64,000 nt of DNA, taken from contig NZ_JACJQG010000010.1 of NCBI RefSeq assembly GCF_014696435.1, positions 62,001 to 126,000 on the forward strand. Direction: 5' to 3'. The translations under genes were made by a program, and so were the position numbers. The DNA comes from Calothrix anomala FACHB-343 (GTDB lineage Bacteria > Cyanobacteriota > Cyanobacteriia > Cyanobacteriales > Nostocaceae). Below, piece after piece: positions 1 through 64,000 of this stretch. The notes beneath the pieces were generated by a model. It made no database searches. It saw only the letters and a program-made list of their open reading frames with translations, and was not told where the DNA came from. Numbering within the stretch: position 1 is the stretch's first letter; the number at the start of each line of letters is the position of its first letter.

Positions 1-896
1 AAAATTATGCTATTTATGCGAGCAATTGCTCTGGCTTTAGCTTGTTGAATTACTTCTTTATCTTTATCTGGGTCGTACATTATTCCATATTCAGACCGCA
101 GTTTGTTCCAGCTATAAGGTTTGTATACTTGATAACCTGCAATTTTGACATCATTATGAATGTAGGTAAAGCCTAGTAGTTCTTCCCCCTGCATCTTAGG
201 CAATACTCCAATGTTGTTTTCCTCCAGGCGTTCAATGAACGTAGAGACGGTGGGACGATCCTTAATGGCTTCTCCTATTGCTTGGCGAATAATTTCCTTA
301 CTGGTTGGAGTTTTGTGCTTACTGTTAACTGCTCTAATACTTTTTGATCGGTTGGGGCTGGTAAGTGTAATTATTCCGTACTCTTGCTCTAACCTAGAGG
401 CGACGGCTTCATTTGTTGTTGGAGTTATTTCTAATCCTAGTTCCGCCGCGATGCGTCTAGTTGAAACTTGGGAGTTGAAATAATCATAGGAATCATTAAC
501 TAAGCTGCCATCTAACCGAATCCGGGAGGCGATTATATGCAGGTGTTCGTGGTTGCGATCGTGGTGGCGTACTGCAACAAACTGACTGGTAGCTGCTACA
601 GATGATTCTTCTTTGGGCAAGTATCCCATATCCTTGAGATATTCTCTTGCTACATAACTGTACTGACTGTTGGATAAATGCTCGTGGTAGTTCGGGCGGT
701 GTGCGATTGAGATGATGAGGTGAGCACACTGCCGTTTAACTGCTTTGTTGGTGTACTTGATGGTGAGAAACTGCTGGTTAAATTCGTCTGGCTTTGTTCC
801 CATCATATTAGTATCGACAATCGCAGCATCATCTTTCCCCAAGACATACTTGAGCGTGTCGATAAAATTGGGTTTTTTGTAGATGACGGGAATCAA
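1..896 (-). CDS. Relaxase / mobilization nuclease, partial (runs off window start)
   Basis: The minus strand is open from 896 down to base 1, so the C-terminus is missing. It encodes a DNA-nicking relaxase that would start conjugative transfer at oriT. The diagnostic segment is the metal-binding histidine cluster HHDRNHEHLHI (motif III, HxDxxHxH), about 110 residues in, followed by an ASRI strand as in MobA/TraI-type relaxases. The N-terminus reads IPVIYKKPNFIDTLKYVLGK. No ATG lies in the right place; the frame is stopped at 918-920, so a TTG at 894-896 is the most likely start. It lies downstream of the MobC-like gene at 1142-1537, with a 245-bp gap that holds a perfect 26-bp palindrome. The relaxase class is firm; the MOB family was not determined. 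Confidence 0.82.
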   Translation of the reverse strand, partial: MIPVIYKKPNFIDTLKYVLGKDDAAIVDTNMMGTKPDEFNQQFLTIKYTNKAVKRQCAHLIISIAHRPNYHEHLSNSQYSYVAREYLKDMGYLPKEESSVAATSQFVAVRHHDRNHEHLHIIASRIRLDGSLVNDSYDYFNSQVSTRRIAAELGLEITPTTNEAVASRLEQEYGIITLTSPNRSKSIRAVNSKHKTPTSKEIIRQAIGEAIKDRPTVSTFIERLEENNIGVLPKMQGEELLGFTYIHNDVKIAGYQVYKPYSWNKLRSEYGIMYDPDKDKEVIQQAKARAIARINSII

Positions 897-1086
897 GTTG
901 AGGTTAGAGTTTAGTCGCTAAGAACGTTTTTCCAACCTAGCAATTCTACTTAGAAACGCAAAGAACTTGACTGTAAAGATTTGAACAAAGTTTAATTATT
1001 GCCTAATCTCAACTAATATCAATAAACAAAATAGAGATTTATCGCTTCTTAATTTCTCTACTTTCTATATATATCAGCACTTATAT

Positions 1087-1112
1087 CGAAGTATTCAAAT
1101 TTGAATACTTCG
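1087..1112. promoter_or_regulatory. 26-bp perfect palindrome upstream of relaxase (operator, oriT arm or parS candidate)
   Basis: The half-site CGAAGTATTCAAA is followed immediately by its exact reverse complement. It sits in the gap between the MobC-like gene and the relaxase start. A near-identical copy (one mismatched pair) lies at 51827-51856 inside a transfer-operon gene. Function is unknown; a dimeric DNA-binding protein site is the simplest reading. Confidence 0.6.
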
Positions 1113-1141
1113 TTATTGATTAGTATAAGTTCTCAACAAGC

Positions 1142-1537
1142 TTATTTTTCTATTTCTTGCTTGTGTACAGGATTCCCAGCGTCTTGTTTAGAGCCTGCGA
1201 TCTCTATATTAAATGCAGCAGCAATAGTTTTATCTACGAGTGCGATCGCAATTTCGACTTGGTTAATAATTTGTTGGTTGTTTGTTTCCTTGGCAAGGTG
1301 AGATAACATCATCAGTTCGCTTTTGAGGGTTCCTGCCGTAGCACGGATGGTTATTACATCTGCGGGTGGTTTTGCTGCTAGCACTCGTCTTAACCCACAT
1401 GAACGTAGATACTCAGATGCCGTTTGTCCTGTGGCGGTGGCTTTCTCCTCAATGGCATTTTTTTCTTCCTCAAAGACGTATACCTTAACTAATTTGGTTC
1501 GTTTAGCAGGCCTATTTACCATACCTTGTTTAATCAT
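1142..1537 (-). CDS. MobC-like relaxosome accessory protein
   Basis: This is a plasmid mobilization accessory protein, expected to help the relaxase load at oriT. The core KVYVFEEEKNAIEEKA... TASEYLRSCGLRR is the ribbon-helix-helix-like strand-helix-helix layout of MobC/plasmid mobilization proteins, followed by a helical C-terminal half. The frame is open back to 1726, but the upstream 63 residues look non-homologous. Starts at ATG 1537 or ATG 1522 put the conserved domain at the N-terminus. A relic copy of the sequence around ATG 1522 (AAACAAGGTATGG with AAAT and GGCCT following) occurs at 2148-2173, which hints that this end of the gene was once duplicated. The gene precedes the relaxase on the same strand. 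Confidence 0.72.
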   Translation of the reverse strand: MIKQGMVNRPAKRTKLVKVYVFEEEKNAIEEKATATGQTASEYLRSCGLRRVLAAKPPADVITIRATAGTLKSELMMLSHLAKETNNQQIINQVEIAIALVDKTIAAAFNIEIAGSKQDAGNPVHKQEIEK

Positions 1538-2224
1538 TGGACTGGGGGATGTATCACGCTTTTCTGTACTGTGCCAGGGAACTCGTTGGACAACCAAAAG
1601 TTCCACTTTTCTCACGCACACTACCATTGCGGATAATATAGCCGTTATCCTTGGTATAACTGACATTGCGGCTATATGGCTCTCGTAATAGTACTGCAAC
1701 TGCTGTGAAATCGCTTTTACAAGCATTATGCTGTTAGGGTCGAACTATGCGATCGCAGATTATTCTCTATGTAAAAATACTTACTTCATTATAAAATCTA
1801 GTCTTTATTTCCTGTCCTTAACTAGAGAAGGAGAATATTGTGTTTTTTGTTAAAAATAATACATATTTTATTTATTGTAGAATGCTGAGAGCCGTGCAGT
1901 AATCGTGCCATTGTAGTTATAAAAAGATTATCAGTCAATAATCAAGTGTGCGATCATGAAATTTTGCCTAAGTATATAAACTTAATTTAATGTATAAAAT
2001 CAACTGAAAATGATTTGTTTAAAATTGAGCGTATATTAATTAGATTAGGTTTGTACTACAATTTTGTATTTTTGTAGCATATAAAAATATGAGTTGTATA
2101 GAACTTATTATCAATTAATTGTAATTATTGATAATAAATCTAGGTTGAAATAGGCCCATTTGCCATACCTTGTTTACTAGCATGATTGCACCAAGTGCGA
2201 GGGTAGGATGTAGTAGAGCGTGCA
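1538..2224. other. AT-rich non-coding spacer
   Basis: No supportable gene on either strand. The stretch is AT-rich and holds a short relic (2148-2173) that matches the start region of the MobC-like gene. It ends at the first partition iteron. An oriT or replication origin could lie here, but I see no diagnostic motif. Confidence 0.4.
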
Positions 2225-2420
2225 GTGAGTACGGGAAAAGTAAGCAGAGAGTAAGCGGTGAGTACTAGGGAAGTGCGTGTGTCTTATGTAGGTCTAATTT
2301 AAATGGAAAAAGTATACTAAATCAATAATTTAACTAATAAATAGAGATTTTTTACCACTTAGTCAGTGAGTACTCGGCAAGTTGCGGGAGAGTACTGAGG
2401 AAGTAGCTTGGGGCGTACAG
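2225..2420. repeat. parC-like centromere: two blocks of five 11-bp iterons
   Basis: Ten consecutive 11-mers share AGT at positions 4-6. Block 1 spans 2225-2279: GTGAGTACGGG, AAAAGTAAGCA, GAGAGTAAGCG, GTGAGTACTAG, GGAAGTGCGTG. Block 2 spans 2366-2420: GTGAGTACTCG, GCAAGTTGCGG, GAGAGTACTGA, GGAAGTAGCTT and a degenerate GGGGCGTACAG. The two blocks flank an 86-bp AT-rich stretch with a TATACT hexamer (2313-2318) that may be a -10 box. The arrangement matches the parC site of plasmid R1 (two sets of five 11-bp repeats around the par promoter), where ParR binds and represses. The downstream genes are ParR-like and ParM-like, so this is most likely their centromere and operator. Confidence 0.78.
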
Positions 2421-2609
2421 ATATAGTAATTTTAGTCACTTTTACATTACTGGAAATGTTGATTAAGCCTATCAAATAAGTGGTTTTAATATTACTAATT
2501 ACTACATTATGTAGTATAAAATTGGCTAATTGTAATTTGAATTAATTAGGTTAAAAGTTGAGATTGTTTTATTACTGTTGATTGTTGTAACTAACTCGGA
2601 GGGGGAATT

Positions 2610-3194
2610 ATGCCAAGGAAGGTGCAATCAGATTATGTAGAATTGTCAGTGGCAAGAAAGAAAGGTTCTAGTGAAGCGAGATTGTTGCAATACCTGAAGG
2701 ACAGTGAAAAGGGAGGGGGGGATATGATAATGGAGGCGATAATTCCCCTCTATCTCCCCTATATGCTCTACTCAGAGGGTGTAAGGGGTGAAAAATTATC
2801 TTCGTGTGTATTGGATGCGATCGCGCAGTTGGAAGTACAAATAATTAAGATGAAACGGGCTTTCGGGATGGAGGGACTTGCCCAAGTAGTGCTAGTGCAG
2901 CCTTATGGTAGTGGACTTCCCACTTCTGCTGCAACTACCACACAACCTCATGGTAGTGGAGTTTTTTCTCTGATAGCTGCAACTGATATTCAGGCTCAAG
3001 CAGAGAAGAGTGCGAGTTTTTTTACGGGCGTAGTTTCGACCGATGATGTTTCTGTTTCATCAGAGGTGCCGCTTGTTGTGGAGGAACAGTCTTTTCAAGA
3101 GGAAGATTTGGATGATGATTTCTTCAATGATGATGAAGATGATGTGATTGCTAAAGCAGAGATAGAAGTTGATCCGGGATTTCGTTTAGAGTAA
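2610..3194 (+). CDS. parR: ParR-like partition adaptor protein
   Basis: Predicted DNA-binding adaptor that would bind the iterons just upstream and cap ParM filaments. The N-terminal ~55 residues have a ribbon-helix-helix look: strand DYVELSVAR, helix SSEARLLQYLKDS, then a hydrophobic helix around MIMEAIIPLYLPYML. The middle is low complexity with two similar VLVQPYGSG/TTQPHGSG segments. The last 30 residues are very acidic (EEDLDDDFFNDDEDD), comparable to the flexible ParM-contacting tail of ParR proteins. A strong Shine-Dalgarno (GGAGGGGG) precedes ATG 2610. In R1 the order is parC-parM-parR; here parR comes first. The assignment rests on fold pattern, iterons and the ParM neighbour, not on sequence identity. 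Confidence 0.68.
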   Translation: MPRKVQSDYVELSVARKKGSSEARLLQYLKDSEKGGGDMIMEAIIPLYLPYMLYSEGVRGEKLSSCVLDAIAQLEVQIIKMKRAFGMEGLAQVVLVQPYGSGLPTSAATTTQPHGSGVFSLIAATDIQAQAEKSASFFTGVVSTDDVSVSSEVPLVVEEQSFQEEDLDDDFFNDDEDDVIAKAEIEVDPGFRLE

Positions 3195-3419
3195 GGAAAC
3201 TGTATCCAGCGATCTCATTTGTAGATTGTCCACCCTATAGATTTGGGTATCAAGGTGGTGAGGTCATCGTCTGCGCTGCAAAAAAAAATGGATGATAATT
3301 GTAAAATTTTTTCTAAGACAGGGTAATACTGCTGTAAAGTAAGCCTTTTTCCATACCGAGTTAATACTTATAAAGGTTAAATTGTAAGCAATAGCAGAGA
3401 TGAATTGAAACCTTTATAT

Positions 3420-4664
3420 ATGCCCAAAACTAAGGAGAAATCAGATTTAAAAAAGATAGTAATTACGATTGATATGGGTGCGAGTAAAACCAAGGCTATC
3501 GTTCAGGAGTATCCAGAAGGAAAGCCTGTTGTTTTACTTTTAGACTCAGAAATAGCGGATGTTGCTAAAGCCTCAGTTGAAAGCGTCCAACAAGAAGGTA
3601 GTCCTGAATCTCGTGCTTGGGTAGGAATTGGTGATGAGTATTACGCCTTGGGAGAACTTGCTCGTCGTCGGTTTGGGGGTATATCGCAACTGAGGGAGTT
3701 AAAATACGAACTAGCAGTTCCCAAAATTTGCGGAGCATTTTGGCTGGCTAAGGAGAAGTTGAACCTGGGTAATGATGTTGCAGCTTACTTGAGTGTCCTG
3801 CTGCCGCCGGGTGAAGTGCAAGACAAGGAACAGTTACAAATTCGGTTGAAGGATGCGTTTCGGGGGTTTGATACACCAGCAGGTAAGATGCGGGTGAAAA
3901 TGCTTCGTTATGATGCAGCTTCTGAAGGTAGTGGAATATTTTTCCACCGTAGGCGAACGCTTGGCGATCGCGTACCTGTTTCGATGTATGTAATGCTTGG
4001 TTATCGCAACGCGAGTATTTTCACCTTTCGCAGTGGTTCGATTGGCGCAGGAATAACCAGCAATTTTGGTATGTCTTGGTTAGTAAATAATTTGATTTCC
4101 AAAACATCGGGACTAAGCCCTGATAATTCCAATATTATTGAGGTACTGATAGAAGCTGGAGCCAGTTGTGACCCCCAGGTGATGCAAAAACTCTCACGCA
4201 AGCGCAAAGGTGATGAGATTCAACTTGATGGAGAGTTGATGTCCAAAGCTTTATTACTTGCTAGAGACGAATATTGGCGTGCGATCGCTAGGTGGTTGCG
4301 CTCGAAGATGGATGAAGATATTGAAGAACTGGTATTTTGCGGAGGAACTGCGGATTACATTCGTCCTGAAATAGATGCTTACTTCCAGAAAGAGGGGATG
4401 AAAGTATCCTTGCACGCTAATATTTTTATACCTGATGAAATATCTTCTGGTATGGGCAATCGGATGGCGGATGTTTGGGCTTTTCACCAGCACATGATTA
4501 TTCAGTTTGATAAGTTAACTGGTTATATACGCTCTGAGGTTGTACCGTTAAATAAATCTGTTGAAGGTAATACAAATAATACAGGTGAAGAAGTCAAACG
4601 TAGGTATAACTTTACGCCTTGTGAGCGGCCTAGTACCTTTATTGCTGTAAACGAGAATGTTTGA
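3420..4664 (+). CDS. parM: ParM/StbA-like actin-fold plasmid segregation ATPase
   Basis: Actin-like ATPase expected to polymerise and push plasmid copies apart. Visible actin-superfamily elements are the phosphate-1 loop ITIDMGASKTKAIV near the N-terminus, a second phosphate-type segment in the SIGAGITSNFG region, and the adenosine-type loop LVFCGGTADYI near residue 310. Length (about 415 aa) is slightly above R1 ParM. ATG 3420 is chosen; an in-frame TTG at 3405 would add five residues. It follows the ParR-like gene on the same strand after about 225 bp. The segment RRRTLGDRVPV (around 3950-3980) is encoded by sequence resembling a Nostoc short repeat (GGCGAACGCTTGGCGATCGC), a possible in-frame insertion. 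Confidence 0.82.
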   Translation: MPKTKEKSDLKKIVITIDMGASKTKAIVQEYPEGKPVVLLLDSEIADVAKASVESVQQEGSPESRAWVGIGDEYYALGELARRRFGGISQLRELKYELAVPKICGAFWLAKEKLNLGNDVAAYLSVLLPPGEVQDKEQLQIRLKDAFRGFDTPAGKMRVKMLRYDAASEGSGIFFHRRRTLGDRVPVSMYVMLGYRNASIFTFRSGSIGAGITSNFGMSWLVNNLISKTSGLSPDNSNIIEVLIEAGASCDPQVMQKLSRKRKGDEIQLDGELMSKALLLARDEYWRAIARWLRSKMDEDIEELVFCGGTADYIRPEIDAYFQKEGMKVSLHANIFIPDEISSGMGNRMADVWAFHQHMIIQFDKLTGYIRSEVVPLNKSVEGNTNNTGEEVKRRYNFTPCERPSTFIAVNENV

Positions 4665-4698
4665 TAGGTTCAGGCAAAAATAAATGTAGTAAAAAAAG

Positions 4699-4751
4699 AA
4701 TCAGCTAGAGTGAAGTGCTGCATAAAACAGTACTTTCTAACTGATTCTTTG
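4699..4751. terminator. Bidirectional stem-loop between convergent genes
   Basis: AAAGAATCAG at the left is repeated as its reverse complement CTGATTCTTT at the right, with further partial pairing inside. It sits between the convergent parM and the minus-strand gene at 4757, where a shared terminator is expected. Confidence 0.65.
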
Positions 4752-4756
4752 AGATT

Positions 4757-5200
4757 TTAGTATGGCTGTTGCTCTAGCATTTGGGAGCAATCAACGTGAG
4801 AATTGGTAATTTCTGGAATGTGCTGAATTACAGAGTTAATTTGCTCCACATCTGCATATTGTTGTTCTCGTCTTTTGCGGAGTTCCCATGATTTACGGTT
4901 ATAAGCTAACAAGTCTTCCAAACTCATGTTGAATTTGTATTTGGCGAAATTCAATAATTGTTCTGTGGTGTAACGACAATCTTCAGGACGACCAAAACAA
5001 ATTTCAAACTGAAGCTTAAAAGCTTTCCAATCGAAATTGTCAGACCCCAGTTGCCGTAGTGATTCGCGTCCGTAAAGGTCACGAATTGAATAGAAAATTG
5101 TGTTGTATTTACGCACGTCGAATGATTCAATCTTGAATTGCTCCATTGTTGAATCATCGACTGTAGCAGCTTGAGCTTTAGTAGATTTATTAGCAGCCAT
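4757..5200 (-). CDS. Conserved hypothetical, paralogue of the next gene
   Basis: Function not recognised. It is a clear paralogue of the gene at 5309-5650: both have a region of the pattern F..Y...F..FG..E...Y....L..F....F...LE.LL..N...W..R, covering about 80 residues, rich in aromatic and charged residues and predicted helical. This copy has a longer N-terminus rich in K/A/T and a C-terminal extension of about 30 residues. ATG 5200 is preferred because AAGGAAAC lies just upstream; the frame is open to 5266. The shared upstream motif (GCTAACGC, 5235-5242 on the minus strand) lies 34 nt before the start. The tandem duplication suggests a small structural or DNA-associated protein family. Confidence 0.6.
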   Translation of the reverse strand: MAANKSTKAQAATVDDSTMEQFKIESFDVRKYNTIFYSIRDLYGRESLRQLGSDNFDWKAFKLQFEICFGRPEDCRYTTEQLLNFAKYKFNMSLEDLLAYNRKSWELRKRREQQYADVEQINSVIQHIPEITNSHVDCSQMLEQQPY

Positions 5201-5308
5201 AGTTGTTTCCTTGATGAGTGTTTCGCTTTTAGCTGCGTTAGCATTAGTCAAAAAAATAAATCCCACTCTGTATGAGCGAGATTTTCTGTAAAATCAGATT
5301 ATTTGTGA

Positions 5309-5650
5309 TTATTTTGCTAATAAACGTTCGCGTTGTAGCCAAGTACGTTTGTTGACTTCGAGTAATTCTTCTAAGCCTTTGTTGAAGTGCTTAATGGAAT
5401 AGTCAACCATTTGTTGTACACTGTATTTGGGGTTTTCGACTGAGCCGAACGTAGCAATAAATCTTGTTTTAAAAGCATCCCATTGTGTTTTATTCCAGTT
5501 AGTCTGTGACTGTGCTTGAATAGTTTTACCCCAGGTTTCTTGTAGCCCGTAGTAGACTGCTTTAAACTTACGCTCGTTGTAGTCAGCAATTTTGTAAATA
5601 CCCATTGCGTTGTCATCAATTAAACTAACTTTTTTGGTTTTAGTAGCCAT
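5309..5650 (-). CDS. Conserved hypothetical, tandem paralogue
   Basis: A 113-residue protein, related along its whole length to the downstream neighbour at 4757-5200 (shared WDAFKTRF / WKAFKLQF, Y...QMVDYSIKHFNKGLEELLEVNKRTW / Y...QLLNFAKYKFNMSLEDLLAYNRKSW). A good ribosome binding site (TAGGAGAT) precedes ATG 5650. The gene has its own leader with the recurring motif (5693-5700). No catalytic motif, signal peptide or membrane segment is visible. Confidence 0.6.
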   Translation of the reverse strand: MATKTKKVSLIDDNAMGIYKIADYNERKFKAVYYGLQETWGKTIQAQSQTNWNKTQWDAFKTRFIATFGSVENPKYSVQQMVDYSIKHFNKGLEELLEVNKRTWLQRERLLAK

Positions 5651-5870
5651 AATTTTTATCTCCTATGTGAGAGTTACTTCTTAAGGATTTGAGCGTTAGC
5701 TATAGTGCTTTCTCTTCTTTATTTGGACGTAAGTCCGTGTAAAAAATAACAATCTTAAATTGGAAATGAATGCTAACGCCTCCGCTACTATCCTGTTTTC
5801 AAAAATTTTCAAATAGCCCTGTTGTGTCACTATCGCGGTAGCGGCAGCTAGTGAGCGATACCTTCTCCTG

Positions 5871-5945
5871 TCAAAGACGCTCCGCGTAGCTTGCTTCCCC
5901 GCAGGGGTACGGCACACTTCTCTACGAGAGGCTACGCCAACGTGA
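5871..5945. repeat. Nostoc-type GC-rich short repeats
   Basis: GACGCTCCGCGTAGCTTGC, CCCCGCAGGGG and GAGAGGCTACGCCAACG type units are of the kind widely dispersed in Nostoc/Anabaena genomes. They are GC-rich against the local background and directly abut the attC-like site at 5952. No gene is supported in 5701-6071. Confidence 0.65.
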
Positions 5946-5951
5946 ACGCCG

Positions 5952-6040
5952 TATAACAACGCCCATGCACACCGACCGCCGAGAGCGATCGGTTATGATA
6001 CAAAGGCGATCTGCGGCGGGTGATGGACATCGTTAGGTGC
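5952..6040 (+). other. attC-like recombination site (upstream of DHFR-fold cassette)
   Basis: Begins TATAACAAC and ends with a GTTAGGTGC core (6032-6040), the RYYYAAC / GTTRRRY pattern of attC ends. The inner arms CCATGCACACCG and CGGGTGATGG pair as a hairpin with one unpaired G (CCAT-G-CAC against CCAT-CAC), the extrahelical-base signature of attC sites. An integron integrase was not seen in the window. Confidence 0.62.
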
Positions 6041-6071
6041 TTGAAGTCATATTTAGGAGTTGCATACAAAA

Positions 6072-6644
6072 ATGAAAACTCAGTACTTTACAGCGACAAG
6101 TCTTGATGGCTTCATTGCAACTGAGAATGACTCACTAGATTGGCTGTTTGGGCTTGGTGACCTGAATGACTCTAGCTATCCAGAGTTCATTTCAGATGTG
6201 GGTGCGTTGGCAATGGGATCGGCAACTTACGAGTGGATGATACGCAACGCCGAAAAGGTTGCAACTGAGACTGGCTTTGCGTGGCCATACACTCAGCCAG
6301 CCTGGATATTTTCTAGTCGCAAGCTGACAATAATCGAAGGTGCGAACATCCGATTCGTCAATGGAGATGTGCAGCATGTCCACACCCAAATGCGAGCTGC
6401 TGCTGGCACTAAAAACATCTGGATAGTTGGAGGCGGAGATTTGGCTGGTCAGTTCTACGATGCTGGTTTACTGGATGAGCTGATCATCCAGGTTGGCTCG
6501 GCCACCCTCGGCAAGGGTAAGCCGTTATTCCCTCGCAGAGTACTAAGCCCAGTTCTGCGCCTAGTGTCTGTTCATCAGATGGGTGCTGGCATGGCTGAGT
6601 TGCGCTATGAAGTACACAAAGGCGGTTTGAGTGGAGCCGCCTAA
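6072..6644 (+). CDS. RibD C-terminal/dihydrofolate-reductase-fold protein (gene-cassette cargo)
   Basis: DHFR-superfamily NADPH-dependent reductase-like protein of the RibD C-terminal family. Visible hallmarks are the N-terminal strand YFTATSLDGFIA, the LAMGSATYEWM segment, IWIVGGGDLAGQFYDAGLLDELI, and G.GKPLFP. The true substrate is unknown; family members include orphan reductases, and trimethoprim resistance cannot be claimed. ATG 6072 has a TAGGAG about 12 nt upstream; the in-frame TTG at 6060 has no room for one. The GC content is higher than most neighbours. It is bounded by attC-like sites at 5952-6040 and 6639-6721, with its stop codon inside the second, as in integron gene cassettes. 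Confidence 0.85.
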   Translation: MKTQYFTATSLDGFIATENDSLDWLFGLGDLNDSSYPEFISDVGALAMGSATYEWMIRNAEKVATETGFAWPYTQPAWIFSSRKLTIIEGANIRFVNGDVQHVHTQMRAAAGTKNIWIVGGGDLAGQFYDAGLLDELIIQVGSATLGKGKPLFPRRVLSPVLRLVSVHQMGAGMAELRYEVHKGGLSGAA

Positions 6645-6721
6645 CAATTACAATGCAGCGGACTGTTGAAGATACTGGTTGTGATGCAAAAGCTGTTTGC
6701 CGCCGCTGATTGCAACCGTAG
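6639..6721 (+). other. attC-like recombination site (downstream of cassette)
   Basis: Starts GCCTAAC, overlapping the stop codon of the preceding gene. CAATGCAGCGG (6651-6661) pairs perfectly with CCGCTGATTG (6703-6712) apart from one bulged G, the classic attC stem. The distal core (around CCGTAG) is degenerate compared with GTTRRRY, so this site may be weakened or fused. Confidence 0.6.
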
Positions 6722-6726
6722 TATGA

Positions 6727-9360
<2,634 letters not shown>

Positions 9361-9416
9361 TATACTCTGTAATGATGACTTAATCTATGAGTTGACTTCT
9401 AGCCATCCAGTACCTT

Positions 9417-10403
9417 TTACAGAGAGTTGTCCGAGACTAGACTACCTTGCTGTAAAGAAGGATCATCTTTGTTTTCTTCTTCTAGAAGTGCTTCAATTTG
9501 AGTAAAAAGCTTATTAATTTTTTTTAGCTTTTTCTCATCATTCCAAATTTTACTTTTTCTAAGTGCTTTGTATATTTTATCAACTTTTTCTTTTTGCTCT
9601 TGGTTATGAGATGATGGCTTACTTTCTGACTGTGAGGTCAGAATATTTCCTACTAGAATCCTAATTTCAGATAGTGATAAACTTTCTATGATCACTTTAT
9701 TTAAAACTTTCTGTCTTACATCATCATTTTTTATCCGGTTGATTTCCTTAGCTTTTGTATATTCAATTTCACCTTTTTGCAGTGCGGTTTGGATATCTAA
9801 ATGGAGTTTGAGTAAAGGAAGACGATTGGCTACAAATGACTGCCAAGTAATTTTTCCTAACCTCAAGAATACATCTTGTATGATTCGTCCTTCATCACTA
9901 ACCATAACGTTATGGTTAGAATTACCTTTGCTTTCGTTATTCATGTCATAGAGCAGTTTGATCGTTGTCTCTTGGTCAATATCGAGTTCTTCGGCTAGTA
10001 ATTCGAGAATTCCGATAGTTTCTTCATAGGCATTGAGGTCTTCCCTTTGGAGGTTTTCAACTAAGCGTAGTTTACGAGCTTTTTTCTCGTCGCACTCAAT
10101 AATGACTACAGGGATTTCTTGAAGTTTTGCGATTTCACAAGCTTTGAGACGGCGTTCACCAGCTACTAGCTCGTACTTGTCTTCCTGAAGCTTTCTAACG
10201 ACAATGGGTTCTAGTAACCCTACTTCCCTAATGCTGTCAGCGAGTGATTTGAGTTTTATGGGGTCAAAATAGCGACGGGGCTGACTTGGCGGAAGGATAA
10301 TTTGAGATAAAGGTAAAGTGGAATCGGATAAAGATTGTTCTTCTTCATCTCCAAATAAATTATCAAGTCCAGTAAGTTTTTCTAGTTCGCGTTTTTGGCT
10401 CAT
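9417..10403 (-). CDS. parB: ParB/RepB/Spo0J-family partition protein
   Basis: Centromere-binding CTPase-type ParB. The N-terminal ParB domain is clear: ILPPSQPRRYFDP, SLADSIREVGLLEPIVVRK, YELVAGERRLKACE, VVIIECDEKKARKLRLVENLQREDLNAYEE. Then comes a helix-turn-helix/linker region (residues about 130-250) and a charged C-terminus. Its ATG overlaps the TGA of parA (ATGA), so the two are translationally coupled. No parS consensus is known for it; the palindromes at 1087 and 51827 are candidates. Convergent with rph; a CTCTGTAA/TTACAGAG inverted repeat spans the junction. Confidence 0.92.
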   Translation of the reverse strand: MSQKRELEKLTGLDNLFGDEEEQSLSDSTLPLSQIILPPSQPRRYFDPIKLKSLADSIREVGLLEPIVVRKLQEDKYELVAGERRLKACEIAKLQEIPVVIIECDEKKARKLRLVENLQREDLNAYEETIGILELLAEELDIDQETTIKLLYDMNNESKGNSNHNVMVSDEGRIIQDVFLRLGKITWQSFVANRLPLLKLHLDIQTALQKGEIEYTKAKEINRIKNDDVRQKVLNKVIIESLSLSEIRILVGNILTSQSESKPSSHNQEQKEKVDKIYKALRKSKIWNDEKKLKKINKLFTQIEALLEEENKDDPSLQQGSLVSDNSL

Positions 10404-11170
10404 AGTTGAGTAATATATTTTGTAATTTCTTCGAGTATGCTAACTGCGGGGTGGTTTTTTTTGTGGAGTGCAAGTGGTAGATGTGCTTGGGTTGCGTCAG
10501 GAAAAGCTGTTGATTTAGGAATGGGGGCAGTAACGTGTATCCGTCCTTCAACCTGTTGTTTAATTTCTTCCAGTATTCCTGTGTCTTGAAGATTACGATT
10601 ATCGTATTTGGTTGGAATTATACAGGCAATTTGTAATTTCTGGTGTCCTCCTTTTTTGAGTCGGGCAATTGTTTCTAGCAGTTGGTTGGTGCCAAGATAG
10701 CACTTATATTGCGTTTCAACAGGAATAATAACGTGTGAAGCAGCTACTAAGCTCATAATGCTTAGAATTCCTAGAGAAGGCGGGCAATCAATCAAAATAT
10801 AATCATACTGGTCAAGTACATTTGATAGCACAAACTTGAGCCGTTGGCGGTTGTCGATGGTCAAGTCATGAAAAATTTTTTGCTCCGTACCTGCCAATTG
10901 GATATTTGTTGGTACAATGTGCATCCCGTGAATAGGTTTTTCCCATATATACAGGGGAGTTTCTTCAGCGATCGCACCATAGATAGTTTGTTCAGTTTGC
11001 AGCTTCACTTCCCCTAATCCCATAAAGGCTGTTAGTGATGCTTGTGGGTCCATATCCACAAGCAGTACACGGTGTTTTTTAGCAAGGTGGTATCCAAGAT
11101 TGTGTGTAATTGTCGTTTTAGCTGCACCACCTGACTGATTGAAAGTTGCGATTATTTTGGTTGATGACAT
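10400..11170 (-). CDS. parA: ParA-family partition ATPase
   Basis: A 256-residue Walker-type ATPase without an N-terminal HTH extension (type Ib-like length). The P-loop is NQSGGAAKTT at residues 11-20, Walker A-prime is VLLVDMDPQASLT, and Walker B is YILIDCPPSLG. Position 13, usually the signature lysine of deviant Walker A (KGGxxKT), is serine; the phosphate-binding Lys18 is kept. Overlaps parB by 4 nt. An intrinsic terminator (11243-11292) separates it from the upstream SSB-like gene, so it has its own promoter within about 75 bp. Confidence 0.93.
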   Translation of the reverse strand: MSSTKIIATFNQSGGAAKTTITHNLGYHLAKKHRVLLVDMDPQASLTAFMGLGEVKLQTEQTIYGAIAEETPLYIWEKPIHGMHIVPTNIQLAGTEQKIFHDLTIDNRQRLKFVLSNVLDQYDYILIDCPPSLGILSIMSLVAASHVIIPVETQYKCYLGTNQLLETIARLKKGGHQKLQIACIIPTKYDNRNLQDTGILEEIKQQVEGRIHVTAPIPKSTAFPDATQAHLPLALHKKNHPAVSILEEITKYITQL

Positions 11171-11242
11171 ATGTTGCTGAAGCGATTTTTTGAATTTATG
11201 TCAGCGATTCTACCAAACAGTGGATTTTTATTTTGGATTTTT

Positions 11243-11292
11243 GAAAAAAAATAACGCTAGCTCAAACAAGTAAACCTGTCTGGACTAGCATT
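11243..11292 (-). terminator. Intrinsic terminator after SSB-like gene
   Basis: On the minus strand an AATGCTAG / CTAGCGTT outer stem and a CAGACAGG / CTTGTTTG inner stem (with G-U pairs) are followed by ATTTTTTTTC. Confidence 0.8.
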
Positions 11293-11308
11293 ATTCAGTT
11301 AATTGGTT

Positions 11309-11728
11309 CTAAAATGGAGGTTCTTCGTCTAGGTCTTCATTTGTCGAAGTAACGTTATCTTCGAGTAATTCCTTAGCAAAATCGGGAGTTTCAGGCGAGT
11401 GAGAGTTTTTGCTAACTTGGGTAAGTTCGTTAATAGGTTGTGCTGAGATAAAGTTTCTAATTACGAATGTGGCAATCTTTTCTTTGTACTCACCCCTGTT
11501 ATCTACTACTAAATCAAGATATCCTTCTGCTGTACCATGTACGCCTTCCCCCTGTTCGTTGATGACGACAGCAGGTGCGCCCTTGGAACGGAATGGTATC
11601 TCGTCAGTAACGACTCCTTCCTTGGAACGGTAGTAGAATTCAGCAATTCCAAAAGCAATCAAGGAACCTTCTTTGTCGTGGGTTGTGTTCACTGATTTAA
11701 GATTAATAGTTGCAGTATTATGAATCAT
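11309..11728 (-). CDS. Divergent SSB-like OB-fold protein with canonical SSB tail
   Basis: A 139-residue protein that does not align with standard SSB in its core (TINLKSVN..., GVHGTAEGYLDLVVDNRGEYKEKIATFVIRNFISAQ) but ends in the acidic-hydrophobic tip DLDEEPPF, the partner-recruiting C-terminal peptide of bacterial SSBs. The strand-rich core and TIN-LKSV start are compatible with an OB fold. It lies next to a recognisable SSB (11802-12185) that lacks such a tip, so the two may act together. Terminators lie on both sides. Confidence 0.6.
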   Translation of the reverse strand: MIHNTATINLKSVNTTHDKEGSLIAFGIAEFYYRSKEGVVTDEIPFRSKGAPAVVINEQGEGVHGTAEGYLDLVVDNRGEYKEKIATFVIRNFISAQPINELTQVSKNSHSPETPDFAKELLEDNVTSTNEDLDEEPPF

Positions 11729-11761
11729 GGTCGTTTGATTTGTAGATTGATTAGATGGTTG

Positions 11762-11791
11762 ATCGCCTATGATTTATACTGCATAGGCGAT
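11762..11791 (-). terminator. Stem-loop between two SSB genes
   Basis: ATCGCCTATG and CATAGGCGAT form a perfect 10-bp stem. It lies 11 nt beyond the ssb stop and about 33 nt before the next start; no clear U-run, so terminator or processing site. Confidence 0.55.
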
Positions 11792-11801
11792 TTGTAATTT
11801 T

Positions 11802-12185
11802 CTAGAAATTTGCGTTAGCTACAGCCTGTGTTTCGTTTGATACAGAAGTAGATGTAGATTCTTCCTTACGGGGTGAACCTAATAATTCGATGGCGTTGAT
11901 TGTGATTACAGGTTTTTGCCGCATAGTACCAGAATTTTTATCAGCCCAACGATCAAATCCAAACTCACCAGTAATTGCAATCTGAGTTCCTTTACGAACG
12001 TAATTTCCAATCACTTCTGCTTGATTTCCCCAAGCGACTAAATCAAACCAAAGAGCTTGTTCACTTCTGTAGGGGGGTCTTACTGCAATAGAGATTGAAG
12101 CCTTAACTGCACCGGACTCGAAATATTTCAGATCGGGTTCTTGTCCACATCTGCCAACTAGCATGACTTTGTTGATATAGTTCAT
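11802..12185 (-). CDS. ssb: Single-stranded DNA-binding protein
   Basis: Canonical OB-fold SSB: MNYINKVMLVGRCGQEPDLKYF, SISIAVRP, ALWFDLVAWGNQAEVIGNYVRKGTQIAITGEFGFDRW, VITINAIELLG. It binds ssDNA during replication, repair or conjugative transfer. At 127 residues it stops after a short polar tail ending ANANF and lacks the acidic DDDIPF-type tip, which is instead found on the neighbouring SSB-like protein. The recurring leader motif (GCTGACGC, 12218-12225) lies 32 nt upstream of the ATG. Confidence 0.93.
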   Translation of the reverse strand: MNYINKVMLVGRCGQEPDLKYFESGAVKASISIAVRPPYRSEQALWFDLVAWGNQAEVIGNYVRKGTQIAITGEFGFDRWADKNSGTMRQKPVITINAIELLGSPRKEESTSTSVSNETQAVANANF

Positions 12186-12420
12186 AACGCGAGAATTTAT
12201 ATATTTCTCTTATTGCTGCGTCAGCATTAGTTCTTTTAGGATTTATTATTTTGACGAATTGTTTTATTTAAAGCACACTTTTTGCTTCATACTTGTGAGT
12301 TATTTTTGATTCCTGTTTCTCATACCATTGCGGTTTTTACTAAGGAACGGCTAATAATCCTGTGCTATGGTGGGATCGCAAATGCCGTGGTATGTATCTA
12401 AAAATTATAAGTAATGACTT

Positions 12421-13596
12421 ATGCTTGAATATCTTCTCCTGAAGCGAGTAAGTATTTGTAAGCTGATGCTCTTGGCTCTGATGTGGATACAGTTCGATGA
12501 AGATAGCCAAAACCAGCTAACTCCTGACTACTCTTCACCTTTGCAAGTAGAAAATCTTACGTGGTTAGGAGAAACATATGTTGGAGAAGAGGTTGAGCAT
12601 TTTTGTGATGTTTCCAATACCGCTAGGATAGGCGTTTGGAGAGAAATTCTAGAACTGAAGTTAGTAGATTTAATTGCTGATTTACCAACTTGTTTGCACG
12701 ATGCTTCATGGTTTGCTCTACTGGCAATTACTATGATGTTGGTGGATAAGGAATTAGAGGGGATATGCGTACACCCACAAGATGAGTATTTTGCCCGGAC
12801 TCTTGCGCTTGAAAGTTTGGCAGATTTGAGTGATTCTTACTTAGCCAAAGGTCATCCTTATTTAGATTTTCCTTTATCATTAGAAGACGCTAAATCATTA
12901 CTGCCAGTTAATAGAAAGCAGGAGCTAGAAATTGAGTTAGAGAAATTTCTTATTGATACTTATGAAGACGATTTTGATGATGAAGCACCTCATATTAATG
13001 AGTTTTCATCCATCTACTTACAGGATATTTTAAAAGAGTTTTTTGTTGAATCTGACTGGCAAGGTGATATCAATCAAGAGACGGTTGCACAGCTTCAAGA
13101 AAAGTATGGCTCACAATATTCAGAAGGTGCATTCTCTCCTGAAACTAAGGAACACGAGCGTTGGGGCAAAACGCTTGTTTTTCTTAAACAGTTTATAGGT
13201 CTGGATTCCAGTTTTATCGAAAGCCAAAGCGATTTGTTCCTTGATGAATCTCAAGCAGCTGATTTACCTAATTACTTCCGTATCAAGACCCGTTTAGAAC
13301 GTTGGCAAGACCGAACAGTTGTTTTATCCCGGTTGGTTCATACTTTAGTTCATTTTTTACTGGTAGGACAAAATTATCATCCCAGTCATATACAAGATTT
13401 GATGGCTATTCCAGCTTCTTCACGGGCTATATTCAGCCTACAAGCTTGTTTAGGTATAGCTGCTTACAGAAGTGGTTATTACATGGCTGCTTCAAATATT
13501 CCCGAATCAGAAATTGGGCGGAATTGGTTGCTACAAAAAGCTTTTCCTAACCTGCTTGAGTTTTATCAAACAGGTCGTTTGAATGCAAAACAGTAA
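12421..13596 (+). CDS. Hypothetical acidic protein
   Basis: Not recognised. About 390 residues, acidic and mostly helical by composition, with an acidic patch YEDDFDDEAPH near residue 190 and a C-terminal helical half (RTVVLSRLVHTLVHFLLVGQNYHP). No catalytic motif, signal peptide or clear transmembrane segment. The first residues (LEYLLLKRVSICKLMLLALMW) may be translated leader; internal ATGs at 12463 or 12481 are alternative starts. It stands alone on the plus strand, followed by a lipoprotein gene. Confidence 0.6.
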   Translation: MLEYLLLKRVSICKLMLLALMWIQFDEDSQNQLTPDYSSPLQVENLTWLGETYVGEEVEHFCDVSNTARIGVWREILELKLVDLIADLPTCLHDASWFALLAITMMLVDKELEGICVHPQDEYFARTLALESLADLSDSYLAKGHPYLDFPLSLEDAKSLLPVNRKQELEIELEKFLIDTYEDDFDDEAPHINEFSSIYLQDILKEFFVESDWQGDINQETVAQLQEKYGSQYSEGAFSPETKEHERWGKTLVFLKQFIGLDSSFIESQSDLFLDESQAADLPNYFRIKTRLERWQDRTVVLSRLVHTLVHFLLVGQNYHPSHIQDLMAIPASSRAIFSLQACLGIAAYRSGYYMAASNIPESEIGRNWLLQKAFPNLLEFYQTGRLNAKQ

Positions 13597-13637
13597 TTAA
13601 TATTCTGCTGTTGGTTAATAGAGACAAATTTATATTT

Positions 13638-14333
13638 ATGAAAAAATATTTATTTATAGGATTATTCTTACTGGTTGGATGTTCATCTCCAGAAAAAGAA
13701 AATAAAGTTTCAGCTATAGAATCGAATCCTTCACCTACGCCTTCATTATCTTCAGCTAATGTTAATAATGCTACGCCGTCGTTAAATTCAGAAGTGTTAC
13801 CTGATTTATCAAATAAAGAGAAGCTTGGAGAAGTTAGTGCAGAGAACGACTTAATTGACTCGTTTTATTTTGATGGTAATGGTGTAAAAGTGAGTTTGAC
13901 TGTAGCGGCTGATAAAGCTTGTTTTGTCTACGTGCGGCGCAGTACTCCAGACCGAGTTGGTGAGGTTGAAATTGAGTCACTACGGCGCGAAAAGTTAGGT
14001 CTATGGCGTTCGTATAATACTCAGCGTCTTCTAACTCAACCTGCTGGTAATAGACTAAGCGTTTATTCATCAAGTGAGGAACTTTATTCTACTTATGAAA
14101 ATCCTGCCTTATCACCAGAAATTCTTGTAGCAGCAAAAGAATTGAAGGAGCGTGAAAAATCATTTAAATTACTTTTGCGTCAGGACTTGAGGGCAAGTGA
14201 ATCAGCAAGACGAATTTATGTCAATCAGTGTCAGAAATTAGGCAATTTTTATTACAAGGAAGAACTTCCTCCTCTCACGGACAAAGAGAGGAAGGAATTT
14301 GGGAGAAGTGTTGAAAAAAGTACTAACAATTAG
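13638..14333 (+). CDS. Lipoprotein, function unknown
   Basis: A 231-residue secreted lipoprotein: MKKYLFIGLFLLVGCSS is a signal peptide with lipobox LVGC, followed by a Ser/Pro/Asn-rich linker (about residues 20-65) and a mixed globular domain. No domain recognised. ATG 13638 is chosen because it starts the signal peptide exactly; the frame is open to 13611. It ends just 3 bp before the end of the convergent gene at 14337. It could be an entry-exclusion or envelope protein, but there is no direct evidence. Confidence 0.65.
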   Translation: MKKYLFIGLFLLVGCSSPEKENKVSAIESNPSPTPSLSSANVNNATPSLNSEVLPDLSNKEKLGEVSAENDLIDSFYFDGNGVKVSLTVAADKACFVYVRRSTPDRVGEVEIESLRREKLGLWRSYNTQRLLTQPAGNRLSVYSSSEELYSTYENPALSPEILVAAKELKEREKSFKLLLRQDLRASESARRIYVNQCQKLGNFYYKEELPPLTDKERKEFGRSVEKSTNN

Positions 14334-14336
14334 TTA

Positions 14337-15008
14337 TTAAAACAGTGACAACTGCTCCATCTTAGTATTACTTTCAGTTGAATTTGCTGTAACAGCGTGT
14401 TTGTTGTTCTTTGAAGACTTTTTACCCCATCCCTCTTTCGCCGCGTGTTTGACTACACGAGAACGAATATCAGCAGCCAGGGTTTCATAATCAGAGCGAA
14501 TTTTGTTATACGAAACCGGAGTTGTACCAATCTTTTCCCAGAGGTTTTCGTAGTTGAAATTCTTGAAAGGTCTGTGTCTGACAAGGGCATCATAACTTGC
14601 CCAGAGGTAAACATCTGTCCATTGGGATGATAGCGGCACTTCAAAAGCAATTGGCATCATCAGTGCAACAACTTCGCTACTAGAGGCGAGTTTACCTACT
14701 TCTCCCTTGTCTATCTCTTGTAAAGCTGCATCTAATCTATCAACTGCGATCGCTTTTCCTACCCACGTGGGAATTGACTGTTGCCAGCTGTTCTGCTGAG
14801 TAACAATTGGCCCGGCGATGTATTGAACAATTTCACGACTTGCTCCTGCTAGATCGAGTAGGCTGGCTGTTACAGCTTTATTAATCCCTTGGCTGGTTAG
14901 TAGTTGAAGTATTTTTCTAGTGCTGGGGTTTAATATTTCGCTGGTTTTTTGGTTTTTACTGTTGCGGATGGTTTCTTCGACATCGAATAAACTGTGCTGC
15001 TGGTTCAT
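14337..15008 (-). CDS. Hypothetical protein with clamp-binding peptides
   Basis: A 223-residue protein of unknown function. The C-terminus is MEQLSLF, an ideal beta-clamp binding motif (QLSLF); the N-terminus MNQQHSLFDVEE also fits the looser pattern (QHSLF). The body is helical (KILQLLTSQGINKAVTASLLDLAGASREIVQYI could be an HTH-like segment) with a basic patch near the end (KKSSKNNK). It lies directly downstream of holB/holA, so it probably acts at the plasmid replisome. Confidence 0.62.
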   Translation of the reverse strand: MNQQHSLFDVEETIRNSKNQKTSEILNPSTRKILQLLTSQGINKAVTASLLDLAGASREIVQYIAGPIVTQQNSWQQSIPTWVGKAIAVDRLDAALQEIDKGEVGKLASSSEVVALMMPIAFEVPLSSQWTDVYLWASYDALVRHRPFKNFNYENLWEKIGTTPVSYNKIRSDYETLAADIRSRVVKHAAKEGWGKKSSKNNKHAVTANSTESNTKMEQLSLF

Positions 15009-15029
15009 ATCTTTTATGTGTAAACTAAT

Positions 15030-15061
15030 ACTGCCAGCTAGAAATACTTCTAACTGGCAGT
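15030..15061. terminator. Stem-loop between holB and next gene
   Basis: ACTGCCAG-CTAGAA and TTCTAA-CTGGCAGT pair. The T-run lies on the plus-strand side (GCTTTTTG), so its direction of action is unclear; it may be a processing or attenuation hairpin. Confidence 0.5.
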
Positions 15062-15086
15062 GCTTTTTGATAATGAGTGGGTGTTG

Positions 15087-15962
15087 TTATGGCAGAAGTA
15101 GGGTATCCCAAACGCTTCTGGGCGTAACGTGATGCAGCAATTGCTGTCTTGCTTGGGTGAATTTAGCTAGTAGCTTAGTACTTTTTAATTTCTGCCACCA
15201 GTTGTATTGCAGGTAGGTAAGCAACCATAACTGCGTCTGGTGATTCCAGCTTGAGATGGAGTTACTCAAACTGAGTGCCTTGAGAATATCGTCAGGAGGC
15301 ACTTCCAGTTGACTTGTGATTTCTTGTGAGATGGAACCTAACATTTTAATATTGGCGATCGCTTGACCAGGACTGCCCGAACTGATAGCTAGTATTTTTT
15401 CTGTTGCCTCAATCTGTTGGTTTTTAAGGACAGAAATAACCTCCTCATCAGTTAACCTTTGGAAAGGTATGATTTGACACCTACTCTTGATAGTGGGTAA
15501 TAGCTTTTGAGGATAGGATGATATCAGAATAAACGTTCCAGTTTTAGGTTCTTCCAGCGTCTTGAGAAGTTTGTTAGCGGCAGTAGGGTTGAGCATATCT
15601 GCTTCGTGGATAATCACCACCTTTTGCTTGCCCTCGACTGCACTAGTTGAGAGAAATTCAATTACCTCGCGCACCTGTTCTACTCGGATAGCAGGTACAC
15701 CTTTCTGCTGGGCGGTGTTTTCGGTATAGGTTGGTTTGATTTGTAAGATGTCTAGATGTTTAGATTCTCCTGCGTTCGTGGAGCGACTTCCTTTTGAGAG
15801 TATTGCATTTGCAAATGCCAGAGCAGTTTTTCCTTTGCCCACTCCTTCAACTTCGCTGCTAAATAGGTATGCGGGAGCAATTTGATTACGTTCGATTGCT
15901 TCAGTTAGTAGAAGTTTGGCGGTATGCTGTCCGATGATTTCTGTAAATAAGTCGTTTTTCAT
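15087..15962 (-). CDS. holB: DNA polymerase III delta-prime subunit (clamp loader)
   Basis: AAA+ clamp-loader subunit. Landmarks are EIIGQHTAKLLLTEAI at the N-terminus, P-loop-like SSEVEGVGKGKTALAFANAI, VVIIHEADMLNPTAANKLLKTLEEP (Walker B region) and the SRC motif in TIKSRCQIIPF. The P-loop is divergent (EGVGKGKTAL). Its length (about 290 aa) is normal for delta-prime and the C-terminus is helical. The ATG at 15962 overlaps the TGA of holA (ATGA), so the two are coupled. A plasmid-encoded copy is unusual; it belongs with holA, dnaX and dnaN nearby. Confidence 0.88.
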   Translation of the reverse strand: MKNDLFTEIIGQHTAKLLLTEAIERNQIAPAYLFSSEVEGVGKGKTALAFANAILSKGSRSTNAGESKHLDILQIKPTYTENTAQQKGVPAIRVEQVREVIEFLSTSAVEGKQKVVIIHEADMLNPTAANKLLKTLEEPKTGTFILISSYPQKLLPTIKSRCQIIPFQRLTDEEVISVLKNQQIEATEKILAISSGSPGQAIANIKMLGSISQEITSQLEVPPDDILKALSLSNSISSWNHQTQLWLLTYLQYNWWQKLKSTKLLAKFTQARQQLLHHVTPRSVWDTLLLP

Positions 15963-16918
15963 ATCGTGCAAATTTCGATAATTCGGCTAGTTAAATTGTT
16001 AGTGCCGCTTTTGAGTTCCGTTTCGAGTTGTAAAAGTAAGGTAAGGCTGTTTTTCAGTTTTTTAACGCCTATAAACTTGATTTCATCTTTGAGGTAATAT
16101 AATCTTTTAGGGTTTTTCAGTTCGGCTATTTCTGCAATCTTAGTATCAGATAATTTAGCTTCTACGCCAGCTTTAGTTATTAGCCAAGTGCGAAAAACTG
16201 ACGTAAGAGTTGCTACTATTTTGAGTGGATGTTCATTACTATCTAGTAGTTTATCCACCTGCGCTATTGCCAAGTTTGAATGATTTCTTAACATAGCCAT
16301 AGTAAGCTTTTGGTAGTCAGCATTGTGATTACTAACTAATTGTTTTATCTCGTCAAAAGAAATAATTTTTTCACTTGCATAGACAGCAAGTTTAGCAAAT
16401 TCGCTATCGGCTCGTGCAGTGTTATTACCAATTGCTTCAACTAGATAATCAGTCACATCTGGTGTAAGTTTAACTTGATGGATAGCTGCATACTTCCCTA
16501 TCAAATTAACTATCCCCTTTTTATCCCAACAAGGAACGAGAGGAAACTCTTCTTGTTGAGCATATTTTAGGATAGTTTTGACTACTGTTCTGCGGGAATC
16601 TGGCTTTTTGTTACTAGTAATTAAAAGAATGTTACTTGCAGGTATTCGAGAAAGTTGATTTTCAATTTCTTGGTTATTATCCTCATTTGATAAACTTCCA
16701 ATTAAATGCTCGCTGTCTGTATGAACAATCTTATTACCCTCTCCAAAGGGTAAAGTCATAACCTCAGTAAAAACCTTGGCAGCAATATTTTTCTCATTTG
16801 CAGATAGCTTGATGTAGTTGAAAGCTTTCCATTCAGTATGAACATTTTGATTCACCAAATGGTTTATTTTTTGATTGAGCGAATAGGTATCTTCGCCGTA
16901 GTATAGGTATACTGGCAT
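15959..16918 (-). CDS. holA: DNA polymerase III delta subunit (clamp loader wrench)
   Basis: A 319-residue delta subunit that opens the sliding clamp. The N-terminus MPVYLYYGEDTYSLNQKI, the ILLITSNKKPDSRRTVVK region, DVTDYLVEAIGNNTARADSEFAKLAVY and the C-terminal collar helices (AMLRNHSNLAIAQVDKLLDSNEHPLKIVATLTSVFRTW) follow the HolA pattern. The leader holds a small hairpin (16924-16941) 5 nt before the ATG and the recurring motif plus its AGTGGTT extension (16948-16969). Coupled to holB by a 4-nt overlap. Confidence 0.87.
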   Translation of the reverse strand: MPVYLYYGEDTYSLNQKINHLVNQNVHTEWKAFNYIKLSANEKNIAAKVFTEVMTLPFGEGNKIVHTDSEHLIGSLSNEDNNQEIENQLSRIPASNILLITSNKKPDSRRTVVKTILKYAQQEEFPLVPCWDKKGIVNLIGKYAAIHQVKLTPDVTDYLVEAIGNNTARADSEFAKLAVYASEKIISFDEIKQLVSNHNADYQKLTMAMLRNHSNLAIAQVDKLLDSNEHPLKIVATLTSVFRTWLITKAGVEAKLSDTKIAEIAELKNPKRLYYLKDEIKFIGVKKLKNSLTLLLQLETELKSGTNNLTSRIIEICTI

Positions 16919-16947
16919 TGCAGATTAGATAAACATCTAATTATCAT

Positions 16948-16969
16948 GCGTTAGTTATCAGCAGTGGTT
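16948..16969 (-). promoter_or_regulatory. Recurring leader motif, long form, upstream of holA
   Basis: On the minus strand AACCACT, 7 nt, ACTAACGC; the motif begins 29 nt before the holA ATG. The same two-part motif occurs at 31960-31980 (primase) and 37547-37568 (helicase). Confidence 0.5.
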
Positions 16970-16997
16970 AAAAAAAGAAGAGTTAGTATTAACTCTT
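16970..16997 (-). terminator. Intrinsic terminator after the 17040 gene
   Basis: Minus strand: AAGAGTTA and TAACTCTT stem, tetraloop, then CTTTTTTT. Confidence 0.75.
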
Positions 16998-17039
16998 TCT
17001 GCTTGGTATTTATTATGTAGTGACCAGTAAATACCTTAC

Positions 17040-17822
17040 TTAAGTTTGTGCTGGTTGTACGAAATTTTGAATTGAATCTTTATCAATATGGTTCTCTACT
17101 GGTTTATTACCCAAGTATTTGCGCCAAGAATCTAACTGTTGAAGGTACTCTATTACTCCACTAGAACCAGCTACCTCGTATAGTGTAATAGCTGTTTCCC
17201 ATTCCTTTAAGCTGGCTTGTTTCTCTGAGAGAATTTTGACTATAGCTTCGGGAAGTTTAGTGTCTTGACCAGTATCTAAATTTAGGTGTGATGTGTTTTC
17301 TAGTAATATTTCTTGTCCACATAGAGTAACACCATCATCTTTTATATTTGTAGTATGAATTTGAACATTAATCTCTGATAAAGGAAGAGTATATTGAAGA
17401 AATTTTTTAACTTTTTTGGTTTTAGTATTTCTCCTTTTTGATTTAATGATAACTGGGTTGTTTGGTTCTGCAACTTCGTAACATTGAGGGAGTTCTAGAG
17501 AGAGTTGACCTGTTAAGTGCCATGATGCGCTTCGTTTTTCTGGTGGGGTAATGCGATAAGAGAACTCAGCCGTTTTCCTGGGATCGCCAGACTTTCTTAG
17601 TTTAACCCACATGTTGTAGCTGATAATTCCTTGGATGTAACTTTTCGGGTCTAATATTACTGGGGTTGTGTTTTCCCACCACTCAATTTGAACTACGCGA
17701 TCGCCATCTAATTCGTAGATAGTTCTAACTCTGGCATTAGGATGAGACGAAAGGAATGAGTTTACCCAAGCCCTTTGCTTTTTATTAAGCCTGGGCTTGC
17801 GAGAAGAGGATTTATTTTTCAT
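17040..17822 (-). CDS. Hypothetical basic protein
   Basis: A 260-residue protein with no recognised domain. The N-terminus is strongly basic (MKNKSSSRKPRLNKKQRAW), suggesting nucleic-acid contact. The middle contains GQLSLELP, which loosely resembles a clamp-binding peptide but is internal and may be chance. It sits directly downstream of the polymerase gene, separated by hairpins at 17845-17867 and 17878-17900, and upstream of holA. Confidence 0.58.
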   Translation of the reverse strand: MKNKSSSRKPRLNKKQRAWVNSFLSSHPNARVRTIYELDGDRVVQIEWWENTTPVILDPKSYIQGIISYNMWVKLRKSGDPRKTAEFSYRITPPEKRSASWHLTGQLSLELPQCYEVAEPNNPVIIKSKRRNTKTKKVKKFLQYTLPLSEINVQIHTTNIKDDGVTLCGQEILLENTSHLNLDTGQDTKLPEAIVKILSEKQASLKEWETAITLYEVAGSSGVIEYLQQLDSWRKYLGNKPVENHIDKDSIQNFVQPAQT

Positions 17823-17910
17823 TAGTTACAGACAAATCAGAATGTATGAATTTGAAAAACATTCATATTTATTAGCTTTGAGATTTACGTAAAATCTCAA
17901 CTTTGTTCGT

Positions 17911-19728
17911 TTAGAAAAGAGATAACTGACGTTTGTTACTTTCTAGTGTCGCAGGAGCAGCTATTTTAAGAATTTCTTCTCGCCTTTTTTCAATTAAGTG
18001 AAGATAGTATTGGCGTGAGTAATTTTCATTACTGCTGATATTAGTTATGCCGCTAATTCCGTAATAGTAAGTTACTACATCTCCAGGTTTCCCTAGTTTG
18101 AGGATTTCTTTTTCGCCCTCTTTAATTTTGCGTGTGATTGCAAGTTTTTCTTTTGGATATTCCCTTGATAAAATCTGGGATTTGATGTGTGCATAATAAT
18201 CTTCTGCTACTGATACATTTTGAATTAGCAGGGTTAAATACTCAATAGAAAACTCTTTCTCTAGTTGAGAGCGATCGCGGTTGCGCCAGTTGCCTTTAGT
18301 GATGATTTTCCCGTCTGGAAGCCATAAAAGGTAATTTTTGGTTCCCCGTTCTGGAATAAACATAGCGTCAGCGATAAACTCTAGCTTGACAGTTATCCCT
18401 TTAGGCAATTGAGATTGAAGTAAACTACGTACCTCTTCTGGGTTGGGATGGGTGAAAAACACTCCATCGGTGTCAACTTCCACAGGAGTACCACCGTGCT
18501 GAGTGATAATTTCAATCATTAGCTTGAGTACTTTTCGACTGTAGGCTGTAACTAATGCAGCAGCCTCCATATCATTGAACGCGAGTTCAGACGTGCCGAA
18601 GAATCCAAACTCAGAGTTAGCTAAAACCTTGATGGATTCTCTTTTTTCCTTAGCAGCAACATCTCCAGCAGATGCAAGTTGTTCCAGCCTAGATTTTTCA
18701 TTCACCAAATATTGCAGAATACTTAGCCCAATACGTTCTGTATCTTTAATTGAGCAAATACCCTTATCTAGCATTGCCCAAGGGTGCATTGAGCTAATAT
18801 CTGCATATCCAACTCTTCTATACAGTCCAGGAATAGAGTAGGCCATCCCTCCTTGGAATTTGTACTTGCGATCGGGTTTTGGTTTATAACCTGGATAATG
18901 ATGCTCAAATATTCGTTCCCATTTAGTACCATTACCAGCAAGTGTTAGCTGCTGGAGATTCATTTCCGGTACAATTAGTGCTTCGTAATAGTATGAGGGT
19001 ACAAGTCTATTCGCAATTAGCCGGGTGTCTTCGAGGTCGTAGACAAGATACTCTTTTAGGCGTTTCCATCCCTTACTGTTGGGGCCATCTTTCCAACAAG
19101 CGAGGATTTCCTCATAGGGAAGAACTAGCCTAGTATTCTGGCGCAGTCCCATGTCCAATACAGCCTTTTTGAGCGATCTGCCGTTAGTTAACTTTTTGGC
19201 TATGAAATCCCACCTCAGAACACATATATAAATGTCTACGTGTTGGCTATTTCGGATGAACACCTCCTGAACTTTTAGTGGCTCACCCCGTACTTGGGCG
19301 GTACGAATAGTCCGAGATTTGGATGCAACTTGAAATGGGTGTTTTATACCGTGCAAGTTGCATCGAGTAATAATAAATGGAATATCAAATGCCATCCCGT
19401 TATAGGTGAAAATGACATCTGGATTTCTTTTACTGAGATGGTTGATAAATTTGGTCAGTATTTTAGCTTCTGAGATATCCATGAAAATAGTAGAATATCC
19501 CCTTGAATCCATACAACCAATAGCATAGATACGGCTTTCAAAGGGGTTTATTCCTGCTGTTTCGATATCGACAAATATTTGTGAAAGTTCCTGATACGGC
19601 TTGAGTTGTATTTTGGATTGCCAAGGTTTTATTGGAGAGGGGTCTTTCCAATAAATGTTTAGTTTGTCTTCATCAACAACGATTATTCCTCTAGATTTTT
19701 TTACAAAATCTCTGTGGTTATAATTCAT
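17911..19728 (-). CDS. Compact family B DNA polymerase with C-terminal clamp-binding motif
   Basis: Replicative-type polymerase of 605 residues. The 3'-5' exonuclease is complete: Exo I FVDIET (D54, E56), Exo II TYNGMAFD (N110, D115), Exo III YDLED (Y230, D234). Polymerase motifs: A YADISSMHP (D310; the usual Tyr of SLYP is His), B KVLANSEFG (K367, N371), C EVDTDGV (D419, D421), then GTKNYLLW (KKRY-like). It is shorter than Pol II or phage B polymerases, with a reduced inter-domain and thumb region. The last residues KRQLSLF form a textbook beta-clamp peptide, and dnaN is about 2 kb away, so it is probably clamp-dependent. Start ATG 19728 follows an AGGAAA element. Confidence 0.92.
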   Translation of the reverse strand: MNYNHRDFVKKSRGIIVVDEDKLNIYWKDPSPIKPWQSKIQLKPYQELSQIFVDIETAGINPFESRIYAIGCMDSRGYSTIFMDISEAKILTKFINHLSKRNPDVIFTYNGMAFDIPFIITRCNLHGIKHPFQVASKSRTIRTAQVRGEPLKVQEVFIRNSQHVDIYICVLRWDFIAKKLTNGRSLKKAVLDMGLRQNTRLVLPYEEILACWKDGPNSKGWKRLKEYLVYDLEDTRLIANRLVPSYYYEALIVPEMNLQQLTLAGNGTKWERIFEHHYPGYKPKPDRKYKFQGGMAYSIPGLYRRVGYADISSMHPWAMLDKGICSIKDTERIGLSILQYLVNEKSRLEQLASAGDVAAKEKRESIKVLANSEFGFFGTSELAFNDMEAAALVTAYSRKVLKLMIEIITQHGGTPVEVDTDGVFFTHPNPEEVRSLLQSQLPKGITVKLEFIADAMFIPERGTKNYLLWLPDGKIITKGNWRNRDRSQLEKEFSIEYLTLLIQNVSVAEDYYAHIKSQILSREYPKEKLAITRKIKEGEKEILKLGKPGDVVTYYYGISGITNISSNENYSRQYYLHLIEKRREEILKIAAPATLESNKRQLSLF

Positions 19729-19869
19729 TAATTAGAGATTTTCCTAATTCATGTTGATATTAATTTTTAACTATCAAGTTAACTGCGTATGCTGCTGTGG
19801 TAGTAAATGTTAATTTATTTGGTTATTTGATTAAATAAATATAGAAATAAGTATGGTTAATCAGTACTT

Positions 19870-20496
19870 ATGAATGAATTAAGCAATGAAACACGAGTGA
19901 TTTTAATTGGTGGCTCCTCTCATGTAGGCAAATCCACCCTTGGCCAATCTTTGGCGGCGAGGCTTGGTTGGAGTTATCGTTCTACAGACAAACTCGCTCG
20001 GCATCCTGGACATCCTTGGGTGGGTGCAAATAGAAATGCTATTCCAGAACACGTAGCAGAACATTATGGAACTTTGTCTGTTGACGCTCTTTTTGTAGAT
20101 GTATTGTCGCATTATGAGAAAAATGTGTTACCGCAAGTCGAGATTATCGTTCATTCTCATGCGTCTGATTTATCAACGGAATGCCTTATCCTTGAAGGCT
20201 CTGCATTATGGCCTGAATTTGTAGCGAATTTAGTTAGCGAAAATGGTGTTAAAGCGATTTGGCTTACGGCTAGTGACCAACTCTTCTCTTACCGAATCTT
20301 TAGTGAAAGTAATTTTTATAATGTAAGTGAGGATAAAAAACACCTAATTCAAAAGTTTTTAGACCGTACCTTATTATATAATAAACGCATGAGGGAGAAG
20401 GTTGAACATCTCGGATTTATATGTATTGATGTAGAATCTGTGTCAGTGGCAGACGAACTTTCAAAGAAATGTATGGAATTGATGCAGGTTGCCTAA
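19870..20496 (+). CDS. P-loop kinase-like protein
   Basis: A 208-residue P-loop NTPase: Walker A ILIGGSSHVGKSTLGQSLAARLG near residue 15, followed by YRSTDKLARHPGHPW, an LILEGSALWPEF strand (Walker B-like position) and a C-terminal lid region with R/K. The layout recalls small-molecule kinases (2-phosphoglycerate kinase, chloramphenicol phosphotransferase-like), but the substrate cannot be told. It is the only plus-strand gene within the replication cluster, between polB and dnaX, so it is probably inserted cargo. AT-rich promoter region upstream. Confidence 0.7.
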   Translation: MNELSNETRVILIGGSSHVGKSTLGQSLAARLGWSYRSTDKLARHPGHPWVGANRNAIPEHVAEHYGTLSVDALFVDVLSHYEKNVLPQVEIIVHSHASDLSTECLILEGSALWPEFVANLVSENGVKAIWLTASDQLFSYRIFSESNFYNVSEDKKHLIQKFLDRTLLYNKRMREKVEHLGFICIDVESVSVADELSKKCMELMQVA

Positions 20497-20570
20497 ATGA
20501 GAGTATTTTAATAAATATTAAGCCCTTTAGTAGTTTTAGCATTTTAATTGTTACTAAAAAACTATAAATT

Positions 20571-20598
20571 GAGGATTATAACTATAGTTATAACCCTC
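20571..20598. terminator. Stem-loop between convergent kinase and dnaX
   Basis: GAGG-TTATAAC and GTTATAA-CCTC arms with single mismatched bases form a nearly continuous palindrome; a T-rich stretch lies on the minus-strand side. Confidence 0.6.
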
Positions 20599-20605
20599 AT
20601 TAAAG

Positions 20606-21895
20606 TTAAGCTTGCTGTAATTGTTTTTGTTGCAGCTTTTGGACAGCTTCTACCCAAGCAGGTGCCTTTTTACCATTAATAGGTGTCAGCTTTTGCCAGT
20701 GTTCTTGTAACTGGGCTTGTGTTAAGTGGGGTAATTGTTCCTTGCCCCAGTTAATCGCATCTTGAGCAGTTTTCCAATCCTTCCAGGGTTGTGATTGGTG
20801 ACTACCCTTGTTGGTTGGAACTATCTCGATAAGTGTAGCTTCTAACCAAAGGTGTGCGTCTTCATCCCGCATGAGATTTTGGCGTGCCATTAAGATTGCG
20901 ATCGCGTTTCGGATCTGGTCGATATTCCACAACTGCGAGATACTTACTAATTCCTCCCAGGTGTCCTCTTCTAGCTGTGTAAGATGTCTGCTATTGGGAT
21001 TAGTTTTGCACACAAGTAAGTCTTTGAGGAAGTTGACAAGACTTGTATGGATGGCAGTTGGCAGTTTACCAGATTCAATCCAATCTTGGAGAATGCCTAA
21101 ATTGCCCGTAATTTCTCCTTTGATGATATTTTCACAGACGGTGAGTAGATCGTATTCGGGAATAGTGCCTGATAGTTCCCAAACCCAGTTAGAGGTAATT
21201 TCCTCTTCACCTAGTAAAGTTAGCTGATCTAACAGTTTGAGTGAGTCGCGCAGATGTCCCTTGTTTGCTTTAGCTACGGCGGTAACTGCTGATGGTGCAA
21301 TGTTGATACTTTCTTGGTGAGATATTTGTTCTAGGTAGCTTGCAACTAGCGAGACAGGAACTCTCTTAAAGTCAAACTTTTGGCAACGGGAGACAATGGT
21401 TTCTGGAACTTTGTGTAACTCGGTTGTGCAGAAGATAAATACTACATGACGGGGAGGGCTTTCAATGGTTTTGAGAAGTGCTTGCCACGATTGGCTGCTT
21501 AGGGCATGACATTCATCAATAATGAATATTTTGAATCTACCCTCCACTGGTGCAAACTGGATAGTGGATATAAGCTCTCGGATCAGTTCTACTCCACTAT
21601 TACTTGCTGCATCCAGCTCGGTTACATCAACAGAAGAAGATGCTGTAATTCCCTTGCATGAATTGCATTCTCCACAGGGCTTGGTTGCCGGCTCATTGCT
21701 TGACTGACAGTTAAGAGATTTAGCGATGATGCGGGCGGTACTGGTTTTGCCCGTACCTTTGGGGCCACTAAATAGGTAAGCAGGTGCAATCTTTTGGAGC
21801 GCGATCGCATTTATGAGAGTGCGAACGATATGTTCTTGCCCAATAACTTCACTAAGAGTCTGGGGACGGTATTTGAGATGTAGTGGTTGGTACAT
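20606..21895 (-). CDS. dnaX: DNA polymerase III subunit gamma-type (clamp loader ATPase)
   Basis: AAA+ motor of the clamp loader. The N-terminus LKYRPQTLSEVIGQEHIVRTL is diagnostic; Walker A GPKGTGKTS is at residues 44-52; the zinc site is C63, C74, C77, C80 (PCGECNSC); Walker B FIIDECHALS; SRC in IVSRCQKFDF. At 429 residues it corresponds to gamma and lacks the long tau extension that binds PolC/DnaE, which fits pairing with a family B polymerase instead. Downstream of dnaN, separated by a stem-loop. Confidence 0.94.
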   Translation of the reverse strand: MYQPLHLKYRPQTLSEVIGQEHIVRTLINAIALQKIAPAYLFSGPKGTGKTSTARIIAKSLNCQSSNEPATKPCGECNSCKGITASSSVDVTELDAASNSGVELIRELISTIQFAPVEGRFKIFIIDECHALSSQSWQALLKTIESPPRHVVFIFCTTELHKVPETIVSRCQKFDFKRVPVSLVASYLEQISHQESINIAPSAVTAVAKANKGHLRDSLKLLDQLTLLGEEEITSNWVWELSGTIPEYDLLTVCENIIKGEITGNLGILQDWIESGKLPTAIHTSLVNFLKDLLVCKTNPNSRHLTQLEEDTWEELVSISQLWNIDQIRNAIAILMARQNLMRDEDAHLWLEATLIEIVPTNKGSHQSQPWKDWKTAQDAINWGKEQLPHLTQAQLQEHWQKLTPINGKKAPAWVEAVQKLQQKQLQQA

Positions 21896-21923
21896 AGTTT
21901 TGATGATTAAAAGTGTTTTATTT

Positions 21924-21952
21924 ACTCCTTACCAACTGCACTGATAAGGAGT
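21924..21952. terminator. Stem-loop between dnaN and dnaX
   Basis: ACTCCTTA and TAAGGAGT pair, 8-bp stem, 28 nt before the dnaX ATG. The U-richness on the minus strand is modest. Confidence 0.55.
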
Positions 21953-21960
21953 TTAATTTT

Positions 21961-23295
21961 TTAAGCAGTCGCCACTTCTTTTTTCGATCGTGACGAGCGT
22001 GAGGTTGACTTACCTTTAGTAGTATCTTTCGCTACTAAAGATGGTAATTCCATTTCAGAATTTTCACTATCATTTGTTGCCTGCGCTATATCTGTTAATT
22101 CTTCAGTGTTAGGCTCAGGTTGAGTGCTGACTTCTGTCTTTGTACTTTGGTTATTTACTTTTTCAAACCCCTGCTTAATTTCTACAGGCATTACTAAATA
22201 CAACTGATTGAGCAGTCCTCCCATTGGGCAGATAATGACTGGTTGCGTGGGTTTGTTACACCGCACCACGATTTCATCAGTACCGATGTGCTTTAATCCT
22301 TCGAGAAGGTAGTCGATATTTAATCCAATACTGATGTTTTCTGAATGACTAGTTGCTGGTTTCATCAGTACCGAGTCAACTGCATCTCCAATATCAGTAG
22401 CTTCGGTGTAAAGTGTTGCCTGTGTAGCTTCCAATTCCCAGAGAATTTTGACAACCTTTTGCTTGCGTTCGGCTAGATAACTTACCCGCTTCAGTGCGCT
22501 CTCAAATCCTTTGCGTTCTAATGTAAATTCATACTCAAATGTTCTGGGAATCAAGCTATTGATTTTGGGGTATTCTCCCTCTAAAAGTCGGGAAATGACC
22601 TTTGTATTAGGAAGACTAAACTCAATAGTTTTATTTGATAGAAGAATATTGCACACGCTTGTATCGGCACTTTGAGAGAGAATTTTGTTTAACTCGCTAA
22701 GTGACTTACCTGGAACAGTAAAGTCAATTGGATCAGAATATTCGCTATCAAGTATTCCTGTGACTAGTGCTAATTTATGACCATTTGTACTAGCAGCTTG
22801 CCACTTATTGGTATCAATTTTGAAGTTGACACCAGTTAAAACTAACTTTGTTTCGTCACTATTGGTGCAATAGAGTGTCCCTTCAAGTGCGGCTTGGAGT
22901 TTCTTAGCACTTAAATTTACCTCTATTGGATTTTCTCCCTTGGGAAGAGTTGGAAACTCGTCAGGTTTTCCGCCAATCAGACGGCATTTACCGCTATTGT
23001 GAGTAATTATGCAGGCTTGGTTTTCTACCTCTAAGGTAATTTCTCCTCTGACATTGTTAATAGTGTCAGTTAATAGTTTGGCTGGTAGTGCTACCTGACC
23101 TGAAGTTTCTACATTAGCGGTCGTTGTAGTATGAATTGTGAGGTTAAGGTTTGTTCCTGTTGCTGATACTATCCCATCTTCATTTGCTATCAGTAAGATA
23201 TTTCCTAAAATTGGGTCAGTAGGCTTAGGACTAATTGCGAGATAAGCGGTTTCTAGAATTTCTGCGAGTTTAGATTGTTCAATGTTTAGTTTCAT
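21961..23295 (-). CDS. dnaN: DNA polymerase III beta subunit (sliding clamp)
   Basis: A 444-residue clamp. All three domains are visible: MKLNIEQSKLAEIL and LPAKLLTDTINN (domain 1), FKIDTNKWQAASTNGHKLALV (domain 2) and IGLNIDYLLEGLKHIG...YLVMPVEIK (domain 3; the canonical end is YLxMPxxL). A tail of about 65 residues after the MPVEIK end is acidic then basic (TEVSTQPEPNTEE... TSRSSRSKKEVATA) and is absent from chromosomal clamps. The peptide-binding pocket is predicted to accept the QLSLF motifs of neighbouring proteins. A hairpin (23330-23349) lies in the leader. Confidence 0.94.
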   Translation of the reverse strand: MKLNIEQSKLAEILETAYLAISPKPTDPILGNILLIANEDGIVSATGTNLNLTIHTTTTANVETSGQVALPAKLLTDTINNVRGEITLEVENQACIITHNSGKCRLIGGKPDEFPTLPKGENPIEVNLSAKKLQAALEGTLYCTNSDETKLVLTGVNFKIDTNKWQAASTNGHKLALVTGILDSEYSDPIDFTVPGKSLSELNKILSQSADTSVCNILLSNKTIEFSLPNTKVISRLLEGEYPKINSLIPRTFEYEFTLERKGFESALKRVSYLAERKQKVVKILWELEATQATLYTEATDIGDAVDSVLMKPATSHSENISIGLNIDYLLEGLKHIGTDEIVVRCNKPTQPVIICPMGGLLNQLYLVMPVEIKQGFEKVNNQSTKTEVSTQPEPNTEELTDIAQATNDSENSEMELPSLVAKDTTKGKSTSRSSRSKKEVATA

Positions 23296-23329
23296 TTGTT
23301 ATTTTGCTTTTAGTAGATGATGTTTTAAC

Positions 23330-23349
23330 GGGTGCTAGAAATAGCACCC
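23330..23349. terminator. Stem-loop in dnaN leader
   Basis: GGGTGCTA and TAGCACCC, 8-bp stem with AGAA-type loop, 34 nt before the dnaN ATG. The T-run is on the plus-strand side, so it may act as a leader structure rather than a terminator. Confidence 0.55.
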
Positions 23350-23374
23350 TTTTCGGTTACATGAGATAGTTTTT

Positions 23375-24367
23375 TTAGTAGGGCAATTCTTCCATCTCAG
23401 TACTGTATGCTGTATAAGCTTGACCTGCTGTACTAGGAGGAAGTGCTGCTACTGGCATATCAGCTGCACCTACCAGGCGATTATGTTCTGCTACAACAGT
23501 TGATGTTTTACCGATGCGGTGAGAGAATTCGGGATTTGCCTGCATTGTGGTTTGGATATCGATTTCTTTGCCTTCTGAGAAGAATTCGAGAAAATCGCTT
23601 CCATCGGGGTTTGGTGATTTGTAGGAAGTGACAACTGCTACCCAAGATTTATCTCTTTGATTGACTGCTTCTTTAGGTTCAAGAGATGGCGTAAAAGTGG
23701 GTTGAAATACACCGAGGCGATGAAACTCTGCACGTTTTTCAGCGACAGTTGCATTAGTAAATCGGGCAAATGCAACCTCTAGTTCGCGTTGGAACTGTTT
23801 ATAAGCCTCGCCAAATTTTGATGATGCAACGCCTTTAATTGATAGGACAATTGGTACTGAGTGCAGGTTATGATTATTTTCATCAACAAGTTGCAACAAA
23901 TAAAACCGTCTCAATACTGCGGCATCTTTGCCAAGTGCTTGGTACATTTCGTACCCATCAGGTGATTCGTACACTCCTACGATTTTGCCATCATCGCGCT
24001 GTTCAATATATCTGGGAGAAACATCAAGAATGTGCATCCTGGGCGATTGCAACAACACTCCCATTTCTGGCGTGCCACTAGAGAAGGTGTGCTTGTGTGT
24101 AGGTTCTTGTCCTTGCCAGTTAATTGCTGCTAAGTATTTATCTTTGATAAACAACCCGACTTTTTCTGCTTCCATGTGATTGATTACTTGGCAGATGCAG
24201 ATATTACTAATCGGCGCATTGTACTCAGGATTTGCAAATTTAGAAATAGCTAATTTACGCTTTTGTATTTTTGTACTATTTTGAACTGTTTGTTCAGGGG
24301 GTTCAGACTGGGATACTGTGCTTTCTTCAGTAGCAGAATTAGTAGGCTTTGTTTGACTTTTTGGCAT
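23375..24367 (-). CDS. Conserved hypothetical (possibly DUF5895-like)
   Basis: A 330-residue protein upstream of dnaN. It has a disordered N-terminus rich in T/S/E/Q (about 35 residues), then a globular part beginning KLAISKFANPEYNAPISNICICQVIN. From memory this resembles a cyanobacterial plasmid family (DUF5895), but I cannot confirm it. Short C-terminal tail ends MEELPY. The placement next to the clamp gene hints at a role in DNA metabolism; nothing catalytic is visible. A variant of the leader motif (GCTTTACGC, near 24398) lies 30 nt upstream. Confidence 0.6.
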   Translation of the reverse strand: MPKSQTKPTNSATEESTVSQSEPPEQTVQNSTKIQKRKLAISKFANPEYNAPISNICICQVINHMEAEKVGLFIKDKYLAAINWQGQEPTHKHTFSSGTPEMGVLLQSPRMHILDVSPRYIEQRDDGKIVGVYESPDGYEMYQALGKDAAVLRRFYLLQLVDENNHNLHSVPIVLSIKGVASSKFGEAYKQFQRELEVAFARFTNATVAEKRAEFHRLGVFQPTFTPSLEPKEAVNQRDKSWVAVVTSYKSPNPDGSDFLEFFSEGKEIDIQTTMQANPEFSHRIGKTSTVVAEHNRLVGAADMPVAALPPSTAGQAYTAYSTEMEELPY

Positions 24368-24418
24368 AATTTTAATTAATTGAAATCAATCTTTAATGCG
24401 TAAAGCAAAAAGTCGTTG

Positions 24419-24453
24419 TAAAAAATAAAAGTCGTCTGTTGTTAAGACGACTT
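24419..24453 (-). terminator. Intrinsic terminator after the 24479 gene
   Basis: Minus strand: AAGTCGTCT and AGACGACTT, 9-bp stem, followed by TTATTTTTTAC. Confidence 0.8.
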
Positions 24454-24478
24454 GAAAGATTGATTGATGCTTAGTTAT

Positions 24479-24766
24479 TTAGATGAACTTTTCATCACAC
24501 TCTCCCCTTAAGTCTGTAAAGCTGTCAATGGAAGTATCTCCCTGAATAATTTCAGTTTTAGTATTTATAAGTGTCTGGTATATTTGCTGAAGACTGATGA
24601 TAATTTGTCTAAGAACAGATGTGTTTTCAGTTGTGAAAGTCAGTGACACAGATGCCATGCTTGAATTATGAATTGCGACTGTTTGTTCTTCAGGAGATCC
24701 ATAACTGGTTATTTGACTGTCTTTACCAGGAATAAATCTATAAGAAGCAATAGTTTCAATTGCCAT
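24479..24766 (-). CDS. Small hypothetical protein
   Basis: 95 residues, unknown. Strand-rich N-terminal half (SQITSYGSPEEQTVAIHNSS...VSLTFTTEN) and a C-terminal helix (SVLRQIIISLQQIYQTL). A good ribosome binding site (AAGGAGAT) precedes the ATG. Lies in the run of genes downstream of the methyltransferase. Confidence 0.58.
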   Translation of the reverse strand: MAIETIASYRFIPGKDSQITSYGSPEEQTVAIHNSSMASVSLTFTTENTSVLRQIIISLQQIYQTLINTKTEIIQGDTSIDSFTDLRGECDEKFI

Positions 24767-24768
24767 AT

Positions 24769-24987
24769 TTATCTCCTTGTTCGTTGGGGTTTAATTTCAA
24801 GCATTTTATTACTAAGTTTGGTGATATTACTGACCTTCCAACCAGCAAGCTTGCACTTATTAAGTGCTACTTCTAACTCTTGCTGTGTAAGGATTTTGTA
24901 TCTCATATATTGTCCCCATATAGGGAAAATATACGTGACATATTTAGTTTGATCAATTTGGCAGTATGCCATACACTTGTAGTACAC
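24769..24987 (-). CDS. Small hypothetical protein
   Basis: Up to 72 residues. The first codon (GTG 24987) overlaps the TAG of the upstream methyltransferase; ATG 24972 and ATG 24906 are alternatives. The shortest form, MRYKILTQQELEVALNKCKLAG, looks most like a folded helical peptide with a basic end (KPQRTRR). Only 2 bp separate it from the next gene, consistent with an operon. Function unknown. Confidence 0.5.
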   Translation of the reverse strand: MYYKCMAYCQIDQTKYVTYIFPIWGQYMRYKILTQQELEVALNKCKLAGWKVSNITKLSNKMLEIKPQRTRR

Positions 24988-26042
24988 TATGGTTTAATGA
25001 GTTTAATGATTCTGGTAGCTACGTTTGTAGGATTATTTGAACTCAAGAAGGCATCTTTATCTACCATTTCCACATAGCTATTATTGGCTTGTAGCCAGCC
25101 TTTGAAGGTTTTGTACTTACGATTGAAGAAAACTGATTCAGGTATAACTGAAACTAATACACCACCCGGTACGAGTAACTTCCAAGCCTGGTAGATATGT
25201 TGGACAAGTTCACAAAATGGAGGATTCATGATACAGGCATTGTACAAATGACTGGGGTTAAACTCCAGAAAATTTTTCCCTACGAGATTAAATCCTTTGA
25301 GTTCTAGAATTTGTCGTAAATCGTAATTAATCTCAACCACCTCTAGTTGAACATTAGGATAGGTATCAGTGATATACTCAGCAATATTTCCACTACCAGC
25401 ACTAGGCTCTAAAATTTGCCAATTTGGTTTAATATCTGCCAGTTGAACAAGCCGTTGACAGACTAGTTTAGGAGTAGGGAAGAAATCTCCATCTTTCATC
25501 CCAATGATTTCTAACTCAAGCTTATTGAGTAGTTGCTTGGTAGTATCAATTGCTTCAGGTTTTACTACCCGTTGAATTTCTGTTATTGCGGATATGATTT
25601 CGCTTGGTGTATGTAATCCGGCGCGACTCAAAGACTTTACCCAGTCTCGGTAATATTCGCCTGCCAATTTTTCTTGGACTTTCTGAATTGTTTCTCCCAT
25701 TTGGGAAATTCTAAATAGGGCTTCTACTTGCGATTTGTGAGATATACCGCGTAGTATTGGTGCGATATTTCCTGCTTCCCACATTTGTGCGATCGCAAAT
25801 AACCAAGATTGGATGATTTCAAGTTCAATTCCTTCTTGGATTATCCCTTGAGCTATAGTTTTACGATGCTTTGTTACCCTTTGATTTCCAATAGCAGGAT
25901 TTTTCTTTTGGTCGATTGTTGGCTGCATGGAAGCAGCTAAATTACGGAGGGCTTCTGCTTTTTCTAAATTAGGAATATTGAAAATATCTACTATAGGTGA
26001 ATTATCCTCGTTGTAGGGTAGATTGAGTAGAGATAGTTGCAT
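24987..26042 (-). CDS. N6-adenine-type DNA methyltransferase-like protein
   Basis: A 351-residue SAM-dependent methyltransferase. The SAM motif LEPSAGSGNIAEYI (about residue 211), the acidic strand LEVVEIN and the catalytic NPPF (about residue 273, in CIMNPPFCELVQ) are those of N6-adenine or N4-cytosine DNA methylases. The N-terminal ~150 residues are helical. It begins MQLSLLNLP: QLSLL is a good beta-clamp motif at the extreme N-terminus, suggesting replication-coupled methylation. The start overlaps the end of the upstream gene by 41 nt. No partner restriction enzyme is clear. Confidence 0.85.
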   Translation of the reverse strand: MQLSLLNLPYNEDNSPIVDIFNIPNLEKAEALRNLAASMQPTIDQKKNPAIGNQRVTKHRKTIAQGIIQEGIELEIIQSWLFAIAQMWEAGNIAPILRGISHKSQVEALFRISQMGETIQKVQEKLAGEYYRDWVKSLSRAGLHTPSEIISAITEIQRVVKPEAIDTTKQLLNKLELEIIGMKDGDFFPTPKLVCQRLVQLADIKPNWQILEPSAGSGNIAEYITDTYPNVQLEVVEINYDLRQILELKGFNLVGKNFLEFNPSHLYNACIMNPPFCELVQHIYQAWKLLVPGGVLVSVIPESVFFNRKYKTFKGWLQANNSYVEMVDKDAFLSSNNPTNVATRIIKLIKP

Positions 26043-26352
26043 TGCTTGATTCCTTTAAATCTTTGACAGCGCATTCAAGAATTAGGGAGGTTGGCACATT
26101 CCAAGCTTTCACCTCCCATTCAGTAGCTAATCGTTCTGAGTGACGGATAACGGCACTACTACATTTGTTTTTTCTGACAAGCCAATCTCTAAACTTTTCT
26201 GCTTGTTTTTTGCTATCGAACCCGAAGTAGCTGGTTTTTCTATTTCCCAAGGGGTCAGTAATAGTCGCTACCCTACGCGAGAGAATATTTAGCGTCCAAC
26301 CACTGTTAGGAGTGAGTTCGATTTTCGTGATATTTAATTCTGTTGGATTCAT
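26002..26352 (-). CDS. Hypothetical protein
   Basis: 116 residues, unknown. A strand-rich first half (WTLNILSRRVATITDPLGNRKTSYFGFDSKKQAEKF) resembles small DNA-associated domains but has no diagnostic motif. It overlaps the upstream gene end (26349) by 4 nt and the downstream methyltransferase start by 41 nt, so all three are probably co-translated. Confidence 0.55.
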   Translation of the reverse strand: MNPTELNITKIELTPNSGWTLNILSRRVATITDPLGNRKTSYFGFDSKKQAEKFRDWLVRKNKCSSAVIRHSERLATEWEVKAWNVPTSLILECAVKDLKESSNATISTQSTLQRG

Positions 26353-27032
26353 ATTTCAACTTCAGGAATTACTGCTAAATATTCCATAGTTGATATTTCT
26401 TTGGCTAGCCATTTATCATGTGCTTCTTGAGGGGTCATTTTGTGGACTAAAAGTTTTTTCTCCTTATCATCTTCTACAAAAGGAGCTAGTGTTTCTTCTA
26501 GCTGGGCTTTGAAATTTAAATGTTTAGCTTCAGAATAAGTAAACTGGTAAATACTATCAGTGTTAACGAACAAGTAAACCAGGCTAATTTGCTCCAATGG
26601 TATTCTAGTTTGTTCGTATAGGAGAAATAACCTCAGTTGTGTTTGCCATTTGCTCTCCAGAATTTCAAATTTAGGAGGTTTTTGTATTGTCCAGTCAAAA
26701 CTAACTACTTGATTTTCACCGTAGATAATCAGGTCGCACTCGCTGTAGAGAAGGATATCGTGGTATAAATATTGAAGTTGGGCGTTCCATTGTTTATTGC
26801 CAGGAATATTTATAAAAGGTTTTACCTTATCGACCCAGTTATTAATTTGGGGGTATGCCTTCAATAAAGCTTCGACTGGTAGCCCTAACCCAATTTGTTG
26901 CATAATGAGGTGAAACTGACCGCCAGCAACTTCAGATTCACTTTTGACAGTTAGATTACGATAATTTATCGTTGATAAACATTCTGGATTCTGTTCAACT
27001 AGTTCAAGTGTTTTGTGATTAAATCGATTCAT
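26349..27032 (-). CDS. PD-(D/E)XK-like (Cas4/RecB-type) protein
   Basis: About 227 residues. The pattern GGQFHLIMQQIGLGLPVE followed later by SECDLIIYGENQVVSFDWTIQKPP resembles RecB-like nucleases (H, then D, then a strand with D-x-K). Here the last motif reads DWT where lysine is expected, so catalytic competence is doubtful. Then come R/Q-rich helices (WQTQLRLFLLYEQTRIPLEQI), as in the QxxxY part of the fold. ATG 27032 is preferred because it lies 4 nt after a strong hairpin; the frame is open to 27047. Confidence 0.6.
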   Translation of the reverse strand: MNRFNHKTLELVEQNPECLSTINYRNLTVKSESEVAGGQFHLIMQQIGLGLPVEALLKAYPQINNWVDKVKPFINIPGNKQWNAQLQYLYHDILLYSECDLIIYGENQVVSFDWTIQKPPKFEILESKWQTQLRLFLLYEQTRIPLEQISLVYLFVNTDSIYQFTYSEAKHLNFKAQLEETLAPFVEDDKEKKLLVHKMTPQEAHDKWLAKEISTMEYLAVIPEVEI

Positions 27033-27036
27033 GAAA

Positions 27037-27067
27037 ATATATCCCAAATTTAGTTTTTGGGATATAT
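27037..27067 (-). promoter_or_regulatory. Hairpin directly before the start codon at 27032
   Basis: ATATATCCCAAA and TTTGGGATATAT form a 12-bp perfect stem ending 4 nt before the ATG; the only Shine-Dalgarno-like bases (GGGATA) are in the stem. The recurring motif variant (GCTTACGC) is adjacent at 27070-27077. Confidence 0.55.
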
Positions 27068-27076
27068 ATGCGTAAG

Positions 27077-27934
27077 CTATTTGTGGTAATTTGTTTGCGG
27101 AATATAGTATTTTTTAAGTTGGTCGATGCTTGTATATAAACTTCGGGTTGACATTGCTTTGAGGTCAAAATAACTGGCGAACTTTTTCAACCCCCCAGTG
27201 AGGGTTAATTCAAGTAAATACTGGGCTGCGATCGCACTCGTCATTTTATTGACGAATAGTGATTGATAATTCCGTGCTTGAATTTCTGCACATGAAAGGT
27301 TATTGTCGCTAAGTTCTTCTGGCTGAGGAACTAGCAGTTCTGGGTGAACCAGCACCGGGGAGGGAAGATGCAACCAGAATTGAGGTTTGTCTGGGTTATT
27401 GGAAGCTTGGACTATATCAAAATTAGAGTGCGTTCCAATTACTACTTGTCCAGAGTAGTTGCTGTTTCCACAATCCAGCCAAAATAGCGATGCGGGTTCA
27501 TTTGCACTGTTTATTTTGAGAACAGAGTGAATTTTGCTCCTGGCGGCGCTGTTATCTACACAGCCAATAATTACCGTTAGAGTGTTCCACCAACTGGCCG
27601 TGCGAATCATGTCTTCTTCAAACCAGTCGCAAACAGCTGTAATCTCTATTCCATACTTGGCACTGCATCTTGCAGCCAGTGTTTCTGCCTTTGGTAGCCC
27701 AATTTCAGCCTGTTGATAATTTTGGCGGCTGATATTCTTGAGTTCGACAGTATCGCCATCAACGATCGCAAAGTTAATTTCTTTCCTAGTGCGCTGGAGT
27801 TGCAGAATAATTCGACATAAATCTTCTGCAAGAAACCCGCCTGTTCCTCCTACTCCTACTAAGACGAAGTTGATACGAGTATGATTGCGAGGTAAGACGG
27901 GTAAAGCTTGTTGGTAAGTAGTTAATTCAAGCAT
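27077..27934 (-). CDS. PRTRC system ThiF-family (E1-like) protein
   Basis: A 285-residue E1-like adenylyltransferase. Rossmann loop GVGGTGGF (residues 27-34), IVDGDTVELKNISRQNY (acidic strand plus N and R that bind ATP), IGLPKAETLAARC, and IGCVDNSAARSKI are all in place. NLSCAEIQ (Cys215) matches the cysteine-containing segment of PRTRC ThiF proteins and is the candidate thioester site. It overlaps the JAB-like gene by 13 nt, making a coupled E1/JAB pair. It would activate a ubiquitin-like tail; the candidate is the PRTRC protein C at 30012-30434. Confidence 0.86.
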   Translation of the reverse strand: MLELTTYQQALPVLPRNHTRINFVLVGVGGTGGFLAEDLCRIILQLQRTRKEINFAIVDGDTVELKNISRQNYQQAEIGLPKAETLAARCSAKYGIEITAVCDWFEEDMIRTASWWNTLTVIIGCVDNSAARSKIHSVLKINSANEPASLFWLDCGNSNYSGQVVIGTHSNFDIVQASNNPDKPQFWLHLPSPVLVHPELLVPQPEELSDNNLSCAEIQARNYQSLFVNKMTSAIAAQYLLELTLTGGLKKFASYFDLKAMSTRSLYTSIDQLKKYYIPQTNYHK

Positions 27935-28518
27935 TTTACCTGTGGCGGCAGTTCAAATATTTGATTGGGGTTGATGTCGAAAAAGTGATTGTATATCCCG
28001 ATGCGGGTATAAATTGTGGCAATGGTATTCAGTGTGCCAACGATTGCGAACACTCGAAATTTGCCTTTTTCTTCCTGATTGTCTGCACTTGAAGGATAAG
28101 CAGCTAGAGTTCCATGACTGTGCATTTCCACTAAGCCATCTGTATAGTTTTTATTGAGTGCGCTTTCTAAAGATAAGACATGAGTAGAGGACGAGGTTTG
28201 CAGTGGTGTGTGACACCACCATTGGTTGTTTGTCACTCCCAAGTAGAATAAGATTTCCTGTTGGGGGTTGATACTAGCAGCATTGATAATCTCCGCGATC
28301 GCTTGGCAAGGAACTTTTGGGACTTTCAGACGAAAGTAGGGTTCAAGGGGTTGGAGTCCAGCGACTTGAGTTTGAGTTAGTTGCAAGCAAACCTCTAACT
28401 CGCGGCGGTGCGATCGCAAGAAAAGCCCATTTGCAGCCAGCCAGTATTCCTGGAGTTTTTGGCTGTAAGGAGGAAAGTTATTACTTGTAGCGAGGTGATA
28501 ACCGATAAAAGGATTCAT
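27922..28518 (-). CDS. PRTRC system protein A, JAB/MPN-type metallopeptidase
   Basis: 198 residues with an intact JAMM motif near residue 132: HSHGTLAAYPSSAD is exactly HxH-x7-SxxD, and an upstream Glu is available. Such JAB proteins remove or process ubiquitin-like modifiers. The N-terminal half follows the PRTRC-A arrangement. It overlaps ThiF by 13 nt and starts 3 nt after the stop of the protein B gene. Confidence 0.82.
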   Translation of the reverse strand: MNPFIGYHLATSNNFPPYSQKLQEYWLAANGLFLRSHRRELEVCLQLTQTQVAGLQPLEPYFRLKVPKVPCQAIAEIINAASINPQQEILFYLGVTNNQWWCHTPLQTSSSTHVLSLESALNKNYTDGLVEMHSHGTLAAYPSSADNQEEKGKFRVFAIVGTLNTIATIYTRIGIYNHFFDINPNQIFELPPQVKCLN

Positions 28519-28520
28519 GG

Positions 28521-29243
28521 TTAACTGAACAAATGATTGATAATGTCTTCTGGGGTTGTGACTTTCCAGCTATGAACGGGAACAAGGTCACTTGAAGGGT
28601 AGGATTTAGCTTTAGATTCGTGTAATTTGATTAGCTGATTGCAGATATTATCGGGATGAGTTTTTGACTTGCCTTGAGACAAATCCTTGTTAAAAGGTGA
28701 TTTCCAGAACAGATCCCAAACTTGGCTTATGGTTGCAGCACTGCACATACTGAGAGAATTTCCCCCAAAGCAAATGCTAGAATCTTCCCAAACGTTAGCT
28801 AGAGGCGGCTTGTACAGTTGTGCGTCTGGTTTAAATACCCTCCCTTTAACTGCCCACAGGTAATATCTACTACCGCATCCAGCAAATAAGAATGCAGGCA
28901 TAGGGACAGTCATTACTTCAGTTTCCTGTCCCATAATTTGAATTTGATATTTTTGGGGAGAGTAAAACTGAATAATGGCTTCTCCCTCTGGATTTTTACC
29001 CCACCAAATCGTGTTGCTAGAAAGCCATCCAGATGCGGCAGTTTTACTTGTAAAGGCTTTCTCTACTGCTTCAGGAGACAAGAATTTATATTTAGACTCT
29101 TTGCCTTCGCGTTCGACTAAAATAAACTGTCCTTTGAGGATAATTAACTGCCCTAGTAAATCATCTTGGGGAATATTGGCTAGCAGAATTTGGGAGATAT
29201 TTTCTAAGTTAATTATCGGTAAGATATTTGTGTCTACATTCAT
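28521..29243 (-). CDS. PRTRC system protein B (E2-like)
   Basis: About 240 residues. AFLFAGCGSRYYLWAVK, then QLYKPPLANVWEDSSICFGGN is the PRTRC-B core and resembles the E2 active-site region (PNV...G.ICLG), with the Cys in ICFGG (about residue 158) as candidate catalytic cysteine. ATG 29243 overlaps the TGA of the preceding gene (ATGA); the frame is open to 29264. It sits immediately before JAB and ThiF, consistent with an E1-E2-JAB conjugation module. Confidence 0.8.
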   Translation of the reverse strand: MNVDTNILPIINLENISQILLANIPQDDLLGQLIILKGQFILVEREGKESKYKFLSPEAVEKAFTSKTAASGWLSSNTIWWGKNPEGEAIIQFYSPQKYQIQIMGQETEVMTVPMPAFLFAGCGSRYYLWAVKGRVFKPDAQLYKPPLANVWEDSSICFGGNSLSMCSAATISQVWDLFWKSPFNKDLSQGKSKTHPDNICNQLIKLHESKAKSYPSSDLVPVHSWKVTTPEDIINHLFS

Positions 29244-29968
29244 GCTTTTGATGCTTGATTCCAAATTTTCACTGCTGCTTTTCGAGCAGAAAGAGATGTT
29301 TCTAACAAATGGCTAACCTCATTTGATTTCTCTATCATCGAGACGGCTTCTTGCCACTTTTGAGCGAGAAATATGATATTCTCATAAGTCCATTCCAGCC
29401 AATCGCTTGTTTCACACGTAATATCTAGCCAAATATTTTCAGTCGAGTAATCTATAATTCGTATGGCTATATCTAAATATTGCAGGGGACTTTTGTAACG
29501 ACGACACAGCTTTACAAATTTCTCGAAGTAAATTTCTTCTGTTGGAGCAATGTAGTCAGGAGTAAAACCAAAATTTAGTTTCCATTGGCTGATATTGTAC
29601 CCTTGCCCCATTAATGAAAGTAGGAACTTCTCCGAGTATACCAGTTCCTCAAAATCTTCATTCCACCACTCAAGTCTTTGTGGTGAAACTAGAATACTAT
29701 CACGTTCGGGATTAAACTCGATTTCATCGATATATTCTACTGGAAATAGATTTTCGTTCACTAGATTAATAAATTCAATTTCTCTATCTAGGTAAGCACT
29801 AGTTGGATGTGATTGTTTATTAATAGGTATGGTTGATTCTAACCATTTTTCTGGAAATAATCTTTGATACAGACTTAAAATATTCACTCGTTCGGAAAGA
29901 TTTTCTAGGTAATTAATTGCTGTTAGAGAAGTAATAGGTATTTTGAATGAGTGGATGTTGCCAAGCAT
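29240..29968 (-). CDS. PRTRC-associated protein (position of protein F)
   Basis: A 242-residue protein without recognised motifs, tryptophan- and acid-rich (LEWWNEDFEELVY, WLDITCETSDWLEWTYENI). It occupies the place of PRTRC protein F between proteins C and B; identity as F is inferred from position only. The last codons overlap the next start. A hairpin (29977-29999) precedes its ATG by 8 nt. Confidence 0.6.
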   Translation of the reverse strand: MLGNIHSFKIPITSLTAINYLENLSERVNILSLYQRLFPEKWLESTIPINKQSHPTSAYLDREIEFINLVNENLFPVEYIDEIEFNPERDSILVSPQRLEWWNEDFEELVYSEKFLLSLMGQGYNISQWKLNFGFTPDYIAPTEEIYFEKFVKLCRRYKSPLQYLDIAIRIIDYSTENIWLDITCETSDWLEWTYENIIFLAQKWQEAVSMIEKSNEVSHLLETSLSARKAAVKIWNQASKA

Positions 29969-29976
29969 AATGAATC

Positions 29977-29999
29977 AGCCGCTACGAGTTATAGCGGCT
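29977..29999 (-). terminator. Stem-loop upstream of the PRTRC F-position gene
   Basis: AGCCGCTA and TAGCGGCT, 8-bp perfect stem, 8 nt before the start codon at 29968. No U-run before the ATG; possible processing or attenuation element. Confidence 0.5.
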
Positions 30000-30011
30000 A
30001 TAAATTTGTGA

Positions 30012-30434
30012 TTACAGTACAGGATATTTACTCGTAATAGCAGGTTGCTGTTTAAGGCTTTGAGCAACTTTTTCGCTGTACGTTTCCCAAGATTGACCGA
30101 GCTTGATAGCTTTATCTATCTCAGGTTGTAAGGTAATTAAATTTTCGAGGCTAATTTGACTGTTTATCTCTAGAAGCTTTATCTGCCATCCTAACTTTAG
30201 TGCAGGATTTATTTCTTCAAAACTGTTTTTCAATTCTCTAAATTGACTTCCTTTAGTACCTGCTTTTTTTACTAAACGAATTGAAATTGTATCATCAGTT
30301 GTTTGTCGTTCAATTTCGGCATTAGCATACTCTGGAAAGTAGACGCTAATGGCTGTTTTGAGAGTATTGTCATCCTGGGCGATCGCCTCATCAAGAGGAA
30401 TTTCTTGTCCTTCAATAATAGCAATGTACTTCAT
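30012..30434 (-). CDS. PRTRC system protein C (ubiquitin-like), with C-terminal extension
   Basis: 140 residues. The first ~62 match the PRTRC-C pattern: a strand-rich start, an acidic helix, YFPEYANAEIE, then SIRLVKKAGTKG. In typical PRTRC-C proteins, as I recall them, the chain ends at or just after GTKG; here GTKG is at residues 59-62 and about 78 more residues follow. GTKG may therefore be an internal processing site, or this may be a fusion. The gene lies 4 nt downstream of the protein E gene. Confidence 0.72.
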   Translation of the reverse strand: MKYIAIIEGQEIPLDEAIAQDDNTLKTAISVYFPEYANAEIERQTTDDTISIRLVKKAGTKGSQFRELKNSFEEINPALKLGWQIKLLEINSQISLENLITLQPEIDKAIKLGQSWETYSEKVAQSLKQQPAITSKYPVL

Positions 30435-30438
30435 GGTA

Positions 30439-30921
30439 TTAAAATAGTGACAGTTGGTTGTTAGGTGCAGGATTTTTATCTTTATCTTCAGGTAGGTTAC
30501 GCTTTTGTACTTGTCTGGATTGCTCCTGTCGATTCTGCTCTGTAGTCTGCTTTTCCATCCTTTGTTTGCAGATATTTAACATTCCTGGGAGAGATGTTTC
30601 TAAATCCTGTAGCCAGTTATTTATGATAGGCTGAGATTTAATCTCAGCTAGAGGAATTATCTTAATAATCGGAGGTGCATCTTGAATTCCAATTGTTACA
30701 ATTGCTTTCTCAGAATTTGGTGTTAACTGAATTGTTATTATGGCGGTTTTCGTAAAAACTATCCCGCTAGATGAATCTTGACTTATAACTTCAGTATTTA
30801 CTGATTCATCTAATGTTTCTTCTAAATTTAGACTGTCCTGAATATCAAGATTAAAATCTTTACTGCTATAGCTATCTTCAAAGCCAGTTGCATTATCGTC
30901 AGGTGATGTTTGATTACTCAT
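30439..30921 (-). CDS. PRTRC system protein E-like, with C-terminal clamp-binding motif
   Basis: 160 residues: an acidic, disordered N-terminus (about 50 residues), a small strand-rich core (TAIITIQLTPNSEKAIVTIGIQ...IIPLAEIKSQP) and a Q/R/K-rich tail ending NNQLSLF, an ideal beta-clamp peptide. Core and position fit PRTRC protein E; similarity is weak. The clamp peptide links the PRTRC module physically to the plasmid clamp. It is 2 nt from the primase stop and 4 nt from protein C. Confidence 0.65.
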   Translation of the reverse strand: MSNQTSPDDNATGFEDSYSSKDFNLDIQDSLNLEETLDESVNTEVISQDSSSGIVFTKTAIITIQLTPNSEKAIVTIGIQDAPPIIKIIPLAEIKSQPIINNWLQDLETSLPGMLNICKQRMEKQTTEQNRQEQSRQVQKRNLPEDKDKNPAPNNQLSLF

Positions 30922-30923
30922 GA

Positions 30924-31952
30924 TTAAGAGAGATTAGCTAATCTAAATAAGGTGCGGATAGTGATACCTGTCTTGTTAAAAGACTGCCATTTGTAGGCGC
31001 ATTCGCCTGGTTTGTACTTAGGAGAAAGTTGGCTCCAGGTGTCCCATGCCTTAAATAAAATGGGACTAACACTATGAAGTGCCATCCCGACTTGAATCCA
31101 CGAATGGTAATCATCTGCAAATCGAGGGTGGATGACTTCGAGTAGCACAAGTGCGGTTTGAATATTGGTTTCTATTGACGGAATTAAATGAGCGTACCTG
31201 TCTACCCCATATCTGCGGTTATATTTTTCTTTGGGTAGGTTAAACTTTCTTGTTTTCTCCTGTTTGGCAAGCATTTGGGCAATTACCCAATCGGGAGCTA
31301 TTTCTATTTGGCGTTCAGATGGACTACAGCCGGGAAGCCATTTGTAATTTCTACCTTCTGGGTGAAAGGACGGGGGGAGGATTGAAGCTAGGTTTTTGCC
31401 TCGAAATTCCAGGTGTTCGTCCTTCCCAGTTTTGATTTTGCGAGATTTGACATCGCAAGCTTTTGAATTTGGGATGAGGTATAAGCGTTGGCTGCGATAT
31501 TTCCTCCCAGAGGTAAATGCAATTGTGGGAGGGAGATATTGTTGAGCGCGATCGTGTAACGATTCCGTAGGAGTTTCGCTGATGGGTGTTAGCTGGTTAA
31601 GTTCTTTTGGTTCTAAGTGTTCGTTAATTTGGATGATTTGTCGCCAGGATGTTTCCCCATCGCAGTCAATAGCTACTAAGTACCCTTGGGGATGATTGAA
31701 ACCGCAAACCAAGGCTACACCAGTGGGTGTGATAAATCTGTTATTTGTCCAAACTTTTAGCCGACGGCGGATGAGTTCAGTTTGTAGTTCTTTGGGAGAG
31801 TAAGTGTTTTTTTCCCATTCTTTCCCTAGAGGACGTTTACCAAAGGTAGGGACGATTCGCCATTCTTCGGGTAAGTTGTCAAGTGAAGATACCAAATGAC
31901 GGATTTGGGCGTGCATGAGTTCATAAAACTTTTTATTAAATGACTCCTGCAC
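30924..31952 (-). CDS. AEP-type primase (Prim-Pol plus PriCT-like C-terminus)
   Basis: Up to 342 residues. The N-terminal bifunctional primase/polymerase domain shows TGVALVCGFNHPQGYLVAIDCDG (metal-binding DxD near residue 94), IAFTSGRKYRSQRLYLI and HLEFRGKNLASILPPSFHP. The C-terminal part DDYHSWIQVGMALHSVS...LFKAWDTWSQLSPKY...YKWQSF is a PriCT-type module. There is no helicase domain. The longest frame starts at GTG 31952; ATG 31916 is likelier because the leader motif (31960-31967) then lies 43 nt upstream as in other genes. First gene of the primase-PRTRC run. Confidence 0.84.
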   Translation of the reverse strand: MQESFNKKFYELMHAQIRHLVSSLDNLPEEWRIVPTFGKRPLGKEWEKNTYSPKELQTELIRRRLKVWTNNRFITPTGVALVCGFNHPQGYLVAIDCDGETSWRQIIQINEHLEPKELNQLTPISETPTESLHDRAQQYLPPTIAFTSGRKYRSQRLYLIPNSKACDVKSRKIKTGKDEHLEFRGKNLASILPPSFHPEGRNYKWLPGCSPSERQIEIAPDWVIAQMLAKQEKTRKFNLPKEKYNRRYGVDRYAHLIPSIETNIQTALVLLEVIHPRFADDYHSWIQVGMALHSVSPILFKAWDTWSQLSPKYKPGECAYKWQSFNKTGITIRTLFRLANLS

Positions 31953-32326
31953 GCTTATTGCGTTAGTTTATGTAGTGGTTTTCATTTCTGTTGGCTCTGG
32001 TTCTACTTGAATGATGCGAACTCTACCCATCATTTGTTTTATATTTCTCTTGACGTAGAAATTACCCCCAATTGCCAGTCCTTAATGGCACATATAGCAA
32101 ATTTCTTTGACAATTTTATGTTGAGCATATCTCTTGCCGATGATGCTCCCAGCACCATCCCAACAACCAGTCGTTTTTGTTGCTGAATATGTAGTATCCC
32201 TGCCTTGTTTAGTCTATTTAACTACGGAGCTATACTTAGTCGTGCTTCTTCAACTGCTGTAATATTTTGCTATCTTCATTTGTTTTTTACGTGTTTACCT
32301 GACTAGGTGCAATATCTGAGTTTAAC
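31953..32326. other. Divergent intergenic region without a gene
   Basis: Holds the long-form leader motif (31960-31980, serving the primase gene) and otherwise AT-rich sequence. I see no supported gene, RNA or repeat before the inverted repeat at 32327. Confidence 0.45.
31960..31980 (-). promoter_or_regulatory. Recurring leader motif, long form, upstream of primase
   Basis: Minus strand AACCACT, 6 nt, ACTAACGC. Same arrangement as upstream of holA and of the helicase. Confidence 0.5.
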
Positions 32327-32382
32327 CTTCTTTTTTGTACTCATTTTGAGTATAATAGTTCAAAATGAGTACAAAAAAGAAG
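32327..32382 (+). promoter_or_regulatory. Promoter inside a perfect 23-bp inverted repeat
   Basis: The left arm 32327-32349 (CTTCTTTTTTG plus TACTCATTTTGA) is the exact reverse complement of the right arm 32360-32382. The 10-nt loop GTATAATAGT holds a perfect -10 box, TATAAT (32351-32356). Transcription would start within the right arm, a few bases before ATG 32388. A dimeric repressor bound here would block the promoter; alternatively the arms form a 5' hairpin in the mRNA. Confidence 0.7.
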
Positions 32383-32387
32383 TTGTT

Positions 32388-33578
32388 ATGATGGCACTTT
32401 CACGCCCTCGCTTACAGGTTGTCCAGAATGACGAGATTGCCAAGGCAATTGAGACAATTCGCAAACACCGTCCCGGACTCATCAATGATTCGATGGTAGT
32501 TACATCAGCCTTGGTGGAATATGCGCTGGCTTTAGAGTCAGACAAGCCCCGACAAGCCAACTATCAAACCCCCTACGGCATGACGATCGTGAAAACAGGT
32601 AGTGTAACCTGTGAAACCGGAATCTTCCGGTTTCTAATTCGGAACTTCAACCGCATCGCCGCCATTTTCGCGCATATTGAGAATGAAGATGATACGTTCA
32701 TGGATTACATTTCACGGGGAGATAAGCCTGTCTATACCTTTGTTTTCAAGGGAAAAGGATTTACTGATTTTGAGTTTATCCATATCGCAACTGATGGCTC
32801 GTCGCTGTTTGAGGAGTGCCTGACGCTGCTTGTATTAGATTTCAAACATCATCGCGATGATATTCGCTTTAATGTTATTTACGCTAACCAGTTTGAGGAG
32901 AGATGGGGGCATAAATCTGTTAGTGATTATGTTCCATCCCTTGATGAAATGGCTAGAGCGTTTTTTCAAGATGAGAACTACTTGTTTGGCGGTGGGGGTG
33001 GGAAAACTTCATGTACCTGGGATTTAGACTGGGAAGCTAATACCACCCCATATAAGGGGTTTGAGGTGAAAGATACACGGTATATTGACTATTCTTATGC
33101 ACTCGTAGGGTTGAAACCGTCTTCCCTTGCAACAAAAAAATATGGTGTAGAAGTCTTAGTCCGTTCTGGTGTGCTAGCTGTCGAGCGAGATTTGCTACAT
33201 CATCGGTATCGATGTATGTGTGATGGGTGGACAGAGGAACGACAGGATCTAGATTTTTACGAACTGGGGTGCATCTTTGGTCAACACTTTGGATATAAAG
33301 CTATTTTTTCACCTGCAAGATTTCTTAGCGAGATCGCTAGCAGCATTATCAAAACTACACCTAACGCAACTGTGTATGTTGAGAAGGGTAAGCGGATCGA
33401 AATATTGCCCATGAAGTGGGAAGATTCATGGTTTACCTGCACTGTTGACGGAAAAGCTAGCAATCAGGGATGGAGTCTCTTACATGATGACCCTAACCCT
33501 TTTAGACTCTACGATATGAATGATTTTTTCCCTGACCATTTAGAGCGGTACAAGCAAAAGAAAAAGAACCCCAAATAA
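32388..33578 (+). CDS. Hypothetical protein with possible N-terminal RHH segment
   Basis: About 396 residues, unknown. The first 55 (LSRPRLQVVQNDEIAKAIETIRKHRP..., then SMVVTSALVEYALAL) have a strand-helix-helix rhythm compatible with a ribbon-helix-helix DNA-binding domain, which fits the palindromic operator at its promoter (possible autoregulation). The remainder (FRFLIRNFNRIAAIFAHIE, YTFVFKGKGFTDFEFIHIATDG, glycine run FGGGGGKTS) matches nothing I know. ATG 32388 or 32391 is the start; upstream codons to 32307 lie within the operator and are not used. Plus strand, isolated. A bidirectional terminator follows at 33876. Confidence 0.65.
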   Translation: MMALSRPRLQVVQNDEIAKAIETIRKHRPGLINDSMVVTSALVEYALALESDKPRQANYQTPYGMTIVKTGSVTCETGIFRFLIRNFNRIAAIFAHIENEDDTFMDYISRGDKPVYTFVFKGKGFTDFEFIHIATDGSSLFEECLTLLVLDFKHHRDDIRFNVIYANQFEERWGHKSVSDYVPSLDEMARAFFQDENYLFGGGGGKTSCTWDLDWEANTTPYKGFEVKDTRYIDYSYALVGLKPSSLATKKYGVEVLVRSGVLAVERDLLHHRYRCMCDGWTEERQDLDFYELGCIFGQHFGYKAIFSPARFLSEIASSIIKTTPNATVYVEKGKRIEILPMKWEDSWFTCTVDGKASNQGWSLLHDDPNPFRLYDMNDFFPDHLERYKQKKKNPK

Positions 33579-33595
33579 TTATCGGCGGGACGCTT

Positions 33596-33773
33596 AGCTC
33601 GACTTTATCCAAATGCTAGAACCTTTACATAACAATGGCTCTGGCTTACCAGATTTTTTCTATAATTTTCTGGATGGCGGTATAACATCATATGTGTGAA
33701 AAAGTTTAGCTCCTTGGCTGCAATCCAAACACCGTTGAGAATGGCTCCAACTTCAAATGGATAAAGTCGAGCT
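33596..33773. repeat. MITE-like element or inverted-repeat remnant
   Basis: AGCTCGACTTTATCCA (33596-33611) recurs inverted as TGGATAAAGTCGAGCT (33758-33773), bounding 178 bp with no open frame of note. No convincing target-site duplication is seen. It could be a small non-autonomous transposable element or two ends of a decayed insertion sequence. Confidence 0.5.
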
Positions 33774-33875
33774 TGGGTTGTGTTGACAAATCCAACATTT
33801 GCGATAGCCGAAGGCTTAAGCTTCGCTTATCGCACTCTCAGATGATACACAAAGCGTCATCTGAACATCTTTTTT

Positions 33876-33917
33876 ATTACTACCAGTAATTTACTGGTAG
33901 TAATTGATTTTTTCTAA
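33876..33917. terminator. Perfect 14-bp stem, bidirectional terminator
   Basis: ATTACTACCAGTAA, one base, then TTACTGGTAGTAAT, followed on the plus strand by TGATTTTTTC. Sits between convergent genes; two further hairpins precede it (GCGATA...TATCGC about 33797-33832 and CAGATGA...TCATCTG 33839-33863). Confidence 0.7.
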
Positions 33918-33945
33918 TATAAATATTTCAGATGGCGATTATGTT

Positions 33946-34692
33946 TTAAGCTAACCTTTTGTTAAGTGCATTTTCGACTTGATAAGTCCCAAGAGTACAG
34001 TTTGCATTGCAAGGAAATGTGGGAAATTCAAGATAGTTATTCATGGTTTTTGTTACTTTGCACAGTACCATTATTCCCTCCCTACCCTTATTTTTTTGAT
34101 TGTGATAGTAGCTGATAACCTCAAATTCATTATTGCCAGCCTCAAATCTACTTCCTCTATATTGAGAGATAGCCTTGTTCCAATCTGGTTGCCAGAGCAT
34201 GAGTGTATCTATTGCCATTGCTCTCACAGTTGGGTTATCTAATTTCATTAGTATATCTGGTAAGTAATGACATTGTTTGGCAATTACTTCTCGTGCGTAA
34301 TTTATCAGCCAATACTCTGCTTCTCTTAAAAGAGCTTTTGATTCAAGATTTTGGCACACTTCATCGTAAACCTTGGACATTAAATATGCCCTTTGTTCAA
34401 AAACCATCCCATTAGTTCGCAGTTTTAAGTCTGATGGATAATTAATTATTAAATCGGCTAGTTCATCACTAATTTCGGGAAGAGGATATTTATTATATTG
34501 TTGGGTTTCCGGATGGGATATTTTCACCTGATACCCTAGATTTACAGCATGATTGATAATAAAATCAATATTCTTCGACTCGACAAAATCTCCTATTTGG
34601 AAATTTGTTTCTGTAAGTAAATATGATGGTGCGTGAATAATTTTAAATCTTGTAGGGTTTAGATGTGAATCAGCTAATAGTTCGACGTACAT
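33946..34692 (-). CDS. Hypothetical protein
   Basis: 248 residues with no recognised domain. Strand-rich N-terminus (MYVELLADSHLNPTRFKIIHAPSY), helical middle (YLMSKVYDEVCQNLESKALLREAEYWLINYAREVI), and a cysteine pair near the C-terminus (FPCNANCTLG). The leader motif variant (GCTTACGC, 34724-34731) is 31 nt upstream, and its TCGCTTA also pairs with TAAGCGA next to the ATG. Follows the helicase gene after a strong terminator. Confidence 0.58.
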   Translation of the reverse strand: MYVELLADSHLNPTRFKIIHAPSYLLTETNFQIGDFVESKNIDFIINHAVNLGYQVKISHPETQQYNKYPLPEISDELADLIINYPSDLKLRTNGMVFEQRAYLMSKVYDEVCQNLESKALLREAEYWLINYAREVIAKQCHYLPDILMKLDNPTVRAMAIDTLMLWQPDWNKAISQYRGSRFEAGNNEFEVISYYHNQKNKGREGIMVLCKVTKTMNNYLEFPTFPCNANCTLGTYQVENALNKRLA

Positions 34693-34753
34693 CGCTTATT
34701 CTCAAAACTTTCATCAATCTTGTGCGTAAGCGATGTATGTGGTTGAATTACTA

Positions 34754-34785
34754 AAAAAATAATCCTACCCAAGCTGGATAGGATT
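34754..34785 (-). terminator. Intrinsic terminator after helicase gene
   Basis: Minus strand AATCCTA and TAGGATT stem followed by ATTTTTTTAG. Confidence 0.8.
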
Positions 34786-34792
34786 ATCTTAA

Positions 34793-37513
34793 CTATTGAT
34801 TAATAGTTCTTGTCTCTGTTGGATTGATTATTTCCTTTAGTAGAGATAACCCAACTGATTTAAACAGTGCTTCGTTATCATCAGGGCAGCGTTGAATTGT
34901 TGTACAAGAAGAGCAGCCGTATTTACAAGGACAATTATCGACTAGAAACTTTGCCTTAATAAAGGCAGTCTCTAAATACTTGATGAGGGTATCGCACATA
35001 CCTGTACCATGTTCACAAGTATCAAAGAAATAGCCAACTATCTTAGTATTAGACGGCACTTCTACTAACATGAAATCTATATCTCGACTGTTTGCTCCAT
35101 GTTCGACAAGTGGTAAACTGAGTATAAGGTGATGAGCGAGAGTATGAACGCAAATTTGGGTTTCATTGCTTTCAAATAGTTGTTTCTCCTCATTGGTAAT
35201 ATATTTCTGTTTGTTAAGTATCTCTTTTCTGTGATTTTTGACCACAACTGAAAAATATTTTCTTGCATCAGCGTTAATTTCAACCCTAACGCAGAATGTA
35301 TTGTAGTTAAGAGCAAGTGATTCTTCGTATTTATTTTCCTCCAAAAGTTCGACAGATTCTCGTTCAATCAGTTGGGTTTTACAAGCATAGCAAGTTTGTA
35401 AGTGTCCAGGTAAGTTTAAATTGAAATTGCGACATCTGTTATTAGTGCAAGTCCATTTTTGTTCCAGTCTGTACAAGTTGTAGCCATAAATTTCTTCTTT
35501 GATTTTGGCTGAAACAGGTGTAAATCTAGCAGCCCCTTGGGGAAGATTGATAATTTTGGCTTCCCCTACAATTTTAATTTCCTCGAAATTTAGGCTTCCT
35601 TCAGGGCGACTAAATAAATTGGTTGCTTCAATTGGCTTGAGAATGGCTTTCCCTTCAGTTAAATTTAGTTCTTGTGATTTATACTGTACGGGGTTGCCGT
35701 CGAAATCTTGAGCAAGATATATGGCACCAGGGTAAACTTCTCTTAGTGCAGAAGATGCCGAACTTTCCTCAAACTCTTCTGCGCTATCTTGATTGATATA
35801 ACTAATGTTTTGGTCAGTGTTGCCTCTAACTTTAATTTTTGAGTGGACATAACCGAGATTTCGATTAGTTGTCAGTCTTTGATTGTAGCTGAAGATTAGT
35901 TGATTATCACCGATTAACTGTCGGGCGATCGCATTACCAGAATTACCGAAATGTCGGGCAATTTGAGCTTGTGTCGGTTTACTTTCTTTGCAACAAGCGA
36001 GAATATGCTGCTCCAAAGTTGTTTCATAATTGTGGTTAAAGTTGATAATTTCTGGAGGATCAGATAAAAGGCGTTCTGGGTAATTGGCGTAGTAAGAATC
36101 CATAATCGACCTTTTCGACGGAATAAACACCAATAGTCCTGCTTCCTGCCTCCCTGCACGTCCTCCCCTTTGGCGAAAGGCAAGAATTGAGCCAGGGTAA
36201 CTATGTACGATAGTTGCATCAATAGACCCAATATCTAAACCCGCCTCCAAAGCACTTGTGGATATAATGAACTTGACCTTCCCGCTTTGTATATCTGCAA
36301 TAATTTTGTTACGCTGATTTGCCTTCATGCTCCCATAAAATGCTGAGATAGTTTCTCCCAGATGGGGCAGTTGCATCTCGATTAAAGCTTTACGTATGGC
36401 ATTAGTTAAAACCTTAACCAGTTCCCTACTATCGCAGAAACAAATCCCGACGATGCCTTTACTTACGAGCATAGCTGCGACTTGGGCAGTTTGGTAAAAT
36501 GTATTGTTCCGTGGTTTGAGACTAATAAAAGTAATCTCCGAGCGTTTTGCCCCACTTTGGTCAATAATAGCAAGGTTACTTTGTTCTTCTCGATTAGATA
36601 TCTTCTGGGCAATTTCGCTGCTGTTACTAATTGTTGCAGAAGCGAAGATGTATTGTAATTTTGAAATATCATTGCCGACAGACTCTATCATAAGTTGAGT
36701 TCGCCGATTAAGTAGTGCAAAATGCGAACCAAATATGCCTTGATAAAAGTGCATTTCGTCACAGACAATGATTGAAAGTTTTCTGATTGTTTCTCTAAAT
36801 CCCCAATTTGAATCAAATTGAAAGTTGTTAAGTTCGTGGTTCCATACATCGGGAGTCACGCATAAAATTGAGGGTTGATTGCTGTAAAGTTGTTTGCGCT
36901 CCTGGGGAGGAATATCACCATTAATATTGAGAATTTGAGGGCGAATATTTTCATCTAAGTGGCTAACAAAGGAACGTATTTTCTCTACCTGGTCAAATGC
37001 AAGTGCTTTCAAGTTAAAAAATACTAAAGCTGATTTACCCTTTAGACACTCGTGAATGATTGGAATGAGAAAAGAGATACTTTTACCACTGCTGGTAGGA
37101 GTTTGGAGAATTATATCTTCTCCTTTTTTGTAAGCTTGCCATGCCTCGACTTGATGAGAATATAATTGACTGATTCCTGACTTGCTTAGGGCTAGTTTAA
37201 CTAGAGGGTGAATATCATCTGGGATGGGATAAAGTTTAGCTTCTTGAGCAGGAATTACTTCGCAGCTTTGTAGTTTTCCAGATCCATCAAGTATAGCAGC
37301 TATCTCTTGGTAGAGAATGCTTTTACCTGTTGGTGCTTGGTTTAGAGGTAATAAATTACCACTATTTACCTCATGCTCCCAGTCGAAAATAATTTGGTTT
37401 AAACTACCCTTTTTAAAGTAAAGGTTTTTCTCAATAATGGCGGCGATATGGATAACACCATGTTCTTTGGAATAAACCTGCTTGTTTGCTTCTAACCATT
37501 CAGGCTGGTTCAT
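34793..37513 (-). CDS. DEAD/DEAH-box helicase with DUF1998 (MrfA/YprA-like)
   Basis: A 906-residue superfamily 2 helicase. Motifs: Walker A TPTSSGKSISF (about residue 140), DEMH box CDEMHFYQG (about 252), FASATISNS (motif III), STSALEAGLDIGSID and RQRGGRAGRQEAG (motifs V and VI). The C-terminal DUF1998/MZB domain ends with the four-Cys cluster CPCKYGCSSC and CPDDNE (about residues 860-880). B. subtilis MrfA, the model for this family, is a 3'-5' DNA helicase in excision repair. Here it may serve plasmid repair or replication. The leader hairpin (37523-37547) contains the probable ribosome binding site. Confidence 0.88.
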   Translation of the reverse strand: MNQPEWLEANKQVYSKEHGVIHIAAIIEKNLYFKKGSLNQIIFDWEHEVNSGNLLPLNQAPTGKSILYQEIAAILDGSGKLQSCEVIPAQEAKLYPIPDDIHPLVKLALSKSGISQLYSHQVEAWQAYKKGEDIILQTPTSSGKSISFLIPIIHECLKGKSALVFFNLKALAFDQVEKIRSFVSHLDENIRPQILNINGDIPPQERKQLYSNQPSILCVTPDVWNHELNNFQFDSNWGFRETIRKLSIIVCDEMHFYQGIFGSHFALLNRRTQLMIESVGNDISKLQYIFASATISNSSEIAQKISNREEQSNLAIIDQSGAKRSEITFISLKPRNNTFYQTAQVAAMLVSKGIVGICFCDSRELVKVLTNAIRKALIEMQLPHLGETISAFYGSMKANQRNKIIADIQSGKVKFIISTSALEAGLDIGSIDATIVHSYPGSILAFRQRGGRAGRQEAGLLVFIPSKRSIMDSYYANYPERLLSDPPEIINFNHNYETTLEQHILACCKESKPTQAQIARHFGNSGNAIARQLIGDNQLIFSYNQRLTTNRNLGYVHSKIKVRGNTDQNISYINQDSAEEFEESSASSALREVYPGAIYLAQDFDGNPVQYKSQELNLTEGKAILKPIEATNLFSRPEGSLNFEEIKIVGEAKIINLPQGAARFTPVSAKIKEEIYGYNLYRLEQKWTCTNNRCRNFNLNLPGHLQTCYACKTQLIERESVELLEENKYEESLALNYNTFCVRVEINADARKYFSVVVKNHRKEILNKQKYITNEEKQLFESNETQICVHTLAHHLILSLPLVEHGANSRDIDFMLVEVPSNTKIVGYFFDTCEHGTGMCDTLIKYLETAFIKAKFLVDNCPCKYGCSSCTTIQRCPDDNEALFKSVGLSLLKEIINPTETRTINQ

Positions 37514-37522
37514 AAAAAGATA

Positions 37523-37568
37523 CCTACTTGCTGTTTTAGCAGGTAGGCGTTAGTCCAAAGTAGTGGTT
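37523..37568 (-). promoter_or_regulatory. Leader of helicase: long-form motif plus hairpin before ATG
   Basis: Minus strand: AACCACT, 7 nt, ACTAACGC (37547-37568), followed at once by a 10-bp stem CCTACCTGCT / AGCAAGTAGG with loop AAAA, then TATCTTTTT and the ATG. The only Shine-Dalgarno-like bases (AAGTAGG) lie in the stem, so translation could be gated. Confidence 0.5.
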
Positions 37569-37607
37569 TTGGTTATTGCTATACTATTGATGCTCTGCTT
37601 TATATTG

Positions 37608-38441
37608 TCAGAACGTAAATGCTTTTGGCGTTAATGAAATTTCTGCTTTAGTAATATAACTATCTACAAGCTGTTCTAAGCGTTCAACAATACTGTCTTT
37701 AAGGATGGAATAGTTAGCTTGATTAGTGACAATTAGCGATAGCTCAGTTGCCCACTGCTCATAATTAGAACTACCAATAATACCAATAGAAGACTGGATA
37801 TAGTTAACAAGAATGCTGTCATTGAAACCAAAGCCACTTTCACCCCAAATGCAAGCAGATTGCAGCAAATACTCGTAGTCTGCGAATACTTGAAACAAGG
37901 GGTTCCATCTAGGAGCATTGCTTCGGTAGTGGACGAAACCATTACTGTCGAATATCTCTTGTTGCCATAAAAGCTGCTGTAAGGAGCAGCAATTACTAGG
38001 TGAAACAAACGGCTTTCCTTGACGAACAACACTACCATTGCGGATGACATCGCGGCGGCGCTGCTGTCTTGCTATGCTATATCGAATATTGGAATGTTGT
38101 TTAAAGTACTGCCGCATTGAGGCAACAAATTCAGGAGCTATGCTGTTGTCATCGTCCAGGTATGAAACAATGTCGCCACCAGCTGCATCTAGTCCCAAGT
38201 TACGGGCGTAGCACAAGCCAAAGCCACTGTAAGGGTCAGGGTGTTCCATTTCAATGTAGATGATAGGGAAATCAGCTTTTGCCCTAATCCTGGTGATAAT
38301 ATCTCTGGTGTCAAGATTAGCCCCATCATTGATGACGATCCATTCAAAATTGTGGTCAGTTTGACTTTGAATGCTTGGCAGTGCAGTAGATGCAAGCTGC
38401 ACAGGTCTATTGTATGTTGCAGTGATGATTGATAATTTCAA
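37608..38441 (-). CDS. Family 2 glycosyltransferase
   Basis: A 277-residue GT-A enzyme. N-terminus LSIITATYNRPVQL, FEWIVINDGANLDT (nucleotide-sugar Asp), CYARNLGLDAAGGDIVSYLDDDNSI with the metal-binding DDD near residue 97, and a helical C-terminus. No membrane anchor, so a soluble sugar transferase with unknown acceptor. Its ATG overlaps the TGA of the FolD-like gene by 4 nt, a coupling that suggests one pathway. Confidence 0.88.
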   Translation of the reverse strand: MKLSIITATYNRPVQLASTALPSIQSQTDHNFEWIVINDGANLDTRDIITRIRAKADFPIIYIEMEHPDPYSGFGLCYARNLGLDAAGGDIVSYLDDDNSIAPEFVASMRQYFKQHSNIRYSIARQQRRRDVIRNGSVVRQGKPFVSPSNCCSLQQLLWQQEIFDSNGFVHYRSNAPRWNPLFQVFADYEYLLQSACIWGESGFGFNDSILVNYIQSSIGIIGSSNYEQWATELSLIVTNQANYSILKDSIVERLEQLVDSYITKAEISLTPKAFTF

Positions 38442-39628
38442 AGCTCCATACCTCTATCATTTGATTGCGTTGTTGTTGAATCGATCGCAGCTTGAATTTG
38501 TTGCCATCTTGTTACGTCCTCGTTTGTTATACCTCTAGCGGTTTCAATTTGATTACTTGCAAGAGATAGCCGAATTAACGTTAGCTTTTCATTGGTTCTG
38601 GCAACAGTTAAACTTTGCGTTGTGCTATTGAACCGGATCTGGTAGTTACTGCCTTCCAAGACAAATAGGTTTTCTCTCTCTGTGCGAATGGATTGAGGGT
38701 TGGCAGTTGCTTGCTGTGCGAAGAACACTCTAGCTACGGGGGCAATTATAGTAGCGCGTTGCATCTGTTCTTGCTGTAATTGCTGGTAGTTCCATCTCCC
38801 AAGTTCTACGCCCAAATCCATTTTTACCAAACGTTCTGCTAAAATTGCCATTTCTATCGGGCCAACACCTCCAGGGACGGGCGTAATGTTTTGGGGGATT
38901 CTGTAAGCACTGCGATCTACATCGCCAGCAGCACCAGAAGCAGTAGGTGTAAAGCCACCATCGACAATCAAGCGATGAGACGGGAGTACATAGGGAGTGA
39001 AAATTCCTTGTCTTCCGGTGACAGATACCACAATGTCAGCTGCTTGAGTTCTACTCAAGTCATCGCCGTCTTCCAAACAGAAACAGCTGATTCTACTTGC
39101 TTCTAAATATTTGATGACACCATTGCCCACAAAGCCACCTCCGCCGACAACTGCAACATTGGAATCCCTTTGTGCGTAGGATTCAACAATTCTGGCGATT
39201 CCTTCAGCAGTAGCACAACTTTCAAAGAAATTGTTGCTTTGTCTGCGGATGATATCTATATCTTTTTGTGGTTCTAATAGCCCAATTGAACTTGTAAACT
39301 TAGCTGGAATTGGGTATTGAACAATAGCAGCAGTTACCTTACTATTTTCATTAATGGATTGGATAATGTTGTCAAATTGCTCTACTGCAATATTGGGTGA
39401 CAGCACAATATAATTGGGAGTAATGCCAATAGCGTTGAACGTTGCTACTTTTTGTTCTGCTGAGATTCTGGCTGCTTCATATCTAGCTCTTAGTCCGTTG
39501 CTGGCATTTTCTGAAGCCTCAAATCTGATGATTGCTACTTCTTTTTGAGATGCTTGAAAAATCGATTTGTATTTTTGACATTCTTGCTTTACGTGTTCTC
39601 GTATTAATTGTCCGTCTATGAGTGTCAT
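38438..39628 (-). CDS. FolD-like methylene-THF dehydrogenase/cyclohydrolase homologue with C-terminal extension
   Basis: 396 residues. The first ~285 follow FolD: catalytic Lys60 in AEQK preceding the GI, VQYPIP (Gln104), PQKDID (Asp125), a Rossmann segment VAVVGGGGFVGNGVIKYL, IVDGGFTPT...GDVD and TPVPGGVGP. The usual Tyr four residues before the Lys is Ser56 and the Gly after Asp125 is Ile, so activity may be altered. A further ~110 residues (strand-rich YQIRFNSTTQSLTVA and helical end) have no counterpart in FolD. Coupled to the glycosyltransferase by ATGA. Confidence 0.78.
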   Translation of the reverse strand: MTLIDGQLIREHVKQECQKYKSIFQASQKEVAIIRFEASENASNGLRARYEAARISAEQKVATFNAIGITPNYIVLSPNIAVEQFDNIIQSINENSKVTAAIVQYPIPAKFTSSIGLLEPQKDIDIIRRQSNNFFESCATAEGIARIVESYAQRDSNVAVVGGGGFVGNGVIKYLEASRISCFCLEDGDDLSRTQAADIVVSVTGRQGIFTPYVLPSHRLIVDGGFTPTASGAAGDVDRSAYRIPQNITPVPGGVGPIEMAILAERLVKMDLGVELGRWNYQQLQQEQMQRATIIAPVARVFFAQQATANPQSIRTERENLFVLEGSNYQIRFNSTTQSLTVARTNEKLTLIRLSLASNQIETARGITNEDVTRWQQIQAAIDSTTTQSNDRGMEL

Positions 39629-39691
39629 TTAATATGGAGTTAAATTTGATGGAGAAAATTGTCTGGTACAAACAATCTTCTGAATTCCTAA

Positions 39692-39934
39692 TTAGAATTC
39701 ATTGGAACTAGGGCGTTTAGTGATTTCACCAACTTCTTTACCGTCGCAGGAAACCCAGTTTGTGACGTAGCGTTCAGTGTCATGGAAGCCACTAAATTCA
39801 ATACTGTTACCAGAACACTTATCTTTGAACCATTGTTCGGCTTCTTGTTCTGTATTGAATGTTCTAGCAGTGACTTCTTCTATTGGAAGATTCCAGTTTG
39901 TATTGCCATATAAATCGCAAACATAATGTGTCAT
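39692..39934 (-). CDS. Small hypothetical protein
   Basis: 80 residues, unknown. Begins MTHYVCDLYGNTNW and contains FNTEQEAEQWFKDKC, an alpha/beta pattern of a small globular domain. Ribosome binding site GGAGTAAC lies upstream. Divergent from the plus-strand gene at 39970, with only 35 bp between starts. An inverted repeat (39653-39681) follows its stop. Confidence 0.55.
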   Translation of the reverse strand: MTHYVCDLYGNTNWNLPIEEVTARTFNTEQEAEQWFKDKCSGNSIEFSGFHDTERYVTNWVSCDGKEVGEITKRPSSNEF

Positions 39935-39969
39935 ATCTGTTACTCCTTTAACAATATCTAAAAACCACT

Positions 39970-40383
39970 ATGACAATTTTAAATCAACAACAGCAGGCTG
40001 AATTAATTATCCAACAAGCTTGCAAGGAAAATTTTACTGATAGCGAGAAAGCTATTTACGATGACTTTATTCTGGAAGCGGGGGTAAAAAATCCAGCTAA
40101 GATGACTGAGGCTACTGCTGATGCTTTGATTAGATTCCTTAATGGCTGCGAAGCATCTAACGAATTCGTTGCTAATGTAGTAAATCGCCTCGCGCAAGTT
40201 GCCCCGGCTCATATCATGACCAAGATTCTTCTTAGTGATAATGATGGTGATGGTGTGCCTTTATACGAGGAATTAAAACTTGGAACAAAGGTTACGGAAT
40301 TTGATACCTCTTTTGAAATAGCGGCTGCAAGGCAAAGGCAATATCAATTTTCTCCAACTCGGAATTGCGATATGGAGTTGTAA
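39970..40383 (+). CDS. Hypothetical protein with a calcium-loop-like segment
   Basis: 137 residues, helical. SDNDGDGVPLYEELKLGT (around residue 88) resembles an EF-hand or thrombospondin type 3 Asp-rich loop (DxDGDGxxxxEEL), so Ca2+ binding is possible. No signal peptide. It carries its own divergent promoter region. Function unknown. Confidence 0.6.
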   Translation: MTILNQQQQAELIIQQACKENFTDSEKAIYDDFILEAGVKNPAKMTEATADALIRFLNGCEASNEFVANVVNRLAQVAPAHIMTKILLSDNDGDGVPLYEELKLGTKVTEFDTSFEIAAARQRQYQFSPTRNCDMEL

Positions 40384-40614
40384 GTATAACCTGAACATTA
40401 TTAGGAATTTTTATTGAAAATATAGATAATTCATTTTGAAGTGTTGAATGTAGGTATAAAACAACTTTCCTTACAATAGAAGAATTAAAAACAGGAAATC
40501 CTCGAAATAAACCTGACATCAGGCATGATAGTGTCGATAAAAAAAGCTTCAGCTAAACTCTGTACAATAAATTATTAAATTAGTCCTTACTGCATCTGCT
40601 TCACCATACCGCTT

Positions 40615-40998
40615 ATGTCAGATCAAAGAGCACCAGAAATCGAGCTGCTCCGTGCGGCGTATGCAGCCTTCAATGCACGAGACATTGACGCTGCCCTTGT
40701 CCTCATGACTCCGGACGTGGTTTGGCCGAGAGCGTTCAAAGGCGGTTTTGTCCGTGGGACTGAAGAAGTTCGCGCTTACTGGACGGAGCAATGGAGCGAG
40801 ATCAATCCGCACGTCGAGCCGGTTTCCTTTTACTCGGAGGAGGGCGGGCGCATTTTGGTCGATGTACATCAAGTCGTGCGTGACTTGGCTGGATCTGTTC
40901 TTGCCGATGAGCACGTAGGCCATCGATTCACCTTTGAACACGGCTTGATTCACGCTATGGAAGTCTGTCCACTTCCATCGCCCACCCCAAAGTCTTAA
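40615..40998 (+). CDS. SnoaL/NTF2-like protein
   Basis: 127 residues of the NTF2-like cone fold: ELLRAAYAAFNARDIDAALVLMTPDVVWPRAF, RGTEEVRAYWTEQW, VSFYSEEGGRILVDVHQVVRDLAG, GHRFTFEHGLIHAMEV. Family members are isomerases, hydrolases or binding proteins; the substrate is not evident. GC content and codon use are well above the AT-rich neighbours, suggesting recent acquisition. No attC-like site was found around it. Nothing is seen in the 230 bp upstream. Confidence 0.82.
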   Translation: MSDQRAPEIELLRAAYAAFNARDIDAALVLMTPDVVWPRAFKGGFVRGTEEVRAYWTEQWSEINPHVEPVSFYSEEGGRILVDVHQVVRDLAGSVLADEHVGHRFTFEHGLIHAMEVCPLPSPTPKS

Positions 40999-41054
40999 CC
41001 ACGCGCAAAGAGCGAACAGGCATTTCTAGGGCGGCCTTCTTCTGTATATTGGGT

Positions 41055-41089
41055 ATAAAAAATGCGCTACTGTTAATCGTAAGCGCATT
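41055..41089 (-). terminator. Intrinsic terminator after the 41153 gene
   Basis: Minus strand AATGCGCT and AGCGCATT stem followed by TTTTATACCC. Convergent with the SnoaL gene. Confidence 0.75.
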
Positions 41090-41152
41090 CTCGATCGTGT
41101 ACAGCGATCGCAAGACTCCCAGCCTAAATAATTAGGCGATTCCCCTGTAATT

Positions 41153-41980
41153 TTAACTTTGGAAAATTACGCCAGTATCCTTATCTTCATCCCAAAACCA
41201 CCAACCTTGAGATAATTCACAAAGAACACGCATTAGTGCTAATTGTTGATGTGTGATTTCCCCACTACCGTAGCTGACGTTACTAGTGCCATCCCATGAT
41301 TTAAGAATTGATTCTAAATTGTATCCATTGCCCATAATCCAACTGGCGTAGAAGCAGTCTTTGGATATTTCTTCCATGATGGCCAGTAGTTCGAGTGCGG
41401 CATCAGGATTGGGTGATTTTAGGGCTTCAAGTGCAAGGCGGAGGTTTTCTTCTCTGTCTGCAAGAAACTCCGAAAAAGCTGCTCTATTTGATGGTAAATT
41501 GTCCTTTTCAAGTGTGATTAATTTTCCATTTACAATCTTGACTGGAGTTATATTTGAGTAGTCAGTTTGGTCATCTTCACTTGTCTTTGCTTTTATAGCT
41601 AAAGGATGCCAATGGATGCGTTCAATTTTATTAGTTTGAGGATTTGTCCATGCCCAGAATAGTTTGTGAGATGCAGCACCCTTAACTGTAAGATAAGTTC
41701 TTTTATGTCGAATGGGATAGTCTACACCTTTCTCTTTGTTCGCTCGTAAAAAATCTTCTATAGACGGATATTCTTCATTGAGATATTTCATTATCTGTGA
41801 TGTTGTCGCATATGTATAATTCGAGATGGTGCTATCACCATTTTTAAATGGTATTAGATTCCATTTTTCGTTTATTGGATTCTGTATCCAAAACTCAACT
41901 GATATTGTCTGTACAAACTGATCTAAAATCTGAATTGCACAAGGATAGTAAAGTGTGAGTTGTTGGTTGCTATTATTCAT
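41153..41980 (-). CDS. Hypothetical protein
   Basis: About 275 residues, unknown. Begins MNNSNQQLTLYYP; contains YATTSQIMKYLNEEYPSIEDFL, KRTYLTVKGAASHKLFWAW, a helical AAFSEFLADREENLRLALEALKSPNPDAALELL stretch (TPR-like rhythm) and a tryptophan-rich end (GWWFWDEDKDTG). ATG 41980 lies just after the TAA of the upstream gene; the frame is open to 41995. Confidence 0.55.
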   Translation of the reverse strand: MNNSNQQLTLYYPCAIQILDQFVQTISVEFWIQNPINEKWNLIPFKNGDSTISNYTYATTSQIMKYLNEEYPSIEDFLRANKEKGVDYPIRHKRTYLTVKGAASHKLFWAWTNPQTNKIERIHWHPLAIKAKTSEDDQTDYSNITPVKIVNGKLITLEKDNLPSNRAAFSEFLADREENLRLALEALKSPNPDAALELLAIMEEISKDCFYASWIMGNGYNLESILKSWDGTSNVSYGSGEITHQQLALMRVLCELSQGWWFWDEDKDTGVIFQS

Positions 41981-41982
41981 TA

Positions 41983-42438
41983 TTATTCCATCCATTCGAT
42001 AGCGGATATGGTTTCCTTTTTGGCGGAAAGTATTTTAACTTCATAGCCATAAAGAATTAATTCGTGCAAAGTTGCTAGTAGTTGCTTGAGTGATATACTG
42101 TCCCATTGGCTGCACTCTAATATATGTTTCAATACCTGAGCGGGAGCATTAACCACCCAAAGACTATGAATTCTTTTGTTCCTAAATCCAGCACATAATT
42201 GAACAATTGGTTGTAACTCAACTGTTATTTTTGGTATATGAATAATTGCTGAACTTATAGGGATTACTGGTTTATATTCTAAGTTTTTAGATTGTGAAAA
42301 ATATGGGTCACTGTACCATTGTCCGTCGATTTGGTATGCAATCATTAGGTATGGCAATGCTTTAATCGCATTTATAGTTCCCCATCTAGCAGTTTGTCCT
42401 GCATGAAACCAGATATAAGAGCCATTGTGTATTATCAT
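41983..42438 (-). CDS. Hypothetical protein
   Basis: About 151 residues, unknown. Aromatic-rich N-terminus (NGSYIWFHAGQTARWGTINAIKALPYLMIAYQIDGQWYSDP) and mixed alpha/beta remainder. Its stop touches the start of the 41980 gene, so the two form an operon. ATG 42438 or 42444. Confidence 0.55.
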   Translation of the reverse strand: MIIHNGSYIWFHAGQTARWGTINAIKALPYLMIAYQIDGQWYSDPYFSQSKNLEYKPVIPISSAIIHIPKITVELQPIVQLCAGFRNKRIHSLWVVNAPAQVLKHILECSQWDSISLKQLLATLHELILYGYEVKILSAKKETISAIEWME

Positions 42439-42444
42439 GTGCAA

Positions 42445-42802
42445 GTTTTATAATTTTGACTTGAGGCTTTGCTTGTTCAGCTAATTGATAACTTCGTCTG
42501 TGGTAGAAAGTTTAGTTACTTTGTCTACTGAACAATGATTCCGTATTTGTATGAATACTTGGTTTCAAATTGCAAATATTATTCATTGCAGTAAATTTTA
42601 TACTCAGGTACAACACTTTAGATATTAGTGATTATTTTCTAAATCACTTATAATCAATGTCTACCTTGCTGATGTGTGTAACAACTGTGGTAATTAATCT
42701 ACTATCAATTTGATGCGCTTTTTAAAACTAAATGCTTGCTATAAAATAAAAAGTGCGCCTTTTTAATTCGATGGCGCACTTTTGTTAAAAATAAATTGAT
42801 AG
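42445..42802 (-). terminator. Intergenic region with strong terminator at 42749-42783
   Basis: AAAAGTGCGCC (42749-42759) and GGCGCACTTTT (42773-42783), 11-bp stem, followed on the minus strand by TTATTTTATAG, ends the gene at 42803. The rest is AT-rich with no supported feature; it should contain the promoter of the 42438 gene. Confidence 0.75.
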
Positions 42803-43645
42803 TTAAACGTGGTGAAGGATAATATTTATTGCGTCTTGAGTGCTAATTTTATATTGTGTGGCAAGTTTATTCATGTTGGCTTCACCATTTGCATGATCTT
42901 TGATGACTGCTCGAACAATGTTTGGTGAAACATTAATCTCACTATTGGTAACGACTGCTTTGGGTAAAGTTTGAGAAACAAAGAATTCTTTTCTTCTTAA
43001 TACATGTATTTGACGATAATGTTCTTTTCTGGGTATCCATAAACAATTACCAGGAGCAAAGTCACTCTCTTGGTCAATACGAGATATGACTGTTCCTTCG
43101 GGTGCTAATCCCATATCTTTTAGAAATTGGGTAAAGTTATCACGCCAGGATGCATCAACTTCAATTCCGCACCTGCCATGATATTTGTACTGATGGTGGT
43201 TCTTGTTATAGCAGATGCGCTTGATGTGTAACCAGGAGTTATACTCGTGGCTTTTGCAGTGACCGTGGATAGTCTTATCAGTCTTGAGGCTGTCCCGTTG
43301 CAAACATCCGCAACTTTGCGTAAGCCCTCTTTTTAAGCTATTTTTACTAACATATTTTTGGGTTCCGCATCTGCATAAGGTAAGGAGGAGTAGTTCACCC
43401 CTTTTCCCCTTAACTTCTATATCAGATATCACTGTTAGTCTGCCAAAAGTTGCCCCAACTGGGATAGATTCTTTTCTTTTCTTACAACCGCAGTTAGTTG
43501 AGCGGCCATTGGTGAGAGTGTGACTGTAAACAAGTTTTTGAATTCCACAATCACACTTACACAATACTTGCTTTCCTTGTTTTTCTAATACAGTCCAACT
43601 ACCGAATTTTCCACTTATATTAATTACTCGCTTTGTAGTCTCCAT
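42803..43645 (-). CDS. Phage-type zinc-rhythm / HNH-like endonuclease homologue
   Basis: 280 residues. Two tandem copies of a small Cys module: CKCDCG...STNCGCKKR and CRCGTQKYV...TQSCGCLQRD, each preceded by a FG.(L/W)TV strand, as in phage AP2/HNH-type proteins. Then comes the core YNSWLHIKRICYNKNHHQY...YHGRCGIEVDASWRDNFTQFLKDMGLAPEGTVISRID, typical of phage homing-endonuclease-like families (GI.V...W..F..F..DMG..P...S.DRID...Y.P.NCRW). The C-terminal 70 residues include an HTH-like segment (MNKLATQYKISTQDAINIIL). Probably a selfish or regulatory DNA-binding protein; the exact activity is unknown. Confidence 0.72.
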   Translation of the reverse strand: METTKRVINISGKFGSWTVLEKQGKQVLCKCDCGIQKLVYSHTLTNGRSTNCGCKKRKESIPVGATFGRLTVISDIEVKGKRGELLLLTLCRCGTQKYVSKNSLKRGLTQSCGCLQRDSLKTDKTIHGHCKSHEYNSWLHIKRICYNKNHHQYKYHGRCGIEVDASWRDNFTQFLKDMGLAPEGTVISRIDQESDFAPGNCLWIPRKEHYRQIHVLRRKEFFVSQTLPKAVVTNSEINVSPNIVRAVIKDHANGEANMNKLATQYKISTQDAINIILHHV

Positions 43646-43673
43646 AAATCATTTTGGTGTTATTACTGCTGGG

Positions 43674-45092
43674 TTAAATATTTAAAACAAGCTGTTTTTC
43701 TTGCTCCAGTTCCTTCTTTATCCAAGCAAGTTGCTGTCCAATGGCTAGGTGCTGCATGGGTACTTTTGTCTCGTATCCCTTCGCTTGTAAGATGGGTGTT
43801 ACCTCCTGTCTGTAAAGCTTGCCTGTCAAAAATACAAACTCTATTTCCAAAGATGCAACTTGTATGAGGTTTTCTGCTACTTGTTCCGCCCATAGTATAC
43901 GTTCCTTATGAGATAAGGAATAGGGGGATTTATCGTAGGGCTTGATGATTGTTTCTGGGTTAAGAACTTGATGTAAAGGTGACAAGATATACCATCTTGA
44001 TTCTTTTTCTTCTACGTAGCGACGGCAAGCTTGAAAGTGCTGCGAACAATATAAATCCTTGGCGGCAGCAGAGTAGGGAAGCTGCTTGCCACATCCAGCA
44101 ACCAGGTAGATTTTTTCCTTGGGAATGAATTTTCTGTAAGTGCCGATCGCTAGATTGAGGTTGTGGGCGATTCTTCCCATAGTATGCGTCCGCCCTTTGT
44201 TTGTCAGCCGAGGGTCAATCCTATGTCGGTGGAGAACCCTGCAAACATGACAGTTGCACTTTGGCGTGCAGTAGGCTGGCATCCGAATTAGTTTTTCCTC
44301 ATTGCTGACGAACATCCCACCGCCTAGTCCTTCTCGGATAAAAGTTGAACCATCAAAGGATAATCCCATCTGAGTAAAAGCTTTGGCATACTGGGGCGAA
44401 CATAGTCCAAAAACGTGTAGATGAACATTTGGCTCGTGCGATACTCCTGCGGAGTCGCTGCGCGATGGCGAAACGTCCGCCTTGTCCTGTCGGACACGCT
44501 TCGCGAACGGCGATACTCGTTCCGAGTCACTTCGTGAACGCACAACCTCAGTGATTGTTTTGACAATGTATAAGTTAGTTGAATACTCCCTCGCCTGAGG
44601 AACAAGGCCACCGATGCCAAGATGGCGGTATCCTAGTCCCAGAAGATATTTTGCTACTTCAAGGCGTTCACTCAGAGACTGCCCGTGGATGACTGCTAGG
44701 GGGATTCTATTGGGAAGATAACTTTTAGCAAGTTGCATAAATATTTTTGCTTGTTGAAGGTTATATTCTTGCCGTTCTCTAATATTTTCTCCTACGAGTA
44801 AATGGTCAGGACAAACAATAATATCGCTGACTTTTGAACGTTCTCGATATCTATAAATAGACCAGTGGGCATCAACATATTTACCGTTGAGAGTAGGAAT
44901 ATCTTGGTCGCGGTAGTTAAACGATCCGCAGTCATGAATAATCAGACTATCTGGAACAATTTCTGCTTTTGTAGCGAGTGAGTATAGCCAGCCCGCAGGC
45001 TGATATTCAAGCAACTGCCAAATCGGGATTTTTTCACCCTTGCTTCTGACAAAATCGCTCTTACCTAGTACTGGATAGAAACCTAATTTCAT
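43674..45092 (-). CDS. DpdA-like tRNA-guanine-transglycosylase homologue fused to DUF6884-like domain
   Basis: 472 residues. Residues about 1-310 form a TGT-like barrel: IHDCGSFNYRDQDIPTL, IVCPDHLLVG, PLAVIHGQSLSERLEVAKYLLGLGYRHLGIGGL, and a zinc site CNCHVC followed by a later His (HTMGRIAHN). The remainder (YLVAGCGKQLPYSAAAKDLYCSQHF, YILSPLHQVLNPETIIKPYD, VFLTGKLYRQEVTPIL) is a DUF6884-type domain. Such TGT relatives (DpdA) insert preQ0-derived 7-deazaguanines into DNA in phages and genomic islands; a plain tRNA role is unlikely given the fusion. An in-frame ~33-residue insertion rich in R/S/D (44448-44545) is encoded by GC-rich repeats. No queC/D/E genes in the window. Confidence 0.72.
   Translation of the reverse strand: MKLGFYPVLGKSDFVRSKGEKIPIWQLLEYQPAGWLYSLATKAEIVPDSLIIHDCGSFNYRDQDIPTLNGKYVDAHWSIYRYRERSKVSDIIVCPDHLLVGENIRERQEYNLQQAKIFMQLAKSYLPNRIPLAVIHGQSLSERLEVAKYLLGLGYRHLGIGGLVPQAREYSTNLYIVKTITEVVRSRSDSERVSPFAKRVRQDKADVSPSRSDSAGVSHEPNVHLHVFGLCSPQYAKAFTQMGLSFDGSTFIREGLGGGMFVSNEEKLIRMPAYCTPKCNCHVCRVLHRHRIDPRLTNKGRTHTMGRIAHNLNLAIGTYRKFIPKEKIYLVAGCGKQLPYSAAAKDLYCSQHFQACRRYVEEKESRWYILSPLHQVLNPETIIKPYDKSPYSLSHKERILWAEQVAENLIQVASLEIEFVFLTGKLYRQEVTPILQAKGYETKVPMQHLAIGQQLAWIKKELEQEKQLVLNI
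44448..44545. repeat. GC-rich interspersed repeats inserted in frame in a coding sequence
   Basis: CTGCGGAGTCGCTGCGCGATGG, GTCCGACAGGACAAGG (minus) and CACTTCGTGAACG-type units, 7-20 bp palindromic elements of Nostoc style, add about 33 residues (SRSDSERVSPFAKRVRQD... SRSDSAGVS) to the DpdA-like protein without breaking its frame. Confidence 0.65.
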
Positions 45093-45131
45093 AGTATTTA
45101 AACGAGCAAATTTTGATTTTTATTCGTTAAG

Positions 45132-45156
45132 TTAACCCTCTGCTGGGAGAGGGCTA
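45132..45156 (-). terminator. Stem-loop upstream of the DpdA-like gene
   Basis: CCCTCT and AGAGGG with flanking TTA/TAA pairing, between the 45166 gene and the start at 45092. Confidence 0.5.
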
Positions 45157-45165
45157 ATTAGTCGA

Positions 45166-45366
45166 TTACTGTTTGTATTTATTTGCAATACTTAGAAGAT
45201 ACTGCCGCCAACGATTAGAGACTTTAGTAGCAAGAGTGCTAATATCACTTGCTGCAATTTCTTCTGCTTCAGTTTCAAAAGCATCATCAAAGTGGATCTT
45301 GGCGTAATACTCCATACTATCAAAGTAAATATTGAAGCTAGGATTAAGTTGAAAGTCTTGAATCAT
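45166..45366 (-). CDS. Small hypothetical protein
   Basis: 66 residues: IQDFQLNPSFNIYFDSMEYYAKIHFDDAFETEAEEIA then a short C-terminal helix. Four nucleotides downstream of the 45371 gene, so probably co-translated with it (ribosome binding site AGGAAGG within the end of that gene). Function unknown. Confidence 0.52.
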   Translation of the reverse strand: MIQDFQLNPSFNIYFDSMEYYAKIHFDDAFETEAEEIAASDISTLATKVSNRWRQYLLSIANKYKQ

Positions 45367-45370
45367 CTTT

Positions 45371-46261
45371 TTATCCTTCCTGGGGAAGATATAAACACTT
45401 ATTTTGTTCTGCTAGTCTATTTGTTTCATAATTATCAAGAATCATTTTCTTAAATTCTTCTCTTGTTGCTCGCAAGTCGCGGAATATTTTGTTAGTGGGA
45501 TAGAAGAATACCGATTGTTGGCGACTGTAAAACCAGACTAGTTGATTAATACGATAGGTGTCATTGCTATCAAGCAGAACATAACTAATTTGTTGATAAA
45601 AATTTTCTAGAGAGAAAGGACGCTTCTTGGCAGTTGTTCGTACATCAATAAGAGTATTTCCAGCGATTATCTGGCAATCAGCACCTCCAAGATATTCACT
45701 TAAAGGGTATGAAGCATTGCAGGTGATATTTCCACTCACTTGATTAGCTACAGTTTGCCAAGTACGGGGTAAAATACCGATAATTTGAGATGTATCTTGA
45801 ATACTAGGAAGCCATTTTTTGAAATATTCTGGTTCAAGTTGAAGGGTTTTTTCTCCTTGTAGAAAGGGTTGAATAATTTCATGTATGTTACGGCTGCGTG
45901 CATAATTTTCTAACGCACCCAACAGCATACACTTTAGAGCTTCTTCTTCAAGTGAGTTGGAATTTGTAATGCAATAGTCGAAAGCATATTCTATTTTGAG
46001 GACTTTCGCTCCAACCTGAGCAAGACAATTAGTAAACCATGTTTTATTTTCATAAATGCTTCCTAGATACTTAGCAAGTGCTTTGGCGATCGCATTTCCT
46101 ATTAATGGAAAATCTACACCATCAACTGGCCTGATAATTTCTTGATTTTCTAATAGCTGGTTATGGCTAGTAATCATTTTAATAACTGTCTGGTTTAGTC
46201 TAGAGTCAAACCATCTCCTGATAGGTGAATTTCTATTTTTTAATTCAGATGTTAAGCTCAC
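45371..46261 (-). CDS. Possible PD-(D/E)XK-fold protein
   Basis: 296 residues. The segment YLGGADCQIIAGNTLIDVRTTAKKRPFSLENFYQQISYVLLDSND resembles restriction-endonuclease-like folds: G-AD...(hydrophobic strand)-D-x-K, then a Q-containing helix and a QxxxY-type motif. The catalytic Lys position is Arg here (DVRTT), so activity is uncertain. The first ~150 residues are helical. Leader motif GCTCACGC (46300-46307) is 38 nt upstream of the ATG. Function not known. Confidence 0.55.
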   Translation of the reverse strand: MSLTSELKNRNSPIRRWFDSRLNQTVIKMITSHNQLLENQEIIRPVDGVDFPLIGNAIAKALAKYLGSIYENKTWFTNCLAQVGAKVLKIEYAFDYCITNSNSLEEEALKCMLLGALENYARSRNIHEIIQPFLQGEKTLQLEPEYFKKWLPSIQDTSQIIGILPRTWQTVANQVSGNITCNASYPLSEYLGGADCQIIAGNTLIDVRTTAKKRPFSLENFYQQISYVLLDSNDTYRINQLVWFYSRQQSVFFYPTNKIFRDLRATREEFKKMILDNYETNRLAEQNKCLYLPQEG

Positions 46262-46478
46262 TTTTTGATTTTTCGCTTGAAATACTACATTGAGTATCTG
46301 CGTGAGCTTTACGTAGTAATTTTTCCTTGGGTTGTGTTATTTAAAACAATAAACTAATCATTAAAATAAATGAAAAGTTTGTTGAATTTGAAATTTGCAA
46401 TTGATGTAAATTTACGTAACTTCTAAACCCAAGTTTTTGTATTGCCAATGCAACTTTGCAAACTTGGTGACTGGTAAT

Positions 46479-48722
46479 TTATAATTCAACTTCTCTCGAC
46501 TTGGTTTTAGGTGCAGCAGCGACAGTTTGCTTTTGAGGGGAGGGTATGTGTTCAGTAGGGGTATATTGCTGCCGAATTTCTTCTCCTCGCCATGCTTGCA
46601 AGTCATTCATAATATCTTTAAGCGGAACAAAATCGACGACTGTTTCTCCTTGCTTTTGTGCCTCAGTTGCCTTATAAGTCATAATCTTGAAGTACATCTC
46701 TCGCTGATCGGCAATTGGTAACTTGCCGTTGTTCTCATTTATCCGTTGTAGAATTTCTTCATTGCCTTGATTCATTGCTCCTCCCCAGTCAGGGCCACCA
46801 TGCTTGACCATATTTGCCCATTCCTTGGCGATGTAGGGGTGAACTGTAACAGGCAAATCGCCAACTGCTTGTATTACTCGTTGTTTGGGTGCAGATGCGG
46901 TGGTGGGAGTAGATTGTTCGTTACCAAAGATTTGTTCCAAGTTGAGTTTGCTGGCGTTTTGGGCAATAAACTTAATTTGGTTAATATCGTAGTCAGAGAT
47001 GTTCATCTTGCTGACTTCTTTGGTAATGCTAGCTTCAGTTTTAGTTAGGTCAAAGCGGACAAGTTCCTGAGTACCTTTTTCTTCGGTAGTTTTAAATAAT
47101 TGCAAGCTGGCTCGATTTTTTTCGGGGTTGCGCGATCGCTTGATGGTAAATTCACTTACTGTAAGTTCTTCCTTATCAGCCTGGATGAGGACATTATTCA
47201 GGGTGTGCAACATCTCATTTTGTTTAAATACTTCCAGCGTTTTAATCGTGCCGGCAGGTGCAAGACTTCCTAAGCTGTTTGCTACATCACGGATATCGGC
47301 ATTATTGAGATCAGGTAGCTTACCATTGTCGCCTAAGTATTCTGCCACAATGAGAAACTCCTGACGTTCAATAGGTAACATCTCTGTAGGCTTTTTCATG
47401 ATTTTGGGTTCCTCTTTTTTGTTGAGTTTAAAATCCATCAAAGAGTTCTCCCACCCAAATAATTCATCACTGCGGCGATGAATGCTAACAGTGTCTCCCT
47501 GTTGGCGAATCACAAATGTATCGCTACGGTAAATACGTGAACCATCTTGTTCAAGAGTGCCGTATTTTTTTAACATTGCGATCGCAGTTTCAGCAATGTC
47601 TTTATTTTCCCCGTTGTAACGTTCTTCCCGCGCTTGTTTATTATTAATTTGATAAATAGGTACTTCAACCTGACGCGCCCACTGTTGCGCTGCTGGCTCT
47701 ACATCTTGAGAATTAGCTACTTCTTGATAGGTAAATTCAGGTGCATATTTTTTTCGATTATTAGTTGCTTGCTCCTCTGGCTCTTGTATAAAAAACTGAT
47801 TGGGAGTTACATTTTTATTTACCTCCTCTTCAGCTGGATTTTGAGATTGATGGTTACTAGTAACTATCCGTCGAATTTGAATAGTTGCTTCGGACTGTGC
47901 GATTTCTTCTTGAAGATTATTGACCACAGCATCTTCAAAATTATTATCTACCTCTATTTCAACAGATGAGTTTATTTCTTGATTTATGGGCGAACTGTTT
48001 TCATCTTGTATTAACTTATTGGTCGAAAATTGACTATCATCTAACGATGAATTGTCTTCTATAGCAGTTAAATTTTCATTATCATCTTTTGTATCTTTAT
48101 AATTGTTAATCATGTCAGCAGATGGTGGTAGCAGCTTAATTAATGGTTCACTTGCCACATCTATTATTTCATCTGGAGTAAGTATTTCAGTGACGAGATT
48201 AGTTGTACATTTACCTTCGCTATTTTGTTCGTAGATAACGATTTGTTTTTCTGAACCATCTGACTCTAGATAAGCTGTAATTTTCAGAGTATTATCACTT
48301 GTTTGCTGATAATTATTATTTAAATTGGGTACATTTTCTACTAATCTTGCAGCAATTATTTGTGCTTGATAGTCAGTAAAAGGTTCAGTTTCTATTGTGT
48401 ATTGACCTTCTACTAATACATCGGGCATTAACACAATATTAGTTTCTTGATTGCTTTTTATACTTTGACTGGTTAAATCTACCTTTTCCCATTTATATGC
48501 ACCAGGGGTAGATTCATCAGGTACAAGATTGTAGATATCTTTGCCAACTTCAACGGCAATTTTACTTGCTTCTTGAGCTTCTTTGAGTTTTTCGAGAATT
48601 ACTTTAGTTATCTTAGTAAGTACATTGATGAGGCTTTTACTTAATTCTCGACTTGTTTGAATTGCAGTATCGGCTGTACCTAAATATGATTCATTAATTT
48701 GAGTTTGTCTGGGATCAAACAT
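46479..48722 (-). CDS. Large hypothetical protein of the transfer region
   Basis: 747 residues, no catalytic motif recognised. N-terminal helical part (SRELSKSLINVLTKITKVILEKLKEAQEASKIAVEVG), a long acidic N/D/E-rich linker (about residues 200-320), and C-terminal globular domains (QQGDTVSIHRR, PTEMLPIERQEFLIVAEYLGDNGKLPDL, ISDYDINQIKFIAQNASKLNLEQIFG). Last gene of the conjugation operon, 86 bp after the coupling protein. A role with VirD4 (relaxosome or effector docking) is a guess from position. Confidence 0.6.
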   Translation of the reverse strand: MFDPRQTQINESYLGTADTAIQTSRELSKSLINVLTKITKVILEKLKEAQEASKIAVEVGKDIYNLVPDESTPGAYKWEKVDLTSQSIKSNQETNIVLMPDVLVEGQYTIETEPFTDYQAQIIAARLVENVPNLNNNYQQTSDNTLKITAYLESDGSEKQIVIYEQNSEGKCTTNLVTEILTPDEIIDVASEPLIKLLPPSADMINNYKDTKDDNENLTAIEDNSSLDDSQFSTNKLIQDENSSPINQEINSSVEIEVDNNFEDAVVNNLQEEIAQSEATIQIRRIVTSNHQSQNPAEEEVNKNVTPNQFFIQEPEEQATNNRKKYAPEFTYQEVANSQDVEPAAQQWARQVEVPIYQINNKQAREERYNGENKDIAETAIAMLKKYGTLEQDGSRIYRSDTFVIRQQGDTVSIHRRSDELFGWENSLMDFKLNKKEEPKIMKKPTEMLPIERQEFLIVAEYLGDNGKLPDLNNADIRDVANSLGSLAPAGTIKTLEVFKQNEMLHTLNNVLIQADKEELTVSEFTIKRSRNPEKNRASLQLFKTTEEKGTQELVRFDLTKTEASITKEVSKMNISDYDINQIKFIAQNASKLNLEQIFGNEQSTPTTASAPKQRVIQAVGDLPVTVHPYIAKEWANMVKHGGPDWGGAMNQGNEEILQRINENNGKLPIADQREMYFKIMTYKATEAQKQGETVVDFVPLKDIMNDLQAWRGEEIRQQYTPTEHIPSPQKQTVAAAPKTKSREVEL

Positions 48723-48808
48723 ATATTAAATGTGGTGAAAATAATCTATAAATTAAAACAGTCTGACTGTGCTTTATAAAAACCAGTTGGTCATTAAACT
48801 TACAGTTT

Positions 48809-50575
48809 TTAGAAAAAGCTCTTGTACGCATCAACAGGTAAAGGTGCATTGCCCGCTTGTACGGGTGCTTGTGGGATAGGAAACTTCCGATCTACTTCCT
48901 TGACTCGTAAATCTAAATCTTCCTGTGTGGGTTTTTTCTGGGTACTTTTCCTAGCAAGCTCTTTGATGAGTTTATCCCAGTTAGCTTCATTTTCTTGTTC
49001 TAATCCAATGATATATTTGGGGATTTTGATGTTTTTTAATAGTGGTACTGAACCCTCATTTTTATTACTATAAGCTGGGTTGATAAATAGACATTTACCA
49101 GGTGGTAATTTGAGGAATTGGGCTGGCTCAAATAGCTTGCGAGTCCGTTCTTGTTCGCTGATAGATGTGCTGGATTTACCCCCTCCCGTTGAGCGGGATT
49201 TTTGTTTATATTTAATTTCTTCTTCCCCTAAATATGCAGAAAATAATCGTGCTGATTCTTCTTCACCAGGATTAAAAACAAATTTTGTACCGCACGCACC
49301 AAGAATAGCTTTAGAGATTTCTTTACCATAAATCTTTTCAAGCTGACCCATATTTTGCCAACCCAGGATACCGCAGAATCCTTCGGAACGAGATTCATTA
49401 AGCCATCTAAATAAATCTGGAAGAAAAATACTTGGCAACTCGTCAAGACACACTACTAATGGGCCGTCTTCCTTACGTTTTTTAGCAATACTACGGGAAA
49501 CTACCATGTGAAGAATACTGGTCATCAGGGGGCTGACAGCATCGCGGCGTTCGCGGTCTAACCCGAAGATAATCATCTGTTTGCGTTTTACCTCCAGGGG
49601 CAAGGTTGTTTTACCGACAAAGCATCCCAATGTACCCCTTGCCATGAACCGGGTGAACATCAATGAAGCACTACCAGCGATACCCGCTACAGTTTTCTCT
49701 GAGCTAGCCGAGCTAAATAATTGACCAAAAGCTATCCTAATCCAAGGGTTTAGTTCGGCTGCCATCAAGCGTTCGACCATCTTCTCGCTGGAAAGTATTG
49801 CCGCAGCCGTCATAATATCAGCGCGATCGCCGAACTCTTTAGTTAGCATTAAAATAGCCTGCGTCAACTGGTCGCCGGCGGGGCCAAAGAAGGCATCCTC
49901 AGACGCATTACCTAACAGGCGGAAGTTTTTGTTAATTACCGTAGCTAACTGCCGTGCGGTTTCAGCATCGCTACTGTCGCGTAAAAAATCGATTGGGTTA
50001 CATACCTCTGATTCGGGAAATCCCGGTGCAAAGATATGTACGTCATACCCCTTGGATTTGGCATAACTGGCGATTTTGGCTTGACTGGCATACTTAAAAT
50101 CGTATAATACTATACCAAAATCTTGGTCAATTGCTGAGTAAATCATCGGGTTGATAGCTGAGAATGATTTACCACTACCAGGTGCGCCAATTACAGCAGT
50201 TCCCCGTTGGACATCGGGTACATAAACTGGAACTCCCCCACTCCCCTTGGGTAATTTTTGACCCTTGTATTTGTGTACTCCAATATATAAACTGGCACTA
50301 TCGCACTTAGGAGTGACGATTTGCTTGAGAGCTTTTTTCTTAGCTTGGGCGGTTTCCTTTGCTCCACCCCAATAGCTAGTAGCAAGCTTGCCTTTTTTAC
50401 CATTACTAAAAAGCTGTAAAAGCAATAATAAGCCAATTCCCCCGGCCAGTGCCAAACCTTGAGGTGACATGAACTTATCTGTATACTTACTAAAGTCAGT
50501 ATTGCTATTTTTATGAGCAGCTTTTACTTCTCTAACTGTCTTAGTTTTAGCAGTTGCAAACAGATAATTATTCAT
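48809..50575 (-). CDS. virD4: Type IV secretion coupling protein (VirD4/TraD family)
   Basis: About 588 residues. One membrane segment (GLALAGGIGLLLLLQLFS) near the N-terminus, Walker A VIGAPGSGKSFSAINP (about residue 132), VLYDFKYASQAKIASYAK, Walker B VVCLDELPSIF (about 377), and LGWQNMGQLEKIYGKEISKAILGACGTKFVF (motif with conserved Q and N) are typical of VirD4 hexameric ATPases that hand relaxosome DNA to the channel. ATG 50575 is preferred over the frame start at 50635. It differs from classic VirD4 in having a short membrane domain. Confidence 0.9.
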   Translation of the reverse strand: MNNYLFATAKTKTVREVKAAHKNSNTDFSKYTDKFMSPQGLALAGGIGLLLLLQLFSNGKKGKLATSYWGGAKETAQAKKKALKQIVTPKCDSASLYIGVHKYKGQKLPKGSGGVPVYVPDVQRGTAVIGAPGSGKSFSAINPMIYSAIDQDFGIVLYDFKYASQAKIASYAKSKGYDVHIFAPGFPESEVCNPIDFLRDSSDAETARQLATVINKNFRLLGNASEDAFFGPAGDQLTQAILMLTKEFGDRADIMTAAAILSSEKMVERLMAAELNPWIRIAFGQLFSSASSEKTVAGIAGSASLMFTRFMARGTLGCFVGKTTLPLEVKRKQMIIFGLDRERRDAVSPLMTSILHMVVSRSIAKKRKEDGPLVVCLDELPSIFLPDLFRWLNESRSEGFCGILGWQNMGQLEKIYGKEISKAILGACGTKFVFNPGEEESARLFSAYLGEEEIKYKQKSRSTGGGKSSTSISEQERTRKLFEPAQFLKLPPGKCLFINPAYSNKNEGSVPLLKNIKIPKYIIGLEQENEANWDKLIKELARKSTQKKPTQEDLDLRVKEVDRKFPIPQAPVQAGNAPLPVDAYKSFF

Positions 50576-50718
50576 AATAATTTGTATTAATTGCATGAGG
50601 AAATCGAAGAAATATGCGGTGAAGTGAAGTTGCATATTTCTTCATTAGTTATCTGGTGTGTCCTCTCCAAGTCAAAAGTAAAAGAGGATAAATTCTTCTA
50701 TGATTGCCTTTTTACTTG

Positions 50719-52155
50719 TTAATTTTTAGGTACGGTGAGGGGCGTACCAAGGATAATTGGGTCTATCTCGCGGTAGGTAAAGAAGGGAACTGGGCCAATG
50801 AAGTAGGGCGAGCAGCCCAAGTCAACCCACCCCCGCTTGCAGATACGAAAGAACATCGCGGTGGTGATACTGCCGTCCGCTTCGTTAATATCCCAGATGA
50901 CTTGTTTAAATGATTTCCCAAAGGGGTGGCGACCTGTGGGTTCTTTGCCACCGTTGAGGCTGCCCAAGATGCCAAATCCGCCTTTAACTTTTTGGTCTTT
51001 ACCGGACATCCATTGTGCGCCAGTCACAATATCGCTACCCGAAACTTCGATGTGACCACACGTTTTCTCGCACGGGACATTAAACCCAGCTTGGTAACTA
51101 CCACTTATTGACTTCCAGCGTCCGCTTTCAAGCGAACCGAGGGGTAAGTCTACTTTGCCGATAAAGCTAACATCGGGGATGGGAACGCTGGGGAACCGAT
51201 CGAACGGTACATCAGCTAATCCCGGAACCTTACCAATTGTTGTGTTTTGCCAGTTAGTAAAGTCTTTTAGTTGTGCATCCTCAATACCAGGGATGCTGGT
51301 GAGTTTATATTTATCAAGTTTGACATACTCACCAAGTTCCACTTCTCCCAGCTGGGGATAATTGTCCAGCACCTCACCAACAGTTTGGTAGCTTGCAGTG
51401 CTGCCTGTAACTTTGGTCACTAGTTCTTGAATTGGTAGGATGGCTCCGACTTCTGAATCTTCTAAATTAGGGATTGCTTCGGCGAGGTCTTCAAGTGTTT
51501 GCCAATCGAGTGTTTCAAAATCTGACAGTTTGAGATTTTTAAGTTGAATGCCCGTGATGTCTGCGATATCTCCAAGCGTGAAATCTTCAATATTGAACTC
51601 AGTTGCTTCAAAATCACCCAGTTCCATGACTTCGGCAAGGCTTTGCCCAGCACTCCAGGTGCGTGTTTCCTTCATACCAGGGTTTTTGATATTAGGGAAT
51701 TCGACACTGCCAGCACCGCCAAATTTCATGTTTTTGAATGTGATACTGCTCCAATCGGGAGTAGGTGCGCCATTGACGTATTTTGTTGCAACGGGCTGTG
51801 GCTGTTTGGTTTGTTTTGTCTTATCTATCGAAGTGTTCAAATTTGAATACTTCGATGGAACTGTTTGAGCTACCGCTTTTTCGCCGAATAAGAGACTGCC
51901 GATATTATAGCTACCTCCATATCGGATTAATCCGTGTAGGGCAAGCCCAGCAATAAGTCCTGCAACCATTAGGTAGCGTAATTTATTAAATTTTTCCATC
52001 CGATACTCAAGCCCTCGGTTGGTTTTGTTGTGAGTAGTTTCCTGGCTTGCAGCTCTCACTGGTACGATGGCTACGCCCGCCGAAGGCATCGCAGTTACCT
52101 CTGGTGTAGTGTCTAAAATTTGGTTGTTAGAGGTGAGATTTTCGGTATACATCAC
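50719..52155 (-). CDS. Membrane-anchored hypothetical with solenoid-like repeats
   Basis: 478 residues. The N-terminal cytoplasmic stretch is followed by one TM segment (YLMVAGLIAGLALHGLIRYG, about residues 65-85), then an extracytoplasmic region with irregular repeats of the type L.DF...L.DI..I.G..L.NL (about residues 190-330), then a domain with cysteine pairs (PCEKTCGHIE, CKRGWVDLGCSP). It is conserved in no family I recognise; position between VirB9-like and VirD4 suggests a surface or channel component. It contains a palindrome (51827-51856) and a Nostoc-type GC-rich element near 52070. Confidence 0.62.
   Translation of the reverse strand: MMYTENLTSNNQILDTTPEVTAMPSAGVAIVPVRAASQETTHNKTNRGLEYRMEKFNKLRYLMVAGLIAGLALHGLIRYGGSYNIGSLLFGEKAVAQTVPSKYSNLNTSIDKTKQTKQPQPVATKYVNGAPTPDWSSITFKNMKFGGAGSVEFPNIKNPGMKETRTWSAGQSLAEVMELGDFEATEFNIEDFTLGDIADITGIQLKNLKLSDFETLDWQTLEDLAEAIPNLEDSEVGAILPIQELVTKVTGSTASYQTVGEVLDNYPQLGEVELGEYVKLDKYKLTSIPGIEDAQLKDFTNWQNTTIGKVPGLADVPFDRFPSVPIPDVSFIGKVDLPLGSLESGRWKSISGSYQAGFNVPCEKTCGHIEVSGSDIVTGAQWMSGKDQKVKGGFGILGSLNGGKEPTGRHPFGKSFKQVIWDINEADGSITTAMFFRICKRGWVDLGCSPYFIGPVPFFTYREIDPIILGTPLTVPKN
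51827..51856. promoter_or_regulatory. Second copy of the 26-30-bp palindrome, inside a gene
   Basis: ATCGAAGTGTTCAAA followed by its near-exact reverse complement; one mismatched pair. Same core as 1087-1112. The encoded residues are SKYSNLNTSID in the gene above. Confidence 0.6.
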
Positions 52156-52157
52156 TG

Positions 52158-53009
52158 TTATCTAAAACTTGTTTTACCTGGATTTGTTGTTGTGAGAGGG
52201 TTATTGCGCTGTGGTGGTATTTCTAACAAGCGCTTTCCACCCAACAGCATGAGTTTTTCAACCAATTGCATTGATACTCCGGTGGTGCTGGCGGCGACGA
52301 CAAGTTCCTCTCCTTGCGATCGCAACTCCACAAGTTGGTTCAGACGCTTCCAGAGCTTGCTGTCTGTCGTAACCCACTGGTTTTTTAAAGCAACTTGCAT
52401 TCCTCTGGCGATATGTCTGCTATCAGATAATGCGGTGTAACTGATCTTTGGTTTTACTTCTTCAGGTTTGCTGGGAGTGTCGCCAATAATTTCAATTTGG
52501 CTGTACTCTGGTGTGCCACTGCCCGCTACAATTCGGAAGTGATAGCTTTTCCTTGTTGAGCCAGATTCGGTAATCACCGTCATGTGCGCCCCGTAAGGAG
52601 CTTGTGGTAAACCGGGGATTTTGACTGTCTCGATGCGGCGGATGTGAATTAGTCCAGCGCCCGTACTGTTACTAGAACACTTACCCAAGCCCTCAAGACA
52701 TCCGTCTACATCAAAAACAAACCTAGATGGGTCATCCAGCCAGATTTTCTTGATGATTTCTCTGGTGTTGTAGAACGATATTGATACCCCATGTCCAGGC
52801 CAGACCTTAACTGTCTGCAATTGAGCATTTTCCCCTGACACCTGGGACGCTGCAATTTGACGGATAGTACTTGCTAGTACAAGTTGGTTTGGTGCAAACA
52901 CGGAAGCGATGGTGAGGCACCCACCAAAGGCGATTGCGCGGAGCGCAGTGCCAGAGGCAATCGCCCAAGGCATCCTTAAACTAAAATCGGCTATATCTCT
53001 TAGTTTCAC
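52158..53009 (-). CDS. VirB9/TraK-like outer-membrane channel protein
   Basis: 283 residues with an N-terminal signal-peptide-like region (ALRAIAFGGCLTIASVFAPNQLVLA). The first domain has QLQTVKVWPGHGVSISFYNTREIIKKIWLDDPSRFVFDVDG and GLIHIRRIETVKIPG, and the following segment AHMTVITESGSTRKSYHFRIV is the beta-sandwich typical of VirB9/TraK/TrbG. It forms the outer-membrane ring with VirB10. Part of the signal peptide is encoded by a GC-rich Nostoc-type repeat (about 52930-52965). The stop of VirB10 overlaps the start (ATGA). Confidence 0.72.
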   Translation of the reverse strand: MKLRDIADFSLRMPWAIASGTALRAIAFGGCLTIASVFAPNQLVLASTIRQIAASQVSGENAQLQTVKVWPGHGVSISFYNTREIIKKIWLDDPSRFVFDVDGCLEGLGKCSSNSTGAGLIHIRRIETVKIPGLPQAPYGAHMTVITESGSTRKSYHFRIVAGSGTPEYSQIEIIGDTPSKPEEVKPKISYTALSDSRHIARGMQVALKNQWVTTDSKLWKRLNQLVELRSQGEELVVAASTTGVSMQLVEKLMLLGGKRLLEIPPQRNNPLTTTNPGKTSFR

Positions 53010-54835
53010 AGCTTGATTGACCTATCGACTTTGAGTGTAATTTTGGTGTCTTTAGGCACATACCAAACATTGGGACGGCGGTTGATTTCGTCAGTAGCAC
53101 GTTCTGTACGCTTGCTGACTGTTTCGCCAAGTTTGCTGAAGGCACCTTCAAGGAAAGCAGCTCCTAAGTTGCGGTTATTATTGCGGCTGCGGGTTCTTGT
53201 CCCACCTAAAGGCAAATCTTCTGTGACTTCTTCATCAGGCTGGTTGATAATTTCCCCTACCTTGGCAAGACCAGCTATTGTCCCTAATGTGGCATCATAT
53301 TTAGCAATTTCAGATCCCTTGTCGTCGTAAGGTCTGGCGATTAGGGGCGAACCCGCCTCTCCCAAAACTGATATTGTTCCAGGTGATAGAGGATATTCTG
53401 TGCCGTCTTTGAGAATGGCCGTGACTTCGGCACGCACGCCTGATGTGCTATCAACCGAAATCATAGCGATAGTTACCTGCGTTCCTGCGGGAATGGCTAT
53501 TTCACCAGTATTGCTATAAAGCGGCTCGTCCAACCGGGCGACAAACCGTAATGTATTTGTCTGCTCCTGGGAACGAGCGTTATTACTGGTTTGGGGCATA
53601 ACGAGCGGAGTTACCAGGGTTGCACTTGCAAACGAACCGACAACTAAATACTGCGGTTGTGTTTCTTGGAGTATCTGCGCTTCTTCTGGCAGGTAGTTAT
53701 TTGCAACTTGTTCGATTTGCTGACGAGAGTTGTTTTCTTTATTACTAGCAAAACTGGATTCTACGGTCTTTTCTTTGTCAAGTTCTAAGCTAATTTGTGG
53801 CTCTTTCACCGAGAAACTATAAATAACTGGCACGGCTTGATTGTTATCTTTGTCATCAGTATTGCTATATTCAGGAGTACTATCATTTGTGGTTACCGGT
53901 TGCCAACGCGGGCGCAGTTCTTCAACTTGATTAGGAGTATTGGTAACTGTTTCCGTATTCTCGCTGCGTCGGCTACGGCGACGACGGGAGCGATCGCTAT
54001 TTTGTTCTGCTGGGCGTAATGTTTCTTCAGTTTTACCTGTAACTTCTTGTACTGTTGTGTTTGTAGGTTCACTGACAGTGGTACTGGCTAGCATATACTC
54101 AACTCGACCAACCGAACCCAGGTTACGCAGGCGTTCGAGTTCGGCTATTGGATCTTTGGCGACACTCTGGTTGGTGGCAACTAATTGTTTGGCAAATTTT
54201 GGTAGAGGAGTGCTAGGACGCAGAGGTGGTATTGGCTGTGAAGCCACTACTCTACGTGTTGGTCTAACAGGTTCGGGTGTTTCTTCCCGGTATACACGTC
54301 TTCTGGAAGTAGGGGTAGTTCCTTGAGCAACTACCCTTCGTTGTCGAATAGAACGGGTTTTCTCTTGGTTTTTGGCTTGTTCTTCTTCAGTAGCTTCTTT
54401 TTTCTCCTCTTTGTCTCCCGTGTTAGCTTGACCATTTAGGGCATCAAGTTCTTCCTGTTGCTTGGCGAGAGCAAGCTTGGCATAAACATCGCCTTCTTTT
54501 TTCTCAGATGCGGCAACCGTGGGAGTTGGAGTAGCAGTTAATTCTGGTTTTTTGGCATTTTTACCACTCCCATTCATCATGCCGTTGAGGACAACAAATA
54601 TAACTAGAAACCCAGCACCAAATGCACCACCAATAATTCCTAATCTTGACCAGGGAGATGTAACAAAGTCGTGTTTAGTTTGGATTAACGCGGGGTCTTC
54701 TACTTCAGTTTCATCTTCTTCAACCACCTCAAATTGTGAATTTTCAACTTCATCTTCTTCTGACCTATCGATTGGTAAAAGACTATTTACGGAAGATATA
54801 TGTTTATTGGAAGCCTCATTCTCTAGCTGTAACAT
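53006..54835 (-). CDS. virB10: VirB10/TrbI-like channel protein
   Basis: 609 residues. A short cytoplasmic acidic N-terminus, one TM segment (LGIIGGAFGAGFLVIFVVLNGMM, about residues 68-90), a long K/E/P/T/S-rich linker, and a C-terminal beta-barrel domain with FVARLDEPLYSNTGEIAIPAGTQVTIAMISVDSTSGVRAEVTAILKDGTEYPLSP and WYVPKDTKITLKV. That is the VirB10/TrbI layout spanning inner and outer membranes. Order B8-B10-B9 differs from the Agrobacterium operon. Confidence 0.85.
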   Translation of the reverse strand: MLQLENEASNKHISSVNSLLPIDRSEEDEVENSQFEVVEEDETEVEDPALIQTKHDFVTSPWSRLGIIGGAFGAGFLVIFVVLNGMMNGSGKNAKKPELTATPTPTVAASEKKEGDVYAKLALAKQQEELDALNGQANTGDKEEKKEATEEEQAKNQEKTRSIRQRRVVAQGTTPTSRRRVYREETPEPVRPTRRVVASQPIPPLRPSTPLPKFAKQLVATNQSVAKDPIAELERLRNLGSVGRVEYMLASTTVSEPTNTTVQEVTGKTEETLRPAEQNSDRSRRRRSRRSENTETVTNTPNQVEELRPRWQPVTTNDSTPEYSNTDDKDNNQAVPVIYSFSVKEPQISLELDKEKTVESSFASNKENNSRQQIEQVANNYLPEEAQILQETQPQYLVVGSFASATLVTPLVMPQTSNNARSQEQTNTLRFVARLDEPLYSNTGEIAIPAGTQVTIAMISVDSTSGVRAEVTAILKDGTEYPLSPGTISVLGEAGSPLIARPYDDKGSEIAKYDATLGTIAGLAKVGEIINQPDEEVTEDLPLGGTRTRSRNNNRNLGAAFLEGAFSKLGETVSKRTERATDEINRRPNVWYVPKDTKITLKVDRSIKL

Positions 54836-54859
54836 AGTTCTATGCTTGATTAATGATTT

Positions 54860-55636
54860 TTATTTCTTGCCGAGAGTATAATCAACAATTTGAGTAATTT
54901 CTAAACCTGGTTGTCGTACTAAATAAATTTTTTTATCGAGTTCAGTTGGCTTATTTGGTAACTTGGGAGTATCGACAGCTTCGACAGTAATTGTTTTGTT
55001 AAAGGCGATTCCTTTGCCTTGGTTTTCGTTCCTATTAAAGCTGACGAGCGTAGCGATATAATCGACTTCCCACTGTCCATCCTTGATTTTTCTGGGTTCA
55101 GAGATATGGCGGGTGACAAGTGAAACTTGAACTTCACCGTTAAATACACCACTTGGAACGATTTCTGCTAATTTCTTGAGAAAATTTGCCCGAAAATCTT
55201 GATTTTCAGATAGTGCAAATGCAGCTTCCCAGGCTCTAGTCGGAATTTTTTTCCTACTATTTTTTGTTGTTTGAATATCTATTCCCCTATCAGGTTTAGT
55301 GACGTTTTCGCCATTCTCTGTTGCTTCGATTATTCCGTTCCAGCCGAACATTTTAATCATGCTATCTGAGATAAAGCGTTTGATAGTTTCGGCTTCGCGT
55401 TCATTAGGAGCAGCAAATTTACCAGGTGAAATAGACCCATCTTGGAGTTGAACAATCGTCATGCCTTTGACATGATGATTTGTGCTAGCACTCATGCCAA
55501 TATTTATTATTTGCAATAGGGTAGATAAGATAGTTCCTCCTGCTGTTACGGCGATCGCCATTGCAATAGGTGTGGAGGTAGATTGACCATAACTGAGGAG
55601 CCGAGCCGGTTGAGATTTAGACTTAGGTTTAAGCAT
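54860..55636 (-). CDS. virB8: VirB8/TraE-like assembly protein
   Basis: 258 residues: one N-terminal TM segment (IAMAIAVTAGGTILSTLLQIINI) and a periplasmic NTF2-like domain (EREAETIKRFISDSMIKMFGW, then KDGQWEVDYIATLVSFN...AFNKTITVEAV). VirB8 proteins nucleate the channel. The gene order between B6 and B10 agrees. Confidence 0.72.
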   Translation of the reverse strand: MLKPKSKSQPARLLSYGQSTSTPIAMAIAVTAGGTILSTLLQIINIGMSASTNHHVKGMTIVQLQDGSISPGKFAAPNEREAETIKRFISDSMIKMFGWNGIIEATENGENVTKPDRGIDIQTTKNSRKKIPTRAWEAAFALSENQDFRANFLKKLAEIVPSGVFNGEVQVSLVTRHISEPRKIKDGQWEVDYIATLVSFNRNENQGKGIAFNKTITVEAVDTPKLPNKPTELDKKIYLVRQPGLEITQIVDYTLGKK

Positions 55637-55649
55637 AATTATTTGTTAA

Positions 55650-56801
55650 TTACTTTTTAACTTTGATTTTGGAACTAACAAATTTGGTGGCATTGACAGC
55701 AACCGTAGCAGTTGTACTTGCTCCACCTGTAGCGATTCCTGCTGCAATTTCAGAGCCAAATGCTACTGTTTTACCTAATCCTGTCCAAACAGCTATTCCA
55801 CCACCTGCGGCTAATGCAGATGCCAGGATAGGAGAAACTAACCCAACAAAAAGCAGAAATATCATCGGTTGATTTTGTTCGGAATTAGCGATAAGTTGTC
55901 CGCACAAACCAATAATCATGTTGAAACAAAGTTTCGCCATTCCAACGGTGAAATAACCAGTTAGCCAAGCGAAAATAGGTTTTGCGCCAAAGGGGAGTAG
56001 CGAACCGCCTATTGCCAACGGGCCAAGTAGGGCAGTTAAAAGCATCGTGAATTCGATACCCCACTGGTAAGCGTTATTGAGGGCGAGGAGGATGACTGCG
56101 ACAAATCCGGTAATCATCGAACCGATTGTACTGGTGATAGTATTACCAATCTTTTCGGCGATTTGACCAGGGGAGAGATTTTCGAGCGCGTCTTTAGCAT
56201 CAGATAAAGCCTGAAGTGGATTAAATTCCCAACTACCGCTATCGGGGGCTTCTCCTTTAAATAGATCGGGCGCAGAGGTTTTAAGTTCTGCTTCTGCTTG
56301 TTGCAAGCAGGTGATTGAATCTTGCGTGTTACCAGGGATGGAACGGCATCTTTCCATTGCCGCTCCTACTTGCTGCTGGAGGGCAATATTGCCGACTGCG
56401 CGGTTGAATGCTACTTCTAGGTTGGCTCCGGCAGCAGTAAATTCCAGGATGTCATTATTAACAGTATTAATGTATCCCCGGATGGCGAGTGTTCCACTTC
56501 TGAGTAAAGTGCCATTGTTAGCTAGTAGTCCGATAACCAGAATGGGCCATATCCAACTGGAGAGAGCTTTCATATCTTCTTGATTTATCCAGTTTTTGCC
56601 TAACTCAACCATAAACAGGGTGAGTGTAGCGATCGCAAAAAACTGACCAACTTTGCACATCGAGCCGTACAAGTTACCGTTGAGGGTTTCTTGCCAAAGT
56701 TCATTGAAACCTTCTGCTACTAGTTGCGCTCCAGCTGACGCATTTTCTAAAATGTCTTGCCCGAAGAATGGGTCGGTTGCAATTACAAGATGTTCTAACA
56801 T
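55650..56801 (-). CDS. virB6: VirB6/TrbL-like polytopic membrane protein
   Basis: 383 residues with several hydrophobic segments (FFAIATLTLFMVELG, SWIWPILVIGLLANNGTLL, MITGFVAVILLALNNAYQWGIEFTMLLTALLGPLAIGGSLLPFG, MIFLLFVGLVSPILASALAAGGGIAVW). An extracellular loop carries a Cys pair (CRSIPGNTQDSITC). Topology and position identify VirB6, the inner-membrane channel scaffold. Confidence 0.76.
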   Translation of the reverse strand: MLEHLVIATDPFFGQDILENASAGAQLVAEGFNELWQETLNGNLYGSMCKVGQFFAIATLTLFMVELGKNWINQEDMKALSSWIWPILVIGLLANNGTLLRSGTLAIRGYINTVNNDILEFTAAGANLEVAFNRAVGNIALQQQVGAAMERCRSIPGNTQDSITCLQQAEAELKTSAPDLFKGEAPDSGSWEFNPLQALSDAKDALENLSPGQIAEKIGNTITSTIGSMITGFVAVILLALNNAYQWGIEFTMLLTALLGPLAIGGSLLPFGAKPIFAWLTGYFTVGMAKLCFNMIIGLCGQLIANSEQNQPMIFLLFVGLVSPILASALAAGGGIAVWTGLGKTVAFGSEIAAGIATGGASTTATVAVNATKFVSSKIKVKK

Positions 56802-56871
56802 GGTCTGTATTATGTACCTGATAGAGAGTTGGTCATCTCTGCAATTGAGATGACCAACTAATTAGGGTGAA

Positions 56872-57603
56872 TTATTCACCTGCGGTAGTTTTGAGACTGC
56901 TAAACCCACTGATTTCGACATACTGGGCACTGATACCGTCCATCATCAGGTTTTGACGGCGGCGATCGCTTGCCCCTTGTTCGGCAAGTTGAGATAGCAT
57001 CAGGTTAGTTTGCTGGGCATCGTGCCGTGTTTGCAGTCCGTCAATGCGAGATTGACCTAACATTGAGACAATTTGCGAGTTTTGGGCAGCAATGACCTTG
57101 AGGATGTTTTGTGAAGCATCCATTGGTTGTGCAGATTCTGCGAGTTCTTTGGCATCAGCTACAGTTTGTTCAGTTGCTTCTATCTCATTTTTGGTACGTT
57201 CCTGACCGACTTCCCCTAAGACGCTGGCGATTGTGGCGCGGGTGGTTTCTCTCTCCAGTTCGTTAGCTGCACTGACCGCAGCTTCAACTGTGTTGCTTTC
57301 ATTCCAGTTACCCTTGCTCTTGAGTTGCTCTTTGAGTTTTTCGGCTGAGTTGACTGGATCTGGCATATCCATACTGCCAGTCTGAATAGCAGTTTTAGCT
57401 TCGCCTTTCATCCCACCCCATTTATTAGTTCCTGAAGTGAGTTCCTTTTTGGTTTCCTCAAAATAGTTATTGAATTTCCCTAAAACCTTGAAGAAATCGT
57501 CAATTGAAAAGGCATAACTAGGTGCTGTACCGAGCAAAGTAACCAGACCAATTATTGACCCGATTATTACTCCTTTCTTAGTAAACTTGAATTTTGGTTT
57601 CAT
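56872..57603 (-). CDS. virB5: VirB5/TrbJ-like secreted pilus-tip protein
   Basis: About 243 residues. Signal peptide MKPKFKFTKKGVIIGSIIGLVTLLGTAPSYAFS with AxA-type cleavage, then long helices rich in Q, E, A (AANELERETTRATIASVLGEVGQERTKNEIEATEQ; NSQIVSMLGQSRIDGLQTRHDAQQTNLMLSQLAEQ) as in VirB5/TrbJ. ATG 57603 starts the signal peptide; the frame is open to 57627. Between VirB4 and VirB6, as in classical operons. Confidence 0.72.
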   Translation of the reverse strand: MKPKFKFTKKGVIIGSIIGLVTLLGTAPSYAFSIDDFFKVLGKFNNYFEETKKELTSGTNKWGGMKGEAKTAIQTGSMDMPDPVNSAEKLKEQLKSKGNWNESNTVEAAVSAANELERETTRATIASVLGEVGQERTKNEIEATEQTVADAKELAESAQPMDASQNILKVIAAQNSQIVSMLGQSRIDGLQTRHDAQQTNLMLSQLAEQGASDRRRQNLMMDGISAQYVEISGFSSLKTTAGE

Positions 57604-57715
57604 ACTTTTGGTGGATAAAATAATCAATGTGGCAATTAAATTTAAGCCACTTGTTTATGAGTTATTGATTCTTATTTTTATAAATCCAGACTATTCTTAG
57701 GTTTTCTTCTATAAT

Positions 57716-60544
57716 TTATGCTGACTTTAATTGCTGATTGTTATTGTTATCCAGTAATTGTTGTGCTTCTTGACTTAACTCATCTCCCCGAAGCATTTGT
57801 ATGTAGCTTTCTGTAAATCTCACCATACCCAGCATTGGATTATCCGCATATTTATTGAGAAATAGAGTGCGTAATTCTTGCTCATTCGGGTTATTTGCTA
57901 CTGCTGCAAGTAAGCAATAAGCAGGATAATACCTACAGAAAGTAAGTTTGCCATTATCGTCAAGTAACCACTGTGAATAAATACTTTCACGTTTTGGAAA
58001 GAATGCTTCGGTACTATTGCGTGAGATAATTTCATAAGGATATTTAAATCTATTCACAAATGGGTCAACTGCCGATGTTTGAATCCGACCGATCAGGCGG
58101 GTTGTGATGTTAGCGAATATCTTGGCAGCAGACTTACTTTGGAAAATACTTTCTGGTTCTTGGGCAGATAAAATTACACGTATACCTGCTTTTGCACCGT
58201 TAGCGCAAAGTCTACCAATTAGCTCGGCTATGCTCTCAAAATTGAATAAAATTGGTGCTTCATCTAAGAAAAATATTGATACTTTAGATGATAAAGCTCT
58301 ACGTAAGGCTGCGGAATAGGCACTAAGGGCAAGGACTGCGGCATCGGCTTCACTCCCAAGCGATCGCAGTGCGAATACAAGCAATCGAGCATCAGTTCTA
58401 AAGCTAGATGGATTGGCGATTGATTGCCCAACTCGTGAATTTAACCAGAACTTTAATCGCAATCTGATTTGGTCAAGGGCATCGAGAATTTCTTTACTAT
58501 TATTGGTGATGGAATCGAGCTTGATAAATCCAGGCGAACAATAATTATAGAAATCTTTAAGTGTGGGAATATCTGCCCATTCAGGTGTTCCCAGTCCATT
58601 TTCTAATGCTAGTTTATATCGAAGTTTGATATCTTCATCGTTGTAAAAAGTTTCAATTGTGATTGTAATGATACTTTCAATATTTGATACCGTTGTCGGA
58701 CTTACCCCTACAGGATTTGTCCCTAACACCATTATCATTAATGTGGATTTCAAGAATTCCTTGAAATCGGTCATTCTCTCTTTAATAACTTCAGGTTCAT
58801 ATCCCCTTAAATCAGGTAATTCAAATAGATTGTTTGATTCTTTACTAATATCGAAATACGCCCCTTCCTCTCCCATAAATTTGGTGTAGTCAGTAAACGT
58901 GCTAGTACCATCGGGTTTGGGATAATCAAGTGCAATTACAGGAATATTTTGAGCTAAGGCAGGTGTTAATAGACCTGCTACTAAGACAGATTTACCCGCA
59001 CGAGTAGTACCAAAAATGGCAAGATTTTTGTGCTGCTTGTACAAGTCAAGATGTACTGGAGTTCCTCCCTCTTCAGCAATTAGCTCAAACCCAGATTTAT
59101 CTCCTGTAGCTGTTCTGACTATCGGCATGAGTCCGGGAACTTCTGATGAGAAATAAGGCAGGCGACGGTTAAAGGGTCTTGTAAGTAGGTTTTCCCAAAC
59201 AACAGGTACACATTGTAACCATGTTTTCCAGGCATACTCGATTTCTCGATCAACTACAGCAGGGCGTAAGAAGCAGCTAGAAAGGTATTGACAAGCTTCA
59301 TCAAGTTTTTGACGACTGTGACTATGGACACAAAAAACAACAGCAGTATGAATTGGGAGACTGCCTCTGAGGATAGTTTCTTGTGCCTTAACTGCTTCCT
59401 CAATGTTCATATTGGCTTTTACGTCAATTGACCCCTTCTCTGAAGACATGGCACTGGAGGTAATTGACTGTTTGGTAATCCGTTGCAGAGCAGTTTTGGC
59501 AAGTCCCTGGTTGGCTTTAGATAGCTGGCAGATAATCTCGGTGTCGGAGATTTTTTCTTTAGATATTACCTCCCAGAGATATCGAAGCTGGGCATATTCG
59601 TCTACCCAGCCTTGGGGCTTTTCGCTAAACTGAAGAACACCGATATATTTGTCTTGCAGTCTTACCCAGCTGCGATCAAGAAACGGGACAGATTTTTCAT
59701 TCTCCAGCATCAGGTGGCGAATGTGGAAATCGCTAGTTTGAACTTCTCGAAGTCCCTCTTCATCTAATATGAGGGGATTGGGAATTTTAGGCGCATCGCT
59801 ACGGTTAAATTGACTCCAAAGAATTGACCATATTTCCTCACTCGTGATTGCTCGTACTGAAAGCCCCATCGAGTTTGTCAAAAGTTGTTCCCACCGTTGA
59901 AATCCAGAGGTAAAACTATCCCGTAAAATTGTTTCGATTCTTTCTTGCCGAACACCGTGAATTTGTCCAGTAAATTGGAACCAGGCATTTTGCAATTGTT
60001 TGATAGTTTTTTCAATTGCATCATTTGAGCGACTGTCTTCAGAAGCTAGGACACTATAGGTACACCAGAAACGTAAAAACTTATTTTTACGAGTTCCCGC
60101 TTTAGTGAGTTCTCTTGTTCGCAGACGTTCCGATCGCACTAATAAAGTTAGTTGCTCTAGGTCGCATTGATCCTCTATCTTTTTTAGTTCCTGCTGCCGG
60201 AGAAAATCATCAGTGAACGAACCAAGATGAATTGTTAAGGTTTCGCGTTCGGGAAGTTCTTTGAGTCCGCCCTCAATATTTTCAAAAATCGGGAGAATCT
60301 GTTCTTCTGGTAAAGATGAGTGAATTCCCTGTACGTCGAAGCAGAACTTAATTTGAATATCTTCTTTTTTCTGGAGGATGAGTGCGCCGATATCTCTACG
60401 ACCAGCAAGCGAGATACTTGCAATCCCGGCTAAATGAGTAATATCCTCGAACGGTGTCAGATTTTTGACAACACCTAATTGTTCGATATCGAGGGATTTT
60501 TTACCAATTTTGTCCTTTGTTTTCGTGAAGACGGTCGAACTCAT
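57716..60544 (-). CDS. virB4: VirB4/TraC-type conjugation ATPase
   Basis: 942 residues. Walker A NLAIFGTTRAGKSVLVAG (about residue 510), PVIALDYPKPDGTSTFTDYT, Walker B SIFFLDEAPILF (about 760) and LSAQEPESI are those of VirB4 pilus/channel motors. The N-terminal ~450 residues form the VirB4 domain. The C-terminus (SYIQMLRGDELSQEAQQLLDNNNNQQLKSA) is species-specific. Start ATG 60544 is 42 bp after the stop of VirB3-like. Confidence 0.9.
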   Translation of the reverse strand: MSSTVFTKTKDKIGKKSLDIEQLGVVKNLTPFEDITHLAGIASISLAGRRDIGALILQKKEDIQIKFCFDVQGIHSSLPEEQILPIFENIEGGLKELPERETLTIHLGSFTDDFLRQQELKKIEDQCDLEQLTLLVRSERLRTRELTKAGTRKNKFLRFWCTYSVLASEDSRSNDAIEKTIKQLQNAWFQFTGQIHGVRQERIETILRDSFTSGFQRWEQLLTNSMGLSVRAITSEEIWSILWSQFNRSDAPKIPNPLILDEEGLREVQTSDFHIRHLMLENEKSVPFLDRSWVRLQDKYIGVLQFSEKPQGWVDEYAQLRYLWEVISKEKISDTEIICQLSKANQGLAKTALQRITKQSITSSAMSSEKGSIDVKANMNIEEAVKAQETILRGSLPIHTAVVFCVHSHSRQKLDEACQYLSSCFLRPAVVDREIEYAWKTWLQCVPVVWENLLTRPFNRRLPYFSSEVPGLMPIVRTATGDKSGFELIAEEGGTPVHLDLYKQHKNLAIFGTTRAGKSVLVAGLLTPALAQNIPVIALDYPKPDGTSTFTDYTKFMGEEGAYFDISKESNNLFELPDLRGYEPEVIKERMTDFKEFLKSTLMIMVLGTNPVGVSPTTVSNIESIITITIETFYNDEDIKLRYKLALENGLGTPEWADIPTLKDFYNYCSPGFIKLDSITNNSKEILDALDQIRLRLKFWLNSRVGQSIANPSSFRTDARLLVFALRSLGSEADAAVLALSAYSAALRRALSSKVSIFFLDEAPILFNFESIAELIGRLCANGAKAGIRVILSAQEPESIFQSKSAAKIFANITTRLIGRIQTSAVDPFVNRFKYPYEIISRNSTEAFFPKRESIYSQWLLDDNGKLTFCRYYPAYCLLAAVANNPNEQELRTLFLNKYADNPMLGMVRFTESYIQMLRGDELSQEAQQLLDNNNNQQLKSA

Positions 60545-60586
60545 AGCCTGTAGTTTCGTTCGGTGATATTTTTTACTTGAGTAGCT

Positions 60587-60922
60587 TTATCTGTGTTTTT
60601 TCAGCTGGTGCTTTTTCTGGGATTGAGGTTGTAGAGGATTAACGAGAGAAACAAAAGGTTTATAGCCACGGGTGATGCGCGGCGTGCCGACAAACTTACC
60701 CAAAAAAGCTTTGTTGGAACTTACCGTCCACCAGGTTGCCCATCCCCAAGCAGTTACAATTCCAGTTGCCAGCCAGGAAGCTTGCATAAAACCCTTGACT
60801 ACCATGTAGGAGATGAGAGCGATCGCACTCCAAGGAACAATTTGGTCGGCGGGGAATGGCCCAAGGCGTGGTTGTTCTCCTAATACGCGGTTGACAGTAC
60901 GAAATTCCCGTTCTCTGGCCAT
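60587..60922 (-). CDS. virB3: VirB3-like membrane protein
   Basis: 111 residues: hydrophilic start (MAREREFRTVNRVLG), two hydrophobic segments (SAIALISYMVVKGFMQASW, LATGIVTAWGWATWWTVS), basic tail (QSQKKHQLKKHR). Size and position before virB4 fit VirB3/TrbD. ATG 60922 preferred; the frame is open to 60937. Confidence 0.7.
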   Translation of the reverse strand: MAREREFRTVNRVLGEQPRLGPFPADQIVPWSAIALISYMVVKGFMQASWLATGIVTAWGWATWWTVSSNKAFLGKFVGTPRITRGYKPFVSLVNPLQPQSQKKHQLKKHR

Positions 60923-61015
60923 TATTACGAAAGACAAAAGTCAGTTTTTGAAATCTTGATGAGTGGCACTTGTGGAAGTGTGCCACTCGTGGTGGCTTTT
61001 TTGACGAGTGAAGTA

Positions 61016-61615
61016 TCAGCCTGTTACCAGTCCTGCAAGCAAGTCTCCGACTACAACTGTGAGGGCAACGATAATTGGTGTACGGGCGATCGTTTGCCAA
61101 TCTTCGTCGTTTCTGGCTGCTTGAACAACCCTAATAAGACCAATACCCAGGTAAATTAGGAACAAACCGCGCAGTACCGCAAATACGTACCTAATAATAT
61201 CTTCATTGACACCAGTAAAGTATTCTGTGAAGAAGTCCTCTGCGTTTTGCATGAACTGGGCATTTGCGGGTGCAGTGGCGATATCCAACATAAATACTAC
61301 ACCTACCAAGCAGAACAGAACAGTATAAATATTGATGCCATACTTGCGCTGCCATTTTTCAAAGTTGGAAAGTAGCAAGTTTGCTTCCTTGGGTAGTAAC
61401 GCTACGATGCCAGTTCCAAACGCGAGTGATGCCATCACCATGTGGTGGAGTGAGATATCTGCAATCATCAAACCAGTACCAACTGCCATTAGTCCGGCGA
61501 TGCTAGCGTTCTCTTTCCAGTTGCGCTTTTTGCGACGGGTGGAAGCGGGGTATCCGTATTCTTCGTGGGAAGGAACGCGATCGCTACCAAAATCAGATTC
61601 GTAGTCTGTTCTCAT
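61016..61615 (-). CDS. virB2: VirB2-like pilin precursor with long N-terminal extension
   Basis: 199 residues. The C-terminal part follows VirB2: a hydrophobic h-region (YTVLFCLVGVVFMLDIATAPANAQF) with AxA-Q-type cleavage at ANA, then VFAVLRGLFLIYLGIGLIRVV and TPIIVALTVVVGDLLAGLVTG. The ~90 N-terminal residues contain two more hydrophobic stretches (SIAGLMAVGTGLMIADI, MVMASLAFGTGIVALL), absent from usual VirB2. First gene of the transfer operon. Confidence 0.66.
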   Translation of the reverse strand: MRTDYESDFGSDRVPSHEEYGYPASTRRKKRNWKENASIAGLMAVGTGLMIADISLHHMVMASLAFGTGIVALLPKEANLLLSNFEKWQRKYGINIYTVLFCLVGVVFMLDIATAPANAQFMQNAEDFFTEYFTGVNEDIIRYVFAVLRGLFLIYLGIGLIRVVQAARNDEDWQTIARTPIIVALTVVVGDLLAGLVTG

Positions 61616-61986
61616 AAAAAGATTATTTCAGAAATTAGTGGATGAAACTTTGTAGAGTAACTAAGGTCGAAACACTGCTTTTTACCAAAGTTTTGATTGG
61701 AGTAAATATCTGCTCCAACTTCTCACTTGTGGAATTATTTTATGGGATTAATAACCGTAAAATCATCTAAAAATTTTCTATTTTTAGACACTATGTTTTT
61801 CAGTAAATCATTCAGTAAAAACTCAGACAAATTTGCTTGACAACTTCCAATAATTAAATCAGTGATTGATTTCATAATGTTTGACCCCCGATATAAGCTA
61901 TATCGGGGGTCAAAGATTGATATATGAGGTAGCGTAATTACGGTTGTTTACCGCTAGGTTGCTGTGATTGATCAACTCTCTGTCAA
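61616..61986. terminator. Intergenic region with 15-bp perfect stem at 61881-61913
   Basis: TTGACCCCCGATATA, AGC, TATATCGGGGGTCAA; no U-run follows on either strand. It separates the DUF192 gene from the virB2 promoter. The rest (61616-61880) is AT-rich with no gene and should contain the transfer-operon promoter. Confidence 0.6.
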
Positions 61987-62553
61987 CTAATTCTGCGTTT
62001 TATTTGTATTGAAATCGAGTTGTATTTTCTTACCTACTTTGAGATTGAGGGTTTTAGTACTGTTAGCAGGTAATTCAATAACCTGGTTAACAGGATAGAC
62101 TGAATCGTACTTAGGACAGGTTTTGGTTTTGCAAGGGGGAGCTGCTTCTACGATTGATTTGATAACTCCATCTTGGAGGAATATCATATCTAAAGGAATA
62201 TACGTATCCTTCATCCAAAGTTTAACTTTTTCAGGTTTGTTGAGGACAAATAACATTCCGTGATTTTCAGGAATCGAATTACGAAATTTGAGTCCGTGGG
62301 CATATTCCTTTCTATCGTCTGCTAATTCGAGTTGAACTGTTTGATTGTTACTGGTAAAGGTTGCGCCAATAGGTAAATACTGGGGCTGGCGAGTCCAAAA
62401 GTATAGCGGTAGGGGTGAGAGGGCAGCAGTAAAACCAGCAATCGGCCCAACAAATTTGATAAATTTGATGAATTTGTAAAATAGGCTTTTTTCTGGATTT
62501 TGTGCTTGTTTAGTTTGAATGTTGGTTTGAGCAGTTTGTCTTGTGACTTCCAT
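61987..62553 (-). CDS. DUF192 family exported protein
   Basis: About 188 residues. N-terminal TM/signal segment (GPIAGFTAALSPLPLYFWT), then the DUF192 fold: LELADDRKEYAHGLKFRNSIPENHGMLFVLNKPEKVKLWMKDTYIPLDMIFL, IVEAAPPCKTKTCPKYDSVYPVNQVIELP. Members are small exported proteins of unknown biochemical role. ATG 62553 starts a charged leader; the frame is open to 62595. Confidence 0.86.
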   Translation of the reverse strand: MEVTRQTAQTNIQTKQAQNPEKSLFYKFIKFIKFVGPIAGFTAALSPLPLYFWTRQPQYLPIGATFTSNNQTVQLELADDRKEYAHGLKFRNSIPENHGMLFVLNKPEKVKLWMKDTYIPLDMIFLQDGVIKSIVEAAPPCKTKTCPKYDSVYPVNQVIELPANSTKTLNLKVGKKIQLDFNTNKTQN

Positions 62554-62677
62554 AGTTTTAGATAAATAAAGTAATAGAGTGGTTAAAAATGGCAAGCATT
62601 ATGAACAGTTGAAATGTTTTGGTTACATTTGCTTTCGTCCAAACATGATGAAACTTTGAATTGATTTATGAAGTGTG

Positions 62678-64000
62678 CTAGCTAAAAATATCAATGTTGC
62701 CAACAGCAAATTTGCTTTCGTCTAGGGGACTACTAGGTAAAGCTTGTTGGTCAGCTTTGTTACGCATCGATTCGACTCTATCGGCTTCGCGGATGGCAAG
62801 CGGGTTAATCTGCCGGCGTTCTTCTAGTAATGCCTCGATTGTTAGTTCGAGTGTGGGGAGTTGGCTTTCTGAGTAAGTATCTTCTGTTATGGTTTCGCAG
62901 AATATCGTACTAGCGGCGCGTTCTACAATTGTTTGGATTTCTGCACCTACACAGCGATTAGTGGCTTTAAGAATTCTCCGCCACTGTTCTTCACTCCAGG
63001 GGTCGCCGCCATTGCGAAAGCGTTCGTCAAACCGGGCAGCGTGCAGTTTGAAGATACTATATCTTTCCCCATTATTGGGCAAGTCTACTTTAAATAAATA
63101 GTCAAACCGTCCAGCACGGGTGAGTTCGGGTGGCAGCCATTCCATGCGGTTAACTGACGCAATGACCAGTACATCTGACGTGCGTTCTTGCATCCACGTC
63201 AACAGCTGACCAGCCAGTCGTTTGGCGAGGTCATCATCCCCGGCGAAGCCTTTATCAAAGTCGTCGAAATACAAAATTACTTGATTGAGCCTATCTGCCA
63301 GTCGCAACAAGCGTTTGAGTTTCATTTCTGCTTGGTTGCCAAAACTTCTAAAGTTGCCCCAATCGACCATGATGAGGGGAATACCCATGTTCTGGGAACA
63401 GGCTTTTGCTGAGTGTGATTTTCCCGTCCCCGGTGGCCCCACAAGCATAATCCCCTTGGGTACGCGCAGATTGTATTGTTTGGCACGCGGAGTAAGCAAT
63501 CGCTTGAACTTTTTGAATGACTGCTGCATGAGTTCTAACCCCCCAAGTTGTACTTTTGGTGGAGGTAAGAATTCGATGTCATACAAGCGGTTGAGCAGTT
63601 GAATTTTTTTTGCTAGTAGAAGCTTTGCTATCTCACTGGAATTTCCTAAGTCATGATTTTTCCTAATATCGGTTAGGCAAGAAATAATATCAGAAATATA
63701 CAGACCACCACTAGCTTTAGCAATTTCTAAATAGTCTTGTTCAGTATAAATTAAAGGAAATAAATTACTGCTAATTAAACTAGCAATAATTTCTTTTGTA
63801 TCTGGTAATTCTTGACTCCAAAGGGGGATTTCTGCTGCTATTTCGCTTGCTAACTCGGCATTGGCTCCTAGTAATATGGTATTCTTATCACTATTGTTTG
63901 TATGAAATTTTAGATTAATTAGCGATGACTTAATCCATTCTGATAGAAGAACAAATTCAGTATCTTTAGTTATGCTTTCTTGTAAACAAGGAAAAATATT
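62678..64000 (-). CDS. Ycf46-like AAA ATPase, partial (runs off window end)
   Basis: The frame is open from 62678 to the last base, so the N-terminus is missing. AAA core: QLGGLELMQQSFKKF, Walker A LVGPPGTGKSHSAKA, Walker B ILYFDDFDKGF, ASVNRMEWLPPELTRAGRFDYLFKVDLP (sensor 1 and Arg finger). The preceding SSEIAKLLLAKKIQLLNRLYDIEFLPPP continues into the unknown N-terminal part. This is the pattern of cyanobacterial Ycf46-type AAA proteins, with Asp-Asp instead of the usual Asp-Glu in Walker B. Not an obvious T4SS component, but it is on the same strand upstream of the operon. Confidence 0.78.
   Translation of the reverse strand, partial: NIFPCLQESITKDTEFVLLSEWIKSSLINLKFHTNNSDKNTILLGANAELASEIAAEIPLWSQELPDTKEIIASLISSNLFPLIYTEQDYLEIAKASGGLYISDIISCLTDIRKNHDLGNSSEIAKLLLAKKIQLLNRLYDIEFLPPPKVQLGGLELMQQSFKKFKRLLTPRAKQYNLRVPKGIMLVGPPGTGKSHSAKACSQNMGIPLIMVDWGNFRSFGNQAEMKLKRLLRLADRLNQVILYFDDFDKGFAGDDDLAKRLAGQLLTWMQERTSDVLVIASVNRMEWLPPELTRAGRFDYLFKVDLPNNGERYSIFKLHAARFDERFRNGGDPWSEEQWRRILKATNRCVGAEIQTIVERAASTIFCETITEDTYSESQLPTLELTIEALLEERRQINPLAIREADRVESMRNKADQQALPSSPLDESKFAVGNIDIFS

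Follow-up and report, generated by a model that had tools for sequence, protein, structure and literature searches.

The usual view is that a plasmid relies on its host for both clamp and polymerase. A 64,000-nucleotide stretch of DNA from Calothrix anomala FACHB-343 (the window) raises the question of how far a plasmid may supply these parts itself. A sequence-only reading of the window had proposed a plasmid-encoded replisome of hybrid, phage-like design, largely independent of the host replisome. Following up this proposal, we lean, with modest confidence, towards a narrower answer, in which the cluster is a plasmid-private, clamp-centred DNA synthesis module.

A clamp, clamp loader and family B polymerase on a plasmid

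Pfam searches confirmed the proposed cluster. Alongside dnaN and a short dnaX it contains holA and holB, genes for a family B polymerase and an AEP primase, and that of an MrfA-type helicase; these and all other features given below with coordinates are on the minus strand. The plasmid beta clamp gene dnaN (21961-23295) encodes 444 aa with three Pfam clamp domains (E = 9.4e-28) and a full-length match to TIGR00663 (255.9 bits against a cut-off of 137.65). Its upstream neighbour (23375-24367) encodes a DUF5895 protein by Pfam; this gene was found in 8 of 10 fetched plasmid regions, but not in L007 or L009. The clamp-loader ATPase gene dnaX (20606-21895; Pfam 4.8e-42, with NCBIfam and motif support) encodes Walker A, Walker B, an SRC finger and zinc cysteines. 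At 429 aa, versus 649 aa in the host's other full DnaX, the protein was correctly described as gamma-length, and it has no tau extension for DnaE binding. Together with delta (holA, 15959-16918; Pfam 1.2e-29; TIGR01128, 175.5 bits, cut-off 80) and delta prime (holB; Pfam 2.5e-36; NF005638, 349.5 bits, cut-off 230), these ATPase motifs complete the set for a DnaX complex. holB was originally called at 15087-15971; an ATG at 15962 overlaps the holA stop as ATGA and is most likely the start, giving a probable gene of 15087-15962.

The AEP primase (30924-31952) has Prim-Pol and PriCT-2 domains, both over the Pfam cut-off (1.8e-23 and 7.5e-24). The DEAD/DEAH helicase (34793-37513; Pfam 1.6e-24; NCBIfam) carries an MrfA Zn-binding domain and is of the repair type, not replicative. 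Two SSBs had also been placed nearby. One of them matches Pfam (11802-12185), lacks an acidic tip and ends in ANANF. The adjoining gene (11309-11728) encodes 139 aa ending in DEEPPF, an SSB-like tip, and has no Pfam match at E 0.01. Both genes fall outside the span of 14337-37513 first given for the cluster, and the protein encoded at the low end of that span (14337-15008) bears a clamp tag and is to be counted in the set.

The proposed plasmid location was likewise borne out. The contig carrying the cluster (172,575 bases) is of conjugative type: the window includes parA-parB partition genes (9417-11170; Pfam) and type IV secretion genes (Pfam), and the close relatives of the contig are complete plasmids (27 PLSDB records, typed as 15 conjugative, 4 mobilizable and 8 non-mobilizable). 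For 26 of the 57 window proteins scanned there was no Pfam match at E 0.01.

This setting would suit a role mainly in conjugative entry, in which primase, SSB, clamp and polymerase make the incoming single strand duplex before host factors act, leaving steady replication to the host. Transfer and partition genes share the window, the AEP primase and an SSB lie near the block, and relatives are typed with MOBP relaxase and MPF_T. Such a role would, however, need early synthesis in the recipient or protein carry-over; a transfer-linked promoter was not identified, and among ten relatives two are typed mobilizable and one non-mobilizable. We regard entry as the main function as distinctly unlikely, and a more general synthesis module as the better account of the same genes.

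The clamp and loader are not recent copies of host genes

The genes belong to the same families as host replisome genes, as would be expected if chromosomal genes had recently been copied to the plasmid. Identity between plasmid proteins and the host's other copies is low, at 40.3% for DnaN, 48.9% for DnaX, 32.4% for HolA and 39.4% for HolB, and in trees the host copies, which presumably form a chromosomal set, cluster with copies from other genomes, apart from those of the plasmids. A profile search found no second match to the plasmid PolB profile elsewhere in the host genome. Because of this divergence (32-49% identity), and with the trees in agreement, we rejected recent duplication, which is extremely improbable, and the proposed view of a diverged set holds.

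The expectation that the genes co-occur was borne out in plasmids, and the clamp, loader and polymerase recur across a family of large cyanobacterial plasmids: dnaN was found in all 18 cyanobacterial plasmid records having this PolB, and 10/10 plasmid regions read show the gene order dnaN-dnaX-polB-holA-holB, with polB split in one. A single origin of all the genes, and with it co-inheritance of the whole set, is shown only in part, because plasmid HolB copies form two groups and support for plasmid DnaX is poor (35/35). A single plasmid DnaN clade was absent from the best tree, yet not rejected (p-AU 0.382).

The polymerase and two other cluster proteins end in a putative clamp docking tag

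The polB gene (17911-19728) encodes a 605-aa family B polymerase, group G3-like, with a 3'-5' exonuclease. Pfam recognises the exonuclease domain at 3.5e-12 and the polymerase domain at 4.1e-5, at the cut-off; exonuclease and polymerase motifs are intact, and solved family B structures are among its relatives. Motif C reads EVDTDG in the window, and the Glu two residues before DTDG is present in 9 of 10 plasmids, L013 being the exception. Since it is homologous to Nostoc phage PolBs that a passage of PMC7544198 places in G3, the protein appears to fit this known bacterial group. The gene is under purifying selection in a comparison of the window with the Nostoc C052 plasmid.

What is new here is that PolB ends in QLSLF, five residues that read as a beta-clamp docking tag. 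We considered that plasmid PolBs alone had gained such a tag and dropped the idea, as PMC12926913 reports, in part of its text, a clamp motif for G3 generally. The terminal tag is absent from 4/4 phage PolB homologues compared, and phage G3 members may simply have lost it. In the Deinococcus PolB, a QPGLF lies internally, close to where the tag would align. Three Nostoc-type phage PolBs have an internal QVTIY, which fits a loose pattern only.

A terminal Q-L-x-L-F tag occurs on three cluster proteins, PolB, Y and Z, and on no further protein that we found in the 64-kb window. Protein Z (160 aa, 30439-30921), encoded directly downstream of the primase, ends in QLSLF. Protein Y (223 aa, 14337-15008), encoded after holB, has an N-terminal QHSLF and a predicted helical core followed by a predicted disordered tail carrying the terminal QLSLF. 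Protein X (260 aa, 17040-17822) has candidate internal motifs, QLSLEL (106-111) and QYTLPL (143-148), the latter in a predicted disordered stretch. The models of X and Y (mean pLDDT 64.7 and 60.4) were used solely to separate folded from disordered stretches. The candidate 'Y' of L007 and L009 turned out to be a different protein, and homology of the candidate 'X' in L013 was not apparent; the X and Y profiles used for searching included these sequences, which weakened both. From the terminal tags, we infer that PolB, Y and Z are clamp clients.

By sequence, the docking cleft of the plasmid clamp is intact. Among 13 PolB-type clamps, at positions that we take to match the E. coli cleft list, T172, P242, N320, Y323, M362 and P363 are kept in 13/13, L155, G174, H175, L177 and V247 are kept with some changes, and R246 and F278 are not kept. 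Plasmid clamps also have a basic C-terminal tail of 58-102 residues that begins beside the cleft; in the window DnaN, it runs 74 residues beyond the cleft-lining MP residues.

Probable dependence on the host

Independence from the host replisome was not borne out. The plasmid contig (C2, perhaps not the whole plasmid) has no DnaB match, DnaB_C matches being confined to C1, C14 and C128, although that search leaves room for other helicase types; the sole DnaE match is on C112. The annotation of a complete relative, covered outside bases 150001-164777, lists no DnaA, DnaB, DnaG or DnaE, and no initiator or origin. Certain related plasmids have the clamp but no PolB, which is dispensable there, and in two Trichormus records polB is split by an IS; plasmid C of Trichormus ATCC 29413 carries such a split polB.

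These losses suit a reading in which the host DnaE holoenzyme mainly copies the plasmid, the plasmid's own clamp and loader do no more than bring in or release the host polymerase, and PolB has an accessory part in repair or gap-filling. So do the MrfA-type repair helicase in the cluster and the precedent of E. coli Pol II, a family B enzyme with a clamp motif. The position of polB between dnaX and holA in 10 plasmid regions, its purifying selection and the same tag on Z, the primase neighbour, speak against it. We consider this reading possible, though on the improbable side, and continue to prefer a plasmid-private module.

The phage-like character of the design fared poorly. The related Nostoc phage PolBs sit in G3, which PMC7544198 describes as almost exclusively bacterial, and the phage homologues compared lack the tag. 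We rejected a phage origin of the whole block: in 49,961 of the 64,960 bases of phage N1 there was no match to dnaN, dnaX, holA or holB. A scan of viral contigs confirmed no relative; it proves nothing, because it missed real relatives, the 18 phage records that have a PolB match.

A model for the plasmid module

In the module that we favour, the DnaX-HolA-HolB loader would load the plasmid clamp where the plasmid DNA is primed, and the proofreading PolB, Y and Z (with the primase) would dock on it by their tags; a single clamp would thereby link primer making to processive copying. The basic tail of the clamp, beginning at the cleft, may give plasmid clients an advantage over those of the host. 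The host (DnaB), or else a plasmid factor that went unrecognised, would supply fork unwinding and perhaps initiation. Such a module would most likely serve plasmid strand synthesis, which would include making the transferred strand double after conjugation; PolB would be an important client, though not a strictly indispensable one. Both clamp binding and a replicase role of PolB are inferred from sequence. A stronger version, in which the plasmid clamp takes PolB, Z, Y and X, excludes host clients and so forms an orthogonal second clamp network with the G3 PolB as the plasmid's true replicase, seems to us doubtful.

A natural second clamp equipped with a loader, a polymerase and tagged clients would illustrate the way in which mobile elements uncouple their replication from that of the host. 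It would also offer PolB group G3, experimentally uncharacterised so far, an initial role open to testing, and geneticists working on cyanobacteria could gain an orthogonal replication system from it. Because of the tags, the idea of the clamp as a hub is directly testable by peptide binding.

Comparison with known systems

Chenard 2016 (PMC4916379), whose main text lacks the word 'clamp', had already placed PolB on plasmids from three strains, Anabaena variabilis ATCC 29413, Nostoc PCC 7120 and Cyanothece PCC 7424. The PolB of Nostoc phages A-1/N-1, treated in the same paper, is homologous to the window PolB, but the compared phage PolBs are without the C-terminal tag of the plasmid protein. 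G3 polymerases, for which PMC12926913 reports a beta-clamp motif in a main text where the word 'plasmid' is absent, share the intact exonuclease and polymerase motifs, the motif C Glu and the clamp motif. The window polB differs in sitting among the clamp-loader genes of a plasmid, in a run that also encodes other tagged proteins.

E. coli DNA polymerase II differs in having a chromosomal gene and in working with the one clamp and loader that the cell possesses. The phage T4 replisome shares a primase and an SSB with the plasmid set and comes with a helicase, whereas a replicative helicase was not found on the plasmid contig. Polymerase II is likewise of family B and has a QLGLF clamp motif, as noted in part of PMC3716654. 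Phage T4, as described in PMC7544198, is likewise a mobile element that encodes a clamp, its loader and a polymerase of family B; its parts resemble archaeal and eukaryotic ones, whereas those of the plasmid are the bacterial clamp DnaN and the bacterial loader protein DnaX.

Gene content and setting of the cluster

Pfam scans confirmed the gene families named by the sequence-only reading: HolB (15087-15962), HolA (15959-16918), a family B polymerase (PolB, 17911-19728), DnaX (20606-21895), DnaN (21961-23295), a Prim-Pol/PriCT-2 primase (30924-31952) and a DEAD helicase with an MrfA zinc domain (34793-37513). All Pfam-confirmed cluster genes in the window lie on the minus strand. The holA stop and the holB start share the four bases ATGA, which makes 15962 the most likely start of holB. 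The proposed plasmid location also held up, as the window carries ParA, ParB and type IV secretion genes; it covers positions 62001-126000 of C2, a 172,575-base contig that makes up all or much of a conjugative-type plasmid. Between the primase and dnaN we observed ThiF (E1), JAB and Prok-E2 family D genes (27077-29264), a ubiquitin-like conjugation module found likewise in several relatives. At 30012-30434, PADLOC model C3a152 (Type III-C specific) picks out a 140-aa protein with an E-value of 1e-23.

In the draft host assembly of 144 contigs, C2 is the only contig matched by the PolB profile. Other copies of DnaN (C75), DnaX (C90), HolB (C102) and HolA (C70), together with DnaE (C112), are presumably chromosomal. 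A third, partial set of dnaN (243-aa open frame), dnaX and holA lies on C30 (10,880 bases). Many relatives (G003, G004, G011 and others) have a second DnaX-type match in two parts inside 793-1151-aa frames, as would be expected of an intein.

Co-occurrence and its limits

A tblastn search of 72,556 plasmid records with PolB returned 27 matches, 18 cyanobacterial and nine from Deinococcus. All 18 cyanobacterial records were also among the 60 listed DnaN matches (of 296 records). The order dnaN-dnaX-polB-holA-holB was kept in all ten plasmid regions read, with other genes sometimes between and polB split in one, across PolB identities down to 41% (split polB left out). Genome contigs yielded 54 PolB loci, many near-identical so that counts are not independent; 42 have a full-length PolB frame, and of the 33 among them that are flanked by 6 kb or more on each side, 30 carry dnaN, dnaX, holA and holB, the exceptions being L028, L044 and the Nitrospirae MAG locus L059. 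The plasmid records support tight co-occurrence on the same replicons, a point that the sequence-only reading proposed to check.

Two loci, L024 (Calothrix brevissima NIES-22) and L179, place the cluster within an 8.5-Mb record, reflecting either an integrated plasmid or a merged assembly. In contigs of Dolichospermum, Sphaerospermopsis and Aphanizomenon (L056, L060, L061, L063, L064 and L067), polB occurs in broken or partial form, possibly left behind by old plasmid integration.

The further claim of replication largely independent of the host replisome met limits on INDEPENDENCE, as C2 has no DnaB_C match (those in the genome fall on C1, C14 and C128) and PolB is absent or split in some related plasmids. 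In the complete Tolypothrix PCC 7712 plasmid, no DnaB, DnaA, DnaG or DnaE is annotated outside 150001-164777 in the PLSDB tables, which are incomplete. One relative, G011, has kept dnaN, dnaX, holA and holB together with the primase on a single contig, and its genome gives no PolB match. Aulosira, Planktothrix and Oscillatoria plasmids carry dnaN-dnaX-holA, with PolB and holB not annotated within the 25 kb read, and none of the three is among the 27 PolB-matching records. ISAva7 splits polB in two Trichormus records, Trichormus variabilis ATCC 29413 plasmid C (L004:20001-22727) and, from the search table, strain 0441. With the host's own genome counted in each set, PolB profile matches came from 6 of 20 relatives and from 15 of 244 genomes sampled from the phylum; among those 15, three matches span the full length and several are weak, partial ones.

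Cassettes of a second kind, dnaN-dnaX-holA without PolB, occur on C30 of the host (L107) and at L174, L185, L186 and L187, all cyanobacterial plasmids or small contigs; the DnaN and HolA trees each unite them as a clade (100/100).

Phylogeny and selection

The comparison with chromosomal copies upheld divergence and, only in part, a single origin. Identities to the host's other copies are 40.3% (DnaN), 48.9% (DnaX), 32.4% (HolA) and 39.4% (HolB), and chromosomal-type HolB and DnaX each form a starred clade (100/99 and 99/98). Twelve PolB-type DnaN copies (those from loci with PolB), all but L013, make one starred clade (100/99); the host's other DnaN belongs to a starred group (97/100) made up of 15 chromosomal-type copies and four second-kind plasmid copies. 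HolA splits with moderate support into PolB-type (92/90) and chromosomal-type (83/82) groups. Against one shared origin we count the two groups of plasmid HolB, the poorly supported plasmid DnaX grouping (35/35) and the lack of an all-plasmid DnaN clade in the best tree, where a single clade was not rejected (p-AU 0.382).

Across 11 plasmids, pairs of the five gene trees had 4-8 of 8 splits in common; 2000 label shuffles gave a mean of about 0.3 and maxima of 3-6, which polB-dnaN (4) and polB-dnaX (6) equal and do not exceed. Between the window and the Nostoc C052 plasmid, all ten genes compared show purifying selection (omega 0.08-0.34). Since dS for polB (2.3) and dnaX (1.4) is much above that of the other eight genes (0.26-0.50), the polB-dnaX block (17911-21895) was probably exchanged by recombination.

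Clamp and SSB features

At what we take to be the cleft positions of the E. coli clamp, T172, P242, N320, Y323, M362 and P363 are kept in all 13 PolB-type clamps, L155, G174, H175, L177 and V247 are kept with some changes, and R246 and F278 are not kept; the host's other DnaN is much alike. Past the cleft-lining MP residues, all 13 PolB-type clamps have a tail of 58-102 residues, mostly ending lysine- or arginine-rich. That tail is 5 residues in 18/18 chromosomal-type clamps and 4-6 in three of four second-kind clamps; the pattern figure of 114 for the fourth (Planktothrix) is a mis-measurement, its sequence end showing an equally short tail. Because a normal clamp C-terminus lines the docking cleft, the PolB-type tail starts beside it, and could serve in gating or DNA binding.

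Within 11309-12185, the Pfam SSB lacks an acidic tip, its end being NANF in five of the six plasmids compared and RADL in the sixth. The adjoining Pfam-less protein of about 138-148 residues has, by what we assume to be the SSB C-terminal tip sequence, an SSB-like end in 6/6 (DEEPPF, DQEPPF, SDIPF or SHIPF). The tip and the DNA-binding domain may sit on separate proteins here.

Relation to known systems

Among the matches listed, a literature search of titles and abstract starts, with subscription literature mostly outside, found nothing on a plasmid clamp-loader-PolB cluster or on its neighbours' tags (the terminal QLSLF candidate docking motif). One paper considered, PMC7858055, turned out, as far as its accessible part goes, to be unrelated. 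Group G3 of the family B polymerases was defined in PMC7544198; according to PMC12926913, it carries a beta-clamp motif and still awaits experimental characterisation. The accessible part of Chenard 2016 (PMC4916379) places this PolB on both plasmids and phages.
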